A stretch of 64,000 bases of DNA from Metallyticus violacea (taxonomy: Eukaryota; Arthropoda; Insecta; Mantodea; Metallyticidae): assembly GCA_030762175.1 (NCBI GenBank), contig CM060833.1:168778501-168842500 (forward strand), read 5' to 3'. The first letter of the stretch is position 1. Each line of letters begins with the position of its first letter. Shown here piece after piece: positions 1 through 64,000 of this stretch. Made by a program: the position numbers and the translations under genes. The notes beneath the pieces are model-generated. The model was not told where the DNA came from and searched no databases. It saw only the letters and a list, made by a program, of their open reading frames with translations.

Positions 1-89
1 GTTTTAATAAAAATTTAGTAAATAAAAAACTTAATAAATTCCTAAAGAAAAAAATTGATTAAGAACACCACCACATTATTGATAAAAAG

Positions 90-720
90 ATAGACCGGTT
101 TTTAAAACATTTACATACCATCCAATAGCTAAGAATAAATTTCAAAAAGTTTTCAAGGATTTTAACATCATATTGGCACCTGTCAACAGTTACACTCTGA
201 AAAATGTTCTAGGGGGGAAACACTTTTAATAATACCCCAAAAGAAAAAAAAAAGTCAGGCATATACAGAATATCATGCAAAGAATGTGATAACATATATG
301 TTGGAAGAACTAAAAGGAACTTTGAAACACGTTTAAAGGAACATCTCAGGAACGTTAAGTACAAACAAATAGATAGGTCTGCACACCACTTTTGGATGGA
401 TAATCATGATATAAGAAAGGAAATAAAGTTGCTTAAAGAAGCACATGGATGTACAGAATTAGATATATGGGAGAGGATTTACATTTGCAAACACAAAGAT
501 CATCTTATGAACTTCGACTTTCCTAGAGAATGCAATATAAATTTTCAGTTCATAAAAGTACTGTTAGGACGGAGCCGCAAGAAGATAGTTTCTCCAACCA
601 GTCGTCAAGTTGGTCGAGGATGGAGAGGATTCTCTTCAAAACCAGTTCCACCATGTTTTAAAAGAAAGTGAAGCACTAGAGTGTATGATGCAACAGAATT
701 TTAAAAATTTGATGCAAATA
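90..720 (+). pseudogene. Penelope-like element remnant: linker and GIY-YIG endonuclease
   Basis: From about 250 the frame reads SGIYRISCKECDNIYVGRTK, then RLKEH and SAHHFW, the GIY-YIG nuclease signature of Penelope-like retroelements (PLEs). A linker (FTYHPIAKNKFQKVFKDF) precedes it, with a frame break near 230. The open frame runs to about 671. A degenerate hammerhead-like block follows at 588-650 (GGAGAGGATTCTCTTC then AAAACCAGTTCC). In intact elements the nuclease nicks the target for reverse transcription. This copy is broken and 5' truncated. Confidence 0.8.
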
Positions 721-2090
721 ATTATTGGATAAAATACATGCTAACTAATTTCAACTGCTTAGAAGTGAAAATGCACTATTGCACATACAGGTTTATATAT
801 ACTATTGACAAAACGCTTGCCTGTTGTACCTGCTAGCTTTGCCAGAGACTTTATGGAAGTTGCCTGTTTTACATTCTACACTACTACAGGTGCAGCTCCA
901 CTCATAGGTATAAAGATAATCAGTGTCTCTGCTTTCTAGCTAGCTGAAGGCAGGAATTCTGATCACAGAAATAAAAGCATTAGAAGACATTGTTATTTTA
1001 CAGTTTACTATCTATTAACTACGAAATATTGTACTGGGTCTATAAAAAGTAGAAACCTATAGACTTTCATTTTTTACTTTCATTTCTTTTGTATTTGTAT
1101 TAGCGTATCAATATTAAATATCTTAAAGAAAGGTTGAGAGAAAAGCTTATAAATAAACGTACAGAATTTTTTCAAGCTTAGGGTTTAGAAACATTAAACT
1201 GTAAAAATGAATTATTCTTAGTAAAAGCAAAAAATTTAACAACTAGAGAAAGGGAGCTTGATATTATCACTAGATATTTGGTGCAGGGACAGCAATGGTA
1301 TAGGATTTCTATCTGTATATGATGAACATTAAACAAGTAACACCATCTTTTTTCCTACTTTTGTTAGAAAAATAAACCATTTTATTGCAAAATCATTCAG
1401 TTTTCCCACATTATATCTTGCAGTTTTTTTTTTTGTAGCAAGAACAAAGAATGATGAATGAATTTCCTTTGGCACAAAATAAGACCATCACAAATAATTA
1501 ATTAGATGTGCTTAAAAATGCTTATACCTGCAACATGACAAAAGATGGAGCCAGGAAACTCTGCTGAAAGTAATCAGATAAGTATGCATTAGAGACCTTT
1601 TTGTTTACCTGAAGATTCTGTTGGTATTTTTGACAGTAGCGCTTCTAGTTACACTTTCAGGAGTTCTGTCTCTACTAGTGTGCTGTGTTTGCTTCCACAT
1701 GAACACATGAGTACAAAGTAAAATCATGAGCATGTTTTCTTCTAATTTGACTATGAATGGTATTGTTTTATATGTTAAAATGCCAAAGCAAAAGAGAGTT
1801 TTCAGTGATGCATTGAAAGAACAATTTTAATTTTTAAAATAAAAAGTTATGTTTATAGTAATGATTCAAAAGAGAACACCATCTGCAAAGTTGCGTTTAG
1901 CATCTACCATGGCAGTAAAGCTGATATCATGGATCACATACATACAAAAAACATAAAACTGCCATATCTACAATAAGCCATAGCCAACTATTAACTTCAT
2001 TTTTTAAAACTCAAAGAATGTGTGACCAAGAAACAGCTTGCTTCACAAGAAGAAACAATGGTATTTCACACAGTCAAACATACCATAGCT
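721..2090. other. No gene seen
   Basis: This is AT-rich sequence without protein similarity, a recognised repeat or a notable structure that I could support. Confidence 0.5.
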
Positions 2091-2099
2091 TTCAGTCTA

Positions 2100-2890
2100 T
2101 GGGCTGTACATCAACAATCAAGAAGTTGAAGGAGCTGGAATACATTCAGCACTTTTAACATATTACATAGCAGTAGGACGTAACATAGGATGTAACAACA
2201 CTAACCTTGATGCAGAACTAGAGGTCATCCTTTATGCCCTGGAGCAACTTGTACCGAGACTAAAAGTATTCACCAAAGCAGTTATGTTAGTAGGACCAAG
2301 GGCAGCAATACAGTCAAGAGCATCCTCTGACAACCCAATCACAAAAACAGTATTAGAAATCAGAATATTGACCACCCTTAAGAAACCCATGAGAGAAAAT
2401 TCATGCAGATGCTCTGGCTGAAAAAGGAACCAAACTACAGAAACAAAAAGTATACAATCACAAGTTCCTCTCCAAGAACACTCAGATGAAGAGTTGATGC
2501 AAAAATTCTACACAGAATCACAATCACAAGGGAAAAAATGGGCCAATATTGGGAAATCTACAGTCAGTAACCAAAGAAGCAGAGGCTATGTTCTGATAAA
2601 ATACAAGTCATGACTGCTTGACTGCCAACTTGTGCAAAATAAAAATTATGGACAAAGAAGAATACACATTATCCAGACTGCAAGACACAAAAATAGATCA
2701 AGATTATCTGCTAATGTGTTCAAGTCTAAATAGAGCACTTCAACAATAAGAACCTAAGTGGGCTTTATTGGGAGGTTAGACACAAAATGGATTAAATGAT
2801 CTCAAATGTAATTGGAAACCTACCAACATTTACAGCTAAGTTAGGACCTGCTGCATTCAGCATTATATTGCACTAAAATGCTAAATACTT
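2100..2890 (+). pseudogene. Non-LTR retrotransposon C-terminal fragment (RNase H region)
   Basis: From about 2104 the frame reads an RNase H-like segment (GAGIHSALLTYYIAVGRN, DAELEVILYALEQL, KAVMLVGPRAAIQSRASS). This resembles the RNase H of arthropod LINEs, where AIQS follows a SDSRAA-type motif; here the catalytic Asp-containing motif has become GPRAA. A stop near 2420 and frame changes follow. An Ala-Asp-Ala-Leu-Ala-Glu-Lys motif is readable in another frame. The fragment is inactive. Confidence 0.65.
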
Positions 2891-3136
2891 CCAAAATCTG
2901 CCTGTTGGGGGGAGGTGGATAAATAAAAATTTAGATTCAACAGTACTAGTTTTTGGAGGAAAAAAATCCATTTTATAAACTAATATGTAAGTTATGAGTC
3001 ACTTAAGAGCTACTAGTGTATTTCAAAACAAGGGAAGTATGGGCCAGATGCTGTAAAAACCTCTCCTGAAACTTTACATATACAAAGAATCTACACTTTT
3101 ACATTACCATATCATAAATATATGGTAATATAAAAG

Positions 3137-3462
3137 ATATTACCATATCTTATTTGGATTTAAAGTAAAACACTAAAAATCATGTCGTCACATTAAAAAT
3201 CTCTTTAAGTTTCATAAACACACTTATAAAAGTAATTTTGGTACATGTTTCGTGAGGTACATTCCTCACATTGTCAACCAAAACGACGACTGAGTCACCT
3301 CACAAAACATGTACCAAAATTACTTTTATAAGTGTGTTTGTGAAACTTAAAAGAGATTTTTAATGTGACGACATGATTTTTAGTGTTTTACTTTAAATCC
3401 AAATAAGATTAACAAAAGTTTCACTGTGTGGATTCCGACATCCCGCAAACATATTACCATAT
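3137..3462. mobile_element. Hammerhead fold-back element FB1 with 12-bp target duplication
   Basis: The unit is 302 bp (3149-3450), flanked by exact 12-bp direct repeats ATATTACCATAT (3137-3148 and 3451-3462). Inverted arms of about 115 bp (3149-3268 and 3297-3412) are followed on the right by TTTCACTGTGTGGATTCC, a variant of the 3' motif shared by many units in this window. The left arm, on the minus strand, carries a ribozyme-like core. In the right arm the core is broken (CCTCACAAAAC). Confidence 0.8.
3240..3278 (-). ncRNA. Hammerhead-ribozyme motif in FB1
   Basis: Reading the minus strand: TTGACAA, T, stem II GTGAGG/CCTCAC with a hexaloop, GAAAC, AT, then GUA as cleavage triplet. GAAAC and stem II are perfect. 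The CUGANGA box is altered (UUGACAA), so activity is uncertain. Confidence 0.55.
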
Positions 3463-3603
3463 GTTTAAGATATATGGTATAAAATATTTTATAAAAATAT
3501 TATCTGCCAAAATGAACTACAAGTGCTCAAAAGTAAAACATGAATTAAGGAGTACCCATAATGTAATCTTCAGCAGATGTGAAATCCACGCTCTTGTAAC
3601 ATG

Positions 3604-3883
3604 CAATGCTAATAAGATCATTGTGTGATTGAGTCAAATTAACACTCTTTTGCTCCATTTATTGTTTAAATATGTAGGATTGGCTTCAAGAACTCATTTG
3701 CATTCTCAGCCCCTAGTCCACTCAACAAGGGGCTGACGATGCAAATGAAGGGTTCGTGAAACCGATCCTACATATTTCAAGTGGAGCAAAAGTGTTAGTT
3801 TGACTCAATCACACAATGATCTTAATATATGATCAGCTTCACTGTGCAATGTTCCAATTAACAATTTTAGTTGCAATGTTATG
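3604..3883 (+). mobile_element. Hammerhead fold-back element FB2
   Basis: Inverted arms run from about 3612 to 3705 and from about 3737 to 3828, followed by GCTTCACTGTGCAATGTTCC and AATTAACAATTTTAGTTG. That end is nearly identical to the end of the 50854-50974 insertion. The flanking direct repeat is weak (GCAATGCTAATA against GCAATGTTATGT, 8 of 12). A hammerhead core lies in the right arm; the left arm has CTGAGAA and GAAGC in its place. Confidence 0.7.
3733..3770 (+). ncRNA. Hammerhead-ribozyme motif in FB2
   Basis: CTGACGA (a perfect CUGANGA), a weakly paired stem II, GAAAC (3758-3762), CG, then AUC as cleavage triplet, followed by CTACATAT. AUC is less usual than GUC. Confidence 0.5.
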
Positions 3884-4389
3884 TCGCAAGGCCTGCATTA
3901 TGAATATCTGGCCAGTGGTGGAATTTAAGCATACAGTCTACAATGAGTTCTGATAAAAAGCCAAATCCATTATTATGTTATTGGCAAAAAAAACTAATGA
4001 AAAGAACATTTCTGCATCAATATTTTTATTAGAAAAATATGATTTGATAAGGAATTAAGGAAATATGCAGGATATTGGAATAAATTTTAAGGCACAAATG
4101 GAATATGTTCCTTGCAAAAGAAACAATAGGAGGGCATGTGGATTTGACGATATTACAACTTGAAGCTAAGAGCGGAGATGTCATTTGTATCTTGTGCATC
4201 TATTCAACATAACTCTAAATAATTCTACAAAATCCTTACAAAAGACTGGAAGTTTGCTATGGTGATGCCTATTCATAAGGGCAGCATTAAAATAATTTTA
4301 AAAAAATACAGGCCGGCTAGCCTTGCACTTGTCATATGCAAAGTTATGGAACATTTGACAGGTCAATACATTCATAGTACAAATAGATG

Positions 4390-5400
4390 GAGAAGTTTGG
4401 ATTAATACAGTAGTAATTGATATTTTGAAGGCTTTTGATTTTGTACTGCATAACTTATTAGCAGATAAACTGAGTGGACTAGAAATAGATAAAGATGTAC
4501 TTTGGATAACAATTTTTTTAGAAGAACAAACCTGGACAGTTAGGGTAGATCAGGAAATGTCAGTTATTGGGAATGCAACATCAGGAGTTCTACAATTATT
4601 ATACCATTCTTGGGCTGCTATTGTTTATTATTTATATTAATGATCTTTGCTTAAAAACCAAGTCAAAAGTAAGATTATTTGTATGTGACCGAATTGTTTA
4701 TAAAAAATTAACAATAATTACAAATATATTTTGTTAATTGATTAAAGCCAGGAAAAAAGTAGGCGGTTCTAATAATAAGGAATAACATTTTGTAAAAACT
4801 GAAAAGAAAATTAATTATAAATCTCATGAGATATAAATTTCCCAAGAAAACTGCTGCAGGTTTTTGGCAGTTTATTTCTTACATGGGATGAACAAATTTA
4901 TTAGTATTATATTGAAAGAATGCATTTCATAATGAAAACACTAAAAAATGCCAGTCCAAAATCAAAGGAAATAACTTATTTATTATTAGTTTGGCTGTTA
5001 CTGGAGTATGGAGTAGCTTGTTGGGATTCACAGAGAATATATCAAATAAATATCCCCAAAAAATATCTAGTATAGAGCAGCAAAATTTGTAAAAGGTGCA
5101 AAAGAATATGAAAATCATAACAGAGAGATGCAAAAAGCAAAGATAACGTCATTATACAAAGCATAAAAGCCATAAAACAATTGCATGGACGAATATCAAA
5201 ACTAGATTAGAAAAACATACTATGATAGGAACAATCATAGTTTCAAAATCAAATGTAGACAACAGAGAACAAATGTGGGCAATTCTCTTTTATCAATAAA
5301 ACCATAAAAGAATGGAATGATTTGCCTGCAGTTTCAGGGTGGTTGTTCTCTGACAAGATTTAAAAATGTATATATAATAAAATTTCATTGATATAAGTAA
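4390..5400 (+). pseudogene. Non-LTR retrotransposon RT fragment (Jockey/CR1-like)
   Basis: At 4425-4640 the frame reads MKAFDFVLHNLLADKL, ...GNATSGVLQ, then after a shift a segment ending in IYINDLC. These are RT motifs KAFDxVxHxxL, SGVPQGSVLGPLLFxIYINDL and a lost FADD. At 5180-5360 the typical C-terminal tail is readable (NNHSFKIKCRQQRTNVG, EWNDLPA-like). Multiple stops show long inactivity. Confidence 0.7.
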
Positions 5401-6069
5401 ATATGTAAAGTATATCAATTTAAGTTTTGCTTGAAATGTTGCTTTAACTCATTGGATTGATTTTGGGTAGCTAAACCTGTCTTGTAAACATAGTATATGT
5501 CTACTTTCATATATCAGTCACCAAGCTCAGTTCCACTCACAGCAATAATGTACATACATACAAATGACATTAATGATAAAGAAAAGAAAATATAGTATCG
5601 TTATTAACCTTCTACAGGATCATCCTTTAAGCACAAAAAAGCTATTTCTTCTTTTTAGATATAAACAATTGGATATTTGTAGCAGAAGAGCAGTACTTGA
5701 TATTTTCAAAAAAGATTAACCAGTACATTTGAACAGAAGCTCTGCTGTGTGCCCAGATCATTTTCTGGACCTTAGAAACAAAAATTTAAGAATGAGGTAA
5801 GGTATTTTAGTAGACATTTTATTAATATTGATACCCATTGAACAAACATAAAAAATTTTAAAAGGCTGGGCCTAATAATGGTAAAGGTATCTTTTCCTAT
5901 AATGCATATACCTACTTGAATCGCAGACCATTTAGCAATAAGCAATTCATGTACTGTCATTAACTGTGGTATTGCCCACATACTCTCCAGGTATCACATT
6001 TTTTCCTACACAAACTGCAACTTATATTGTCTTCTTGCTCTATCTCTTATGTCTCTTAGGCATCCATTT
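5401..6069. other. No gene seen
   Basis: This is AT-rich sequence with short open frames on the minus strand but no recognisable protein. Confidence 0.45.
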
Positions 6070-6364
6070 TTTTTATGATTTATTTATGGTCATTCTTTAA
6101 CATCTAAGGTCATCAGCATTCTGTTCAATTCAGGGCATGAAATAACTGTCTAATTGTGCTCAGAGGCCTGTTCTTTCAGGCTTGAGTTTTTTTTTTTTTG
6201 CCATAAATGTACGACATGGGACCCACAGCTTTACTTCTCTTCCAAAAGAAGCCATACTTAGGATTTTTATGCCTGATAAATATCCATCAATCCTGGTCAG
6301 ATTTGAACCCTTGGTCTTAGGTTTAGAAGGCAAAGTTTGGTTACCACTACACCACCAGGACCAA
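6070..6364 (-). repeat. SINE family A copy 1
   Basis: This is a diverged reverse-complement copy of the tRNA-derived SINE best preserved at 38686-38986. The tRNA-like head is at 6285-6364 (GTCCTGGTGGTGTAGTGGTA region) and the 3' tail at the low-coordinate end. Confidence 0.85.
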
Positions 6365-7031
6365 CATGTTCAGTTGCAACTGATATCATCAACAATTTAA
6401 TTTTGTAGAGAAGTTATAAAATGTTGAGTTATATTATTTTGCCTAGTTCTATAACCTCAATTTTGCCTCAAAGAAAACTAGTCTCAGAAAAAGTACAAAG
6501 AAGGGGAAGAGAAAAAAAAAGTGGGAGGAACCAAACCCAGAAGAAGCAATTAGTGATGAAGCTGAAGTTGGGAACAGTGGTACTCCAAAGATGATAAAAT
6601 GTAAACTTTGTTTAAAAATTATAATGAAGTACAGACTGTAATAGAAAACTGTGAGAGTTAATCATATATTGAGAAATTACTGTGCAGTTCAAAAAATAAA
6701 TATGAGGTGCAAGAGTATAGAAAACAGTGTTCTTAACAATGTAGCAGAAAACTTGATTAATCTACAGAGCACTCAAGGCAGAAATGTTCAGGGGCTCTTG
6801 TTTTTCACTTTTGTTCACCTTATGAACATAAGATTTTTGCAAACATATTTTTATTTCTTTCAAGTCAATTTAAACACACTCTTTTTGACTTCACTTACTG
6901 GAGATTTATTCAGTACATATTTCATCAGTCTCATCCACATCCTTATATGTTAAACAGCTGTTGCATCATTCCCAACCAAATGATCCTTTGGTCATTCAAC
7001 AGCTGAGAATGTGAACCAGGATAAACGAAAC

Positions 7032-7321
7032 ATGTCTTGAGTATTAAAACAATTAAAATCTTCCGGGCTGTTTTGCCGTGGTCCATGGTTTACGTTGCTA
7101 CCATAGCTTTCACCAACTACTCCGGTTGAGAGGAATCAATACTGCCGTCGTGCTAAGAGTTAGGTGTTATTCTTCGTCCACTGAAGATGCCAACCGGAGT
7201 AGTTGGTGAAAGCTATGGTAGCAACGTAAACCATGGACCACGGCAAAACAGCCCGGAAGATTTTAATTGTTTTAATAACAACACCGGCCGTGAAAGCCTA
7301 AGAAGTATTATGTCTTGAGTA
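7032..7321 (+). mobile_element. Hammerhead fold-back element FB3, nested, with exact 12-bp target duplication
   Basis: The insertion 7044-7309 (266 bp) is flanked by exact 12-bp repeats ATGTCTTGAGTA (7032-7043, 7310-7321). Nearly perfect 85-bp arms lie at 7043-7127 and 7192-7276. The right end carries CACCGGCCGTGAAAGCCTAA, shared in part with the unit at 48486-48713. It is inserted inside another element of the same class. Confidence 0.85.
7181..7222 (+). ncRNA. Hammerhead-ribozyme motif in FB3
   Basis: CTGAAGA, T, stem II GCCAAC/GTTGGT (six pairs including one G-U), GAAA, then GCTATGGTAGC, which can itself form a short stem. The usual NUH triplet position is not clear, so the cleavage site is uncertain. 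Confidence 0.5.
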
Positions 7322-7541
7322 AATCTCCAGTAAGTGAAGCCATAAAGAATGTGATTAATAATTCAACTCAGAAGAGATTATTATTACATGTTTCATGGTT
7401 TCAGATTACAAATTTAATTAGTAGTGACATTTTTAGTTACCTACACCTTGGTTATTGAGAAAATGGCTCCAAAATGTGGAGGTAAAGCCTGATTTAACTA
7501 ACAAAGTTTTGATTTGTTACAAATTAAGTTTTTTTTTTTTT

Positions 7542-7822
7542 TGTTTATTTAAGGACACTTTAACATCTCAGGTCATTAGGGTCCCATTCAAATCAGGGCA
7601 TGAAACAGCCAATAAATTTTGCTCAGAGGCCTCTTTTTTCAGGCTTAAGGTTCTTTTTCATTCCGTAAATGTATGACATGGGACCCACAGCTTTACTTCC
7701 GTTCCAAAGGAACATTTAACATTTTTACACCTGAAAAAAATCCATTGATCCTGACCAGGTTTTAATCTGTGATCTTGGATGTAGGAGGCAAGTATGGTTA
7801 CCACTACATCACCAGGACCGAC
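7542..7822 (-). repeat. SINE family A copy 2
   Basis: This is a full-length diverged copy. The tRNA-like head is at the high-coordinate end (CGGTCCTGGTGATGTAGTGG on the minus strand). The body contains GGCCTCTGAGCAAAATTTAT and a tail of TTTATTTAAGG type. Confidence 0.88.
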
Positions 7823-7829
7823 ATATTAA

Positions 7830-8975
7830 AGTGGAAGATTGAAACCACAAGAAAAAATTGCTCAGTGGTAATGGATGAAATGAGCCTTTAAGCTACTTTT
7901 GGCCTATAGCATACCTATTTGAAAACTGTGAAGACACTGGTCTGGAAATTTATTGATTCAAACATAACTGAATAGCAATTTGTTATTAGGCTTTATTGAT
8001 AATGTCAAAGGTTTGTTTCTTAATATTAAGCAAATTATTGGCAACTACTTAAGTTTTAGATGATATGTCCAGGCACAGTGGTAAAGAAATACTGATTACT
8101 GCTTTCATTAAAATCAGTGTCTAAAGTTTCTGTGATCATGGTGTAAGCATGTGAAAATGAGGAAACAGGGGTTAGTGCAGAAAAACCATACATTAAAGTA
8201 CATAGCAAGAAAATGTGATTTTGTATTAATCCATTCATTTGATTAAGGCTTTAAGAAACAATTTACAGAAATGTGAAACAAGCAAAATGCTTTTCATGAT
8301 GAAATGCTCATAGTTTGTCTTCCCTGATGTCAGATGTAATTTTCATAAGCTTTTATTTAAAAGCTCTCATTGTATCAGAAAGAAGCTGGTAAATGCTTTA
8401 GTAAAAGAATACAAATGCCTTGAAGGTGTGTGTATAATAGCAAATAGCTTTTGCAAATAAAACCAGTGCTCTAATGTCACACATTAAAAAAAAAATGTCA
8501 AATTGCAGAAAATATCTCATTATTGATATAGGATATATTAAATAATTTTATATGTTTAAAGGCCGGAATTCACAGCATTTCAAAAATTCTCTTTCGTCAC
8601 AATGCCTTTTTGTCCTTAGACACATTAATATTTATCTTTAAAAATCCATTTTAATTGGTTAGAAATAAAGAATACTGATTTACATGTTTAAAATATATAT
8701 ATAAGAAGAGTAATTTGGTGTGCCCAAACTCATGACAAACAAAATGATAAAACTCTAAATTGCATCTTTTATTTATATAAAAACTCTATCAAATGTTTCA
8801 TATTACATTTAAATATGACAAGTTTGTGTATAAGATGAGGAAAAACAATTTAACAGATTTGCTTTGAGTTCTTAGCAGATTGTGTAATTTAGTGTAATTA
8901 TAACTGTAAACTGCTAGATGATGGCGCTGTTCCATGTGAACACAATGCATTCTGATAACTGTTTGTTTACATTTA
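7830..8975. other. No gene seen
   Basis: This is AT-rich sequence with no recognised protein or repeat. Confidence 0.45.
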
Positions 8976-8982
8976 AAATTAA

Positions 8983-9540
8983 TTTTGTGTTGGAACTAAT
9001 ACAGTGAAGCAACTAACATATTCTTCATTAACTGGTAAGTTGATCTGATGCTCTCATGCATCATTGAATTATACAGAATATGTTTCACAGGCTATTGCTC
9101 GCATCATCAGCTTTGAGTAGACTGCTGGATTTGTTGTAGCTCTTGTGAACATTTTATGAACTTTTGAATTAATTTGTCTTCCAATGGAATCTCGATTCAT
9201 AAACTTATCTTCATATTTTTTCATAAAAATGGTTTCCCATATTCAAAGCTCCAAAGGTCAATTTATACATTTCAATAATTTGATTTCCATAGCTATATCA
9301 TGTTTATCTCTCTAAAAGTGATGTGCAACTGCTGATTTATCTATCTGATTGTACCTGATATTTCTCCACTGTTCTTTGAGCCCAATTTCTGTGCTTCTTT
9401 TTGTTTTGCCAAGATATACTTTGTTGCACTTCGAGCAACTGATTTTATAGGTTCCTGGTTTCTTCTCATCAGTGATTCTACCATTATCACCACAGTTCAG
9501 CAGATTATTTAGGCTGAATTTTCACTGGGAACAAAGTAAT
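8983..9540 (-). pseudogene. Penelope-like element remnant (endonuclease, minus strand) with hammerhead
   Basis: The minus strand reads a GIY-YIG-like segment (GTYKISCSKCNKVYLGKTKR) at about 9380-9470, followed by SAVAHHF and KHDIAMEIKLLK. A ribozyme motif is at 9081-9110 and the terminal motif (GCTTCACTGTATTAGTTCC) at 8983-9010. Its plus-strand counterpart at 9860-10720 encodes the matching tail, so the pair forms a large inverted structure. Confidence 0.78.
9081..9110 (-). ncRNA. Hammerhead-ribozyme motif
   Basis: Minus strand: CTGATGA (perfect), T, stem II GCGAGCAATAGCCTGT with imperfect pairing, GAAAC, AT, AUU triplet. Stem II is weak. Confidence 0.45.
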
Positions 9541-9859
9541 ACCGAACCCTAAGTATTTTCTGGAATGCAAACTCCCAGCATCCCTTTGAAAATGGTTGCA
9601 ATCTGTGAAGTTAAGCAACAAGGAGATTGATGAATACATCCAACTAACCGAATTCAGTCAGAATTTCTTTAGGTTAAATGGTGAATTTCATAAACAAAAG
9701 CAGGTTTAGCTATGGGAAGAGCATTATTGCCTTTTCTGGCTGATTTATATATACGTAGATTAGAAATGTGCATCACAAACTCATTCCCATACATTTTTAC
9801 AGTCTGGCATGATATGTGGATGATATTTTGTGGGGGTTAATAAGAAATAATTGGATGAT

Positions 9860-10720
9860 GCTTTGAAATTACTAAATCTACAAGATATAGAAATTAAATT
9901 CACATCTGAAACAGAACAAGACAACATGATTCCTTTCCTGGACTTAAAGATCATAAGAAGAGGCAATAACTTGAAATTTGGAATATACAGTAAAGGATAC
10001 ACAGACTGAAAATTACATAAAGGCAAGTGGCTTCAATTCTACACCACACAAACATGCAGTCCTCAACAGCTTAGCACAAGGACTCCCTAACATATGCATG
10101 AATGAGTAGCAAAGAGTACTCACACATAATACAAATGACAAAAACGAATGGTATGATCAAGAAATTTCAACATGAGAAGAGGGCTAAAACAGGTTACAAC
10201 ATTTATGGCACCCCCCCCCAAAAAAAAAAAACTATCATTCACAGCATATTCACATCATTCTTGGGCCAAAAAATCTGCTCAACTCCAGTGATGATAGAAT
10301 ATCAACTGCTTGGAGTGCAACAAAGTATATATTGGCAAAATAAAACAATCATTTAGATAAGTCAGTGGTTGCACATCACTTTTGGAGAGATAAACATGAT
10401 AGAATAATGGAAATCAAATTACTGAAATTCATAGATAGACATTTGGAGCTGGGAATATTGGTAAAAAATTTGAAAAAACAAAATAATGAAGATGAGGTTA
10501 TGAACTTTGAGATCCCAATGGAAGACAAATTAATCCAAAAGGTCATAAAATGTTCATGAGAACTACAACAAATCCATTCAACCATCAACATTATCCAGCA
10601 GTCTACTCACAGCTGATGAATCAGGCAACGGCCTGTGAAACGTGTTTTATATAATTCAATAGTAAGTGGAAAATAAAGAGTATCAGATTGACTCACCAGT
10701 TAAGATTATATTTGCTTACA
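9860..10720 (+). pseudogene. Penelope-like element remnant: RT thumb region and endonuclease
   Basis: The plus strand reads FTSETEQDNMIPFLDLKIIR and LKFGIYSKGYTD, the PLE RT segment after the YVDD box (xPFLDLxIxR, xxIYRKPTHTD). Around 10300-10550 it reads VQQSIYWQNK and VAHHFWRDKHDRIMEIKLLK from the nuclease. A hammerhead motif ends the copy at 10613. Several stops and an A-rich slip at 10222 are present. Confidence 0.8.
10613..10650 (+). ncRNA. Hammerhead-ribozyme motif at the end of the 9860-10720 PLE
   Basis: CTGATGA (10613-10619), AT, stem II CAGGC/GCCTG with a small loop, T, GAAAC (10637-10641), GT, GUU triplet with predicted cleavage after 10646. It is followed by TAGTAAGTGG. All core boxes are intact except two unpaired bases before stem II. 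Confidence 0.65.
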
Positions 10721-11310
10721 GTTTATTATGGCAGATATATTAAACACTGGAGTACAGATGTATTCATATATAAGTTTCAGGGGGATTTTATCATGAACTA
10801 GCCCATATATTCCTTTAGACTGAGAGACAAATGTTTCTGAACTCTGTTGAAAATTATATTGTATTATGGAAAAGTGAAAGTATTTCTGTACTTTCTATTG
10901 TCTTATAATAACTGCACTATATATATATTATACTGTTAAAAATTACAAAAGTAATTTTGGATTTACATCAGATTTGTAAAACCTTACAATTTACATATGC
11001 AGACGCATAATATATGTTTATATGTGAATATATACATAAATATGTTTTATATAAGTGAATCAATTCTAATTTCCAGAAACATGAAACAAAAATTGTTTTG
11101 TATTTTCCAAAGTCACATAAACAGAACTTTGTTCTTACTACTTTAAAAGTTTCTATACTTTTGTGGTTAGTGGGTTACCAACTATTAAAAGTGATGGACT
11201 TTAAATTCTTTCTGCAATCAGCAGCCTTGGATAGATTCAACTGATTAGTTATTTAATCATGTCAATAAAAGTACATCAAATATGTAGGGGGGGAAACATT
11301 CTTTAATACT
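10721..11310. other. No gene seen
   Basis: This is AT-rich DNA with a short TA run near 10920 and no recognisable coding content. Confidence 0.45.
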
Positions 11311-11317
11311 GTCACTT

Positions 11318-11885
11318 TTATGAGATGTGTACAAAAAGTAATCAGACATTTTTTTCCCACAGTAGCTAATGATGATGCAGATATAGCAAATGCAATTACA
11401 TGTATAAGGGACTGTCATGCACATTGTGATTTTTATTCCCTCATGACAATGTTGTTAGCACCAGCTACTGAGCTAATAAACCCAAGACACTACCAAAATT
11501 TCAAAGTTGAAGAATAAACAACTCAATTCAGCTAATAGATATGTTTTTGGTCATTCACTTTACTCTCCTGACCTTGCACCGAGTGACTACCAGCTTTGTC
11601 CACAGCTGAAGCAACATTTCGGGAGAAGGCCCTTTGTAAACGAAAATGACTCGAAACAAGAAGTGGAAAGATGGCTAGCCAGTTTGGCAGAAGAGTGATT
11701 TAACACTAGATTAAACAAACTGTTATCATGGTACCAAACATGAATTAAGATTCAAGGAGATTATGTAGAAAAATAATTATTGAGTGTAGCTTTCAAAATG
11801 TAACCCCCCTTTTTTTTTTAAATTTAAACATTGTTATTTTTTTTAAAAAATAGTGTAACTTACTTTTGAGATGACCTTGTATTTA
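11318..11885 (+). pseudogene. mariner-like transposase remnant with degraded terminal repeats
   Basis: At 11545-11698 the frame reads YSPDLAPSDYQLCPQLKQHF, then RPFVNENDSKQEVERWLASL, followed near 11750 by QGDYVEK. This is the mariner C-terminus, with the third catalytic acidic residue in SPDLAPSD. The ends GTACAAAAAGTAATCAGACA (about 11328) and, on the minus strand, TCATCTCAAAAGTAAGTTACA (about 11850-11872, trimmed) resemble each other as terminal inverted repeats. The N-terminal half is missing or unreadable. Confidence 0.7.
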
Positions 11886-11959
11886 AAATCTTGTACAGAT
11901 ATGTTGATATATTTGCCATAGTTACCAAAAAAACACATTGATGTTGCCATAAACTTCTG

Positions 11960-12975
11960 AATACATAAGATATTCGTTCACATGAGAAACAGATAACATG
12001 CTATCATTCCTGGACATTAAAATAATAAAACACCAAAGAAATCTGTAATTTGGAATCTACAGAAAGAACAGGCATGCAGATAATCACATCAACACTGGCG
12101 GATTTAACCCCAAAACACAAACATGCACTGATCAACAGCTTAATGCACAGGCTCATTAACCTACACATTCATTAAGGTGAATACTACAAATGATACAAGC
12201 AAATAAAAGAACAGCAATTAAAAATGGATTTAGCAAAAAACTAGTTTACAAAAAAGTACAGAAGTTTAAGAGGTAAACACTTATTAAAGAAACCAACACT
12301 TTCAGCAGGAAAAGATAAGATTATTTTCACAAAATTCACATTTCATCCATGGACTATGCAAAAATTTCAAAATATTCTAAAAGATTTTAATGCTAGATAG
12401 GTACCAATAAACAGATTTAATGTTAAAAACCTCCTGAATGATAATATTAATGGCAGTATTCCACCAGAGAAAAAAGGCATTTTTCAAATAAGATATGCAG
12501 AAAAATCTATATTAGAAAAACAAAGAGTTACCTACGCACATGGTTAAAAGAACACTTCAGGAACATAAAATACAAACAAATGGACAAATCAGCAGTAGCA
12601 TTTCATTTCTGGACAGAAAACCACGACATAGTGAAAAAAACAAAATGATTAAAATATACCCTAGTAAATGTAAAATGAATACAAGGACCTACACAGTTAG
12701 CAACATGACAGAAAATCTGCTTTTATAAATAAGAGACAGATTAATGAACTTCAACATTTATGGGGATGAAAAACTTTTCTCCACCAGAGCAGAATATACA
12801 TCCCCAAAGCTTAACAAATTATCCAGCAGTTGACAGTTACCGAGGATGCAGATGATGGCCTGCAAAACATGTTCTACATTTAAACAAGTAAGTGGAGGCA
12901 ATAAGATTGTGAATTCGACTATAAAATGGTCTTCATTATATGATAAGCTTCACTATACAAGTCTTGACAATTATA
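11960..12975 (+). pseudogene. Penelope-like element remnant (RT tail, endonuclease, 3' end)
   Basis: A readable RT tail (NMLSFLDIKIIKHQ, FGIYRKNRHAD) is at 12000-12080. The nuclease C-terminal part (LKEHFRNIKYKQMDKSAVAFHFWTENHD, in parts) is at 12540-12620. The terminal block 12840-12975 has a degenerate hammerhead (CAGATGA, CAAAAC, ATGUU), ACAAGTAAGTGGAGG and AAGCTTCACTATACAAG. Confidence 0.75.
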
Positions 12976-13439
12976 TGTTTCACTCAGCCTTAGCAGGCAC
13001 TATTTTATCAGCTCTTTCATTTTAGAAACTTTTTGTTATACATTTTATATTCAGATATTAGATGTGCTGCTTTTATATTTTTTCACTATTCTTCATTGCT
13101 GTCTCCAGAATATTCCATGTTGCACAATCAAAAATTGCTACTCAATTGCTACTAAATAGAAGTGAAAAATCCAATAATTGAAAGTGTCAACAATGCAACA
13201 TGATAATAATTCTAAGAAAAAATTGGTTATTAATATTACTCTGCACATTGTTGCCAAAATTTGATAGAAGAAAAATACTCCAGTCCTGGACTGCATTCTG
13301 TACTTAACAGAAAAAAAAGATATCATTTCACCCATTAAAGATATTGGAGTGGACTCCCTTTGTATGCTCTTAGACATGTCTACACCCAAGTTTTATGACA
13401 CTATATTAATTCAGTTTCATAAAAAAGTGAAATAAATTT

Positions 13440-14330
13440 CTTTCTGCAATCAATGATTCCATTATATAAAACATGCTTTATCTTTATGCATCATCAGTTT
13501 TCTGCATTTATAAACCATATTCTTAATCAGCATGTTCCTCCTCTCTGTGTTATGATCTAAAATTAGCTATATAATTTTTCCCTTATTGACAATTCCATAC
13601 ACAACATATAAGATAACATTTCCTTTGATATTTTTGCTATTAAGATTTTATGTTGTATTCTCTAGAAATAACTGAAATTATCAATGGAAGATGCAAATTT
13701 TCTCTTCAAATTGTATTACAAATTATTTCAAATAAATACCTTACAATTTCAACATTAATTAAATTTAGAATATAACACAAGGAAGCACATAATCTCTCAT
13801 AAGTAAAACTATTTGCAAAATCACTTTTCCTAGCTTCACCCCATATCCTAATTGTTACATGACTGTTTGATCATTGGTTGGAGTGAGTTAACAGTTGACT
13901 TTGAAGGCCTTCTAATAAATTTTAATATTGAGCTTTCTGCTTCCAGGATGGCAAAATGCATTAAATGTTGTTAAGTAATCCTTTCTCAGATGTTTAGGTT
14001 TTTAGACAGTCTATAATAATCTGATCTTTATCTTTCAGTTTTTGTTCCAAAAATGTGCTGTTACCGCTGATTGTTCCAATTGTTTGTATTTAATGTTTCT
14101 CCAGAACCTGATATCTACATTTTTCATTGTTTTCCCTATGAAAATTTCCTTACAATCCCGACAATTGATCTAGTATTTTTTTGTATTTTTATTATTTTTT
14201 TTAAAAAGCAGAAAATCTGTTAGATATGTTTATTTTTAATAGATTTTTATATCGTTCTGGTTTTGGGGTGCTAAATTGATATTATAATCTTTGAAAATAT
14301 TTTGAAATTTAGGATTGGTTCCTTGGTGGT
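13440..14330 (-). pseudogene. Penelope-like element remnant (minus strand)
   Basis: The minus strand shows CRDCKEIFIGKT, then KYKQLEQSAVTAHFW in the nuclease region (14040-14160). A hammerhead-like CTGATGATGCATAAAG block lies at 13465-13500. The GAAAC box is degraded there. Many stops. Confidence 0.65.
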
Positions 14331-14334
14331 TTCA

Positions 14335-15160
14335 AATCTTTTAATCTATGGTATATATACCAGAAACTAAATATATGATATGATTAAGTGAAGCTAGGAA
14401 CATATGTTTTTTTCAAAAACCTCAACTCACAAGAGATGATAAATGCTTGAGTTTTTCTATATAAAATATTAGATCATTCCCAAGTTGTTATTATCCCTTA
14501 ATTATATTATAAATAAGTCTTAAAAGTTTAATATCACAAATGCCACCTCATTTTCTACTTTTATGCAACTCAATTATTCATATTTTTATACACTATCCCC
14601 CAGAGTAGCTGCTTGAAAGAGCTCAGCAATTTACAAAAAGTATATTCATAGCTGCCCTGCTTTACAAGAACCTTTGATGCAAGGCTTAACAGACTTAAAA
14701 ACTAGTTAAGTAGAAGATTAAAATAAGTATGAAACATGTGCAATTACTATCTGGAGAAAAGGAAATAGAACCGTTTCATGTTTTCTCAATCCTCTGCAGA
14801 TTAAAGATTATTACACATACATTTATATCACTGATATTTCTAGGAAAAGAGCTACACTTTGGTCAACTATAACAGAAAATAGTCTTGCAACTACAAAATG
14901 CTTATTGATTTCACTTTAAATGCATTGTTATGATTAAACTTCATATAGGTTTTTTTTTAAAGCTATTGGTGACAAAATCATTTGGATTAATGTTGCATTT
15001 AAAAAGCATTTCTTTTAAAAGGTACAGTACAAATATTTACAAAGTCTTTTTTCTCTTTACAATTATCTGGAAGCAAATCACAATACCGTGACCAAACAGC
15101 CATATATTTATAAGTCCCAGGAAAACAATCACAGGAATTAAAAATGTTTGAGCGGACATA
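14335..15160. other. No supported feature; region downstream of proposed PEX13 exon 6
   Basis: The sequence could hold the 3' UTR of the long PEX13 transcript. I saw no clear AATAAA on the minus strand close to the stop codon, and no protein-like frame of its own. Confidence 0.35.
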
Positions 15161-15164
15161 TTCA

Positions 15165-15325
15165 TCAAGTATTCCAACCATTAGTTGGATTTGGTATTAA
15201 AGCAGGTTCTGCATCATTGTCTGCCATTGGTGGGATGGGCACATCCACAGGCAATGCTTCATTTACAGGTGCAGGAATATGCCGAAGTGGATCAATGAAT
15301 GAAGTCTGTTCATTTGCTTCAGGGT
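15165..15325 (-). CDS. PEX13: Probable PEX13 exon 6 (alternative C-terminal tail)
   Basis: The segment is open on the minus strand to TGA at 15167-15165, and it is richer in G+C than its surroundings. An acceptor TGCAG precedes 15325. The single leftover G of the spliced exon 5 plus AC gives Asp385 and keeps the frame. It adds 53 acidic, proline-rich residues (DPEANEQ..., ...PNPTNGWNT), much as vertebrate PEX13 has an acidic tail after SH3. No clear polyadenylation signal was found within 300 bp. It could belong to another gene; the 7.2-kb intron is unverified. Confidence 0.55.
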
Positions 15326-18300
15326 CTGCAACATTCCAACATTTATACTACAACCCTCTCCACATGCAAAAGATAATTTAAAGAAAATATAAATATTTTC
15401 ACTTTAGGTCAAAGTTTAAGTTTACACATTCCTAGAAAATACTATATTTACTTGCATAATAGACCTCCCTTTGACTTTTCTAGAGTGAAGAAAATAAAAC
15501 ATAAAATTCTGCATATTAGAATCCAAAATAATAGACAAACTTTTATTTAACAATATTTCACAAAAATGCCACTTACAACAATGCAAAAGAAATACTGCAC
15601 TTCATTTTATTTTATTTTAAATAGTGTTTAATACCCTTTATAACTACTGAGGCATCACAGATGGTAGACAGTGATGGTATACAAAATGAAATGAGAAATT
15701 CGGAAAGGATTTTTTTAAAGGATGTGAGCATTCTTTACTTAAGTTTAAGGTACTCTTCCTTTATTTGCCATTTATGAGGCCTGAGGAAATCCTGGAAAAA
15801 ACCTCAGGGAATAAGGTCCTAACCGCAATAGAATCTCAGACTCATGAGTCCACGTCTTAATGAAGTCAGTTACCTGTGGCGATTTGCACTTCACTGGTGG
15901 CTACTCTTTGTTAGCCTACTATTAGTGTGAGTGGCAAAAGCAATAGAAAAGCTTATGTGATGCCAATACAAGGATTGTTTAAGAAGTTTGTAGCCTAACA
16001 CAGATTTACCATACCAGTCAATCCCATGGATTTTGCTCATCATCCTTTTGTAAGAATTTGTGTTATTTTCTATTCAGTAATTTCTGGATGGAGGAGCATT
16101 CAGAGAGCTGGGTGAGGTAATTTTTAAAGATGGGCATATTTAAACTTCAAGCACACATTAATTGTTTTGTGAAAAAAGGGCTCCAACTGAAATAAAAAAT
16201 TATGCGCATTACTTTAAAAGAATCTGCTCCATTTTTAATGGTAAATGGGCTTCATCATTCAGACATAGCTGGAAAAGCCTTGAAGATGACTTCTGCATTG
16301 GATGGCTGTTCATGGCTGCAAGTAAATAACAGACAAAATCCACAATATAGTGATGCAAAATAAGAGAGTGAAAATCTGCAAGATTAATTTGGTTATGGGT
16401 ATTTCAACAAAATGTATATAGTACATCTTAATATATGTCAAAAGTCTGTACAAGATGGATGATGAACATATTGAATGCAGAAAAAACTAATGTTTATGGC
16501 CAAACATTTAAGCAGTGTTCACATTTTAAGAATCCTGTCAATTTTTCCAGATTATTTGTCACATTTGTTAAAATCTGATTCAATATCACATTCTAAGGTG
16601 TAAGAGGAGTGAATGCAATGGCAACACAAAAACTTTTCTCCTTCACAGAAAGCCAAGACTATTTCATCTGCTGGCAAACTTATGGTATCATATTCTGGGA
16701 TATAAGGGTATAATTGTTAGTCTATCTTACAAAGGGTCAGATAATCAACATAGAAGATATACCACTACTTCAGATAATGGATGAAAAATTTGCAAAAAAG
16801 ATCTGGGATAGATAATAAGTGCTGCTTCACCAGGACAATGCCCCAGGTTGCTGGTCTGCTATTGCACTTGCTAAAATATATAACTTGTAGTTGTTGCCAC
16901 ACACTCTTTATTTAACAGATGTGCCTCCACTGAGCTTTAATCTTTTTATGAAATTAAGATACGCCTTAGATGGAACAAATTTACTTGATGAAGTAACTGT
17001 GGCAGCAGAACCCAATGAACCATTTTACAAAAATGGTATTAGTGTACTATAGCATCTCTGAACAAAGTATATTAATGTTAGAGGAGTTTATGTTAATAAA
17101 CAAAAGTAGTTCCAAAACTTTAAACATTTTATTCATATGCAAGGCTACAAAGTTTCCAAACATCTCCTTCAATAACAAGTATGAAAACAGCGATTGGATA
17201 AATTAATAAAAGCAGAAATGTTTTTAGATTGTAAATGTCTTCAATTCATATGAAATATGGTTATTGCATCAAGGTATACGTTTATAAATTCATTGCTAAC
17301 AACTCAAGATGATGCAATGGTAACACATTATGACCATACGGTGTTTGAGGCAAATTACTGTACTAAAACACTAAGCAAAAAATGCTTAAAAATTTTTCTA
17401 ATAAAAGTGTATTTTCTTTAATCCAGCTTCATTTGTAAGTTTTAATTTTTAATATCAATAATACGGGTGAGCAAACTTCTACTTCATTCCATTTCACACA
17501 TGGCAAACTGGCATTGCTATTTTTTTGGCAGGTGGCATGGCACTTAAGCAAATATTTGGTGGCAAAATCAGCAGAGCAGTCAATTAACAATCGCTCATCC
17601 TATATAACCACTATGAGAGTTAATTAAGAGCTAATGAGTGTGCCTTTTTAACATTAATTAAATTAAGCAATCTACTTTCTTCAAAAATTTGCACCAATCT
17701 TGAAAATATAAGGGTTGTTTCATATTAAAGAAAATTAGTTAAGTCTTGCAACATAATTTTTCTATATGGTTCTCTGGAATTTCAATGTAATTGTCCTGAT
17801 ATTTCTCCAGGTCCATAATTTCCTTATGGAAGGGGGCTTCTGTCCTCTTGTGCAACCTCTTTATTTGAGTTAATTTTTTTCCAGCCAGGAAAATTCTGAG
17901 TTTAGAACTTCTTTTTGGCTATTCCTGGATATTTTTCCATAATAACCATCTTCAGACTCTCCAAAAGTGATGCATAGTATTCTATGGTAATGGTTTTCTC
18001 CTTCTTCAAAAAGTTAATCAAGAGAATTCGTTTTTCATTCCAAAAAACTAATGCCATCACCTTTTCATTTTCAATATATAGTAATGAATTCATAGCCAAA
18101 AAACTTCATAAAAAATTGTTGGATTTTTCTTAAAAATTTCCAAACAGTTGAGCAATGTTTGCATATGATTTTGCTTTTATAAGAGTGAGCAGACACAGCA
18201 CCCATCTTGCTCAAGAGTTATGCAAAATAAAATGAATTTAAATATTGTACTTATGAAGCTGTTGACAATGGAGTGGTAATATATCCCAAACTTAGGTATT

Positions 18301-21300
18301 CATTTTTTTTACACTAAACTCCATTTACTTACATAAAAGTAACACTCGAAATTTCGAGTAACGGCGGTTCGGTGAGCAACTGAAGATGGGAGAGATTCTC
18401 CAGAAACACGTCTTACTTTTATGTAAGTAAATGGAATTTATTGTAAAAAAATGAATACCTAAGTTTAGGATAAAATGAACTTGTTCAGTTGAGATGCCTG
18501 CACACTTTCACCCCTGTCAGCCAGAACAATATCATGGACTTCATCTGTGATTTCTGACCTCACAGCTGATTTGGAGCTCTAGGAGATAGTATCTCTTCGA
18601 TATTTGTTCTGTCTAGCATGAAGTCATTAACCCAAAGTCAAAAGGTTCCATAGGAAGGGCCATGTTTCACCCAATGTAGGTGAAATCTCTCATGAATTTC
18701 ATTTGCTGTTTTCCCTTCCAGAAAAAAGAATTGAATCACATAAAAAGTTCAGTCTTAACCATTTTTCACCATAACTTGAAACCGCCACAGGTGGCTGAGG
18801 TTGTTAAAGCACAGACTCATGAGCGGAAGGTCTGGGGTTCAATTCTCAGTCAGGACCGTCTCCCTGACTGAGATTTTTTCCAGGCTTTCCTCAGTCCTCT
18901 TAAATGGCAAATACTGGCAAGATTCCCCAAACTAAGGCCTGGAATGCTTTCTTAAAAAATAAAAAAAAATCCTTTCCTAGTTTATGCTTTCATCTCATGC
19001 ATTACCAGTGTCCATCGCCTGTGATGCCTCAGTAGTTAAAATGGGCATTAAACACTATATTAAAAAATAAAACAAACACACATGACATGCTTAAGTTAAA
19101 ACAAATGCCAAACAATAAATTAACATCACATAGAACATTTATACATATGATCACATATACAGATATTGCTGTTGTCCTCTATTAATATGCAAACCAAGTT
19201 ACTTATCAAACCAACCTCATATTCAGGAAAAAAAATACATCAATGCCCACTTCCTTATTCTTTTTAGCATCTTGAAACACCATCTTGGATGCAAACAATA
19301 CCTTCAAATCAAATTCCAAATTTTTTATTTCGCACAGCTGCTCCAAATAATCCCTCCATTAACCAGGTTTGATAGGTAATCCTTCTCTCCTGGATCTTGT
19401 CTAGTTTCTAACATTATTCCACACTCCCTTCAATATGATATTAACACAAATTTCTGCAGTGCTTTTTCTTCCTTATGTCTCTTCATTATCCAGTGGCAAC
19501 CTATACATCATTCTCAATTCCAAAATTATTGTTCTTTATGTCCTGCCTTTTCTCTATATTATTACTTGAGCTTTTAGCATTAACCCCTACAAATTTAATG
19601 CCCTTTCATCTCCATTTAATACAGTAAAAAAACTTATTCATATATACACGTCATGCTTGATTCGAGAAAGCAGGCAGGAGGAAGATGTTAGAGCACCAAG
19701 TAAACAGCAGCATTCTAGATTTATAATATCCTGAGTATTCTATTCATAAACTTTCATTAATCTATGGCATGCACAGAATCATTTTATTTCACTTACCTAT
19801 TACAATTGATGGTCAAAGTGGTGTATTTCAGCATTCATAACCTATTTTGATGAAATTTGAATTAACACGAGAAAGTTCTTTTGTGTTCCTTCTAATTTCT
19901 GCTCTTATATTGTCTTTCAGTTTTTCTACAGTGTGTGAGTTATTTCTATAAACTCTATTTTTAGAGTTCCTTACAAATAATAATCACATGAGATAAAATC
20001 TGGAAAATGTGCAGACCATAATCCTTTGGAAATAATTCTGTCTTTAAAAACTTCCCTTATAGCCACCAAAGAATTACACGCAGTATGGACTGTGGCAAAA
20101 TCTTGTTAATAATATGCATATTGTCTCTCATGATCAGTTAATTGTTTCACTTCTGTGCTCTTTAATATATCTTGAGCAATTTTAACTGATAAAGAATAAT
20201 TTGAATCAAATGTATTCACTACATTCCTAACTGTTTATAAATATAACCACCATGTTTGAACTCAATTCCGAGAACTCCTTAATATCCATCTTCATACAGT
20301 GAGGGAAAGGCTATGACTAGATAAGCTGGGGATTCATCAATGTGACGTGACCTATTGATTGTGTTGCAAAGTTTCAAGACTGACTTAATAGCACATGTTA
20401 TTCAGAAATATCATATTGGTAAATTATATTTGAAAAGATAAAATAAAAATATATTTATAAAATATACATGTAAAACAAGCATATATGGGGGTCATAATTT
20501 GCAAATTTCTGAAATATTATACTTATTAACAAAATATGCATATATTCAACATAAAATATTGTTTAAATTGTTGGAAATTTAGTAATTAAATCATATACCA
20601 AGTGAGCATACTTTTTGACAGCAGAGAAGAAATATGCATTTGCATTTAAACCCTGTCCCTACTCATCACCAAATTCATAAAATGTACAGAGTGACATCTG
20701 AATACACACAGAGAAGCCAATAGTGGAATCATGTTAGTGATGAAGGCAACAGCCTTTGAAATGTGTCCAAATGGAACAAACATAGTGAAGTTTTAAGGAT
20801 TTTCTTATAAAAATTGCATAAACAACAAATAATAATTCTTTCCTTATTCTGGACTAATGCTTCTTATGCCAATTTCTCAAGCTTTTGTAGTACAATATAT
20901 CATGTTACTTCAATCTGTGAATCCTATATTGTTCCCTACATCATGAGGTCTTCTTGCAAGTTCCCATTCTTAGCATTAAAATCTAGTAGCAGTAATTCTA
21001 TCAAAGGAACCTCTTGCTTAATCTCTTCCATCCCAAATCCTTCATGAAGGAGATCCTGCTCATGAAAGTGGGAATTTCTAGTGATAAAAATTATTTCTAG
21101 ACATAATGCAATCTTTTTCCATACAAGTCACATAATCCCATTTATCCTAGATTTCCTCTCTTTAGCCATATTTATCAATTCATTACTAATTAGCAGCCTT
21201 AATCATCTTGATATTCTTTTTTTCCTCATTAGCTTCATACTCTTTTCCCCAGTGAATTCTTAGCCTCCATTTTTAAACTCTCACCATCCTTTAACCATAT

Positions 21301-24300
21301 CTCTGTAACTGCTAGTATATACACGTTTTGTTATGACAATAGATTCTAGATGGCATTAACTTCTTGATTAAATTACTCCAAATGGAAATGACATCTCTCA
21401 AAATAACTTCACTTTTGTCCCTCTGTTAACCAATGTGGTGTGGTCTGTCCATCATAAGTTTATAGTCGATGCCAACAAAAGCATATGACTAATAATTTTC
21501 ATTGGCTGACCAGCCTCTTTACTCCCAGATTAGTTTGCAAAGTAATATCACTTAATAAATGAATACTCTAAATTATTTTTGTATGCTTTTATTTTCCTTT
21601 TTATTATTTATAGTGTGAATAAAGCATTTTATTATGTGTGTGTGTGTGTATTCTGCTCTGATGGAGATGTGATGAACTTAACTATAAACTGTCCATTGTA
21701 ACTTTATAGTATTTCCCACTTTGCCCCTCCCCTTTGTTACTATTGGCTCTCAAATTTAAATGCCTGTAAATTCAGTAATTTTCAAGATATCATTTGTTGC
21801 AAGTGTGTGTGCTACAGCTTTGTCATGAAAACGTTTTCATTTTTGGCAGAATTTTAAACCAAAATCTTATATATATTCCCACAGCATAACAAATTATCCA
21901 GTAGTTGGTGGTTAGCTGATGATGTGGACAAAGGGTTTGCAAAACTGATTCTACATATTATAAACAAGTAGTGGAGCAATAAGAGTGTGTAGTTCGACTC
22001 AATCATATATATCATATTTATGCAGATGAGAACAGTTGAAGTATTATATATCATCTTACCATACACATGACAACTAGCTAAAAAGTTTTTTAAAAAATTT
22101 GGAATTTTCATAACCAAAAGAATATCTCGTATTAGAATTTATTAAATATGTTCACACTAACTCCACTTACACAATATTACAACATGTTTTGGAGACAATC
22201 ACTCCCAAAATCATCTAATGACCATCTACTCTATGTGACGGCTGGATCCCAAGGTGCTTCCATGATAGTCTCTGATCACGTATTCAGTTAACAGCTGATG
22301 ATGGGAGCAATTGCACCCAAAACATGTGCTTATGTTGTATAAGTAAGTACAGTTAGTGTGAGTTTATTTAAGTATAATTTAAAGGAATATTTATTTGAAA
22401 ATGCAGTTACGTTTTTAGTATCTTTTCAATTTATTATCTTTGAGACTTAAACATGCAGAGTGCTATGATACTTTCTTGAATTATATAATATTAGATTAGA
22501 TGTTTAACTTTTACAATTCAACAGGATTAGAAACATGAATTATTTTATCCACAGAATATACCATTACCTTTGCTATCAACAACAGTTGAGATTGAATTCG
22601 CTTGTGAAGGAAATGGTCCATTTTGATTTGCAATGTTAGTTGTCACTGATGCTAGTAGTCTAATGTAGTTGTAAGGAACCAATCCAGATTTCTTTCCATC
22701 AAGCGTTGCAAGTAACCAACCTCTTACAGTTTGAAACTCTTTAGGAGCCAAGTACAACTTTTGACCTGCACTGAAGCTCAACTCCTGGTCAGATGCGGCA
22801 TCAAATGCATACAGTGCCACAGCAGTATGTACAACATTATTACTCTGCCTCCACTGCTCAAAACAATTTGCTGCAAATCAAAGCATATATGTGACACATA
22901 AGATATCATGTCTCAGAAAAAGATAATATCCACTGCTCAAGGCAATTTGCTGTAATATAAATATGTATGTAATACACAAAATTTCACAAACAAGCTAGTA
23001 GAAGAATTATTCATTTGTAATGCAACTCTTTTTTTCTCTCTTTTAGAATTTGTTTTATATCAGTTTCAAATATATTGGATTGTTCCTTAATTCTTGGGCT
23101 ATACAGTGCTATTTCTCAGTACATACCCCATGCAAATCTACAGCTTTATGCAACTCAAGAAGCCTGTATGCTGTCTGAGCACTATTTGGGAAATCTGTCC
23201 CTCAGCCATTTCTGTATTGCATTTACGATTTCCTCATCATTGCCATTGTCAAACCCCTGATAGAGATATTTTATCCATGGAGTACACACTGTCTTCTCTT
23301 TTTAGAACTATGGGACAAGAGTCATTTTTCATCATGTCACAATGCTTTTCCAAGATTGAAGTTCATAGTTTCAATTCTAGACATCACAAGGAGGCAGCAT
23401 TTAATAGCATGATTTATAGATTGATCAATATACCACTTAAAGAGAAAGAATACAAACACATAATAGACATAGCAAAAATCAATGGGATTAACAAACAAAT
23501 GATAGATCAAAAAATAAAAAGATTCAAAGAAAATTAAACAAATCACTACACTCAGTGCTTTAGCTAAAGAAAAAAATTTATCCAAAATTCACCTACTACC
23601 CTTACCTGTATTACAAATTTAAAAAAATATTCAAGCAATACCACATCACTCTGGCACCCATAAATAGATATAGTGTAGGCAAACTAGTGAAGTCAAATAA
23701 AACAGAGCCCAGACAAACAGAAGAAAATTCAGGCATATATAGAATTAATTGCAGAGATTGTGATAAGGTGTGTATAGGAAAAACAAAAAGGAATATAAGT
23801 ATTAGACTAAAGGAACACTGGAGACATATAAAATACAAATACAGACCGAGAAATCAGCAGTGGCAACACACTTTTGAAAGGTAAACCACGGAATAGAAAA
23901 AGACATCATATTAATAAAGGCAATTCAACACCCAAATGAACTCAGTATATGGGAAAAAAATTATATATAAAAAATATGAACACAGACTCATGAATTTTCA
24001 TGAATTTTGACATACCAGAAACAGACAACATATTATATAAGTTCATCAACAGACCACCAGAGTGAGCATAGTCACATTTCCCACCTGATCAGATCCGTTA
24101 GTCGTTGAATGGTTGACAATGTGAGCAAGTGCCTTATGAAACATGTCCCAGTTTACTTTTAAATAAGTTTTTAAAACTGGAACGTCAAGAGAGTTTTAAT
24201 GTGTTGACATGATTTTTAAGTAGTTTTACTTTTAGTCTAAACCAGATTTCAACATAATGTATTAAAGTTGAAGTTTAGATCCATGTGAACTTGCCCAAGT

Positions 24301-27300
24301 ACAGGCCAAGTAAAGTTGATACTGTAAACAACTTCTTAAAAATCTGCTAGATGACCAAATCTGGGAAAAGCATTGTGACATGATGAAAAATGGCTCTTGT
24401 CCCATAATTATAAAAAGGGAAGACAACGAGTACTCCAACAGTAAAAACCTCTATCAGTGGTTTGTCAAAGTCAGTTGGGCAAAAAATGATGCTCTGTATT
24501 TGTACTTAACTTAGGTTTACATATTTAGATGTTTTTGTTTCCTGGGATCATTTCAGTGGAAACTCAATTAGAACTGTTCTGATTCAGACCTAAAAGGAAT
24601 ACACAGTTAAGTTGACAATAACATTGTCAGATTTTATCAAGCCCTTAATTAAAAAATATACCCACAATTTCACAAATTTGCTGTTAAATCCAGAGCCTGT
24701 TCGGAAGCACCTAATATGTGAACAATTATTTTCAATGCTGCTTGAGAGCTAGGCTGAATGATAATCGCTTCAGAACAGTGTTAAGACTTGCTTCTGCAGT
24801 TAATATTTCCCCAGATATAACAAAATATTGGAAAAACATACTTTAGGATCACAAGTAATACAATGTGTGCAATGAATGTAGGCAATAGTAGAATTTTTTT
24901 TTAATATTGATGAAGTTAAAGCATTCTTATTTTTATAATAGTGTCACATTATTTTGATTCCTTTATTGTATGCCAAAGTTAATGCACAAGGATATTTGAA
25001 TCTTTATAGTTTTCATATATTATGTTACATTTATTTATGTTGTACATTTGTAGCAATATGAACTATTTGATTGTATTGCTTTCCAATTATTGTCATTTAA
25101 TTGTGTTATTAATGTTTCCAGCACAATTGTATCATCACATTATTTTTGTATTCACTAATGGATACACTATTTAAAAAAATAACAAAGAGGAAAGACTTGA
25201 TATCAAATCAAATCTTGATTCATTAGACAAAAATTAGATGCAACAGACTTCATCATTTATAGTAATATTTGCAACAATATATAATAAAATAGTCTGCAGT
25301 ATTAGATAAAATATTAATTATAATAATATGGTAAAATGTTAAACATAGTGCAATAACTCATTATGTACAAAATCCATATAAAAGCCAACACATATAACAG
25401 AAGATACTAGATTCAGCATTCTATATTGTCAAATTTTCTTTAAGTTCATTAATATTATAAAAAATCTTGTTAGCAAATTGTACTTTAAGGTAATTTATAA
25501 AATGGTGCATTTCACGATTTTTAATTACCAATGGCAGCTTATTAAACAGCTTAATTACAATATGTTTATAGCAATTTAACAAATTATTATTGAGGAAATC
25601 ACTCAATTTGTTCCATTTACTTGGACATGTTTCAAAGGCTGTTGCCTTCATCTTCAGCATGATTCCATTGTCTGCTTTCCAGTGTGGTATTAAGATGTCA
25701 TTCTGGGAAGCAGACAGTGGAATCATGCTGAAGATGAAGGCAACAGCCTTTGAAACATGTGCAAGTAAGTGGAACAAAATTAGTGAAATTTCAGTGATTT
25801 CTTCAATAATAATTTGTTATATTATACTATATTTCACTATGAAAATTCCTGCAATTCAGAACTACTCATAAAATGTTTATAGCTGTTTAGTGACAGAGTG
25901 AATCTGGCATAAGGAACATCAAAATAATTTACATATCTAGTACTATGAGTATATATCAGGTTGCATGTAGCAAAATACAGCACTTTTCTTTTATATATGG
26001 TAAACAGGATAAATATATAATCCAGGTAAAGATAAGAATGCCTGAACCAAAAATATTGTACTGGATTACACTATGGTAACTTATCATTTCATGTAACTTG
26101 AAAGCCAAAAAAATATGTACCACAATAAACACAAAGGAAAACTTACTATTTGGTGACTGTATTAAGTTGAGTGAATTCAAAAGCTTCCATACAAGATATG
26201 GTCCAATGAACATTATACCCATGAATAGCATCACTGCCCAAGAGGTTTGGGGATTCTTAGTTTCTATCTTTGCTGAATGGCCTGTTGTTGCTGCTGCTGC
26301 CTCTTGCCAAAACTTTTCACGTTGAGGATTTTCAGTGCTGAGTCCTTTAAATAAAGCATGTTCCAATAAATACATCATGCTACTTTATAGATTTTACAAT
26401 CTGTACAGCAATACTTAACTTTCAGAACATAATATTTCTCCTGAAACATTCTCAAATTTAATGATTATTTTTGCAATTTACTTTCGCTTCAGTGAATATT
26501 TCTGAATTTTATTTCAATTTGTGCATGGAGCTCAGTTTGCATATATTAAAAAAAGTATAAGATTAAAGGAGATGAGATTGTTGTTAAGTAAAAACTACTC
26601 TTTTACTAATTTATGGTAAATTAAACAATATTATTAAAATTTGATATATGACAGAGAGATATTTTTGGCCTGTGCCAATAGCTGAATGCAAGCTATGTGG
26701 GGGCCAAGAGACACCAGTTGCTGGCTCCATTGATGGGCACATTTTTTCTCACATATCTTTGATCAATAATAGCAAGCGTGCAATTTCATGATGAATTCAA
26801 TTTGCATTATAGATTAGGCATGCTAATTGGAACTTGTACAGTGAAGCCAATCATATAATGGAAAGGATAATATGATTGAATCAAACTAAACACTTTTCTT
26901 GCTTCACTTGCTTGTCTATAAATGTAGAACAGGTTTCACGAACCTTCATTCGCATCATCAGCTAGAAAGTCGACTGCTGGATACTTTGATATGCTATGGG
27001 AATGTGTATTCCTCTCTAGAGGAGGTGTCATGAACTTAAATTTTGTGTTTTCATCCCTGGAAGTGTTGAAGTTCATTAAACTGTCTTTGTATTTGTATAT
27101 GTACATTTTTTCCCAAGTTGCTAATTTTGTAGGTCCTTGTGCTGAATTCAATAATTTTGCTTTATTCATATGTCATGTTTTTTTTGTTCAGAAATGATAT
27201 GCTACTGCTGATTTCTGCATTTGTTTGTATTTTATGTTCCTGAAATGTTCTTTTAACCGTGTGTCTATGATTCTCTTTATATTTCCAATGTAGTAGATTT

Positions 27301-30300
27301 TTTCACATTCTGCACAACTTATTTTGTAAATACCTGCTTTTTTTCTCCTGTGGAATGCTGTCATTAATATTGTCTATCAGTAGATTTTTGACATTAAATC
27401 TATTTACCGGGAATAACCTGATATTAAAATCTTTAATAATATTCTGAAACTTTTTTTTAGCAATATGAATTTTTAAAAAATTAGCTCATCTTTTCTTGCT
27501 GAAAGTGTTTTGGTTTGTTTAACAGGTTTTTGTCTCTTAAATTTTTGCACTTTTTGGGTACTAGTTCTTTCTTAAAACCATTTTTAGTCGCTGTACTTTC
27601 TATTTCAATGAGTCTTACAATGTGTGTTACTATCTGTGATTCATTCTTAAGAGTAAACTTATGGCAGGACTATCAACATTGTATAATGAATTATAGTCAT
27701 GTACTGAGTACTGCCATCTGTGGTTAATTCTGCAGGATTATCAACATTGCATAATGAATTATATTTATTTTAATATTATGTTAATGTTTTGCAAAAATTG
27801 GAAAGCACATTTTTTATAATTAAGATCACATATGATTGAGTCAAAATATGCACTCTTATTGACTCCATTTACTTGTTTATATGTAGTACATGTTCCACGA
27901 ACCATTATTCGTAACATCAGGTACCAGTGCAGAACCAGCTACTATCAACTGGTAGGTGACGTTGCAAATAATGGTTTGTGAAACATGTACTACATACAAG
28001 TAAGCGGAACCAAGAGTGTCTATTTAGACTCAATCATATAATGATTTTAAGTATATGATTAGCTTTACTGTAAAAGTTCCAAGTAGCATTTCTAGTTAAG
28101 CACATTATTTGTCCAGCTTATGTGAATCATACAGGGTGGTACAAAATATTTAATTACTTGGAAATTATTTCCAGTTCCAGCCCCTGAAATTTTCTGTATG
28201 CTTTAAGCTAATATGGAATGCTGCTGTGATTTTTTTAACCTTTAAAATTGTACGTTTTTGAGAAATTCAAGGCCAAAGATTTCATGCCATAATCTTGAAA
28301 TCCCTTTCAAGGTCAAGATCACTGCATTGTTACATAACAATTGTACATTTATTTCATAAATGAAAGATTCCTGAGGCTTCATTATTTACAGAATTGTTTA
28401 ACTTTTAACATGATGCCATGTAAAAAAAATTATAATTCTTCTAAATATTAAATGTTAAAAAAATGAAAATAATTTAGCACAAGTGTAATATCTGACACAT
28501 TTAAATAAAATTAATCACATCTTGGAATCTGCAAAACTTAATAAAAATCTGAGAAGGTTGGCTTGGGACCTGTGCTGATTTGATATGGGTTGACCCTATC
28601 ACAAAACACAAAACCCCAATTAGTGAATGTTAAAGTCTACTCAAAGTCATACGTAATCCCATTTAAAAGCCACTGTAGATTATAAAAAAATAACTATAAT
28701 AAAGTAAATAAAGTTAAAGAAGTATAAGTAATTTTCAATGAGGTACAGAGCACTAATTATGTTTTTTTTTTTTTTCAAACACACAAAACAAAATTTACAG
28801 AAAATGACTACTGCTGTTCAGACTTAGCCACAAGACTACACTACACTGAATCATCATAACCAGGTGAAATCCTCATGCCTGAGGGGCAATGTAAAATGCA
28901 TAGTTTTTGATTATATGTAAAATAGGTTAACTCTCTGAAATTTCATTTGTGGGTTTTCCTTAAGAATCTTTGTTCATATAGTACTCCAGAAAATCTTTCA
29001 TAAATGACCAATCCATTTACTTTCAGCCTAGGGTATTAACACTAAAAAATAAAAATAGCACTAAATTACGTTAAGAACTCTAACCTAATAGATATAAAAG
29101 CTTTTTGTACATCCACTGCAGTGTTCTTAGCACAGCAAATACAGAAAAGAATTTTCCAAAGCTGGTTCGCAGTCGACCAAAATTTTCTGCTACACTCAAC
29201 ACAGCTCTAAAGGAACTGTATATCGCATGGAATGTTGAGTCCAACATGAAGCTTACAGATCCAAATGCTTGGACAAATGATTCTATTGATTGAAATGCTG
29301 GTCGAGAGCTCTCTTCTGCCAGCTGAATGAATCTGCAGAAAGAAACATATAATTATTTCAATAGGCTCCAGTAAATGAGATTACAGTTTAGTTTTCAAGT
29401 TCTACATGCTAAGAAACAATTTCTACCTGCTTTCAGGATCATTTCCAGAGAGACCATATCGATTCATTCCATACATTCCATAACTTCCATTTCCATACAT
29501 CCCATAGGTATTGCCATAAACTCCACCAAATGGAGTTCCAAAGCTACCGTAATTTGTATATGGTGAATAATATGAACTGCTTCTTGGATAAGAACCCATT
29601 CTCTGGGGCATTTGTTGGGCAGGTCGAGGGGGTAGAGGAGGTATAGCTCTTATTTGTCTAACATTCACTGGTGCACCTGATGGTATTCCTGTTGATTGAC
29701 TCATTTCTCCAGATAATGGAAGTGAACTCTGTAATGTGTTGGTAGTGCTGAAACACAAATTATTAAATATTATAACAATAACATTAACTGAAGATATTTT
29801 TGGATATTCCTTCAATATATTTAAAACATGTTATGTAGTACATATGTACATAATTTTATTTCACTTTACATCTGATATGGTTGACTTTGAGAACAATTCA
29901 GTACCAGTTCTTCTGATTTAATTACATTATTCATAGATGATGCTGTAGTAAATGCGTTTGGGCCAAAAATTTTCCCACACAGTTAATGCTTTGGGTTTTT
30001 GAGGAGCTTCTAAGACTTTTAGAATTCATGGTTCTTTTGCCAGAAATAGGCTACTATTGCTGATTTTTCCGTGTGTTTATATTTTACATTTTTCATTTGT
30101 TCCTTAAAACATATGGTAATATTTCTTTTTGTTTTGCCTATATATTTCATATTGCAGTCCTTGCTACCGATTTCGTAAATGCCTGATTATTTTTGTGGCA
30201 GAATTTTGTCTTTTGTGTTAGTTTTTAGGTTTTACAAATTCTAGGTTAATATAATAATCTATACAGTTCTACTGTTACCGAAAAAGATATTATCTTTGTG

Positions 30301-33300
30301 GGAATATGGACTGCAAAGATGATCAAGGGTGGTACTATAATGACAGAAAGGCTTTAACATTTAGGTGGCACAATGTCATAAATTTATAAGATTATATTGA
30401 AAAATAGCACTGTATAGCCAAAAAATTGAGGAACACTTCATGTATTTTAAATTGAAATAAAACAAATATTATCAGAGAAAAAAAAGATGTTGCATTATTT
30501 ATTTAATGCCCCTAATAAATTGCAAAATTGCAAAAATAATCACTTTTGATGAGTTAATTTGGTAGCAATAATGTTAATTGACGCCAATCCCTTTTATTTT
30601 CATCACTTATAGTAGTTGACAGAACTGAAAATTAACATTTCAGTTACAGTTTATTATAATGTATAAGCTATTTTACAGTACAAATGTTAGTTACCCGAAG
30701 GAAGAGAATGCAACGATTTCAATTTCAGATGTCCTACTAAAGTGTTATATGACATGGCATAAAAAGTCTTAAAAAGCCATTTCAAAATTTGGATGGAAAA
30801 AAAATTTTAGATGTTGAAATTTTGAACAAAAAGCCTATCAGAATACCTGGTCACCTGTTAGGCAGAAAGTGGGGCAGATATCAATATGAAGAAAGAAAAA
30901 GACCAGAGAGCCCAGATGAACAAATAATCCAGTAACAACTGCAGCATCAAAGGTCTCAACAATCATTGGTAAAGCATTGTAATATGTTCTAATGGTCTCA
31001 TTAACATGAGTGGTCAAAGGCACAAACTCTTGAATGGGAGCTCTGTGGTTTGAATTGTGCCAAGGTTCTAAGTCCTCATCACTGATTAATGTCATGGAGG
31101 TCTCTAAGCTTAGGACTGGAATTCTTGCTTGCTTGCAAAGAATTCTTTTCCCAATTACTAAATTCATCTCATGTATTATGAGAGCCCACCTCCTTTGACC
31201 GCCATGGGTGGCCGAGGTCATTAAGGCATGGACTCGTGAGCGGGAGGTCTGGGTTCAAATACCGCCAGGACCATCCTCCCTGACTGAGGTTTTTTTTTTT
31301 CTAGGTTTTCCTCAGTCCTCATAAATGGCAAATGCTGGGGAGGTACCCTAAACTTAGGCCAGGAACAATTCCTTCCTTAAAAATAAATCATTTCCCAATA
31401 TATCATTTCATCTCATGTATCATCATGTATCAACACTGTCCATCGCCTGTGGTGCCTCTGTAGCAAAAACAGGCATTAAACACCATTCACTCATTCATTC
31501 ATTCATACCTCCTTTGATGCCATAGTACTCAGTGTTAAAAACATTAATGGCCTTCATAAAAAGAAGGTTTTTACAATTAAATATACTTCACTCCTTTAAA
31601 TTAATTAATCCCCCCCTTTATTTCAATGGGGCTGACTTTTGATTTGATCAAAGTTTTTATACACTTAACACTTTGATTGGCTTTGAATTTTACAAGAACT
31701 TTAAATGTCTTTGGCTTATTTCATACCTATACTCCACCAAGAGTAGATGCATAATTCTTCCTGTTTGTGATAGCTGACACAACAATGGTCTTCCAAGTCT
31801 GTCAACAGATGGCACGACCTGTTTTGTATATGATGCACCTGCTGTTCTGTGATCCTCACTTGCAGCTGTTCAACATTCTTTAACTTACCCTACAAACTTT
31901 TCACCTCATTGTCCCTTTTCACCAGCTTATTTTTAGTACATAAGAAAATGCGTAATGCAATTTGCTTACCGATTTAACAATATATTGTTTCAAATCAATA
32001 CACAGATTTTTATTTTCTTCCATCACTTTCAGAAGCAGTTCAAAAGCCATTTCCATATACCAGTCAATATCATTTGCCATCCTGATTAATCATTATGTGT
32101 GCAGCATGAAGAACTGCACCCATGAAAATGTTTATGTGCTACTGGAACGATCTAAGAGTAAAACCATTGCTTCCATTCCAGTAAATGATTAGTAAGTTTT
32201 TTAATCACATATAGCAACCAAGGAAGATCTTGGGTTTTTATATAATTTTTAAGTATTTGTCATATAATTTTACAAAATTAAATAAATTTAGGAAATAGAA
32301 TACAAACAGATTTTGGAGTATTGATAACTTTCAGCAGTGAAGACTCTTCAAGATGAATATTCATGCTGAGTAATATAAAATAAATTTAAGAAACCCAAGA
32401 AAACAGTTAATACATTAATAAAATTAAAGGAAAAGGGAGAAATACTGACAAAAACAAGTGGGACGTTTTAGTGTTACAAAGAAAGCAGACACTATCAGCA
32501 CCTGAAATTCAAGTAGAATTTAATTGAGATTACAACAAATAGATAATAGTCAGAACAGTACAAAAGAGACTGCAGGTGGCCAATCTATAAATAAGAATAC
32601 TTGTGAAGAAACTCCATTATAGAAAAGTAAATAAACAGACCATTTTCATTGGTCTTTGGAATACAGAAACAGTATTTACAGATGCTATTTAACATCTCAG
32701 GTCATAAGCATCCCATTCAAATCTGGGCATGAAACGGCCGACAAATTTTGCTCAGAGGCCTCTTTTTTCAGGCTTGAGGTTCTTTATCATGCCATAAATG
32801 TATGACATGGGACTTATGGCTTTCTTCCCTTCCGAAGGAAGCCATACTTAGGATTTTTATGCCTGAAAAAAACCCACTGGTCCTGGCCAGGATCAAACCT
32901 GCAATCTTGGGTTTAGGAGGCTATATGGTTACCACTATACTAACAAGACCGACCAAAACAGCTGTTTAATGACTAGTACTACAGACTAATGAATAAAAAT
33001 GTCAGGTTCCTAGAAGCCTACAACAGATTTACATTAGATGATCTTATGTCCAGACTGTATAACCCAACAGAGAAACATATTCAGTGTTATATTCATATTC
33101 ATATTCATATTCAGTGTTATGGGTACTATGCACAATATCTAGGAGATAATGGATAAAATCTGGTAACCACACACCATACTACAATGCAGATTTGAAATCC
33201 ATTTGGGTGTTTAGTTTGGAATTTGTCTTTCAACATGACAGTGATCCTAAATACATCTACAAGCTGTGTCAGAAATAAGTGGAGCACCATCAGAGAGCAG

Positions 33301-36300
33301 AGGAACTGAAAATTGTGCAGTGGCCTCACAGGCTCCTGATTCAAGTGAACTATCATGAGAAGAACTGTATCATCAGATGCAGAAAGTGTGTCCTTTCTTT
33401 GAAAGCCTCTTGGAATGACATTTCAGCATGTCCTAGAAAAATTTGTTCCAAGAATGTCAATAGTAAATTAAGCAACTTTGGTGAAGGGAGTTTTATCAAA
33501 GTGAGGAAAGCATTATTTTCCATCCAAATTTGAAATTGTTTTTATGCTGATGCTTCTCTATTAGTGAAATATGATTTTGCTATAAAACCATGCAAAAATG
33601 TTGTACATTTCCATTCCCTTTATTTCTTTTGATCTACTCTGATGTTATTTATTTATGCATGTTCTTTAACATCTCAGGTCATAAGCGTGCCAAAAATTTT
33701 TGTATTTCCATTCTCATTTCATTTCTTTTGACATACTCTGACGTTATTTATTTGATTTATTTATGCATGCTATTTAACAACTAGGGTCATAAGCACGCCA
33801 AAAAGTTGTATATTTCCATTCCCATTCCATTTCTTTGATCTACTCTGAAGTTAATTAAGGCCATAAGCATCCCATTTAATTTAGAATGTGAAAGGGATTG
33901 TTAATTTTGCTAAGAGGCCTTCTTCTTTCAGGCTTCAGGTTTATGTGCTGTAAATTTATAATACAGAACCCAAGACTTTACTTTCCTTCTGAAGAAAGCC
34001 ATACTTAGGATATTTACATCTGAAAAAAATCCATTGACCCTGACCAGGATTGAATCTGCGATCTTGCGCCTACGAGATTAGTATGATTACCACTAGACCA
34101 CCAGGATCAGCTGTGCTGCTCTGAAATGACCTGTGTGTGTACCTTTTGACCAGCATTGTACATCTGAGAAAGCTACTGTTAGTAAAATGTTTGCAACTTA
34201 CAGATATTTTGACTTGAACTTTCATTTTTGAAAGCAATGTCTTATAAATGCTAGGTTAGTTACCACAATACATTATTTTTTTATTTATTTTTTCTTACAA
34301 AAATAAAACTTTCAGATATTCCACTTGCATTAACCTAGTTATCAATATGCTTATTTAAATGTAAACCTTAATGTCAACAGTAGTAGCAGATATCTTTAAT
34401 AAAAACTGATTTACAAATATTGCATCAATTACTATGGAATTCACTCCAAACTGTCAAATAATTAAAGAAAACAAAATATGAAATATTTTTGGCAATTATT
34501 AAGTGTGATTTAAACTAATCCGTGGAAAAGATTTTTGCCACTATCTTTGAATGTTTTTTTTTTTTATTTAGGACTAAAGATTTTTTTGAACTCAAGGTAT
34601 TATTAAGTAGGAAGATTAACAAGGGATTTAATCCTTTTATTATGATTTCAAGATATTTAAAGTTATTAAACCTCCAACAACTAATCCTAAGTGCACAAAG
34701 AATAAACTGTACATTAATGTGAACTTTATGTGCAGAAAAAACAGTATATATGTTAACAAAGGTGTTGCTTTAATGATGGATTCAGTCATTCTTAAGGTAT
34801 TCTTTTAATAAATTAATGGAATTGTAGAAGATAAAACTAAGCATTTCAACATTGTGACAATTTAGCTGATTGCTGCATACAGATGTTTTAAATCTGCATT
34901 GCTTAAGCATTCATATTAGTCATAGAAAAAGTACAAACAGTGCCTATCTGAGATAAAGACTATTGTGGGAAAGAAACGGAAGAGCACAGTGAACCTGGGT
35001 CATTTCATGTAAAATCAACCAATAAATAAATGTTTTTGAACCCTGACATCTCAGATTTTTATTTTATTTAGCATATAAGTTTGATCTATTCAGTACATTG
35101 AAATTACCATTTGATATTTTTGGGTGGACAGTTATTGTAAAATAAATCTTTGAAAATCAGAAAAAAATTCAAAAATTTCAGTGAACACAAAATCATAGTT
35201 TTATTTCTCATACTATTAATTCAGGAGAGTTCATTCAGTGTTCACTTTAAAGTTCTTTTAATGGACTTTAATGCTATATGAAAATCATTCCTGATAGGTC
35301 AAAAGTGTTTTTACCCCTTTTCAAAAAATGTGTTCAAAAACACATCTGAACTAACAATATGTTAAAATGCTTCTTATATGAGAGTTATGATCAAATTTCA
35401 CGATGGAATGTCAATGGGATTTTATATATATATATACACACATTTATCATTATGTTAAAAAAGCAGTTTCAGCAGTGCTTCACAGATGGTTCAGTTCCTG
35501 CTCATGAGCTTCCTACGGTGAAACATTGATGAGTGATTCATATTGCAATCATTAATTGTTCAACACAAACCTATCAGTTTCTGTCATGGTATAAACTCTC
35601 AAAATGACAAAGGTACTAATCTTTTAAGAAAGTAAATATACACCTTTTGCAGATATTATTATTCAGGCATGCATACATGGAAGGTATAAAAATTAGATCA
35701 GTTGAATGCACAGAGTCAGTGCAGTCAGTGCTAATTTCAAGATTTTCAAGTCCTTATATAGTTGCTATATCAAATATGTGCTAAATGCCAAGAAACTAAT
35801 GAAAATGTACATGTAGCTCTACTAATGACAGTACATCTGTAATGAATAGAAATGAAACAGGGATAACACTATACACCTGTAATTCTCATGTAGTGATTGA
35901 GAACACAAACACATGGTAAAAGTTTATAGCTTTGTTACAGAACCAGAGTTCATGTCCTTCACATTCCACTCCATTGTTTAATGTATTAGCTCTTTTTTAT
36001 AAATGACTGTGCATATCACATTTACAGACTGCCTTTCATAACATTCCATTTAGAAGTCTGTCACATAAAAACATCATGCTTAGTCCTTGTACGTTTGTAT
36101 TCTTTTATTCAGCTCCTACTGCTTCTTCTGGTTATATAACAGTTGAATATAATGATGCATGGTGACTGGCATGTATTGTAGGTACACTTGAGGGTGAAGC
36201 TAAACTCAGTCAGTTTTTTCCATCTTAGAGAACCATTTTTCTATTTCACATTCTTAAGTATATCTGACATACAGGATATTCCAATAAGTGCAGTGCTTAC

Positions 36301-39300
36301 CAAAAGCAGAATCTGTCATTCCGACTGGACTTGTTTACACTCTAAACAAAAATGCCTTAAATATATTCACATCATCTACCATTAACACTAAAATTTCATT
36401 GAGACCTATTTTTTTATTAAGTAGTGTTTAAGAATCTAACCAAGGGCTATTGCCTGAAGATGCAAATAAATAGTCTTTAGTTCATAGAAATAAGGGCAGA
36501 AAAGTATATAATGAAATTTTTAAAAAACTGACAAATTAATGTACAAAATAATCAATATTATTGGCCTATTTGCATTTTACACACACTCATTACAAGAGGT
36601 AAAATGTAATTTTAAATTATGATCCTAATGGTTCCCATGATGAACCATGATTCATGAATTAGGCATATAATTTTTTTAAAAAAAATTATAATTGTGAGTT
36701 TTTAAAAATTTTCAGAAATAAAAATTTTAAAAAAGGGTCAAATTTTCTTTTTTTTTTTTCAAGGTTGGGCTGAATATAATATTAAAGCCCATTATTTTTA
36801 ATTACGATTCTAATGGTTACCATAATGAAATTTTACAGTCTGACTAATGAATAATACATATATTTTTTCAAGGTTGTGTTATGTGTAATATTAAAGCCCC
36901 ATTAAGGATGTTTAAAATGAACTCTAGATGAACTCTGTAGCATTAATAGTATCAGAAGTAATTATGATTCTGTAAACCTTGTTTGCTGAAAATTTGGCAT
37001 TTTTTGATTTTCAAAAATTTGAGAAAAACTTTCAACAAAAAATCTCAAATTACATATGTTTCATGCACTTCAAATACAACTAACATGCCAAATATTGTTA
37101 AAATCTGAGACATGAACGTTGAGTCACCTGGTTGATTTGACATAAATGAACTCATCTTGCATGATTACTAGAAAAGTATTTTGACCTTCATCACAATAAC
37201 TGCACTCACATATTGGTAAGACACAAATTTCACTTTGACAAGGTTTTTGAAACTGGTAGACAAGCACCACTTCCACATTAAGATAACTTACCATGGTATG
37301 GCAAAGTAATGAAATTAATGCAATTATATGCAATAACAATTATTTTATATATTTTTTAAATGATTTTATATGTGGATAGGATTTAAATGGCATTTTATGT
37401 TATATGCAAAATAAAACATTTTTATGAAGTATATGATATTCTTACAAACTTAAATGCTACATACACCTGCTTACTATCTAAATCTATCTTTTCTGTAACC
37501 TAGCAACATTAGCTTCTTATGCTATGAAACAAATATGACACTTCATTTACTAACTTGCCTGAGAAAAGGGTTAACTTTTCAAAGTTCCTGTTTGTGAGTT
37601 ACATTAGCTGAAACTTTTGTGTTTTTTCTTACCTGCTTCAATTACTATATCTGTTTGGTCAAAAAACAATTACATATCACCAAACAAAAACACATAACAC
37701 TATAACATCACTTTGCCTACATTTAATTGACAATGCCTTAACAATAACAATGAATTCATCTTTCAACAATTACCTACCAACTTTTAAAATTTCATTTTTG
37801 CTAATGAGTACCAAACTGAGAATAATTAATCCAAACATTAACTATGGTACAGTGCATGATGCTGTTCTTGGCAAAGTAATAGGTTCAAGCATGTTGTGGT
37901 AGTATAACACCACAGTCAATTTATAGAGATCACATTCATGTAAAGCAGGGGTGGACATCCGAGTTAAATCCAATTTATACTAATGTCTGCAACATGAAGC
38001 CGTGAACGAACCCAGCGCATTATTGATTGATGGCATTATGTTAGGATGATTCTGCACTGCTATCTGCCACTTAGAAGTAAAGTGATGTGAGTTGCAAACC
38101 TCTAGTTTGACTTGCATTGCCTACCCCTGATTTAAGGGGATATCCAAGATTGAGCACAATCAATTTTGTGGCATCATGAACAAAATTGCATCAATCTTCT
38201 TCATTTTACAAGGTGTGGTTGCAAAAGAAATAAGTGTGGTAACTCAGAGGCATTTTTGGTATGTGTTGAAAATTATACAGTCTATTTGCATTTGAAAATT
38301 TTGTAAATGGTATTCTTTGTTTTCAAATGCATGTACTTCTTAATTTCATCACTTATTATATTAAAATATAATATTATATTAAATCAAGGAAGAAGCATGA
38401 GAATGCCCAGCAGGCAGGAAAGAATGGTCCTCTAATAATGACCAGAATCAAAGGGAGGATGAATCAATTTGTTCGAAAGAAAATAAAAATTTAGGGTCAC
38501 CATTCCATGCACTCCAGTGAGACATTCTGTAACAACTAGCCATCATCAATAAGGGCAATTGCAGCTATCCACTAAAATTGGAGCTTTAATCAACAAATAT
38601 AGCATATAAGCAACAGTACCATGTAAATGCTTAAAATTATCTACTTTCAGTGCTTATGTGTTAGTGATTTTTTCATACATTTCTGTCGGTCCTGGTGGTG
38701 TAGTGGTTACCATACTTGCCTCCTACACCCAAGATCGCGGGTTCGAACCCGGCCAGGACCGATGGATTTTTTCAGGCGAAAAATCGTAAGTATGGCTTCC
38801 TTCGGAAGGGAAGTAAAGCCGTGGGTCCCGTGTCGTACATTTACGGCACGAAAAAGAACCTCAAGCCTGAAAGAGAGGCCTCTGAGCAAAATTTGTCGGC
38901 CGTTTCACGCCCTGAGTTGAATGGGAAGCTGATGACCTGAGATGTTAAAGAGCGTCCGTAAATAAAATAAATCAAAAAAATAAAAATCATACATTTCTGC
39001 CATATATGAAAATAACATGTTTTGACTTCATGGTTCCCTGCATGCAATTCACATACCCCACAGTGACAGCTCTAGGAAACAAAAACAAATAAATAAGGCA
39101 ACTCTCTTCAATCATAACTCAACACTGGCAATTTAATGCTACCTTGAGGCTATGAGTGAAATGTGCAATATCTACGACCAGTGCTTTTGCACACAGATAT
39201 TGAGAAAACAGCTTGTATTTTATGGATACAATGATATTTTAATTTTCATAAATTAGTTATTACAATTAATGTTGAAGTTCCATGAATCAAGATGATGTAT

Positions 39301-42300
39301 TATTGGAAAAATCAAAAGGCAGCCTTTTATTTTTTCCTCCTATTGAATTTTAATATTGTGTGAATGTTCATATGATACACTGATCTCTTTTTTAAAATGC
39401 ATCTGATTTCTATTCTGCATGTGAATTAGAAGCAAATTATGTTCCAATATCTCACTTGTAAGAAAAATATACAAAGAGTTCCTGCAGTGTATTAAATAAT
39501 GAAGGAAAATTATTGCAAATTCTTAGATTTTAAGTTAAGGAAGATAGTCGTTGATTCTGTTTATTTACAGATGCTCTTTAGTATCTCAGGTCATAAGCAT
39601 CCCATTCAATTCAGGGCATGAAATAATCGATCAATTTTTCTTGGAGGGCTATTTATTTCAGGCTTGAGATTCTTTTATGTGCTGTAAATTTATAATACAG
39701 GACCCACGGCTTTATTTCCCTTCCGAAGGAAGTCATACTTAGGATTTTTTAAGCCCAAAAAATCCATTGACTCTGGCTGGGATTGAACCCACGATCTTGG
39801 TTCAATGAGGCAAGAATGGAGTTGAGGAAAGTAACAAGGCAGTTAAACATGTAAGTTGCCAAAACATAAATTACAGTCTCAAGTTTTGTCATAACAAGTA
39901 ACTTTACTCTATCTTATAAAATAAATTTTCTCATTGTTTAATACTTAGGCTTACAGAAATATTTTTGCTAATTTGGTGAAAATTGTTAACAGGCTTTATT
40001 ACATTTCTACGATTTTTTTCAAAAGAATTACAACAAGTGGAGAGAAAGGTTAAGAAATTATTAGGAATAACTTAGTACTATTTGGAGAAAGAGAGAGAAC
40101 ATGAAATAAAAAAAGGTGACAGGTAAAGAGAAAAGAGTCAAAAATCCACAAGCTAAAACTAACAGGGCTGAACGATGATGAGTCAAAAGGGGGGAAAAAA
40201 GAAGAAGAAGAATGAAAGAAAGAAGGGAGGGAGGAAGGAAGGAGGGAGGGAGGGAGGAAGGGAGGAAGGGAGGAAGGAAGGAAAAACTAAGTCCTGTAAC
40301 AACACTGGAATTCTACAAGTATAGTCAAAAGTCTTGGTAAGGTTAAGAAAGTAAAATCTAGTGTTGAGAGAGAGTAGGACCTTCTGCTGATGATGGGAGC
40401 AATGCTCCTGGAACATCCAATTAAAAAAAACCAAGTAAGTGATGTTTAAGTGCCACCAAACCAACACTATATCAACATTATTTTACTGTAAATTCTATCT
40501 AATCATGTTGTTAAGTTGGTTGAAGATGGAGAGGATATCTCTTGGAAACCGGTCCCACCATATTTAAAAGTAAGTGAAGCATAAGAGTGTGTTAGATGAC
40601 AGATTAGATAGAATTTACATTTAACAAGCTTCACTGTGCGAGTTCCTACAGAATTTTTAAAAAATTTCTTATAATTTTTTGAAAGTTCTTAAATAAATTA
40701 TTTTACTACTTCATTGTTAATAGCTTCATGAGTAAAAGTTCATATCAAAGTAAAATCTGTTTTACCAAAAACCCAAACAAAAAACAGGCTGTTATCAGAA
40801 AATCTATTTACGAAAAACTTGTCCGGTACCTCAGACATTGCACTGGAAAAAAATAGGCTAAAACCCTGAGCAGCAGGGAATGATATTTTTGAAAAGGTAA
40901 AGAAAAATGTTGAACATTTTTTATTAAAGGGATGACATTGGTTGACAAGTTTCTGGAAGGAAAGATGTCAAAATTATCATGGTTTCGAGTGCAGGAGAAT
41001 GCAAGTCTGGACAGAAATTTTACATGATAACAATGACAGAAGCACTAAGAATATTTATGGCAAAAAACTCTAATTTGCAAATCAAGAATTCTAAATTCTT
41101 TTTATTATGTCCAATCCGTGTGTTACCCTTATCAAATATGCCACACAACATCTGTTTTGCAAGTTCATATATATTTCAACTTATTATTTAATCAATACAA
41201 ACCAAAGATTTCCCTAATAAAACCCAACTTTTACCAGAGAAAACTAATCTGTGATACTACCAATCAAAACTCTACCAGAAATATGGTATTGGCATTGCTG
41301 AACTTTTCTCAACTGAGTGCACATTAAGTAAAACAACCTCATGGAAACCATGGAAAGATGTGAATGGTTGTCCTAAGGTTGTGTAATATGAAGGGTCTTT
41401 AGAAGAAGCACTGAATGAAATTCAGCTCAGCAACCTTTTCAAAATACATTTCTTCATGAAGAATGTACAGGCACATTACTTTAATGAATGTTGTACAAAA
41501 TGAAGCCATTACACAATTTGATTTACCAAAAATTATTCTGAAGTTATTATATAGATTGATTTTACTGAAAATTATTCAACTTTACCAGAATGAAATCCAA
41601 CTAGTTCTATTGACTTCATTAGCAAATTACTTGTTTTTACTTGTGTCTCGCTTAACAATGACATTAAAAGACCTACTGCAGTTGTCAGTTAGAGGTGTCT
41701 CATGTTGAAAACTCAGTATGGGCATTCATGATAAATATTAAACATTTGAAAAAGAAATTTGGACTTATCCAAGAGATAGTTATATTTTCAGATAGCTGTG
41801 CAGCATAATTTAGGAATAAGTTTACACCATTATCATTTGCTGGAAGGAGACTGGAAATGGAGCAATAGTAAAGGAATGGCATTTTTTTGCAACTGTACAT
41901 GGAAAATGTGCTATAGATGAAATTATGAAAAATTTAGTATAAAAGAAAGATTGAAATATTTCTTATGAGAATGTATTAAATATATCCACACTAACCCAAA
42001 ATATTATGATATGTTCTGGGGAAAATCACTCCTATCATCAGCTGTTGATCGACTACTTGACTTGGTGGCTGGATCTAAGGGTGCTTCTGTGGTGGTCTCT
42101 GATGGTTTGAGTAGGAACTTGCTCAGTTCATCCATGGGTGGAATATCAAATTTCATTAAGTTTTTCCTATTTTTTTTTTATGATGAAAATTTTTTCCTAA
42201 GTACATAGATCTATTGGGTTGCAAAGTTCTTTCGCCAGCTTAGGCTTTGGATGCTCAAACTTCAAGATTCATTTGATTAAGCTGAAAAACTACAAAATAT

Positions 42301-45292
42301 CAGAATTGCACCAGGAGATGTAATTGTGTCTTCTGATGTAAAATATTTATTCCCAAGCATACTAATATAGAATCTTAGGCAAATGTTAATGAAATGGTTA
42401 ACTTCCTTAAATTTACAAATGGAAGAAATAGAAGACCTACTAAAACTTAACATATACATTTAGCAAAATTTCTTCAGTTTTAATGAAAAATTTTACCAGC
42501 AAGTTTCTAGAACATTTATTCATGAGCTTCTTTAAAATACACATCACCAAAACCTTCCCATTTATTTTCAATACATATTATAGGTATGTGGATGACATAT
42601 TTGCAATAAACAGAAAAAACATTCAATAGATGCTCTGAAACTCCTTAATTTAAAACATAAATCTACACACTTGACTGTGTAAGAGGAGAAAAATGAGTGG
42701 TTCCCATTTTTAGATTTAAAAATTATAAGAAATGAAGACAAACTGAACTTTGGAATCCATCACACACAGAAAATTACATAAAAAATAACAGTTATATCTC
42801 CATCACCCACAAATATGCATTGTTCTACAGCTTGGAACACAAAATAATTAACATTCAACTCACAGAAACCAAGTACAAAATGGAATGCTTACCAACAGAT
42901 AATTAATACAGCAATAATCAGTGGTTTCAACAGACACATTAATAAAAATTATTAATAAATTTAAAGGACAAAATTTTTTAAGAATTGTTTCCACACTGAA
43001 GAACATCAAGGGAAGATTGCAAATAAGTACAATTTAATGTTGTTGCAAATGCAAAAGAACTCTTTGACTGTGCTTCTGATCTTTCTCTGGTATCACAAAA
43101 CAATTTATAACATCTAAAACTGTCAAACAAAAGCATTCCTGAATGATAAATGAAAGTTGGTATACTCAATGGACTGCACTCAAAATATATAAAAATTCTT
43201 AGTGTATATAACGTTCTTAATGGGCTGGAAAATAAACCAAAATTATAAGAGAGTGTTTATTACAAAAGCTTCGTGCTAAAAAAAAAAACTGTAATATAAT
43301 GTGTATTCAGATGCTGAAGAAGAAAAAGAAGAGGGACAGCAAAATTTGAAACTCTGACGCTAACAACTGAAAACCTTAAACATGGAACTTATGTCTAAAC
43401 AGAATTCAAAAGTATTAGCAGAAAGAGGAGCCATATTGGTGTCTGTCAGAAAGAAGGAGAACAGGATGGAGAAATAAAAATGGGGCTGAAAACGAGTTCA
43501 TTAGTAGATCCCCAGATTTTTATGCAGATGAAATTGATACTTCATATTTAACACTGAACAAAATACTAGAATATTATCTGAGCTATTAGAATGGTTGGTA
43601 ACAGAATTTTTATGAGATATATATATATTTGCATAAAAATAATTATATAGTACATTTGTTAATTCTTTTAATTTTTGCAGAGCTACAGGTCAAGACCCTG
43701 GGTTCCACTATAATGTTACAAAGGAGTGATAAAAGTGTGCAGATCACGCTACTGTATTCTTCTTATTGAACATGTGAAATAAATATATGTTCTTTTTATA
43801 TGTCCCAAATTATGAGTTTTACTAATTCAATTTACAGAAAATTAGACCAATGTGCACATTATGACATTTGAGCCTCAACACAACCATAAGCACATTCTTA
43901 CAGGTAATGGGTACAAATAAAAATGCATATTTCAAAACCTAATCCAATATGTTAAGAACTCTCATCTAATGAAATATAACTGTTTTACTTTAACAATTAA
44001 TAAATATATTTTAGATTTGAGATAATACAAATTGCTGTCCAAATGAAACACCTGCAACAGGGAATTGCCTTATTTTTCAATTAGTCTGGAACAGTCTGAT
44101 ATAGGTACTACAAAACTTGCTGAATAAAGAACAAACCAATTTAATATGAAAAAAGTACCAACCCCCCAAAATACTGGCAATGTAACAACCTAATGTAAAG
44201 AGATGAAGAAAAATAATTAGTGAAATACTGATAACAAAAAAGGGTAATTACATACAAATGCTATTTTAGTTCAGCTAAAACAACAGCTAGTTTTTGTGTC
44301 CCAACCAGATAGTTCCTATAAAAAAACTAACTATATAAACCACTAAAGAAATCTGGATTTGGTTGTTGCATAATCTGCTTACAAGTTCAGAAATGCACAA
44401 TGACAGAAAGAAAACAAACCTATTGCTGCCTCTATATCATGGCTGCGATTATAGGATTTAAACTAATGATACTTCACTTATGACACTCATTAATTCTACT
44501 GGCAGTCCACACACTGTGTCCCCCTGTATTCAAGATTGTAATTGTTAAATTTTTTTAGTTCAATGCCAGCCCATTGTTTTTATGAACTTGTGCAGGCATT
44601 CCCCATTGGCATGGTGATACATCTGAGGCCGGAAAGCACATAAGAATGAATAGTGTTTAACGCTCGTTTTTGCTACAGAGACACAAGCGATGGATACTGA
44701 TGATACATGAGATGAAATGAAATATAGCGAAAGGATTTTTTAAGGAAGGAATCGTTCCAGGCCTAAGTTTAGGGTACCTCCCCGGCATTTGCCAATTATG
44801 AGAACTAAGGAAAACCTGAAAAAAAAAAAACCTGTCAGGGATGACGGTCCTGGCGGGTTTCGAACCTCAGACCTCCCGCTCACGAGTCCGCGCCTTAAAG
44901 ACCTCGGCCACTCGTGGCGGTCGAAGCCCATAAGGCCCCGCTACATTATCCGTATGGGGGATAGCGATATGGTTATGGTGCACCTTAGATCTTTGTTGTG
45001 ACCACAAAGTAAAATTTATCACTTTAAAGTTTGTACAAAAAAGGACAGAATTACTAAAGGCCTATTCCACAGAATATATGTTGAAGTTTCCACTATTATT
45101 GTACTAAGAAATTAATGCGCTCGGCAAAGGGTGATGCCAGACGTACTTCTTTGATAGAACTCCTAATACTCCACATGATCATACAAATAAAACCCACATT
45201 AAAACTTACTGGTCGTTCACTGTGCCTATAGATCCCGTAGCCATCGTGTAAGTGCTATCATTAATTTCCCAAGGTTTCATGGGAGCTCTCAT
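15165..45292 (-). CDS. PEX13: PEX13, peroxisomal membrane docking/import protein (whole gene, 5-6 exons)
   Basis: PEX13 sits in the peroxisomal membrane and, with PEX14, docks the cargo receptor PEX5 for matrix protein import. The joined exons give a KPWE motif at residues 6-9, a proline segment PPLPPRP at 64-70, a YG-rich tract at about 81-126, the conserved segment AEESSRPAFQSIES in exon 3, a hydrophobic membrane segment at about 253-270, and an SH3 domain at about 301-356 (ALYAF, GWLL and VPYNY motifs). All junctions found are GT/AG and phase-consistent. Length is 391 residues if exon 5 reads to its own stop, or 437 with the proposed exon 6; human PEX13 is about 400. The introns are filled with repeats: about 15.5 kb, 94 bp, 2.7 kb, 3.3 kb and possibly 7.2 kb. 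YG-rich PEX13 segments are reported to form a selective import phase; that this applies here is inference. Confidence 0.93.
15618..15892 (-). repeat. SINE family B copy 1
   Basis: This is a reverse-complement copy of the second tRNA-derived SINE. The tRNA-like head is at the high-coordinate end (CGCCACAGGTAACTGAC and GACTCATGAGTCTGAG, minus strand) and the tail at the low end, with TGTGATGCCTCAGTAG. Confidence 0.82.
16560..17110 (+). pseudogene. mariner-like transposase remnant
   Basis: The plus strand reads KAKTISSAGKLMVSYSGI, then LHQDNAPGCWSAIALAKIYN, YLTDVPPLSFNLFMKLRYAL, DEVTVAAEPNEPFYKNGI and a terminal INVRGVYVNK. This matches the mariner order KVMxSVFWD / FHQDNAPxH / SPDLAPSDFxLF / SFYKTGI / GDYVEK. 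Catalytic SPDLAPSD has decayed, and frameshifts and stops are frequent. Confidence 0.75.
17900..18230 (-). pseudogene. mariner-like transposase remnant (minus strand)
   Basis: Frame 18099-17902 (minus) reads ENEKVMALVFWNEKRILLIN and TITIEYYASLLESLK, the middle part of mariner transposase. Upstream, FKKNPTIFYEVF is readable. The remainder (HQDNAP, SPDLAP) is not seen downstream, so the copy is truncated. Confidence 0.7.
18227..18482. mobile_element. Hammerhead fold-back element FB4 with 12-bp target duplication
   Basis: The unit 18239-18469 is flanked by ATAAAATGAATT and ATAAAATGAACT (11 of 12). Inverted arms lie at 18287-18345 and 18410-18470. The left part also carries GCTTCATAAGTACAATAT on the minus strand, a variant of the shared 3' motif. 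Only the right arm contains the ribozyme core. Confidence 0.75.
18380..18415 (+). ncRNA. Hammerhead-ribozyme motif in FB4
   Basis: CTGAAGA (18380-18386, matches CUGANGA), T, stem II GGGAGA/TCTCC(A), GAAAC (18403-18407), AC, GUC triplet with predicted cleavage after 18412. A GTAAGTAAATGG block follows. This is one of the best cores in the window. Confidence 0.7.
18778..19075 (+). repeat. SINE family B copy 2
   Basis: The tRNA-like head starts with CCGCCACAGGTGGCTGAGG (box A region) and has GGTTCAATTCTCAG as a box B-like segment. Then comes the SINE body (CCCTGACTGAGATTTTTTCC, CCATCGCCTGTGATGCCTCA) and an A-rich end. Confidence 0.88.
19190..19620 (-). pseudogene. Possible non-LTR retrotransposon fragment
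   Basis: The minus strand shows patches such as GVWNNVRN and WRDYLEQLCE that recall the linker between endonuclease and RT of LINEs (WRxYFExLYE). Stops are frequent. The assignment rests on short motifs. Confidence 0.3.
19625..20730. other. No gene seen
   Basis: This is AT-rich sequence without a recognisable protein. Confidence 0.4.
20733..20800 (+). ncRNA. Solo hammerhead-like PLE end
   Basis: GTGATGA replaces CUGAUGA, with stem II AAGGC/GCCTT, T, GAAA, then TGTGTCC. The segment closely resembles the arms at 25630 and 25730. AGTGGAATCATG upstream is also shared with them. No inverted partner is seen. Confidence 0.5.
20810..21060 (-). pseudogene. Non-LTR retrotransposon endonuclease fragment
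   Basis: The minus strand reads LLLLDFNAKNGNLQEDL, matching the GDFNAxxG motif of the apurinic-like endonuclease of non-LTR elements; the Gly-Asp before Phe-Asn has become Leu-Asp. Flanking sequence is decayed. Confidence 0.5.
21870..22010 (+). repeat. Solo PLE terminal block with hammerhead-like core
   Basis: CTGATGA, T, a weak stem II, CAAAAC in place of GAAAC, then TGATTC and CTACATATTATAAACAAG, GTGGAGCAATAAGAGTGTGT, TTCGACTCAATCATATA. This is the conserved order seen downstream of other ribozyme motifs here. Confidence 0.6.
22144..22375. mobile_element. Fold-back element FB6 with two hammerhead-like arms
   Basis: Inverted arms carry CACACTAACTCCACTTAC at the left and its complement AGTTAGTGTGAG at the right. 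The right core is CTGATGA (22295-22301), T, GGG/CCC stem II, AAAAC, AT, GUG. The left core (minus strand) is similar, with CAAAAC. Neither shows a canonical GAAAC. A related copy is at 41965-42120. Confidence 0.6.
22390..22395 (-). terminator. Candidate polyadenylation signal for the short PEX13 form
   Basis: AATAAA on the minus strand lies about 150 bp after the exon 5 TAA. It fits the 391-residue transcript. In AT-rich DNA such hexamers are common, so this is weak on its own. Confidence 0.35.
22545..22870 (-). CDS. PEX13: PEX13 exon 5 (SH3 domain; read-through end or donor at 22567)
   Basis: The acceptor AG is at 22872-22871. Two later AG sites would create immediate stops, so this acceptor is favoured. 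The exon encodes the SH3 domain (residues 301-356), with ALYAF, a conserved Trp in RGWLL, and LVPYNYIRLL. Two ends are possible. It may read on to TAA at 22547-22545 (391 residues), with an AATAAA-type signal on the minus strand at 22395-22390. Or it may splice at AAAG/GTAATG (last exon base 22568) to a downstream exon. The SH3 domain binds PEX14 and, in some species, PEX5. Confidence 0.93.
22849..22985. repeat. Diverged tandem duplication across the exon 5 splice acceptor
   Basis: CCACTGCTCAAAACAATTTG (from 22850) recurs as CCACTGCTCAAGGCAATTTG (from 22930), with about 55 bp of similarity. The copy preserves an AG acceptor (22951-22950, minus strand). Using it would lead to an in-frame TGA after 14 codons. 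Confidence 0.75.
23340..24250 (+). pseudogene. Penelope-like element remnant (RT C-terminal part, GIY-YIG endonuclease, 3' end)
   Basis: Plus-strand frames read HHKEAAFNSMIYRLINIPL and INGINKQMIDQKIKRF (PLE RT thumb), then SGIYRINCRDCDKVCIGKTK and RLKEHW (nuclease). A hammerhead motif follows at 24113-24150. Frames are interrupted at about 23537 and 23640, and after 23884. Confidence 0.82.
24113..24150 (+). ncRNA. Hammerhead-ribozyme motif at the end of the 23340-24250 PLE
   Basis: TTGACAA (altered CUGANGA), T, stem II GTGAG/CTTAT with two G-U pairs, GAAAC (24138-24142), AT, GUC triplet with predicted cleavage after 24147. Confidence 0.5.
24500..25555. other. No gene seen
   Basis: This is very AT-rich DNA within PEX13 intron 4 or 5 flank, without a recognisable repeat or frame. 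Confidence 0.4.
25561..25883. mobile_element. Hammerhead fold-back element FB7 with 12-bp target duplication
   Basis: The unit 25573-25871 (299 bp) is flanked by TATGTTTATAGC and AATGTTTATAGC (11 of 12). Arms of about 100 bp lie at 25580-25680 and 25708-25825. The right end carries ATTTCACTATGAAAATTCC, a 3' motif variant. Because of the palindrome, both strands read the same peptide (KAVAFIFSMIPLSA), which is not a gene. Confidence 0.8.
25623..25658 (-). ncRNA. Hammerhead-ribozyme motif, left arm of FB7 (all boxes intact)
   Basis: Minus strand: CTGAAGA, T, stem II GAAGGC/GCCTTT, GAAAC, AT, GUC, then CAAGTAAATGG. Stem III would be the palindrome CATG, too short for a stable hairpin in a monomer, which suggests a minimal or dimer-acting form. 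The right arm (25728-25760) has the same core but GUG instead of NUH, which should block cleavage. Confidence 0.72.
26147..26344 (-). CDS. PEX13: PEX13 exon 4 (membrane segment)
   Basis: The acceptor AAAG is before 26344 and the donor GTAAGT is at 26146-26141. Residues 218-283 include a hydrophobic span at about 253-270 (AVMLFMGIMFIGPYLVW), the membrane anchor that precedes the SH3 domain in this family. The leftover A joins exon 5 (ACA, Thr284). Confidence 0.94.
26820..27500 (-). pseudogene. Penelope-like element remnant (endonuclease and 3' end)
   Basis: The minus strand reads AGIYKISCAECEKIYYIGNIKR, in short segments, at about 27260-27340, then LKEHFRNIKYKQMQKSAVAY and WEKMYIYKYKDSLMNFN. 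The copy ends with a hammerhead at 26928-26961 and the terminal motif GGCTTCACTGTACAAGTTCC near 26840. Confidence 0.8.
26928..26961 (-). ncRNA. Hammerhead-ribozyme motif at the end of the 26820-27500 PLE
   Basis: Minus strand: CTGATGA (perfect), T, stem II GCGAA/TTCGT, GAAAC, CU, GUU triplet, then CTACATTTATAGACAAG. All boxes are present. Confidence 0.65.
27803..28109. mobile_element. Hammerhead fold-back element FB8 with 12-bp target duplication
   Basis: The unit 27815-28097 (283 bp) is flanked by AAGCACATTTTT and AAGCACATTATT (11 of 12). Arms of about 95 bp share TTGAGTC, TGCACTCTT, ACTTGTTTATATGTAGTACA. The right end is ATTAGCTTTACTGTAAAAG followed by TTCC. Left core: CTGATGT and GGAAC. 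Right core: GTGACGT and GAAAC. Both are damaged. Confidence 0.8.
28110..29080. other. No gene seen (PEX13 intron 3)
   Basis: This is AT-rich intron sequence with no supported feature. ACAGGGTGGTACAAAATATT at 28130 looks like a transposon end, but no partner was found. Confidence 0.4.
29085..29332 (-). CDS. PEX13: PEX13 exon 3 (conserved core)
   Basis: The acceptor GCAG precedes 29332, and the exon ends at 29085 before a weaker donor, GTTAGA. It encodes residues 135-217, including AEESSRPAFQSIES and FRAVLSVAENF, the most conserved part of PEX13. The leftover G joins exon 4 to form Gly218. No stop or frameshift is seen. Confidence 0.95.
29427..29747 (-). CDS. PEX13: PEX13 exon 2 (Pro- and YG-rich N-terminal region)
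   Basis: The acceptor CAG is at 29750-29748 and the donor GTAGAA starts at 29426. The exon encodes residues 28-135. It contains PPLPPRP (64-70), which fits the class II SH3 ligand pattern PxxPxR, and a Tyr/Gly-rich stretch (81-126) with seven YG dipeptides (residues 94, 105, 109, 112, 117, 120, 125). That composition is typical of the disordered luminal/cytosolic N-terminus of PEX13. Only 94 bp separate it from exon 3. Confidence 0.93.
29930..30330 (-). pseudogene. Penelope-like element remnant (endonuclease)
   Basis: The minus strand reads IYEIGSKDCNMKYIGKTKRN, then FKEQMKNVKYKHTEKSAIVA and FWQKNHEF. This is close to the 60342-60764 copy. It lies in PEX13 intron 1. Confidence 0.8.
30838..31187 (-). 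other. Unassigned open reading frame
   Basis: The minus strand is open for about 115 codons (DEDLEPWHNSNHRAPIQEF, TTHVNETIRTYYNALPM, TFDAAVVTGLFVHLGSLVFF). Its apparent start extends into SINE family B copy 3, so the true frame begins inside the pre-SINE sequence, where a stop lies not far upstream. I do not recognise the family. It could be an old transposon fragment or chance. Confidence 0.2.
31188..31517 (+). repeat. SINE family B copy 3 with 11-bp target duplication
   Basis: The SINE 31199-31506 is flanked by ACCTCCTTTGA (31188-31198, 31507-31517). The head reads CCGCCATGGGTGGCCGAGG (box A like Leu/Ser tRNAs) and GGTCTGGGTTCAAATACC (box B). The 3' part contains CCATCGCCTGTGGTGCCTC and ends in CATT repeats. 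An intact-looking Pol III SINE inserted in PEX13 intron 1. Confidence 0.9.
31520..32665. other. No gene seen
   Basis: This is AT-rich intron 1 sequence without a recognisable feature. Confidence 0.4.
32672..32956 (-). repeat. SINE family A copy 3
   Basis: This is a reverse-complement copy with head CGGTCTTGTTAGTATAGTGG (minus strand, 32937-32956), body with GGCCTCTGAGCAAAATTTGT and CCGTTTCATGCCC, and tail near 32680. Confidence 0.88.
33085..33120. repeat. Short ATTCAT tandem repeat
   Basis: Several copies of ATTCAT lie between two CAGTGTTAT segments. Confidence 0.8.
33190..33540 (+). pseudogene. Tc1-like transposase fragment
   Basis: The plus strand reads FVFQHDSDPKYIYKLCQK, a decayed form of the Tc1 motif QQDNDPKHTSK, then VQWPHRLLIQV (from MxWPxQSPDLNPIE) and LKASWNDISACPRKICSKNV. 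Catalytic residues are partly lost. Confidence 0.65.
33600..33870. repeat. Tandem ~105-bp repeat made of SINE A tail plus flank
   Basis: Three consecutive copies begin with ATTTCCATTCYCATTTCATT and contain GACATACTCTGACGTTATTT-like sequence, with the SINE A 3' end (TTTAACATCTCAGGTCATAA) in the first two. It joins the fuller SINE copy at 33850-34112. Confidence 0.7.
33850..34112 (-). repeat. SINE family A copy 4
   Basis: This is a diverged copy. The tRNA-like head is at 34060-34112 (GATCCTGGTGGTCTAGTGG, minus strand) and the tail merges with the tandem repeat to its left. Confidence 0.82.
34120..37930. other. Long repeat-poor stretch of PEX13 intron 1
   Basis: No recognisable gene was found. 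It contains a TA/CA run at 35423-35441 and two diverged tandem copies of about 150 bp at 36610-36905 (shared CAAGGTTG.GCT and TAATATTAAAGCCC). Short open frames here have no support. Confidence 0.5.
37938..38137. mobile_element. hAT-type MITE
   Basis: Termini CAGGGGTGGACAT (37946) and, on the minus strand, CAGGGGTAGGCAA (38129) are the typical hAT inverted ends. The element is 184 bp and has no coding capacity. Flanking 8-bp repeats ATGTAAAG and ATTTAAGG match at 6 of 8, as for a diverged hAT duplication. Confidence 0.75.
38140..38670. other. No gene seen
   Basis: This is AT-rich intron DNA without a supported feature. Confidence 0.4.
38673..38999 (+). repeat. SINE family A copy 5, nearly intact, with 13-bp target duplication
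   Basis: The SINE 38686-38986 (301 bp) is flanked by TCATACATTTCTG (38673-38685, 38987-38999). The tRNA-like head 38688-38760 has a perfect 8-bp acceptor stem (GGTCCTGG/CCAGGACC), box A (TGGTGTAGTGG) and box B (GGTTCGAACCC, 38740-38750). The anticodon arm is imperfect, with a CTCCTAC loop recalling tRNA-Arg(CCT). The G+C-rich body with intact CpGs suggests recent insertion. It is probably transcribed by Pol III and mobilised by a LINE. Confidence 0.93.
39568..39810 (-). repeat. SINE family A copy 6
   Basis: This is a diverged copy truncated in the tRNA-like head. It retains the box B region (GGTTCAATCCCAG-like, minus strand) and the tail near 39570. Confidence 0.8.
40190..40285. repeat. Purine-rich GGGA/GGAA tract
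   Basis: About 90 bp are almost only A and G, with GGGAGGAAGGAAGG-type units. The minus-strand reading (Pro/Ser/Phe-rich) is a by-product, not a gene. Such tracts can form triplex DNA. Confidence 0.85.
40381..40450 (+). repeat. Solo PLE terminal block with hammerhead-like core
   Basis: CTGATGA, T, stem II GGGAGC/GCTCCT, GGAAC (altered GAAAC), AU, then CC without a clear NUH, followed by CCAAGTAAGTGATG. It resembles FB6. Confidence 0.5.
40485..40660 (+). mobile_element. Hammerhead fold-back element FB15
   Basis: Short inverted ends (GTAAATTCTATCTAATCA at about 40490 and AGATTAGATAGAATTTAC at about 40602) enclose a ribozyme core and AAAGTAAGTGAAGC. The right end is AAGCTTCACTGTGCGAGTTCC. No target duplication was found. 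Confidence 0.65.
40520..40555 (+). ncRNA. Hammerhead-ribozyme motif in FB15
   Basis: TTGAAGA (one change from CUGANGA), T, stem II GGAGAG/CTCTT, GAAAC (40545-40549), CG, GUC triplet with predicted cleavage after 40554. Stem III would be the palindrome CCGG. Confidence 0.6.
40720..41960 (+). pseudogene. Decayed copy of an uncharacterised, repeat-associated protein family
   Basis: In shifting plus-strand frames I can read KSVLPKTQTKNRLLSEN, VKKNVEHFLLKG, SKFFLLCPIRVLPLSNMPHN (41085-41150), VQAHYFNEC, IDFTENYSTLPE-like and, at 41870-41935, WHFFATVHGKCAIDEI. This order recalls an unnamed family found in many copies in arthropod genomes, ending in a WHFFATxHGKxAxD motif. I know it only from memory of such proteins, and its function is unknown. 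Many stops and shifts show it is dead here. It lies in PEX13 intron 1. Confidence 0.5.
41965..42130 (-). repeat. Half fold-back related to FB6
   Basis: TCCACACTAACCC, a minus-strand core (AGCTGATGATAGGAGTG, CAGAAC) and GGCTGGATCTAAGGGTGCTT correspond to the left half of FB6 and its spacer at 22160-22280. Confidence 0.6.
42270..42990 (+). pseudogene. Penelope-like element RT fragment with YVDD motif
   Basis: In several plus frames: APGDVIVSSDVKYLFPSI (RT motif with catalytic Asp region), then YRYVDDIFAINRK at about 42588 (intact YVDD catalytic box), then FPFLDLKIIRNEDKLNFGI. It lacks the endonuclease and 3' end. Stops at about 42335, 42460 and 42680 make it inactive. Confidence 0.75.
43000..44640. 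other. No gene seen
   Basis: This is AT-rich intron 1 sequence. Nothing protein-like or repetitive could be supported. Confidence 0.4.
44652..44924 (-). repeat. SINE family B copy 4 (well preserved)
   Basis: The minus-strand head reads ACCGCCACGAGTGGCCGAGG and GGTCTGAGGTTCGAAACCC (box B), and the body has CTTAGTTCTCATAATTGGC. It is G+C-rich with CpGs, so probably young. It lies close to PEX13 exon 1. Confidence 0.9.
45210..45292 (-). CDS. PEX13: PEX13 exon 1 (start codon, residues 1-28)
   Basis: The start codon is at 45292-45290 and gives MRAPMKPWE..., whose KPWE motif matches the N-terminus of animal PEX13. An in-frame second Met (residue 5) is an alternative start. The exon has 27 codons plus two bases (CA) and ends at a consensus donor GTAAGT (45209-45204). 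The two leftover bases join the C of exon 2 to make His28. The exon lies 15.5 kb from exon 2. Confidence 0.85.
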
Positions 45293-45620
45293 TGTTCAAG
45301 AATTTTAGCACTCTCCCTAATTATTTTAGAATTACACTACTAAAGCACAACCTTTTCACTTCAATTAATAATCCTTATATTACTGTCTTCTATTACATTC
45401 TGCCACACGATTTCCATTACTTGCAATTTCTTTATTTGACATACTCTCCAACACATTTCAAGGTTTCCAGCGAGAAATAATGTCTTCGTACTGAAAAATT
45501 TCTCTCAAAATGACAAAAAGTCTCTCTTCAGTAAAGATTGGTAACTCTGGCAGATCTGAAGAAATAAATGGGAACTAGCAGCGACTCCTGGTTAGTGAGA
45601 AAGAAGGGGACGGAAATGTG
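45293..45620 (-). promoter_or_regulatory. 5' leader and presumed promoter-proximal region of PEX13
   Basis: This is the sequence directly upstream of the PEX13 start codon. No TATA box in a convincing position and no protein-like frame were seen. Its role is inferred from position only. Confidence 0.35.
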
Positions 45621-45904
45621 AATTGACTAAAATTTCAAACAGACATACATACAATAAATGTTACTGAAATATAAAATATATGTAACTAAAATAAAAGTCG
45701 CCTAATGCTATGTGATATCAATAAGGTTACTAATTAAATTCTGAATCCGCCTGTCTTGTTTGGTTATTACTATTGCAAGTGACTATCACAAGCTGCTTTA
45801 GATTTTGGAAGATTCATTCTTCTTCTAGAACTCGTAGGATGTCTGTATTGCACGATGAACTTCGCTTAACTTCGCATGATAAAGGAGCATGCATAAAAGC
45901 AGTT

Positions 45905-46065
45905 ATTTGTTCTATTGTGACTTTTTGCGTGGCATTACAACACCGGTCTGTTCAAGAACTTCTTGTACTTCATATATCTGCTCATATCCTGGACTTTTGG
46001 AAACAATGTTCGGATTTTTTTTCTGCGTCGATATTTCCAGAACTGACATTAATTCAGCTAATGTT
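45905..46065 (-). other. Candidate exon or upstream ORF near the PEX13 promoter
   Basis: The minus strand reads about 50 codons of hydrophilic, protein-like sequence (KTLAELMSVLEISTQKKNPN, SPGYEQIYEVQEVLEQTG, VVMPRKKSQ) before TAG at about 45905. I do not recognise it. A PEX13 5' UTR exon, an upstream ORF or a neighbouring gene are all possible, as is chance. Confidence 0.2.
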
Positions 46066-46199
46066 TTCTTACAACTTTAACGACTCATACATTTTAATAC
46101 TGCTTGCTTCTAATCAGAACAGGGTGTGAAAGAAAAAGAAAAACTCGACCCCAGTTCTGAGTTTCGAGCTACTTCGATTGATAACTGTATCTTGGGAGT

Positions 46200-46220
46200 A
46201 AAAAAAAAAAAAAAAAAAAT
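46200..46220. repeat. Poly(A) run
   Basis: Twenty consecutive A residues, followed by a CT microsatellite at 46229-46240. Confidence 0.85.
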
Positions 46221-46424
46221 TCAACACGTCTCTCTCTCTCTTGATTTTTAGCCTTGTAGATAGCAAACATACCCCAGCGAGTTAAACTTTGTTGTGGAGT
46301 TATATTTGTACCATTGTTTTAAAGACTTTTTTGCTTACGAGATGATTTCATCGACACTTTTATTAAATTCAATAAACCATTGAAACTGTGGTAAACTGCT
46401 CTAATTCTAATTCGCAACTAATTC

Positions 46425-47275
46425 AGCGAGTAAATAATTGTAATGGTGGCAAATCTCCTTTAACTCCGCCAGGGAAAAAGAGAGATGATAGTATTCGAAC
46501 ACACTATTCTGTCTCCACAAGTGTAACATGATGCTCTAACCGCCTGAGCTATGACACCGTGATTCTAAATCGTTATCTAGCTAATAGCTATGCCAGACTA
46601 CCCTCGGCTCTCTCCGCTTTCGTACGCTTCTGGCTAGCCGCTCGAACACTTAGCACCAGCAGCAGAAGTGCTTTCAGCCAGAACTTGAAGTTACACGCCC
46701 AACGGAAATGGCTAGTGCATCGCCCGAGCGAGAGCGGAATTTAATTACTCCGCGCACTTGTCTCAATTGGTAACTTTTTTTTTTTTTTTTGTTAAAATTA
46801 ATTTCACCTGTGTTGTCCTGCGAAATATAAAATAATAGTACATTGTTCACTAACTTACGCTCGCCTCTTTTTCGTATATATATAAGGGAAGGTAAATCAT
46901 TGTAATGAGGCCATTGTTAGGTGGGTGAAAAATTGTAACGGTGGGAAATCTGCTCTTATTCGGATTCGCAACTAATTCATTTACTCACACACTAACCTAA
47001 CCTGTCGCAAACCTCAGGTAGATCCTAGAAACCGGTGGACCTAGTGGTTTAGCGAGTAAATCATTGTAACATTCATTAACACACATACATACTAACCTAA
47101 TCTGTTGCTAACTTCCTAGAAGTCGGTGGACCCGGTGATTAAGCGAATAAATCATTGTGACATTGACAAATCTCCTTTAACTCCGGCAGGAAAAAAAGTG
47201 GACGGTTCGATTCGAACTAACTTCACAACTATAGCATGACACCCTAACCGCCTGTGCTATCAAACCATTGATGAT
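46425..47275 (-). repeat. Third tRNA-like repeat family (two heads and internal ~95-bp subrepeats)
   Basis: On the minus strand, two tRNA-like heads are seen at 46499-46562 (ATAGCTCAGGCGGTTAGAGC, then GTGTTCGAATACTA) and 47195-47270 (ATAGCACAGGCGGTTAGGGT, then TTAGTTCGAATCGAACC). Each is followed by CCTTTAACTCC-related sequence. A subrepeat (TACAATGATTTACTCGCTAA, GGTCCACCGG, GACAGGTTAGGTTAGT on the minus strand) occurs about twice between 46880 and 47165. This looks like another SINE or a composite promoter-proximal repeat. Confidence 0.6.
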
Positions 47276-47459
47276 AAAGCTGTATCATCTCCCTATAACT
47301 GTGTACTACCTTCGGGTCTCTTCGCTCTCGTTCGATCGTTGCACTAGCAACAGTTCAAAAGCTAGTGCTACAAGCAGGCGAACTGCTGAAAACAATGTGT
47401 CGATAGTCTTCGTGCCCGAGGTGCGGCGACAGAGTCGACGAGATGTTTAACCGGGAAAT

Positions 47460-48470
47460 TTCTCTTGAGAAATAAATCTAGCATGGTAAAAAATTTATCG
47501 GTTTAATGTGACGGGATTTGTAACCGGGAGCTTTTTCAGAACTAAGATGCTAGCACAGTAAAAAATTATTGGTTTACTTAATGTGATGTTGACCAATCAG
47601 CCGTTTTAATTTCTTCATGAAAATATGTGTGTTTTGAAGAATGTATATTTGAGTTTGGAAATGGGAAAATATATGTTTCCAATCTTTAATTTTATAATCT
47701 TAAGTGCAAATAATTGTCAAGAGAAGGTTTACAAGGTTAAAATGGCGATTTAAAAAAGACTGAATATGTGAACAAATTGACAGGATCTTTAAGGCTTCCA
47801 TTCAGTTTTTTCAAATGCTACATGATCTGTACAATGAATAAGTTCAATTTGAATGAGAACTTTTACTAATTAAAACGGCGTCCGAATGCTAGTGAATTTG
47901 TGGAATCTCTTGCTGCTAGTGCTAATCACTTTAAATTCACACGAATGCGAGGTAATGTCATTTAAATCATTTTGTTAGCAATTCAAAAATGTATAAAGTA
48001 TTTTAGAGCTTTCTTTAGAGAAATAAATACGAGCACGATGAAGAATTTGATTTACTTAATGTGACGTTGACGAACAGCTGTTTTCATTGCTTCCCACTTT
48101 ATAAATTTACTTTTCATGTTTGCGAGTCAGTTTTAAACCTATATAATATAACATCAGGATAGGTGGGGATATTACAAAATTAACAAACTACAGAGTCCTC
48201 TAATTTCTAGGATTCAATCAAAGTTAAATTGTGTGTATATGTATGAATTGATTAAGAATCTCATTTTTGTAAACTTTTATTTGCTTATTACTTACAAAAA
48301 GACAAACCCATTATCTAGATTAAGTTTATAAAATTTAAATTTGGGATGCACATGGTGAAGTTGCACTTAAATTTTACCTTAAATCTAATTCCAATAATTT
48401 TTTTCCTCCTTTCTGTTCAAAAGTTTCAAAGGTTCACTAAACATATTGATATATTTGTGAACATTTTATA
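47460..48470. other. No gene seen
   Basis: A repeated segment is noticeable: GAGAAATAAAT then TTTACTTAATGTGACGTTGA recurs at about 47465-47600 and 48020-48075. No coding content is supported. Confidence 0.4.
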
Positions 48471-48473
48471 AGC

Positions 48474-48725
48474 AACTGTGTGATACTTATAACTAGAAGT
48501 TTCTTCCGGGCTTGGAAGCCGTGCTCTGTTGGAGCTAAGGAGTCCAAACTTGGAGTCCCCAACTGCAAAGGACATCTTCAGTGGCGCAATCTGAGTCTTC
48601 TAGGAGAAGGTTTAGGCAAGACTGAATCGCCAGCTGAAGTGTTTCTTTCAAGTCCGGAAGAAACTTCTAGTTGTAAGTCTGACTCTGGCCATGAAAGCTT
48701 CCAACTACTCACAACCTCGTGATAT
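48474..48725. mobile_element. Fold-back element FB13 (FB3-related, minus-strand hammerhead-like)
   Basis: Perfect terminal inverted repeats CTAGAAGTTTCTTCCGG (48493-48509 and 48654-48670). The G+C-rich interior has CACTGAAGATGTCC on the minus strand, a CTGAAGA box with the start of a stem II. The right flank GGCCATGAAAGCTT matches the end of FB3. A weak direct repeat (AACTGTGTGATA/AACCTCGTGATA, 9 of 12) flanks it. The 80-codon plus-strand frame across it is a by-product. Confidence 0.6.
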
Positions 48726-48729
48726 GGTA

Positions 48730-49540
48730 CTGTATCTTCACCTTTACTTTTAGTATAGCAGATTTTTAATTTTGTAACTATACCCTAGTACTCTTTGTAT
48801 CCATTCATTCATGCACCAACATGTATTTAACTGCAGATGGCACATTACAATATATATTTTATACTCTTTACCAATTACACATTTTTTCATTAATTGTATC
48901 TACACAATACTTTATACGCAATCATTCAAAACTTTTACTTAAATGACCAGGTTTTTCAATATTACAATGTTATACATTCTTTACAACATTATTATATATA
49001 TATATATATATTTTTATCATTCAAAATTATTTTCATGAAACTTTAGCTTATTCATCATTTTACCAATTTACTATATTGTAAATGTTTAAAATTTATAATT
49101 GCAAACTGATTGTGTACTAAGCTTCCAAAGACAGTATATTGTGATTTAAAACAAGACTTTTTGCTATCTCTAGTGACCCAGTAGAGTAGTTAACATATTG
49201 GGTAAAACATATCTTTTTAAATCTGAAGATACAGCCTTCTCTGGAAGCTCAGTACACAAATGACAGGCCATGGAAGCCTACACATCCACCTTACTTACAA
49301 AACTGCTAGTTTCTGCAATTCATTACACTTTATCTGTCATTTTTTGCAGCATTAAATACTCTTATTACATTTTGTAATGTTAAAGTTTCAAAATTAGACT
49401 TTTAGTGACATGTCTTACTGTACCAGTAAATTTCTAGAATAATATATTTCACTTTTGTCAGGACATTAATACCCAAGTTTATTACAGCAATTAAATGTAC
49501 TTATTTATTACAGCAAATTTGTATCTATGTACTGAGTTTT
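48730..49540. other. No gene seen
   Basis: This is very AT-rich, with a TA microsatellite at 48990-49011. Confidence 0.4.
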
Positions 49541-49599
49541 TAGCGGTTTCTTAAGAGGTGGATCTAAATTTTAACTCCAAAAAAATAAAATTTCCCAAC

Positions 49600-51680
49600 A
49601 TTTGAAATCCAAAACATATATATTAAAGAAAATAAATGAAACAAGATTACTTTTTACAGAAATAATTAACAAGCAATGAAAAAACTTAAAAATTCATTTT
49701 TGTCTGTTATCCTATAGACAAATCTACTTAGAATAACAAAGTTGGCAGTGAATTAAATTAATTTTAATGTAGCTTGATAACGTGTTTGTAGTATTCACTA
49801 GCTTTAGTAATTTAACATTTCCTCATATCTTTTTCCATTTCCATTTTTGGATAACTGTAAACCCATTGAAACTCCATAATGCTATTTGCTGCCTAACCAC
49901 TTCTAAAATTTTTTAAACATTTCTATTATAGCATATAGAAATTCAGGAATAACTAACTATTGCTTTTTGAATTAACAAAAAAGTGCATTTGAATTATGCA
50001 AATAAAAGTTTCAACATTTTGATTTAAATAGGAACTTTTAACATCTGTTTCAGTAAGAATTTCAAGAGGATAAGTTTGTTCCAATTATTCATGTTTGAAT
50101 TAAATGTGATACTGCAATAATTTACTGTGTGATCTTTTTAATTATTGTGGTATCACATTTAATTATTTAACTTAATTTTCTTATATTTTTTTAAGTTTCA
50201 TAACACTTTCCCAAGATTTATTATATTTTTATTTTATAGTAATCTCTGTATACACCAAAATATTATGAAAAATCTATTAATGCAACAAATTTGAATTCAG
50301 GAATAAGCACTCTTTGAATAATGTAAATAAAAGATTCAAAATTAAAAAAGATTTTTTAAGATTGATGACAATAAACATATACATATTGTTAAAGAAAGTA
50401 AAACCAAGATTAATTTTTATAGAAATAATTAACATGCATTGAAACATGTTAAAAACTGTCATATTTTGTGTTGTGCTATGTGAAAGAGAAAAATCCACTT
50501 ACAATAACAAATTTGGCAGTAATTAAATTATTTTTAGTGTAGCTTTATAATGTGTTGGCAGTATTCCACAATTTTAGTGATATTAACATTTTCCTCATAC
50601 CCTTTTCTATTTCTGTCTTTGGATAACTGTAAACCCATTGAAACTGAGTTATTATAATTGCTGTTTAACCAATGCTAAAAATTCTTGGAAATTTTGTATT
50701 AAAACACATTGGAATTCAGAAGTAGCTACTGTTCTTTGAATAAACAAAATTCAATCTTAGAATTATGCAAATAAAAAGCTAAAACATTTTGAATTAAATA
50801 GGATTTTTAACATTGGTTTAAATAGAAATTTCAAGGTAATAAGAATTATTCATATATTGAGATGATTGTGAGATTGAGTCGAACCAACTCTCTTTTGGTT
50901 AGTTCAACTCAAATCACACAATCTTAATATATGATTAACTTCACTGTGCAATGTTCCAATTAACAATTTAGTTGAGAATTATTCATGTTTGAATTAAAAA
51001 GATAGTATTGCTGCAATATTTGATTTTACTGCAGTATCACATTTAAATATTTAACTCATTTTCTTATTACATTTTTAAGTTTTATAACATTTTTATACAA
51101 AATTTGATATATTTTTTTATTTAGATAGTAATCTGTATATACGCAAGAATATTTTGAAAAAATATATTAAAGCAACAAATTGGAATTCAGACAAAAGCAT
51201 TGTTTTTTAATTATACAAATTAAAAAACCATTGAGTGAAATAGTTTCTAACATTGGTTTCAATAAACAGATATTGTTAAAGAAATAAAACAAAGTTTTAC
51301 TTTTTACAGGAATAATTAACATGCATTGAAAAATGTTAAAAACTGGCATATTTTGTGCGTTGTCCTATAGTGAATGACAAAAATCCACTTGCATAACAAA
51401 GTTGGCAGTAAATTACTTTTAATGTAGCTCTGTAATTTGTTAGTAGTATCCCATAGTTTGAGATTATACATTTTTTTCTGATACCTTTTCTGTAATGTCT
51501 TTGGACAACTGTAAACCCATTGAAATTGCATTTTATTTCTATCTTAACCACTGCTAAAAATTCTTGGAAATTTCTATTAAATGGAATTCAGGAATAACTA
51601 CTGCTTTTTGAATAAACAAAATTCTGCTTTTGAATTATGCAAATAAAAGGTTAAACATTTTGAATTAAATGAAAGCTCTG
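49600..51680. repeat. Three tandem ~0.8-kb repeat units
   Basis: The marker AACAAAGTTGGCAG starts at 49734, 50516 (AACAAATTTGGCAG) and 51395, that is spacings of 782 and 879 bp. Each unit has GGATAACTGTAAACCCATTG or its variant, and TTGAATTATGCAAATAAAAG. The extra length of the second spacing is explained by a 121-bp insertion plus duplicated target at 50842-50986. Divergence between units is clear, so the triplication is old. Confidence 0.8.
50842..50986 (+). mobile_element. Minimal fold-back unit FB9 with exact 12-bp target duplication
   Basis: An insertion of 121 bp (50854-50974) lies between exact repeats AGAATTATTCAT (50842-50853, 50975-50986). The sister tandem units have a single AATTATTCAT here, a natural empty site. 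The unit has a short hairpin (GATTGTGAGATTGAGTCGAA and complement) and the 3' end CTTCACTGTGCAATGTTCC, AATTAACAATTTAGTTG. It lacks a ribozyme core. Confidence 0.88.
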
Positions 51681-51870
51681 TATAAACTCATCTATCATAA
51701 CTTGAATAATTGAGTTTATATTGTCATTTTGATTTGGATTATAAACTGGACATACACCAAATTTTTTTAAAATTTTACATCAGCATACAATCAATTATTT
51801 TTAATCTTAAAACAGTTATATGTACTAATTTTTGACTGTACAATTTACTTGTGATGTCCATATTGAGAAA

Positions 51871-52082
51871 AATTATAAAATATTAGGCTTTCACATAAAA
51901 ACTATCCCACTTGTAGGGGAAAGAATGGAGAATTCTGTTACAGCAGAAGGGATTAAAAAAAACATGTGTGAGATAGTTTTTATGTAAAAGCTCAGTATAA
52001 ACTAGTCTTATCATTTAAGGAGCTTCACTGTGTTAGTTCCAAATAGAATTTTTATAATTCAATAATTATAAAAATTCTATTC
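51871..52082 (+). mobile_element. Fold-back unit FB10
   Basis: Inverted segments CACATAAAAACTATC and GATAGTTTTTATGTAAA enclose a degraded core (AAAAACATGTGTGAG). The right end has GAGCTTCACTGTGTTAGTTCC. A candidate direct repeat AATTATAAAATA/AATTATAAAAAT (10 of 12) is weak in AT-rich DNA. A separate 18-bp palindrome lies at 52043-52082. Confidence 0.55.
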
Positions 52083-52637
52083 ATTATTTGATGAAGCTAT
52101 CGAGTTTCTATATGTGACCAACAGACAGTTACATCTGAATATCTATATTCAGATTTAACTAAAGAAGAAAAATATAGAACTATTGTGATCATTTAAATTT
52201 AATTTAAGTGTGAACAAATATCCCTGGCCAATCGTGTAATTTGTATATTAAGGACACTTGGTAAAGCTTTTGGGTAAAAAATTTGATTTTTGGCTTTATA
52301 CATATGATACTAATAGTTTACAGATTTTACTCATATAGTTTTTGTTTGTTGCATTTAAATAGATTTAAAAGGATATTTAAATATGCCAGCCTGACTGCTA
52401 CATTCCTTTTCCTTTGTTTCAGATTTTGAATCAAAAAATTATGCACATTACACCCATATATCACTTTTGTTTTAAGAATTTAGATTGTTTAAATGGCAAT
52501 TTAAATATGGCCATCATACTATTACTCAAAACACTTGTCATTTGCCCAAACTTGCATATTTTTAACTTTTGGCGCACTTTTCTTAAAAACTATGCAAGAT
52601 AGAGCTACAAATTATTTTGTGCATGTGTTGCAAAAAC

Positions 52638-52833
52638 ACATTGCATATTTAAATGTAAATTGGAACTTAACACAGTGAAGCCAATCATATTAATGGATAT
52701 CATTGTATGATTCAGTTAAACTACACACTCTTAAAGCTTCACTTACTTTTCATAAATGTATGTAAGTAAGTGAAGCTTTAAGAGTGTGTAGTTCAACTGA
52801 ATCATACAATGATATCCATTAACATTGCACATT
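52638..52833 (-). mobile_element. Fold-back unit FB11 with near-perfect 59-bp hairpin and 12-bp target duplication
   Basis: Arms 52690-52748 and 52764-52822 differ at one position around a 15-bp loop. The left end contains the 3' motif on the minus strand (GGCTTCACTGTGTTAAGTTCC). ACATTGCATATT (52638-52649) and ACATTGCACATT (52822-52833) flank the 172-bp unit (11 of 12). The loop side carries AAGTAAGTGAAGC, but no CUGANGA/GAAAC core remains. Confidence 0.82.
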
Positions 52834-53347
52834 CTTTGCAAATTACATAAAATGACACTAATGGAAATAATTTCTAAAAATTAATTTTTACTTTAAATTA
52901 CATATTTCACTGCAATTTTATGTAACATGTTTTCAAACTGATATTAAAATCTGAGGATGCTGAAATTAATTGTTCATGGGAAAAGTGCACCTAAAGCAGT
53001 AAACATGTTAAAAAATAATTTTTTTTCGGGTTTAATTAAATAGTTATAAAATAACAATGTTATCCAAAATTATAAAGTTTATGCTTTAGAAATAATTGCT
53101 TAATAAATAAAATTTTCATGTAGACAATATAATTTTTTAGAAAACAGCTTGCATTCTGTTTATGTTCAGGATGAAAATTGCCATTATGTCTCTACTAAGT
53201 ATCCTTAATTTCATTTAATATAACTGAACATTTTGTTATATTTGTATTAACAAGTAATATCAATATTATCATTTATATACAAATTTTTTACTATAAAATT
53301 GTCTTTCACATACAAATTTTTTGTTTGTATACTTAAAACAGAACATA

Positions 53348-53480
53348 ATTGCAGCAGTAGATGTATTCTTGATATACACTTAAAATGTGGAGAACCTAAC
53401 AGTTGCAGAAGTAGACGTACTCTTCATATACACTTAAAATGTGGAGAACAACAATTGAAGTAGATTTATTCTTGATAAAT
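53348..53480. repeat. Tandem ~53-bp repeat
   Basis: Two full and one partial copy of AGTAGATGTATTCTTGATA with CACTTAAAATGTGGAGAAC. Confidence 0.8.
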
Positions 53481-53489
53481 GCTGCCACC

Positions 53490-54150
53490 TCCATTTACAA
53501 GTCTGCCTGAAACAAAATAGCAAATTTTTTGTATTTTATACTTTAAAAATTGTCGAGAATGCAATACTAAATTTTTTAAAAACAGTGCTTTTAATCTTAG
53601 TACTGAGCACTTTTAAAATTAATTTTAAATATTTAATTTTGCCTCTTTTATCATTAAATACTCTGAGGCATGTTAGCAAGGAAGAAAATTATCTTTGGAT
53701 TTTTCCTTCATATAAAATTTATTTGGTGTTCCAGATAAAAATATTTCTGTATTAAAAGAGTAAAAATTTACTTAATTGTATTTCACAAAAATGTTATTTG
53801 TTAAACATCTATTTTGCTAAGTAAATATGAATGTTACTTTGACAGATTTTTAGATTTTACTGGGAAGTTACTATGTAACTAGAATAATTTGTAATATGTG
53901 CTGATTTGTACCATGTTCTATGAACAGTACAAGTTTAAAGCGAAGAACAAATGTAATTAAATTAATACTTATTTGTAAGTAATAGAATCTTTCTGCATGG
54001 TTATTTTAATGAACTTTTTTTGGGCTTTTAAATTAGCAACATATATTGCCAAAACTTATCTCTGCCTGACATTTTATTTCACGAGTAGTAAAGCATTTCA
54101 CAATAGTAAAGCAAAAATCTTTCAAAGTCTAAACATTTAACACTATCAAG
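53490..54150. other. No gene seen
   Basis: This is AT-rich sequence without a recognisable feature. Confidence 0.4.
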
Positions 54151-54362
54151 TAAATATCTCCTACATTAATGTGTTCAAGTTGTTAACACTATCTCCACTT
54201 TTTAAAACTTAGGACTAGTTTCGGGAGAGGTCCCTCCCATCATCGGCTGCTGTTGACGGAGTCAATTATGGGAGGGACCTCTCCAGAAACTAGTCCCAAG
54301 TTTTAAAAAAGTAAGTGGAGTTAGTGTTAACAACTTGAACACATTAATGTAGGATATATTAC
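54147..54362. mobile_element. Hammerhead fold-back element FB12
   Basis: Inverted arms lie at about 54161-54240 and 54268-54352, with a 27-bp centre. The left arm, minus strand, has a full ribozyme core. The right arm begins exactly after the core (ATGGGAGGGACC) and so lacks CUGANGA. Flanking direct repeats were not identified. Confidence 0.75.
54212..54246 (-). ncRNA. Hammerhead-ribozyme motif in FB12
   Basis: Minus strand: CCGATGA (one change from CUGANGA), T, stem II GGGAG/CTCCC with a loop, GAAAC, TA, GUC triplet, then CTAAG. Stem II is strong. The U4 to C change in the core may reduce activity. Confidence 0.6.
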
Positions 54363-54369
54363 CACTACA

Positions 54370-55250
54370 TTGTATACAGCTTTGTAAGTACAATTTTACT
54401 TAACTATTAAGTAAATTTATACTTCAGGAATTATTTTTATATATTTAAAATATAATTTTATACAAAATTGCATTGCATTTCATCAAGTTATTTACTGCCC
54501 TTTTTCCCAGCTTTATTTAAATATTTATACAACAATTGCCATTTATTTAGAAAATATATATTTGTTCGAAGGATACTCTTTGACAAATGGGGGAGGGGAG
54601 AAAAAGAAAAGAATAGAAGTCGTCTTCTGAAAACAAAATTCTTCTAAGTCCTACTCGAGACAGTTGCTTCACAAGGTATCCAGCAAAACTGTGTAGCAAC
54701 TGAAGTATTTATGTAACATGGCATGCACTAAAGAATAACTCTGGTTTTTTTTTTTCCTTCCCCCCGTATTAGCTCTGTGGCAGTGTGCAATAATGCTATG
54801 GTTTAAAGCACAGATTCCCCTCCTAACAAGAAACACTTTTTTGTAATAAACCTTTGTAATATATATGGCAAATTAGTTTTGTGGTATTGTTTCCCATACA
54901 CAGCAAGCGTCAACATTTAACATATTATACATATATTTTCTTCAGTATTTGTTCTAACTAAATGCAATATTCTGCACATGCAAGAAGGACAAAAATGGTT
55001 TATGGGTACAAATTCAAGAAACCTGGAATGTCTTAGCCTCTCATCGAACAGTACTGATGTGTGTTTATTTCTATGCACTTCCACTTTAGAAGATTTAAGG
55101 TTTTTGTTCTGTGTTTATTTAGTTTATTTGTAAAGAATGCTATGTTTGTGATTAAGTTTTTGTATGTGCATAGGTGATGCCATAAAACTCGAATAATGCA
55201 TTAAAATATAATATATTAAGCAACATGATGTTCTATATATATAAAGCCAA
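54370..55250. other. No gene seen
   Basis: No coding frame or named repeat was seen. Confidence 0.4.
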
Positions 55251-55261
55251 TAATACAAATA

Positions 55262-55345
55262 AAACAAAAATGTTGTGGGATTTGAACCCATGAGCTTAAA
55301 CAGAAAAGCAATGCCTTCTAAACAGTTTTACCATTATTACTCTAC
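55262..55345 (-). repeat. tRNA-like segment (degenerate)
   Basis: The minus strand contains GGTAGAGTAATAATGG (box A-like) and GGGTTCAAATCCCACAAC (box B and T arm). The acceptor stem is not convincing, so this is more likely a SINE head or tRNA pseudogene than a working tRNA. Confidence 0.35.
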
Positions 55346-55742
55346 CCTAATGTTCCCTTTCTAAGTGCTTTCTCATGATTGTGGCCATTAAGTTTACAGG
55401 CAAAGCACCCACTGCAGTGTGCACTTCTGCATTTCCATTGTGAATACAGTGTTTATGAGCATCCCCAGATGTGTAGAATCTGGGGAAGTCTAATTTATTG
55501 TCAAAGGGTATGCAATATACTTTCAAAGAACTTGGGTGAACAATTAAGTTTATAAATGTAGTTTAGAGTAAACTTTAAATATTCTAATTATATATTTTAG
55601 GTACTATAATTTCATCACAATTTTAAATTCTATATGCAAATGTCTATGTGGACAATTGTATTCATTTATAGATTGCCAGTTTATCTAAATGTGCGTCTTA
55701 ATTGCCATATTAAAAATGATGCAAAGTAAAAAATTAAAAATA

Positions 55743-56030
55743 CCTGAAGTGTCCCATGTGCAGGATCAGCTGCAGACCCAGTCTCTTAATTGCTGCATTT
55801 CTGTGGACGGTTTATGAGCAGAAAATGCCAGCCCATACACCACAGAGAATGCTTATTGTGGTATAGTTTTAGTCTCATCATCCATGAATCTCTGCCATTG
55901 TTGCCAAAGCCTATCTTCAACATATCAGCAGACAGATTTTCATCACCTTTTTCTACTGATGCAAGTGGAAGAAGTACTCTTGCTAAAGTGATATTTTTCA
56001 AATTCTTGACTCTGCTCCAGCAGGCCTAGT
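55743..56030 (-). other. Unassigned ORF on both strands
   Basis: The minus strand is open for about 75 codons (NITLARVLLPLASVEKGDEN, IGFGNNGRDSWMMRLKLYHN), with a possible donor CAG/GTATTT at 55742. The plus strand is also open over the same interval. I cannot recognise either product. Confidence 0.15.
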
Positions 56031-56381
56031 CAGTCTTGATGTATTAGGAATAAATCTAATAGGCCTGTTTTGGCATTAGCACAGGTCTTGAAAGTTCTAC
56101 CAGCATGTCTTCTATATATGTCCTCTTTTATTTATATCATTTTGAGAGTCAAATATTCTATTTCAGCTCTCCTCCCAGAGCAAAACTGTGATAATTATTT
56201 AAATATCACCTGAAGACAAGGAGTTATTTTCTTTTTAAAATGTTCCATTCTTCTCTTCAAATTTGAAGTACAATAGAATGACTCATTGTATTCTTTGTGA
56301 AGTGAAGTTTAAAAATGTGTTAGACCCTTCCAATTAATCATGAATGAATGATGCAAGCCATCCCAAGAGGCAAGTTTTTTT

Positions 56382-56642
56382 TAATGCCTGTTTTAACTAC
56401 TGAGACATCACAGGCAGTGGACACTTTATGATACAAGAGATGACATGATAAAACTGGAAGAAATTTTTTTTTTAAAGGAAGGAAGTGTTTCAGGGCATAA
56501 GTTTAGGGTGCCTCCACAGCATTTGCAATTTAAGGCCTGAGGAAAACTTGGATAAATCTCAGTCATGGTGGTTTTAGTGGGAATTGAACCCCTCCTGCTT
56601 GTGAATCTGCATCTTACTGACATCGGCCACTCATGGCAGTAA
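56382..56642 (-). repeat. SINE family B copy 5
   Basis: This is a diverged copy, with minus-strand head ACTGCCATGAGTGGCCGATG, body CTTAAATTGCAAATGCTGTG, and tail TGTGATGTCTCAGTAG. Confidence 0.85.
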
Positions 56643-56764
56643 AAGTTTTTTTAAAACCAATTTTTTTAGCACACTTATCAAGATTCTTAAAAGCTGAAAT
56701 GAAGACTTGAAAACCCAAATAAATCAAAATTTTGTATTGTAACAGGACAAAAGCTTTATTTTGT

Positions 56765-56800
56765 ATATATCCATGAGGACTTCTCCGAAACGTGTCAAGT
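56765..56800 (+). repeat. Partial hammerhead/PLE fragment
   Basis: GAGGACTTCTCCGAAACGTGTC preserves the 3' half of a stem II, GAAAC and GUC, but the CUGANGA box is missing. It is an isolated fragment. Confidence 0.35.
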
Positions 56801-57254
56801 TGAATTAAATTATTTCTTAAATGCAGAGGAAGTTACTTTTCTAAATTATTTGGAATCTTTTCTAGGAGTTTGAACTAGAACCTAATTTGTTTGCACTTGT
56901 CAGATGAATGCAATTTTAGGGGTAGTATTGAATTAGGATTATAAAAAATGTTAGAGTTTGAGCAGTATTTTTTTAACCACTGTTGTCCATATTGAGCTAT
57001 ATATTTCACTTTGTAAGCATCAATTATTATGGAACAAACACTTTACCACAACTACAATTACTACTTTGAAAAGTACTGACATTAAAATATTGCCCATTAA
57101 ATACTCTTCAATCTGGTAAAAGCTTCTTGATATAAGAAAATTTTTTTTCACACTTTGCTAAGAAGATATTTATGAATACGAAAGCTAATTATGTCAACTG
57201 CTTTGTCCAAACTAGTACTTTTCAGCTTGCTTCAGGAATTATCAATAAAAACGA

Positions 57255-57330
57255 TAGATTTGGGACTATAGCTGGGATTTGAACCACCCATCCACATGCT
57301 CTAATCATCAAACTATTGTGCCCTATCAGC
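57255..57330 (-). repeat. tRNA-like segment (degenerate)
   Basis: Minus strand: GATAGGGCACAATAGTTTG, ATTAGAGC, then GGTTCAAATCCCAGC. It is probably the head of an old SINE. Confidence 0.35.
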
Positions 57331-57334
57331 CAAA

Positions 57335-58080
57335 ACTAATGCTAATGGAAGAATTTCAGAGTTTTGTCCTATCCACAAAATACAACTTATTCAGTACTGA
57401 CATAAATTGCTACATTATATGTTTCAAATGACTGACCTAATATTCATCTGCGTCATCTAGTTTCCCAAAATCATATTGCAAGACATCTCTCAACAAGAAA
57501 TAGTGACTTGTACTCAACTCTTGTGTCTTCCTGGTGGCAACATGCCAAAGAAAAACAAGAGAGGGAGATTCTAGGTATAACTCTGAGACAAGATCTCCAA
57601 ATCAGGAAATCGTGAAATTAGAAAAAGTCATGCACAGATTTGCTGTGATAAAATGGAAAGGGATGAACATATGGTAAGACCACAATAGGACAGACAGATA
57701 GGTGCAGTGGGACAGAGTACAGAGAACTCTTGGATGACAGAGAAGATGTAAAGACACATTCAAGGAATGGCTCTTGAGTTTACTAGTCAAGTGTGGCCTC
57801 GAATAGAAGTGAGTGGCAAGGACTCAAAAAGGACAAGAAAACTATAAAAAAAAAAAAGTGCATTTTTTCAATAGAATTCCTAACTCATGTGAAATAGCTC
57901 ACCATTTGAGTCACAAAACAAGCTTTCCCTCTAGCAGGAGACCCTATCCCTTTATGGAACATTTAATTTATATACAACTATTACTTACTAAACTCCACAA
58001 ATCAGCAGTATTGCCAACTAACCAAACTCAAAAGAAAAGTTAGCATACTGAGTACCATGTCATTTTGGCAACAGACATGA
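57335..58080. other. No gene seen
   Basis: Short frames only, with no recognised product. Confidence 0.4.
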
Positions 58081-58089
58081 ATCTCATCG

Positions 58090-59340
58090 AAGTCTATAAC
58101 CTCAGTTTAGTTACTGTAGTAACCGAACATCAAAACTGAAATGAAGATTTTAGATTTTAATTCAAATGAGCATAAGGAATATGCCGAGGCTGTGTTTTAA
58201 ATAATGAAATTGAAGGAATCCAGTTTTGAGTCAGATGAAAGTAATAAAACCACAGTTTATATGTGGCAAAATTTGATTTTGAAGCAAGGATGTAAACTGA
58301 ACCCATTATTTAATTTATTTATTGATGATACCTTATCATGAAAAATAGGTACTGTCCAATCACTGGAAAGAAGTACCAGGATTATTTTTCGCTGGTCTGG
58401 TAAAAGAGCAGTAATTATAATGGGATTAATCGTGCTATCAATGAAATTGCTAAATTTTGTACAGATTGGAGTCAAAAGGATTAGTAAAAACTCAAAGGTA
58501 ATAAATAATATTTAAAAAATGATTGAAATTAAGGAAAGAAAAGAGGTTGTTTATACAGGCCCAATAGAGGTAGTGAAAGAAGTTGATTTGAAAGATGGGA
58601 GATTCAGTCTATATGTGCACAAGTTACATGTAAATTAGCTATTAAAGCTGTTAGAATAAGTTGATATAAAGTTCCCACATTGCCAATGAAATGGCCAGAA
58701 AGGCTATATGAGGTTGTGACTGAGTCAAAGATTTATAGAGCAGAAATTTTGGGAGTATCAAATGATATAAGTTGATGTATATAGAGTGTTTTGTAGACAA
58801 GTTCTGGTGTTATCCAAAAGTTTGGCAGAATTAGGAATAGTAGGAAGGAAAGATATAATAGTCCAGAGAGCATTGAAATATTGGCATAGATGTTTAAAAT
58901 TAGATACAAATATATTAAAAGAATGATTTGAGTACCAAAAAGATTTGTTCGGAAGAGAGTTGGTGTGGGGAGGTGGGGAAACAATTACAAGAAATTGGAA
59001 TAAGTGAAAAGTAATGTCAGTAGATTTTTAGAAAGAAGTGTGGCAAGGAAGCAAGATATTTGGGATAAGGATAAAATTTTTTTAGGTTTATATAAAATAG
59101 TTAAAATTGGGGACTGGGGAAATATATAGATAATTGTGATCAATTCAGAAGATGCATACAGGGTCATTATTTATAAAAGGATTGAGGAAAAATTTTAAAA
59201 TAGATGTTATGTATAGGAAAGTGGTTAGTGATCCACTGTTTAATAGAATGTGAAATGCTACAAAGGTAGAGGGATGTTATCCAAGAAGAACATGCAATAA
59301 ATCACAAGATAATAGTGACAAATTAAAATGTTGAATATGA
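58090..59340 (+). pseudogene. Non-LTR retrotransposon RT and C-terminal fragment
   Basis: The plus strand reads LKQGCKLNPLFNLFIDDTLS at about 58285-58345, a form of the RT motif GVRQGCxLSPLLFNIFIDD. Further on come AEILGVSNDIS, RALKYWHRCLKLDTN-like and, near 59245, LIECEMLQR. This order (RT, a conserved C-terminal region, a CE-motif tail) is usual in LINEs. The FADD box is not readable and stops are frequent. Confidence 0.6.
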
Positions 59341-59341
59341 A

Positions 59342-59902
59342 AAACTGTGTTGCAAAAGTTAAAATTATTTTAATTACTAATAGTGACACCAATAGCACGA
59401 GTCATTTTCCTTAATGTGCACATATGGACAATGTGCAAGATTACCAGAACAGAGATTTATCCAGGAAGTTGCACCATTCAAAGGTGGTGCCAAAACAGGT
59501 TTGGGATACCATTTGTTATCAAGGACATACAGACTTTTACATCTGTTTTGAAAACATGAATGGTGAAATGTATAAAACTGATACTAAGAGAAGTGGCCAC
59601 ATTCTTCCCCAGTTTATGATAGCAGTTTCTGCTGAGGACCTGAATAACCTTATAGCAAGCATGCCAAGGAGAGTAGAAGTAATCATCCAGGCAATAGGTG
59701 GCTAACACTACTAGAAAGTAAAATTAATCTTCCATTTTTCATTGCTTTTAAGAAGTTATACTTTTTGTTAAAGTCTGAAAAGTAATTTATATGAATAAAA
59801 AATAGAGATCTATTTGTATTCAAATGTTAAAGATTTAAAAATTATAACTTAAATACCTTAAAATTTCTTTATTCAATATTCCTAACTTTTGCAACACAGT
59901 TT
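59342..59902 (+). mobile_element. Tc1-like element, internally deleted, with perfect 20-bp terminal repeats
   Basis: Perfect inverted ends AAACTGTGTTGCAAAAGTTA (59342-59361, complement 59883-59902). The single frame at 59424-59705 joins a mid-transposase part (TICYQGHTDFYICFENMNGE) directly to the C-terminal part (LNNLIASMPRRVEVIIQAIGG, in parts), so the catalytic core between them is deleted. It is a non-autonomous derivative that could only move in trans. Confidence 0.82.
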
Positions 59903-60292
59903 AAAACAAGATCGGGGAATTGTTAGAAAAAATAAGGAATAAGTGGACGAGAAGTTTAAGGAAGAAGCTTGAGGACACACATATTTGTGAAAATTGTTAA
60001 TTTTAGAGGTTCAATTTAACTTGGTGGTTAAATTATTGAATAACCTTAGTTTTGGTATTGCTAAATTTTTAGGATATTTTTTAACTTGTTTTATGAATAC
60101 AGGGGTAAATAGGTAGCTTAGAAATAAGGAAATTATAAGGCAATCAAATTGGAAAAATTTGTATTTAATTTAGAATTAAAAAAGTAATATAAATTTGAAT
60201 AGTTTGGGATTTTCAGAGTGAAATATAGTATCATATAACAAATTATTTTTGAAGAAGTCACTCAAATTTCACTAGTTTTATTCCACTTACTT

Positions 60293-60328
60293 GGACATGC
60301 TTCAAAGACAAATTTCCTTCATCATCAG
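60293..60328 (-). ncRNA. Hammerhead-ribozyme motif, left arm of the 60191-61259 unit
   Basis: Minus strand: CTGATGA (perfect), T, stem II GAAGG.../...CTTT weakly paired, GAAGC instead of GAAAC, AT, GUC, then CAAGTAAGTGG. The changed GAAAC box suggests loss of activity. Confidence 0.5.
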
Positions 60329-60341
60329 CACGGTTCCACTG

Positions 60342-60830
60342 TCAGTTTTCCAGCATGATATTAAGATGTCGCTCTTTGGATTTGATCAACTTTTTTATGT
60401 TGCTGCTGTTTGGAAAATCAAAATTAACTAAATTTTCTTTGTTTTCGTTCAAAAATATATTTTCCCACACCGTTAATTTTATCGGTTTTTGAAGAGCTTT
60501 TAAGAGTTTTGGTTCATTTTGGAACTCATGGTTTTCTTGCCAGAAATGGTACACTGCTGCTGATTTTTCCGTATGTTTATATTTTACACTTCTCATGTGC
60601 TCCTTAAACCGTATGGTGATGTTCCTTTTTGTTTTACCTATATATTTATTATTGCAGTCTTTGCAATTGATTTCATAAATGCCCGATTGTTTTCCTGGCA
60701 GGATTTTGTCCTTTGTGTTGGTTTTTAGGAGGTTTTTCAAATTACATTTATTCACTGGAGACAAAATAATGTTGGCCTCTTTAAAAATCTTTTTAAATTT
60801 ATAGTGTGCCCATGGATGGAATGTAAATTT
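60342..60830 (-). pseudogene. PLE GIY-YIG endonuclease domain, longest open copy
   Basis: An open frame of 140 codons (60764-60342) reads SGIYEINCKDCNNKYIGKTK (GIY and YIG motifs, CKDC zinc-like pair), FKEHMRSVKYKHTEKSAAVY, HFWQENHEF, then WENIFLNENKENLVNFDFP. The preceding linker continues to about 60830. The nuclease domain itself has no stop, but the RT domain is absent, so it cannot be autonomous. The frame runs on into the ribozyme segment. Confidence 0.82.
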
Positions 60831-61167
60831 TTTATATATCTGCTCTCCTTTGTAACCTTTCAGTGTGGTGATTTCTTTTATTTGTTTTTGTTTTTTTGAA
60901 TCTTTCTATCTTTTTCTTGACCAGATCTGTTGTTCAGCAGTAGCATGCTATTTCTGGCAAAAAAATCACGAGTTCCAAAATGAACCAAAACTCTTAAAAG
61001 CTCTTCAAAAAGCGATAGAATTATAGGTGTGGGAAAATATATTCTTGAATGAAAACAAAGAAAATTTAGTTAATTTTGATCTTCCAAACAGCAACCTCAT
61101 CAAAAAGTTTATAAAATCCAAAGAGCGACATCTTAATACCACTCTGGTAAACTACAGTGGAACCGTG

Positions 61168-61205
61168 CCGATGAAGGAACTTTGTCTTTGAAACATGTCC
61201 AAGTA
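61168..61205 (+). ncRNA. Hammerhead-ribozyme motif, right arm of the 60191-61259 unit
   Basis: CCGATGA (U to C change), stem II region AGGAACTTTGTCTTT, GAAAC (61190-61194), AT, GUC with predicted cleavage after 61199, then CAAGTAAGTGG. This arm keeps GAAAC and GUC but has a changed core, complementary to the damage in the left arm. Confidence 0.5.
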
Positions 61206-61279
61206 AGTGGAATAAAACAAGTGAAATTTGAGTGACTTCTTCAAAAATAATTTGTTACATAAAAAAGTAATATTTGCTA

Positions 61280-62045
61280 ATTTATGAACTAAGAGTAATA
61301 TGTAAATTTAATTCCAATATTTGTTGCAATAAAATTCATTCAATAAATAAGTGATCCAACAAAATACCCTATTCTTGGCGACAATATTGATCTTCAAAGT
61401 AATTTTACAATCCCAAAAGATGTAGAAGATAAACTGAACAGAAACCTGCAGTGTAAAATTATGGACAAGGTTATATCAAATATTTGATAAGAGATAAACA
61501 TTATATGCTAATACTTCAAGAAAAGTGCAAAAATATTCAGAAATTAAAAATGAATAAAAGTTGCTTCAACTTAGATGAGGATATGGCAGTTATCAGGTAA
61601 AGTAGATAAATTTAATAAAATTTGTATGAACCATAATTTTAAAATATGCTATAAGATGACTAAAATTATGGATCTTACTGGACAATATTGTTTGGAGCAA
61701 AATTTTCACTAAAAATAAACAAGGAAATTTACATAATTCAATTAAAAGGAACTGAGAAAACCAAATAATATATATAAATAAATAAAAATAAAATAAATAT
61801 AGTATTTCCAGTTCCTTTAAGCCAGTGAAACCTGACTTATAAGAGATCAAAGAAAACAATGGCTGCTTGAAAAAAGTAAAAGGATATTGATTGAAAATTA
61901 GAATCACTTTGAATCATAGTGAATTAGATACAGTATAATGCCCTCCCAGCTGTGATAGAGACAGAAGTCTTCTGGGAGAGTTTCGAGTCTTAGATCTAAA
62001 GATGTCTGGGGGGGAGAAAAAAAAAGCACAAACTAAGCGAATTCC
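61280..62045. other. No gene seen
   Basis: This is AT-rich sequence; no supported feature. Confidence 0.4.
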
Positions 62046-62059
62046 TCAGCAAGTGGTGT

Positions 62060-62760
62060 ATACCCCTACTCCCAATGGCCTGATTTAACTGATTTTCAGA
62101 AACTAAAAAACAGCAGTTTTTAAATTTTGGGTTTCAGGTAAACATCCCCCTCCTCCTAATAGTTTGGTTTAATCAATTTTTGGAAACTATATTTATTATT
62201 TAATTTCAATGGCATATACAGAGTTTTGTTGAGAAAAAACAAAAATTGCAGCTGCTAGAGCAATTTTTACAACTTCATTTTAACCCTTACTGTTTAAATT
62301 TCCTTTTCAGGTACACCCCCTACTCTAATAGCCAGATTTTCAAAACTTTTTTTCTCATTTCATTTCAATGTCATACGGAGTTTCATAACAAAAGCTACGA
62401 CTGCTAAAATGATTTTTAAATGTTTGCATTAACCCCTACTCATTTAATACCTGTTCAGATTTACTCCCAATCTATGGTCAGATTTTCCCAATTTTCAGAA
62501 AATATTTTTCTTATTTTATTTAATGGTATATTCCAGGTTTAGTTGCAAAAACAATATTGGTGCTGCTAGAGCTATCTTTAAATTTTGGATTTCACATAAA
62601 CCTTCACTTTCACTAATGTGATATCGCTGATCTTCTGAAACTATTTCAATTGCATAGTTGTAATAGTAGTTGTAGTCTGTAGTTTCGTTGAGGAAAAAAA
62701 AAATGCAGCCGCTAAAGTGATTTAAAAATTTTTGCTTTAGGATAATTCCTTTCCTAATTG
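62060..62760. repeat. Degenerate ~145-bp tandem repeat (about five units)
   Basis: Units begin with CCCCTACTC-like sequence near 62068, 62147, 62312, 62459 and 62596. They share GATTTTCAAAACT-like, TTTATTTCAATG, GCTGCTAGAG and TTTTTAAAT segments. Spacings vary from about 80 to 165 bp. The 89-codon minus-strand frame inside it has no support. Confidence 0.65.
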
Positions 62761-62865
62761 AATTGTCCAAATTTGCTGGTAACAAACTCTATGAATAGTT
62801 TATCATCATAGGTAGAATCATTGAAAAAGGGGAGGGGGGATTAAGCAGCTGCTGGAGAATGTACA

Positions 62866-62884
62866 CACACACACACACACACAC
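62866..62884. repeat. CA microsatellite
   Basis: A run of about nine CA units. Confidence 0.9.
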
Positions 62885-63439
62885 CCATGCATATAATCAT
62901 GGTAATTTTTGTGCCTAGCAAGTAGTATCAGATATTTGGAAGAAATTTTTGAAAAACTTTTTCATGCTTACAACATTATTTGCTAAAAGAGGTTTCTGGC
63001 CATTTAATCTGAAGTTTAATATTTAGTCAATGGGTTGACCACCTGTCACTCTGCCCTCTGTAGGAAAAGGCTCCCAAAATTAAGCTATCAATTGGTGCGG
63101 CAACCAGGCATAGAGTATGAGAAAGACTGAAGTCTAATTCAGAGAGATGGTCTTGGTATTTTCATATCTGATAACAATGTGATTATAAATTTGGAAGGGC
63201 TGTGTTGTGAAATTCATTTTAAATGCACTGCACTCCAGATAAAAGATTACAGTTTAATCATAGCTTTGTTCATTTCATGTACCTAATTATATAAGTTATG
63301 TTGACCTCTTTTTAAATAATATGGAGCACCTGTTAAATTATTTGTAACATTATAAGTGCAAAATAGTGATTTGTGGTGTTTTAAACTCTCATTTTGATAT
63401 TACATGTAATCAATTAAGCATCCGTTAAGTTTTGAATTG

Positions 63440-63530
63440 AATCTGTCATCTTAACACTCTTCATGCTTCACTAACCTTAAACATATACGGAACCAGTTTC
63501 AAAGATATATCTCCATCTTTGGTCGCGGAC
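63440..63530 (-). ncRNA. Hammerhead-ribozyme motif in a solo PLE end
   Basis: Minus strand: CCAAAGA (altered CUGANGA), T, stem II GGAGAT/ATCTTT, GAAAC, TG, GUU triplet, then CCGTATATGTTTAAGG and TTAGTGAAGC. It resembles the core at 40520-40555. Confidence 0.5.
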
Positions 63531-64000
63531 GACTTTTTTTAAAGATTTACACTTTTTAAAAAAATTTAATCCATAAGTTTGCTTATATCAATGAAAATTT
63601 CATTATACGAATGACAGGCTAACTATTCTAGACATATGTTTGGGTAATATTTTTACTAATATGTTGTGTGATTTCTATAAATGTTAATGTTCATTGTACG
63701 AATTGTAAGTAATATTCTGTATATAGTATTGTAATCTTAACAGTTGACAATGACAGAAACTTGTATTAAGATATTATGAATTGTAAGTAATATGTGTAAT
63801 TCTCCTTTTATTCTTGCAAATGCATACTAAAATGTCCTAAAAATAAGTTATTGTATATTTATTCTTTTAACCTAGCTATACTTTTTTAAAACATACTTTA
63901 TTAACTCTAGATTTTGACAATATCTGAAAACTTTTGTACAATCTATTGACAGCAATAAATTTCTTTCTTTCATACTATTCTTTGCTTTTTTTTTTTTTTT

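Follow-up and report, generated by a model that had tools for sequence, protein, structure and literature searches.

Short fold-back units in the window

The 64,000-nt stretch of Metallyticus violacea contig CM060833.1 analysed here (the window) contains nine short units with inverted arms and bounding direct repeats, older-looking fold-backs and fragments of GIY-YIG endonuclease coding. The features are listed below, with the units given as predicted insertions of Penelope-like elements (PLEs) and their direct repeats as target-site duplications (TSDs).

213..668, plus strand: GIY-YIG endonuclease fragment of another PLE copy (PF01541, 33.3 bits)
3137..3462, plus strand: group D fold-back PLE insertion (U3137); TSD 3137-3148 / 3451-3462; palindrome 3147-3409; right tail 41 nt
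3610..3871, plus strand: group A fold-back (3610-3827) with tail, probably older; direct repeat only 7 bp
7032..7321, plus strand: group E fold-back PLE insertion (U7032); TSD 7032-7043 / 7310-7321; palindrome 7042-7277; tail 32 nt
9028..10703, minus strand: larger PLE fold-back; hammerhead cores 9082- and 10613+; tail-like stretch at left (8991); decayed repeat (by eye)
18227..18481, minus strand: group C fold-back PLE insertion (U18227); TSD 18227-18238 / 18470-18481 (11/12); left tail 43 nt
25561..25883, plus strand: group B fold-back PLE insertion (U25561); TSD 25561-25572 / 25872-25883 (11/12); tail 48 nt
27803..28109, plus strand: group A fold-back PLE insertion (U27803); TSD 27803-27814 / 28098-28109 (11/12); tail 42 nt
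48485..48720, plus strand: group E fold-back (48485-48678; right limit approximate) with tail, probably older; decayed 9/12 repeat (by eye)
50842..50986, plus strand: group A fold-back PLE insertion of 121 nt (U50842); TSD exact over 12; truncated before the hammerhead
52638..52833, minus strand: group A fold-back PLE insertion (U52638); TSD 11/12; left tail 37 nt
54142..54416, plus strand: group C fold-back PLE insertion (U54142); TSD 54142-54155 / 54403-54416 (13/14); tail 42 nt
60177..61273, minus strand: group B fold-back PLE insertion (U60177); TSD 14/14; left tail 42 nt; GIY-YIG coding in the tailed arm
60345..60905, minus strand: GIY-YIG endonuclease fragment of the U60177 PLE; open frame of 187 aa (PF01541, 24.4 bits, cut-off 22.6)

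An earlier sequence-only reading of the window had listed eight direct repeats, all of which are in place with the exact or 11/12 matches it gave. U54142 is a ninth unit, absent from that list; a genome-wide first look with its 98-nt end returned 1183 candidates, 40 of which were scored. The same reading treated the units as a single family. Instead, their end sequences fall into about five groups, A-E, and the units are short insertions of several PLE families.

We scored 21 fold-backs in the window for a duplication placed asymmetrically, one copy directly against the palindrome and the second 28-55 nt outside it, using a cut-off score of at least 9. Nine of the 21 reached the cut-off, compared with 2/396 mismatched left/right flanks and 34/4000 random positions; the duplication pattern in the window exceeds chance. 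The remaining 12 scored below 9 under the same flank test, and three of these (3610-3827, 9028-10703 and 48485-48678) resemble older units, with short or decayed repeats.

Two of the duplications have empty-site support. U7032 interrupts an older PLE fold-back (6870-7358) at its hammerhead region, and the joined flanks of U7032 align without gaps to the other arm of that host PLE over 54 nt (85%). For U50842, a paralogue of the host repeat (~49920-50245) has 10 of the 12 bp in single copy. Across the nine units the TSD copies carry 5 mismatches in 112 bp, compared with 7.6 expected from arm divergence. We considered two different RNA sources behind the divergence of the arms, and given these mismatch counts different templates are not demanded.

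Duplication length, GIY-YIG pairs and target motif across the genome

In the 2.32-Gb genome from which the window comes, the duplication was resolved for 62 insertions, a set selected for having a TSD. Their longest exact runs range from 7 to 15 bp and measure 12 bp in 28 cases, in agreement with the near-constant 12-bp target duplication first proposed from the window, and the match score is at least 10 in 59 of the 62 versus 8 of 3782 mismatched loci. A run of exactly 12 is seen at 15 of the 26 EN-associated loci; with chance extension allowed for, the fitted true length is 12 bp in 72%, 11 bp in 20% and 10 bp in 8%. These results support a genuine target-site duplication whose size is nearly fixed in this genome.

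At L024 the second-ranked direct repeat (12 bp, abutting) was taken over the best-scoring one (13 bp, 43/77 nt out), and L014, with a tail-side gap of 72 nt, was kept in the set. A TSD was not found at L022, and the same holds for five of the 21 fold-backs of family C, one of which runs into the locus edge, and for two of the 14 of family E; L085 had no fold-back within the stretch fetched. Among 12 unpaired EN copies, three are unresolved and one is without the hammerhead in question.

The first look for GIY-YIG coding returned 20704 candidates genome-wide. Among the 150 that were scored, there are 20 pairs less than 10 kb apart: 19 head-to-head, one tail-to-tail and none in the tandem arrangement, with direct pseudo-LTRs, that also belongs to EN-containing PLEs. 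Of the 19 head-to-head pairs, 18 have a TSD in which one copy directly adjoins the palindrome and the second lies 36-48 nt out (72 nt in one case). Since the geometry at these coding pairs is the same as that of the short units, the cut is probably made by the GIY-YIG enzyme of PLEs, as the sequence-only reading had suggested when it ascribed the constant size to one nuclease geometry. At L013 (1944-4157, minus strand), as in EN-containing PLEs, one open frame of 737 aa encodes both RVT_1 (50.8 bits) and GIY-YIG (30.5 bits). A protein search with the 187-aa GIY-YIG frame gave two relatives (52-53%), used only in alignment, and a search of viral contigs for relatives found none.

The target carries mirrored half-sites, AAC^A...T^GTT. 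GTT lies immediately outside the cut at 20/62 and 18/62 sites on the two sides, compared with 0-2/62 at shifts of 12, 25 and 40 nt. T is enriched at +3 (P = 5e-9 and 3.5e-11) and at -1 (P = 3e-4 and 5e-9); at +1, G exceeds C by 27:7 and 29:6, an excess that the maximal-repeat definition partly favours. A short TSD at AT-rich targets is a feature of EN-containing PLEs and is found here, and the mirrored half-sites appear, to our knowledge, to be new.

Tails, arm ends and junctions

Exactly one end is tailed in all 61 resolved fold-backs, including 25 selected on grounds other than the tail, and this inverted terminal copy with a one-sided tail is again as in EN-containing PLEs. The tail is 29-55 nt long, once 72 nt, and always on one side. 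Measured from the hammerhead GAAAC at 12 loci of a single young family, the distance is 68-75 nt downstream to the tailless end and 114-120 nt to the tailed one. The internal junctions vary: the 13 aligned units of family E have 13 non-identical junctions, and because all of these differ, most units look like separate events from parent elements. Junctions are near-identical, within a few bases, in the pairs L077/L079 and L078/L081, which may each reflect shared descent. In 9 of 24 units the overlap at the joint amounts to just 1-3 nt, which chance could give, and the L020 junction, with a 544-nt gap, is unclear.

We weighed whether the inverted arms could arise by priming at one end only, with a single cDNA snapping back to copy its own strand, an idea of self-priming that has been put forward for Adineta PLEs (PMC3846280). 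Four units (L010, L017, L021 and L024) are near-perfect palindromes with tiny loops, and in family A 5 of 19 units have arm ends no more than 60 nt apart, versus 1.20 expected (P 0.0033), closer than chance, so that the two syntheses were not fully independent. Snap-back could account for part of the units. However, a full copy would put a tail on both ends or on neither, and every one of the 61 fold-backs has just one; the tailless end also stays within the same 8-nt zone in 12 of 12 loci. Moreover, in 6 of 24 units (L019, L025, L027, L031, L032 and L036) the tailless arm extends over 100 nt further than the tailed arm, and in others the tailed arm extends further. As arm reach differs both ways, neither arm was generally copied from the other, and we set this explanation aside as improbable.

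Inverted repeats with a constant TSD are the usual signs of fold-back or MITE-like DNA transposons, and both are present here. The paired family E junctions, joined at nearly the same place, are also what copies of a non-autonomous family moved by a transposase would show. The ends are nevertheless asymmetric, with the tail on one side, in place of symmetric terminal inverted repeats that both abut the TSD; the outer ends are PLE sequence adjoining hammerhead and coding arms, and the centres of the 13 aligned family E units all differ. We therefore consider a DNA transposon origin very unlikely and set it aside too. The sequence-only reading had proposed a compact and possibly undescribed fold-back family; a separate family of this kind is not supported, given several PLE groups with differing junctions and a published PLE anatomy.

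Hammerhead cores

A hammerhead-like core had been described as shared by the units in varying combinations with other blocks. Of the reported units, just two match the strict pattern, U18227 and, on both arms (25728+ and 25629-), U25561; the others have variant, decayed or truncated cores. Over the window and 85 loci we found 74 distinct core matches, which are related copies and so not 74 independent cases; 61 of them have 5 or 6 of 6 stem II pairs, compared with 19.7 for shuffled partners. As in EN-containing PLEs, a minimal hammerhead lies at the end or start of the coding frame. Minimum-energy folds of four hammerhead regions did not show the hammerhead cleanly, and the assignment thus rests on the core and stem II pairing. 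Rfam returned nothing at the gathering threshold; at a loose threshold it returned no hammerhead and mainly microRNA hairpin models at the palindromes. That unit hairpins score against microRNA models below the cut-off is a caution for annotation.

Hammerheads and TSDs of >4 bp are likewise reported for metazoan retrozymes (PMC7229834), which are small, non-autonomous retroelements that carry type I hammerheads and spread in the form of circular RNA. We set them aside as the least likely source, since retrozymes are described as short tandem hammerhead repeats of ~150-450 bp without coding, and the hammerheads here lie in inverted arms that in longer members run into GIY-YIG and RT coding.

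Proposed mechanism and relation to known elements

Duplication size, geometry, fixed outer ends, variable junctions, a single tail per fold-back and the mirrored target motif are read directly from the copies. The explanation that we favour, and consider quite likely, is that each unit is one PLE insertion made by two-ended target-primed reverse transcription. The PLE enzyme, probably a dimer, would recognise two mirrored half-sites and cut each strand at 5'-T^GTT-3', with the cuts ~12 nt apart. Both freed 3' ends would then prime reverse transcription of PLE RNA, one from an inner start ~70 nt after the hammerhead core, giving the tailless arm, and the other from a second start ~45 nt further downstream, giving the tailed arm. 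Both cDNAs would extend toward the RNA 5' end, usually stopping at different points. Their head-to-head joining would involve a few bases in common or a short filler, and fill-in of the staggered cut would produce the 12-bp duplication. We infer the double-strand cut, the dimer, the order of the cuts, the joining step and the use of both starts, perhaps on a single RNA. A 3' overhang is favoured, the sequence alone being compatible with either polarity. L039, a truncated insertion of simple structure, has a 12-bp TSD and lacks a fold-back; two-ended priming is therefore not obligatory.

In twin priming of LINE-1, both ends of the target break prime reverse transcription and inverted copies result, with the second primer at varied internal RNA positions. 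The elements described here are alike in that both ends would prime, whereas their arms start at two fixed RNA sites.

The PLE anatomy itself is already known: inverted repeats, a one-sided tail, a hammerhead and a short duplication have been described between two reports (PMC3846280, PMC11167929). In passages of the first of these, the endonuclease-containing Penelope elements of Adineta vaga have head-to-head inverted pseudo-LTRs, short TSDs, AT-rich targets and an optional 31-bp tail on one inverted end. Their TSDs, unlike those here, are 8, 9 or 10 bp or absent; a fixed 12 bp, a mirrored target motif and a one-tail rule do not appear in those passages and the Discussion, and the word hammerhead is absent from the main text (PMC3846280).

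The Anolis Poseidon element PAc (PMC11167929) likewise encodes RT and GIY-YIG in one frame, which starts at hammerhead stem II. In vitro, both strands were cut and extended and two internal RT starts bounded the tail, which speaks for the mechanism proposed here; cutting was AT-rich. In contrast to the elements here, the cut preference was 5'-ATT-3', the main text gives no TSD size, and a complete integration product was not presented. The RT starts were the same for both strands, and the one-tail rule is therefore not predicted by that assay. We hold with about even confidence that the reaction is coupled, that is, that a dimeric GIY-YIG/RT complex acts at a mirrored pair of T^GTT half-sites, the cuts being staggered by 12 nt, and gives each DNA end a different start, perhaps on one RNA, to leave one tailed and one tailless end.

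On PLE integration, the authors of the 2024 in vitro study note additional steps still to be validated (PMC11167929). A copy-rich genome such as this one documents the reaction in nature. For the nuclease, and for the way in which the RNA starts are shared between two DNA ends, the near-fixed spacing, mirrored half-sites and one-tail rule set constraints that are sharp and can be tested. If true, a coupled two-ended reaction would be a single mechanism behind three features of PLEs: inverted structure, tail and TSD.

Fold-back units and their duplications in the window

The sequence-only reading had listed eight units bounded by direct repeats, and all eight repeats are present at the positions it gave. 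For 21 fold-backs of the window, we looked for a target-site duplication (TSD) whose copies flank the palindrome unequally, one directly next to it and one 28-55 nt away. Nine fold-backs scored at least 9; among the controls, this score was reached by 2 of 396 pairs of swapped flanks and by 34 of 4000 positions drawn at random. One unit is additional to the eight and is listed here with the fragments of GIY-YIG endonuclease (EN) coding sequence.

213-668, plus strand: GIY-YIG fragment
54142-54416: ninth unit, U54142 (units are named by their start)
60345-60905, minus strand: GIY-YIG fragment in the tailed arm of U60177

In all nine units the palindrome directly adjoins one of the TSD copies (gap 0 to -4). 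The second lies 32-49 nt off, across an intervening stretch, the tail, that has no inverse partner opposite. End sequences sort the nine units into about five groups, which we named A to E for this analysis. The other 12 fold-backs fall below the score; some look like older members of groups A-E, and at least one (38710-39819) is of a different nature and not an A-E unit. The left outer end of this inverted pair is tRNA-like, with an Rfam tRNA match at 38689-38760 of 28.5 bits, just under the cut-off of 29, and the pair probably represents two oppositely oriented tRNA-derived SINE copies, not a Penelope-like element (PLE).

A sequence resembling a group A tail occupies 52022-52081; no arm was recognised for it, and a 40-bp palindrome follows. 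The PLE fold-backs at 25630-25755, 52692-52820 and 7054-7265 gave sub-cut-off scores against several microRNA precursor models, and such fold-backs are a possible origin of false microRNA annotation. An open frame at 29423-29830 (minus strand) is a possible host gene, which by eye we take to resemble the N-terminal part of peroxin-13; a Pfam search of the frame gave no match.

Hammerheads and PLE anatomy

Read by eye, the hammerheads are minimal in form: core, stem II, GAA-AC, two bases and GU-H. Stem II pairs at 5 or 6 of 6 positions in 61 of the 74 distinct cores from the window and 85 loci, compared with 19.7 when partners were shuffled; many copies are related, hence these are not 74 independent tests. 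Rfam hammerhead models did not match the sequence, and simple folding of four hammerhead regions did not cleanly show the fold. With a core pattern neutral to ATG, 6 of the 8 window hits have an ATG overlapping the core end, just before stem II. This resembles the anole PLE, whose open frame begins at hammerhead stem II (PMC11167929), and ribozyme and coding constraints may overlap.

The fold-back unit structure is already known. Adineta PLEs carry an inverted pseudo-LTR, one of their inverted ends can bear a 31-bp tail, and their TSDs are 8-10 bp long (PMC3846280). In the anole PLE, the tail is the stretch between two internal reverse-transcription starts (PMC11167929). The window units are consistent with this published anatomy.

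Empty sites

U7032 interrupts an older PLE fold-back within its hammerhead region. The joined U7032 flanks with one 12-bp copy align without gaps to the older element's other arm over 54 nt (85%). The host sequence of U50842 is a dispersed repeat with a paralogue at about 49.92-50.25 kb. The joined flanks align with this paralogue across the junction (score 227, vs 127 for the filled site), and it carries 10 of the 12 target bases in single copy. On a different contig, 111 nt (G000:C6:113448883-113448993) are identical to the U7032 end; no fold-back was shown in L085, the stretch fetched around this copy.

Genome-wide sample

The genome containing the window spans 2.32 Gb in 310 contigs. The GIY-YIG search gave 20704 first-look candidates; we scored 150 of them, and 145 were matches. 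Among the matches listed, 20 pairs lay <10 kb apart, 19 head-to-head, one tail-to-tail and none in tandem; all 20 were fetched. A TSD in the window geometry was found in 18 of the 19 head-to-head pairs, one with a longer gap of 72 nt (L014) and one for which the second-best direct repeat was taken (L024); the search at L022 found none. The tail-to-tail pair (L009) consists of opposite group D copies about 1.2 kb apart and is probably two insertions.

Measured from the hammerhead GAAAC in 12 loci of a young family, the outer ends lie 68-75 nt downstream on the tailless side and 114-120 nt downstream on the tailed side. One of these loci (L013) has a 737-aa open frame with RT and GIY-YIG. We also fetched 12 partnerless matches in the family's score class (34.0-34.1 bits). 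Seven are fold-backs, each with an 11-14 bp TSD and one tail, and one (L039), with a TSD of 12 bp, is a truncated insertion of simple structure. L033 is without this hammerhead, and L029, L035 and L038 are without resolved structure. The left (5′) junction of L039 holds a filler of short repeats.

Searching with a 98-nt family C end yielded 44 matches, with 40 of 1183 candidates scored. Thirty loci, including U54142, were cut out. An inverted arm is present within the 1.5-kb flank in 21, and in 16 of the 21 a TSD abuts that arm. The search with a family E end yielded 56 matches, with 40 of 2860 candidates scored. Fifteen short stretches were fetched, comprising L085 and 14 outside the window listed with a nearby inverse arm; 12 of the 14 have a TSD.

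Duplication length

The resolved insertions number 62 (9 from the window, 18 pairs, 8 unpaired, 15 family C and 12 family E). Of the true pairs, 59 of 62 had a TSD match score of at least 10, as did 8 of the 3782 mismatched pairs; because the 62 were chosen for having a TSD, this control tests the match and not the share of copies with a TSD.

Longest exact TSD run in 62 insertions (bp: count)
7: 1; 8: 3; 9: 1; 10: 5; 11: 4; 12: 28; 13: 12; 14: 7; 15: 1

For the 26 EN-associated loci, with chance extension allowed for, the fitted length is 12 in 72%, 11 in 20% and 10 in 8%. The nearly constant 12-bp duplication proposed from the window thus holds as a near-constant size, not as a strictly constant one.

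Target-site motif

T^GTT appears on both sides when each primed strand is followed in the 5′-3′ direction through its cut. On the strand priming the tailless arm, T occurs at -1 in 35, G at +1 in 27, T at +2 in 41 and T at +3 in 44 of 62 sites; the values for the tailed arm are 44, 29, 43 and 47. GTT stands immediately outside the cut in 20/62 and 18/62, vs 0-2/62 at shifts of 12, 25 and 40 nt. The +1 base is influenced by the maximal-repeat definition, which would favour C and G alike; G nonetheless exceeds C 27:7 and 29:6. The motif appears separately in groups A (24 sites), C (17) and E (13), with few sites for B (2) and D (6). It is a preference and not a requirement, as the full GTT is absent on a given side at most sites. 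With T^GTT on both sides, the target is therefore twofold symmetric on average.

Tails, joints and mechanism

Exactly one end is tailed in 61 of 61 fold-backs. The tail helped to find or frame 36 of these (window 9, C 15, E 12), with the other end free to be tailed, and 25 EN-associated fold-backs were chosen without regard to it. We measured the arm joint in 24 units. Nine show an overlap of 1-3 nt and one an overlap of 8 nt, in one the arms abut exactly, and 12 contain 2-84 nt of filler; L020 has no clear joint. The tailless arm reaches >100 nt further in 6 of the 24, the tailed arm in some others.

Among 13 aligned family E units, the outer ends are common to all and no two centres are identical. 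On the whole these look like separate events, not copies of a single fold-back; two couples (L077/L079 and L078/L081) have joints within a few bases of each other and may share descent.

Snap-back cannot in general be the origin of the fold-backs, as it does not generally yield one tail or arms of either length order. Five of 19 family A units have arm ends no more than 60 nt apart, vs 1.2 expected (P 0.003). Arm ends are thus sometimes coupled; both arms may for instance stop at the same RNA 5′ end, or snap-back may account for a minority.

The anole PLE cuts and extends both strands in vitro, and its reverse-transcription starts are alike on both (PMC11167929). Because the starts did not differ by strand, those data do not predict the one-tail rule. 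In the subset of the published literature that we searched, neither a near-fixed 12-bp duplication, nor mirrored T^GTT half-sites, nor a strict one-tail rule was described for PLEs.

The simplest account is a staggered double-strand cut followed by two-ended target-primed reverse transcription, in which the PLE enzyme would cut both strands about 12 nt apart and both ends would prime reverse transcription of PLE RNA. In this account the dimer, the 3′ overhang, the joining of the two arms and any use of a common RNA are inferred. The twofold symmetric target with its 12-bp stagger points to two like subunits.
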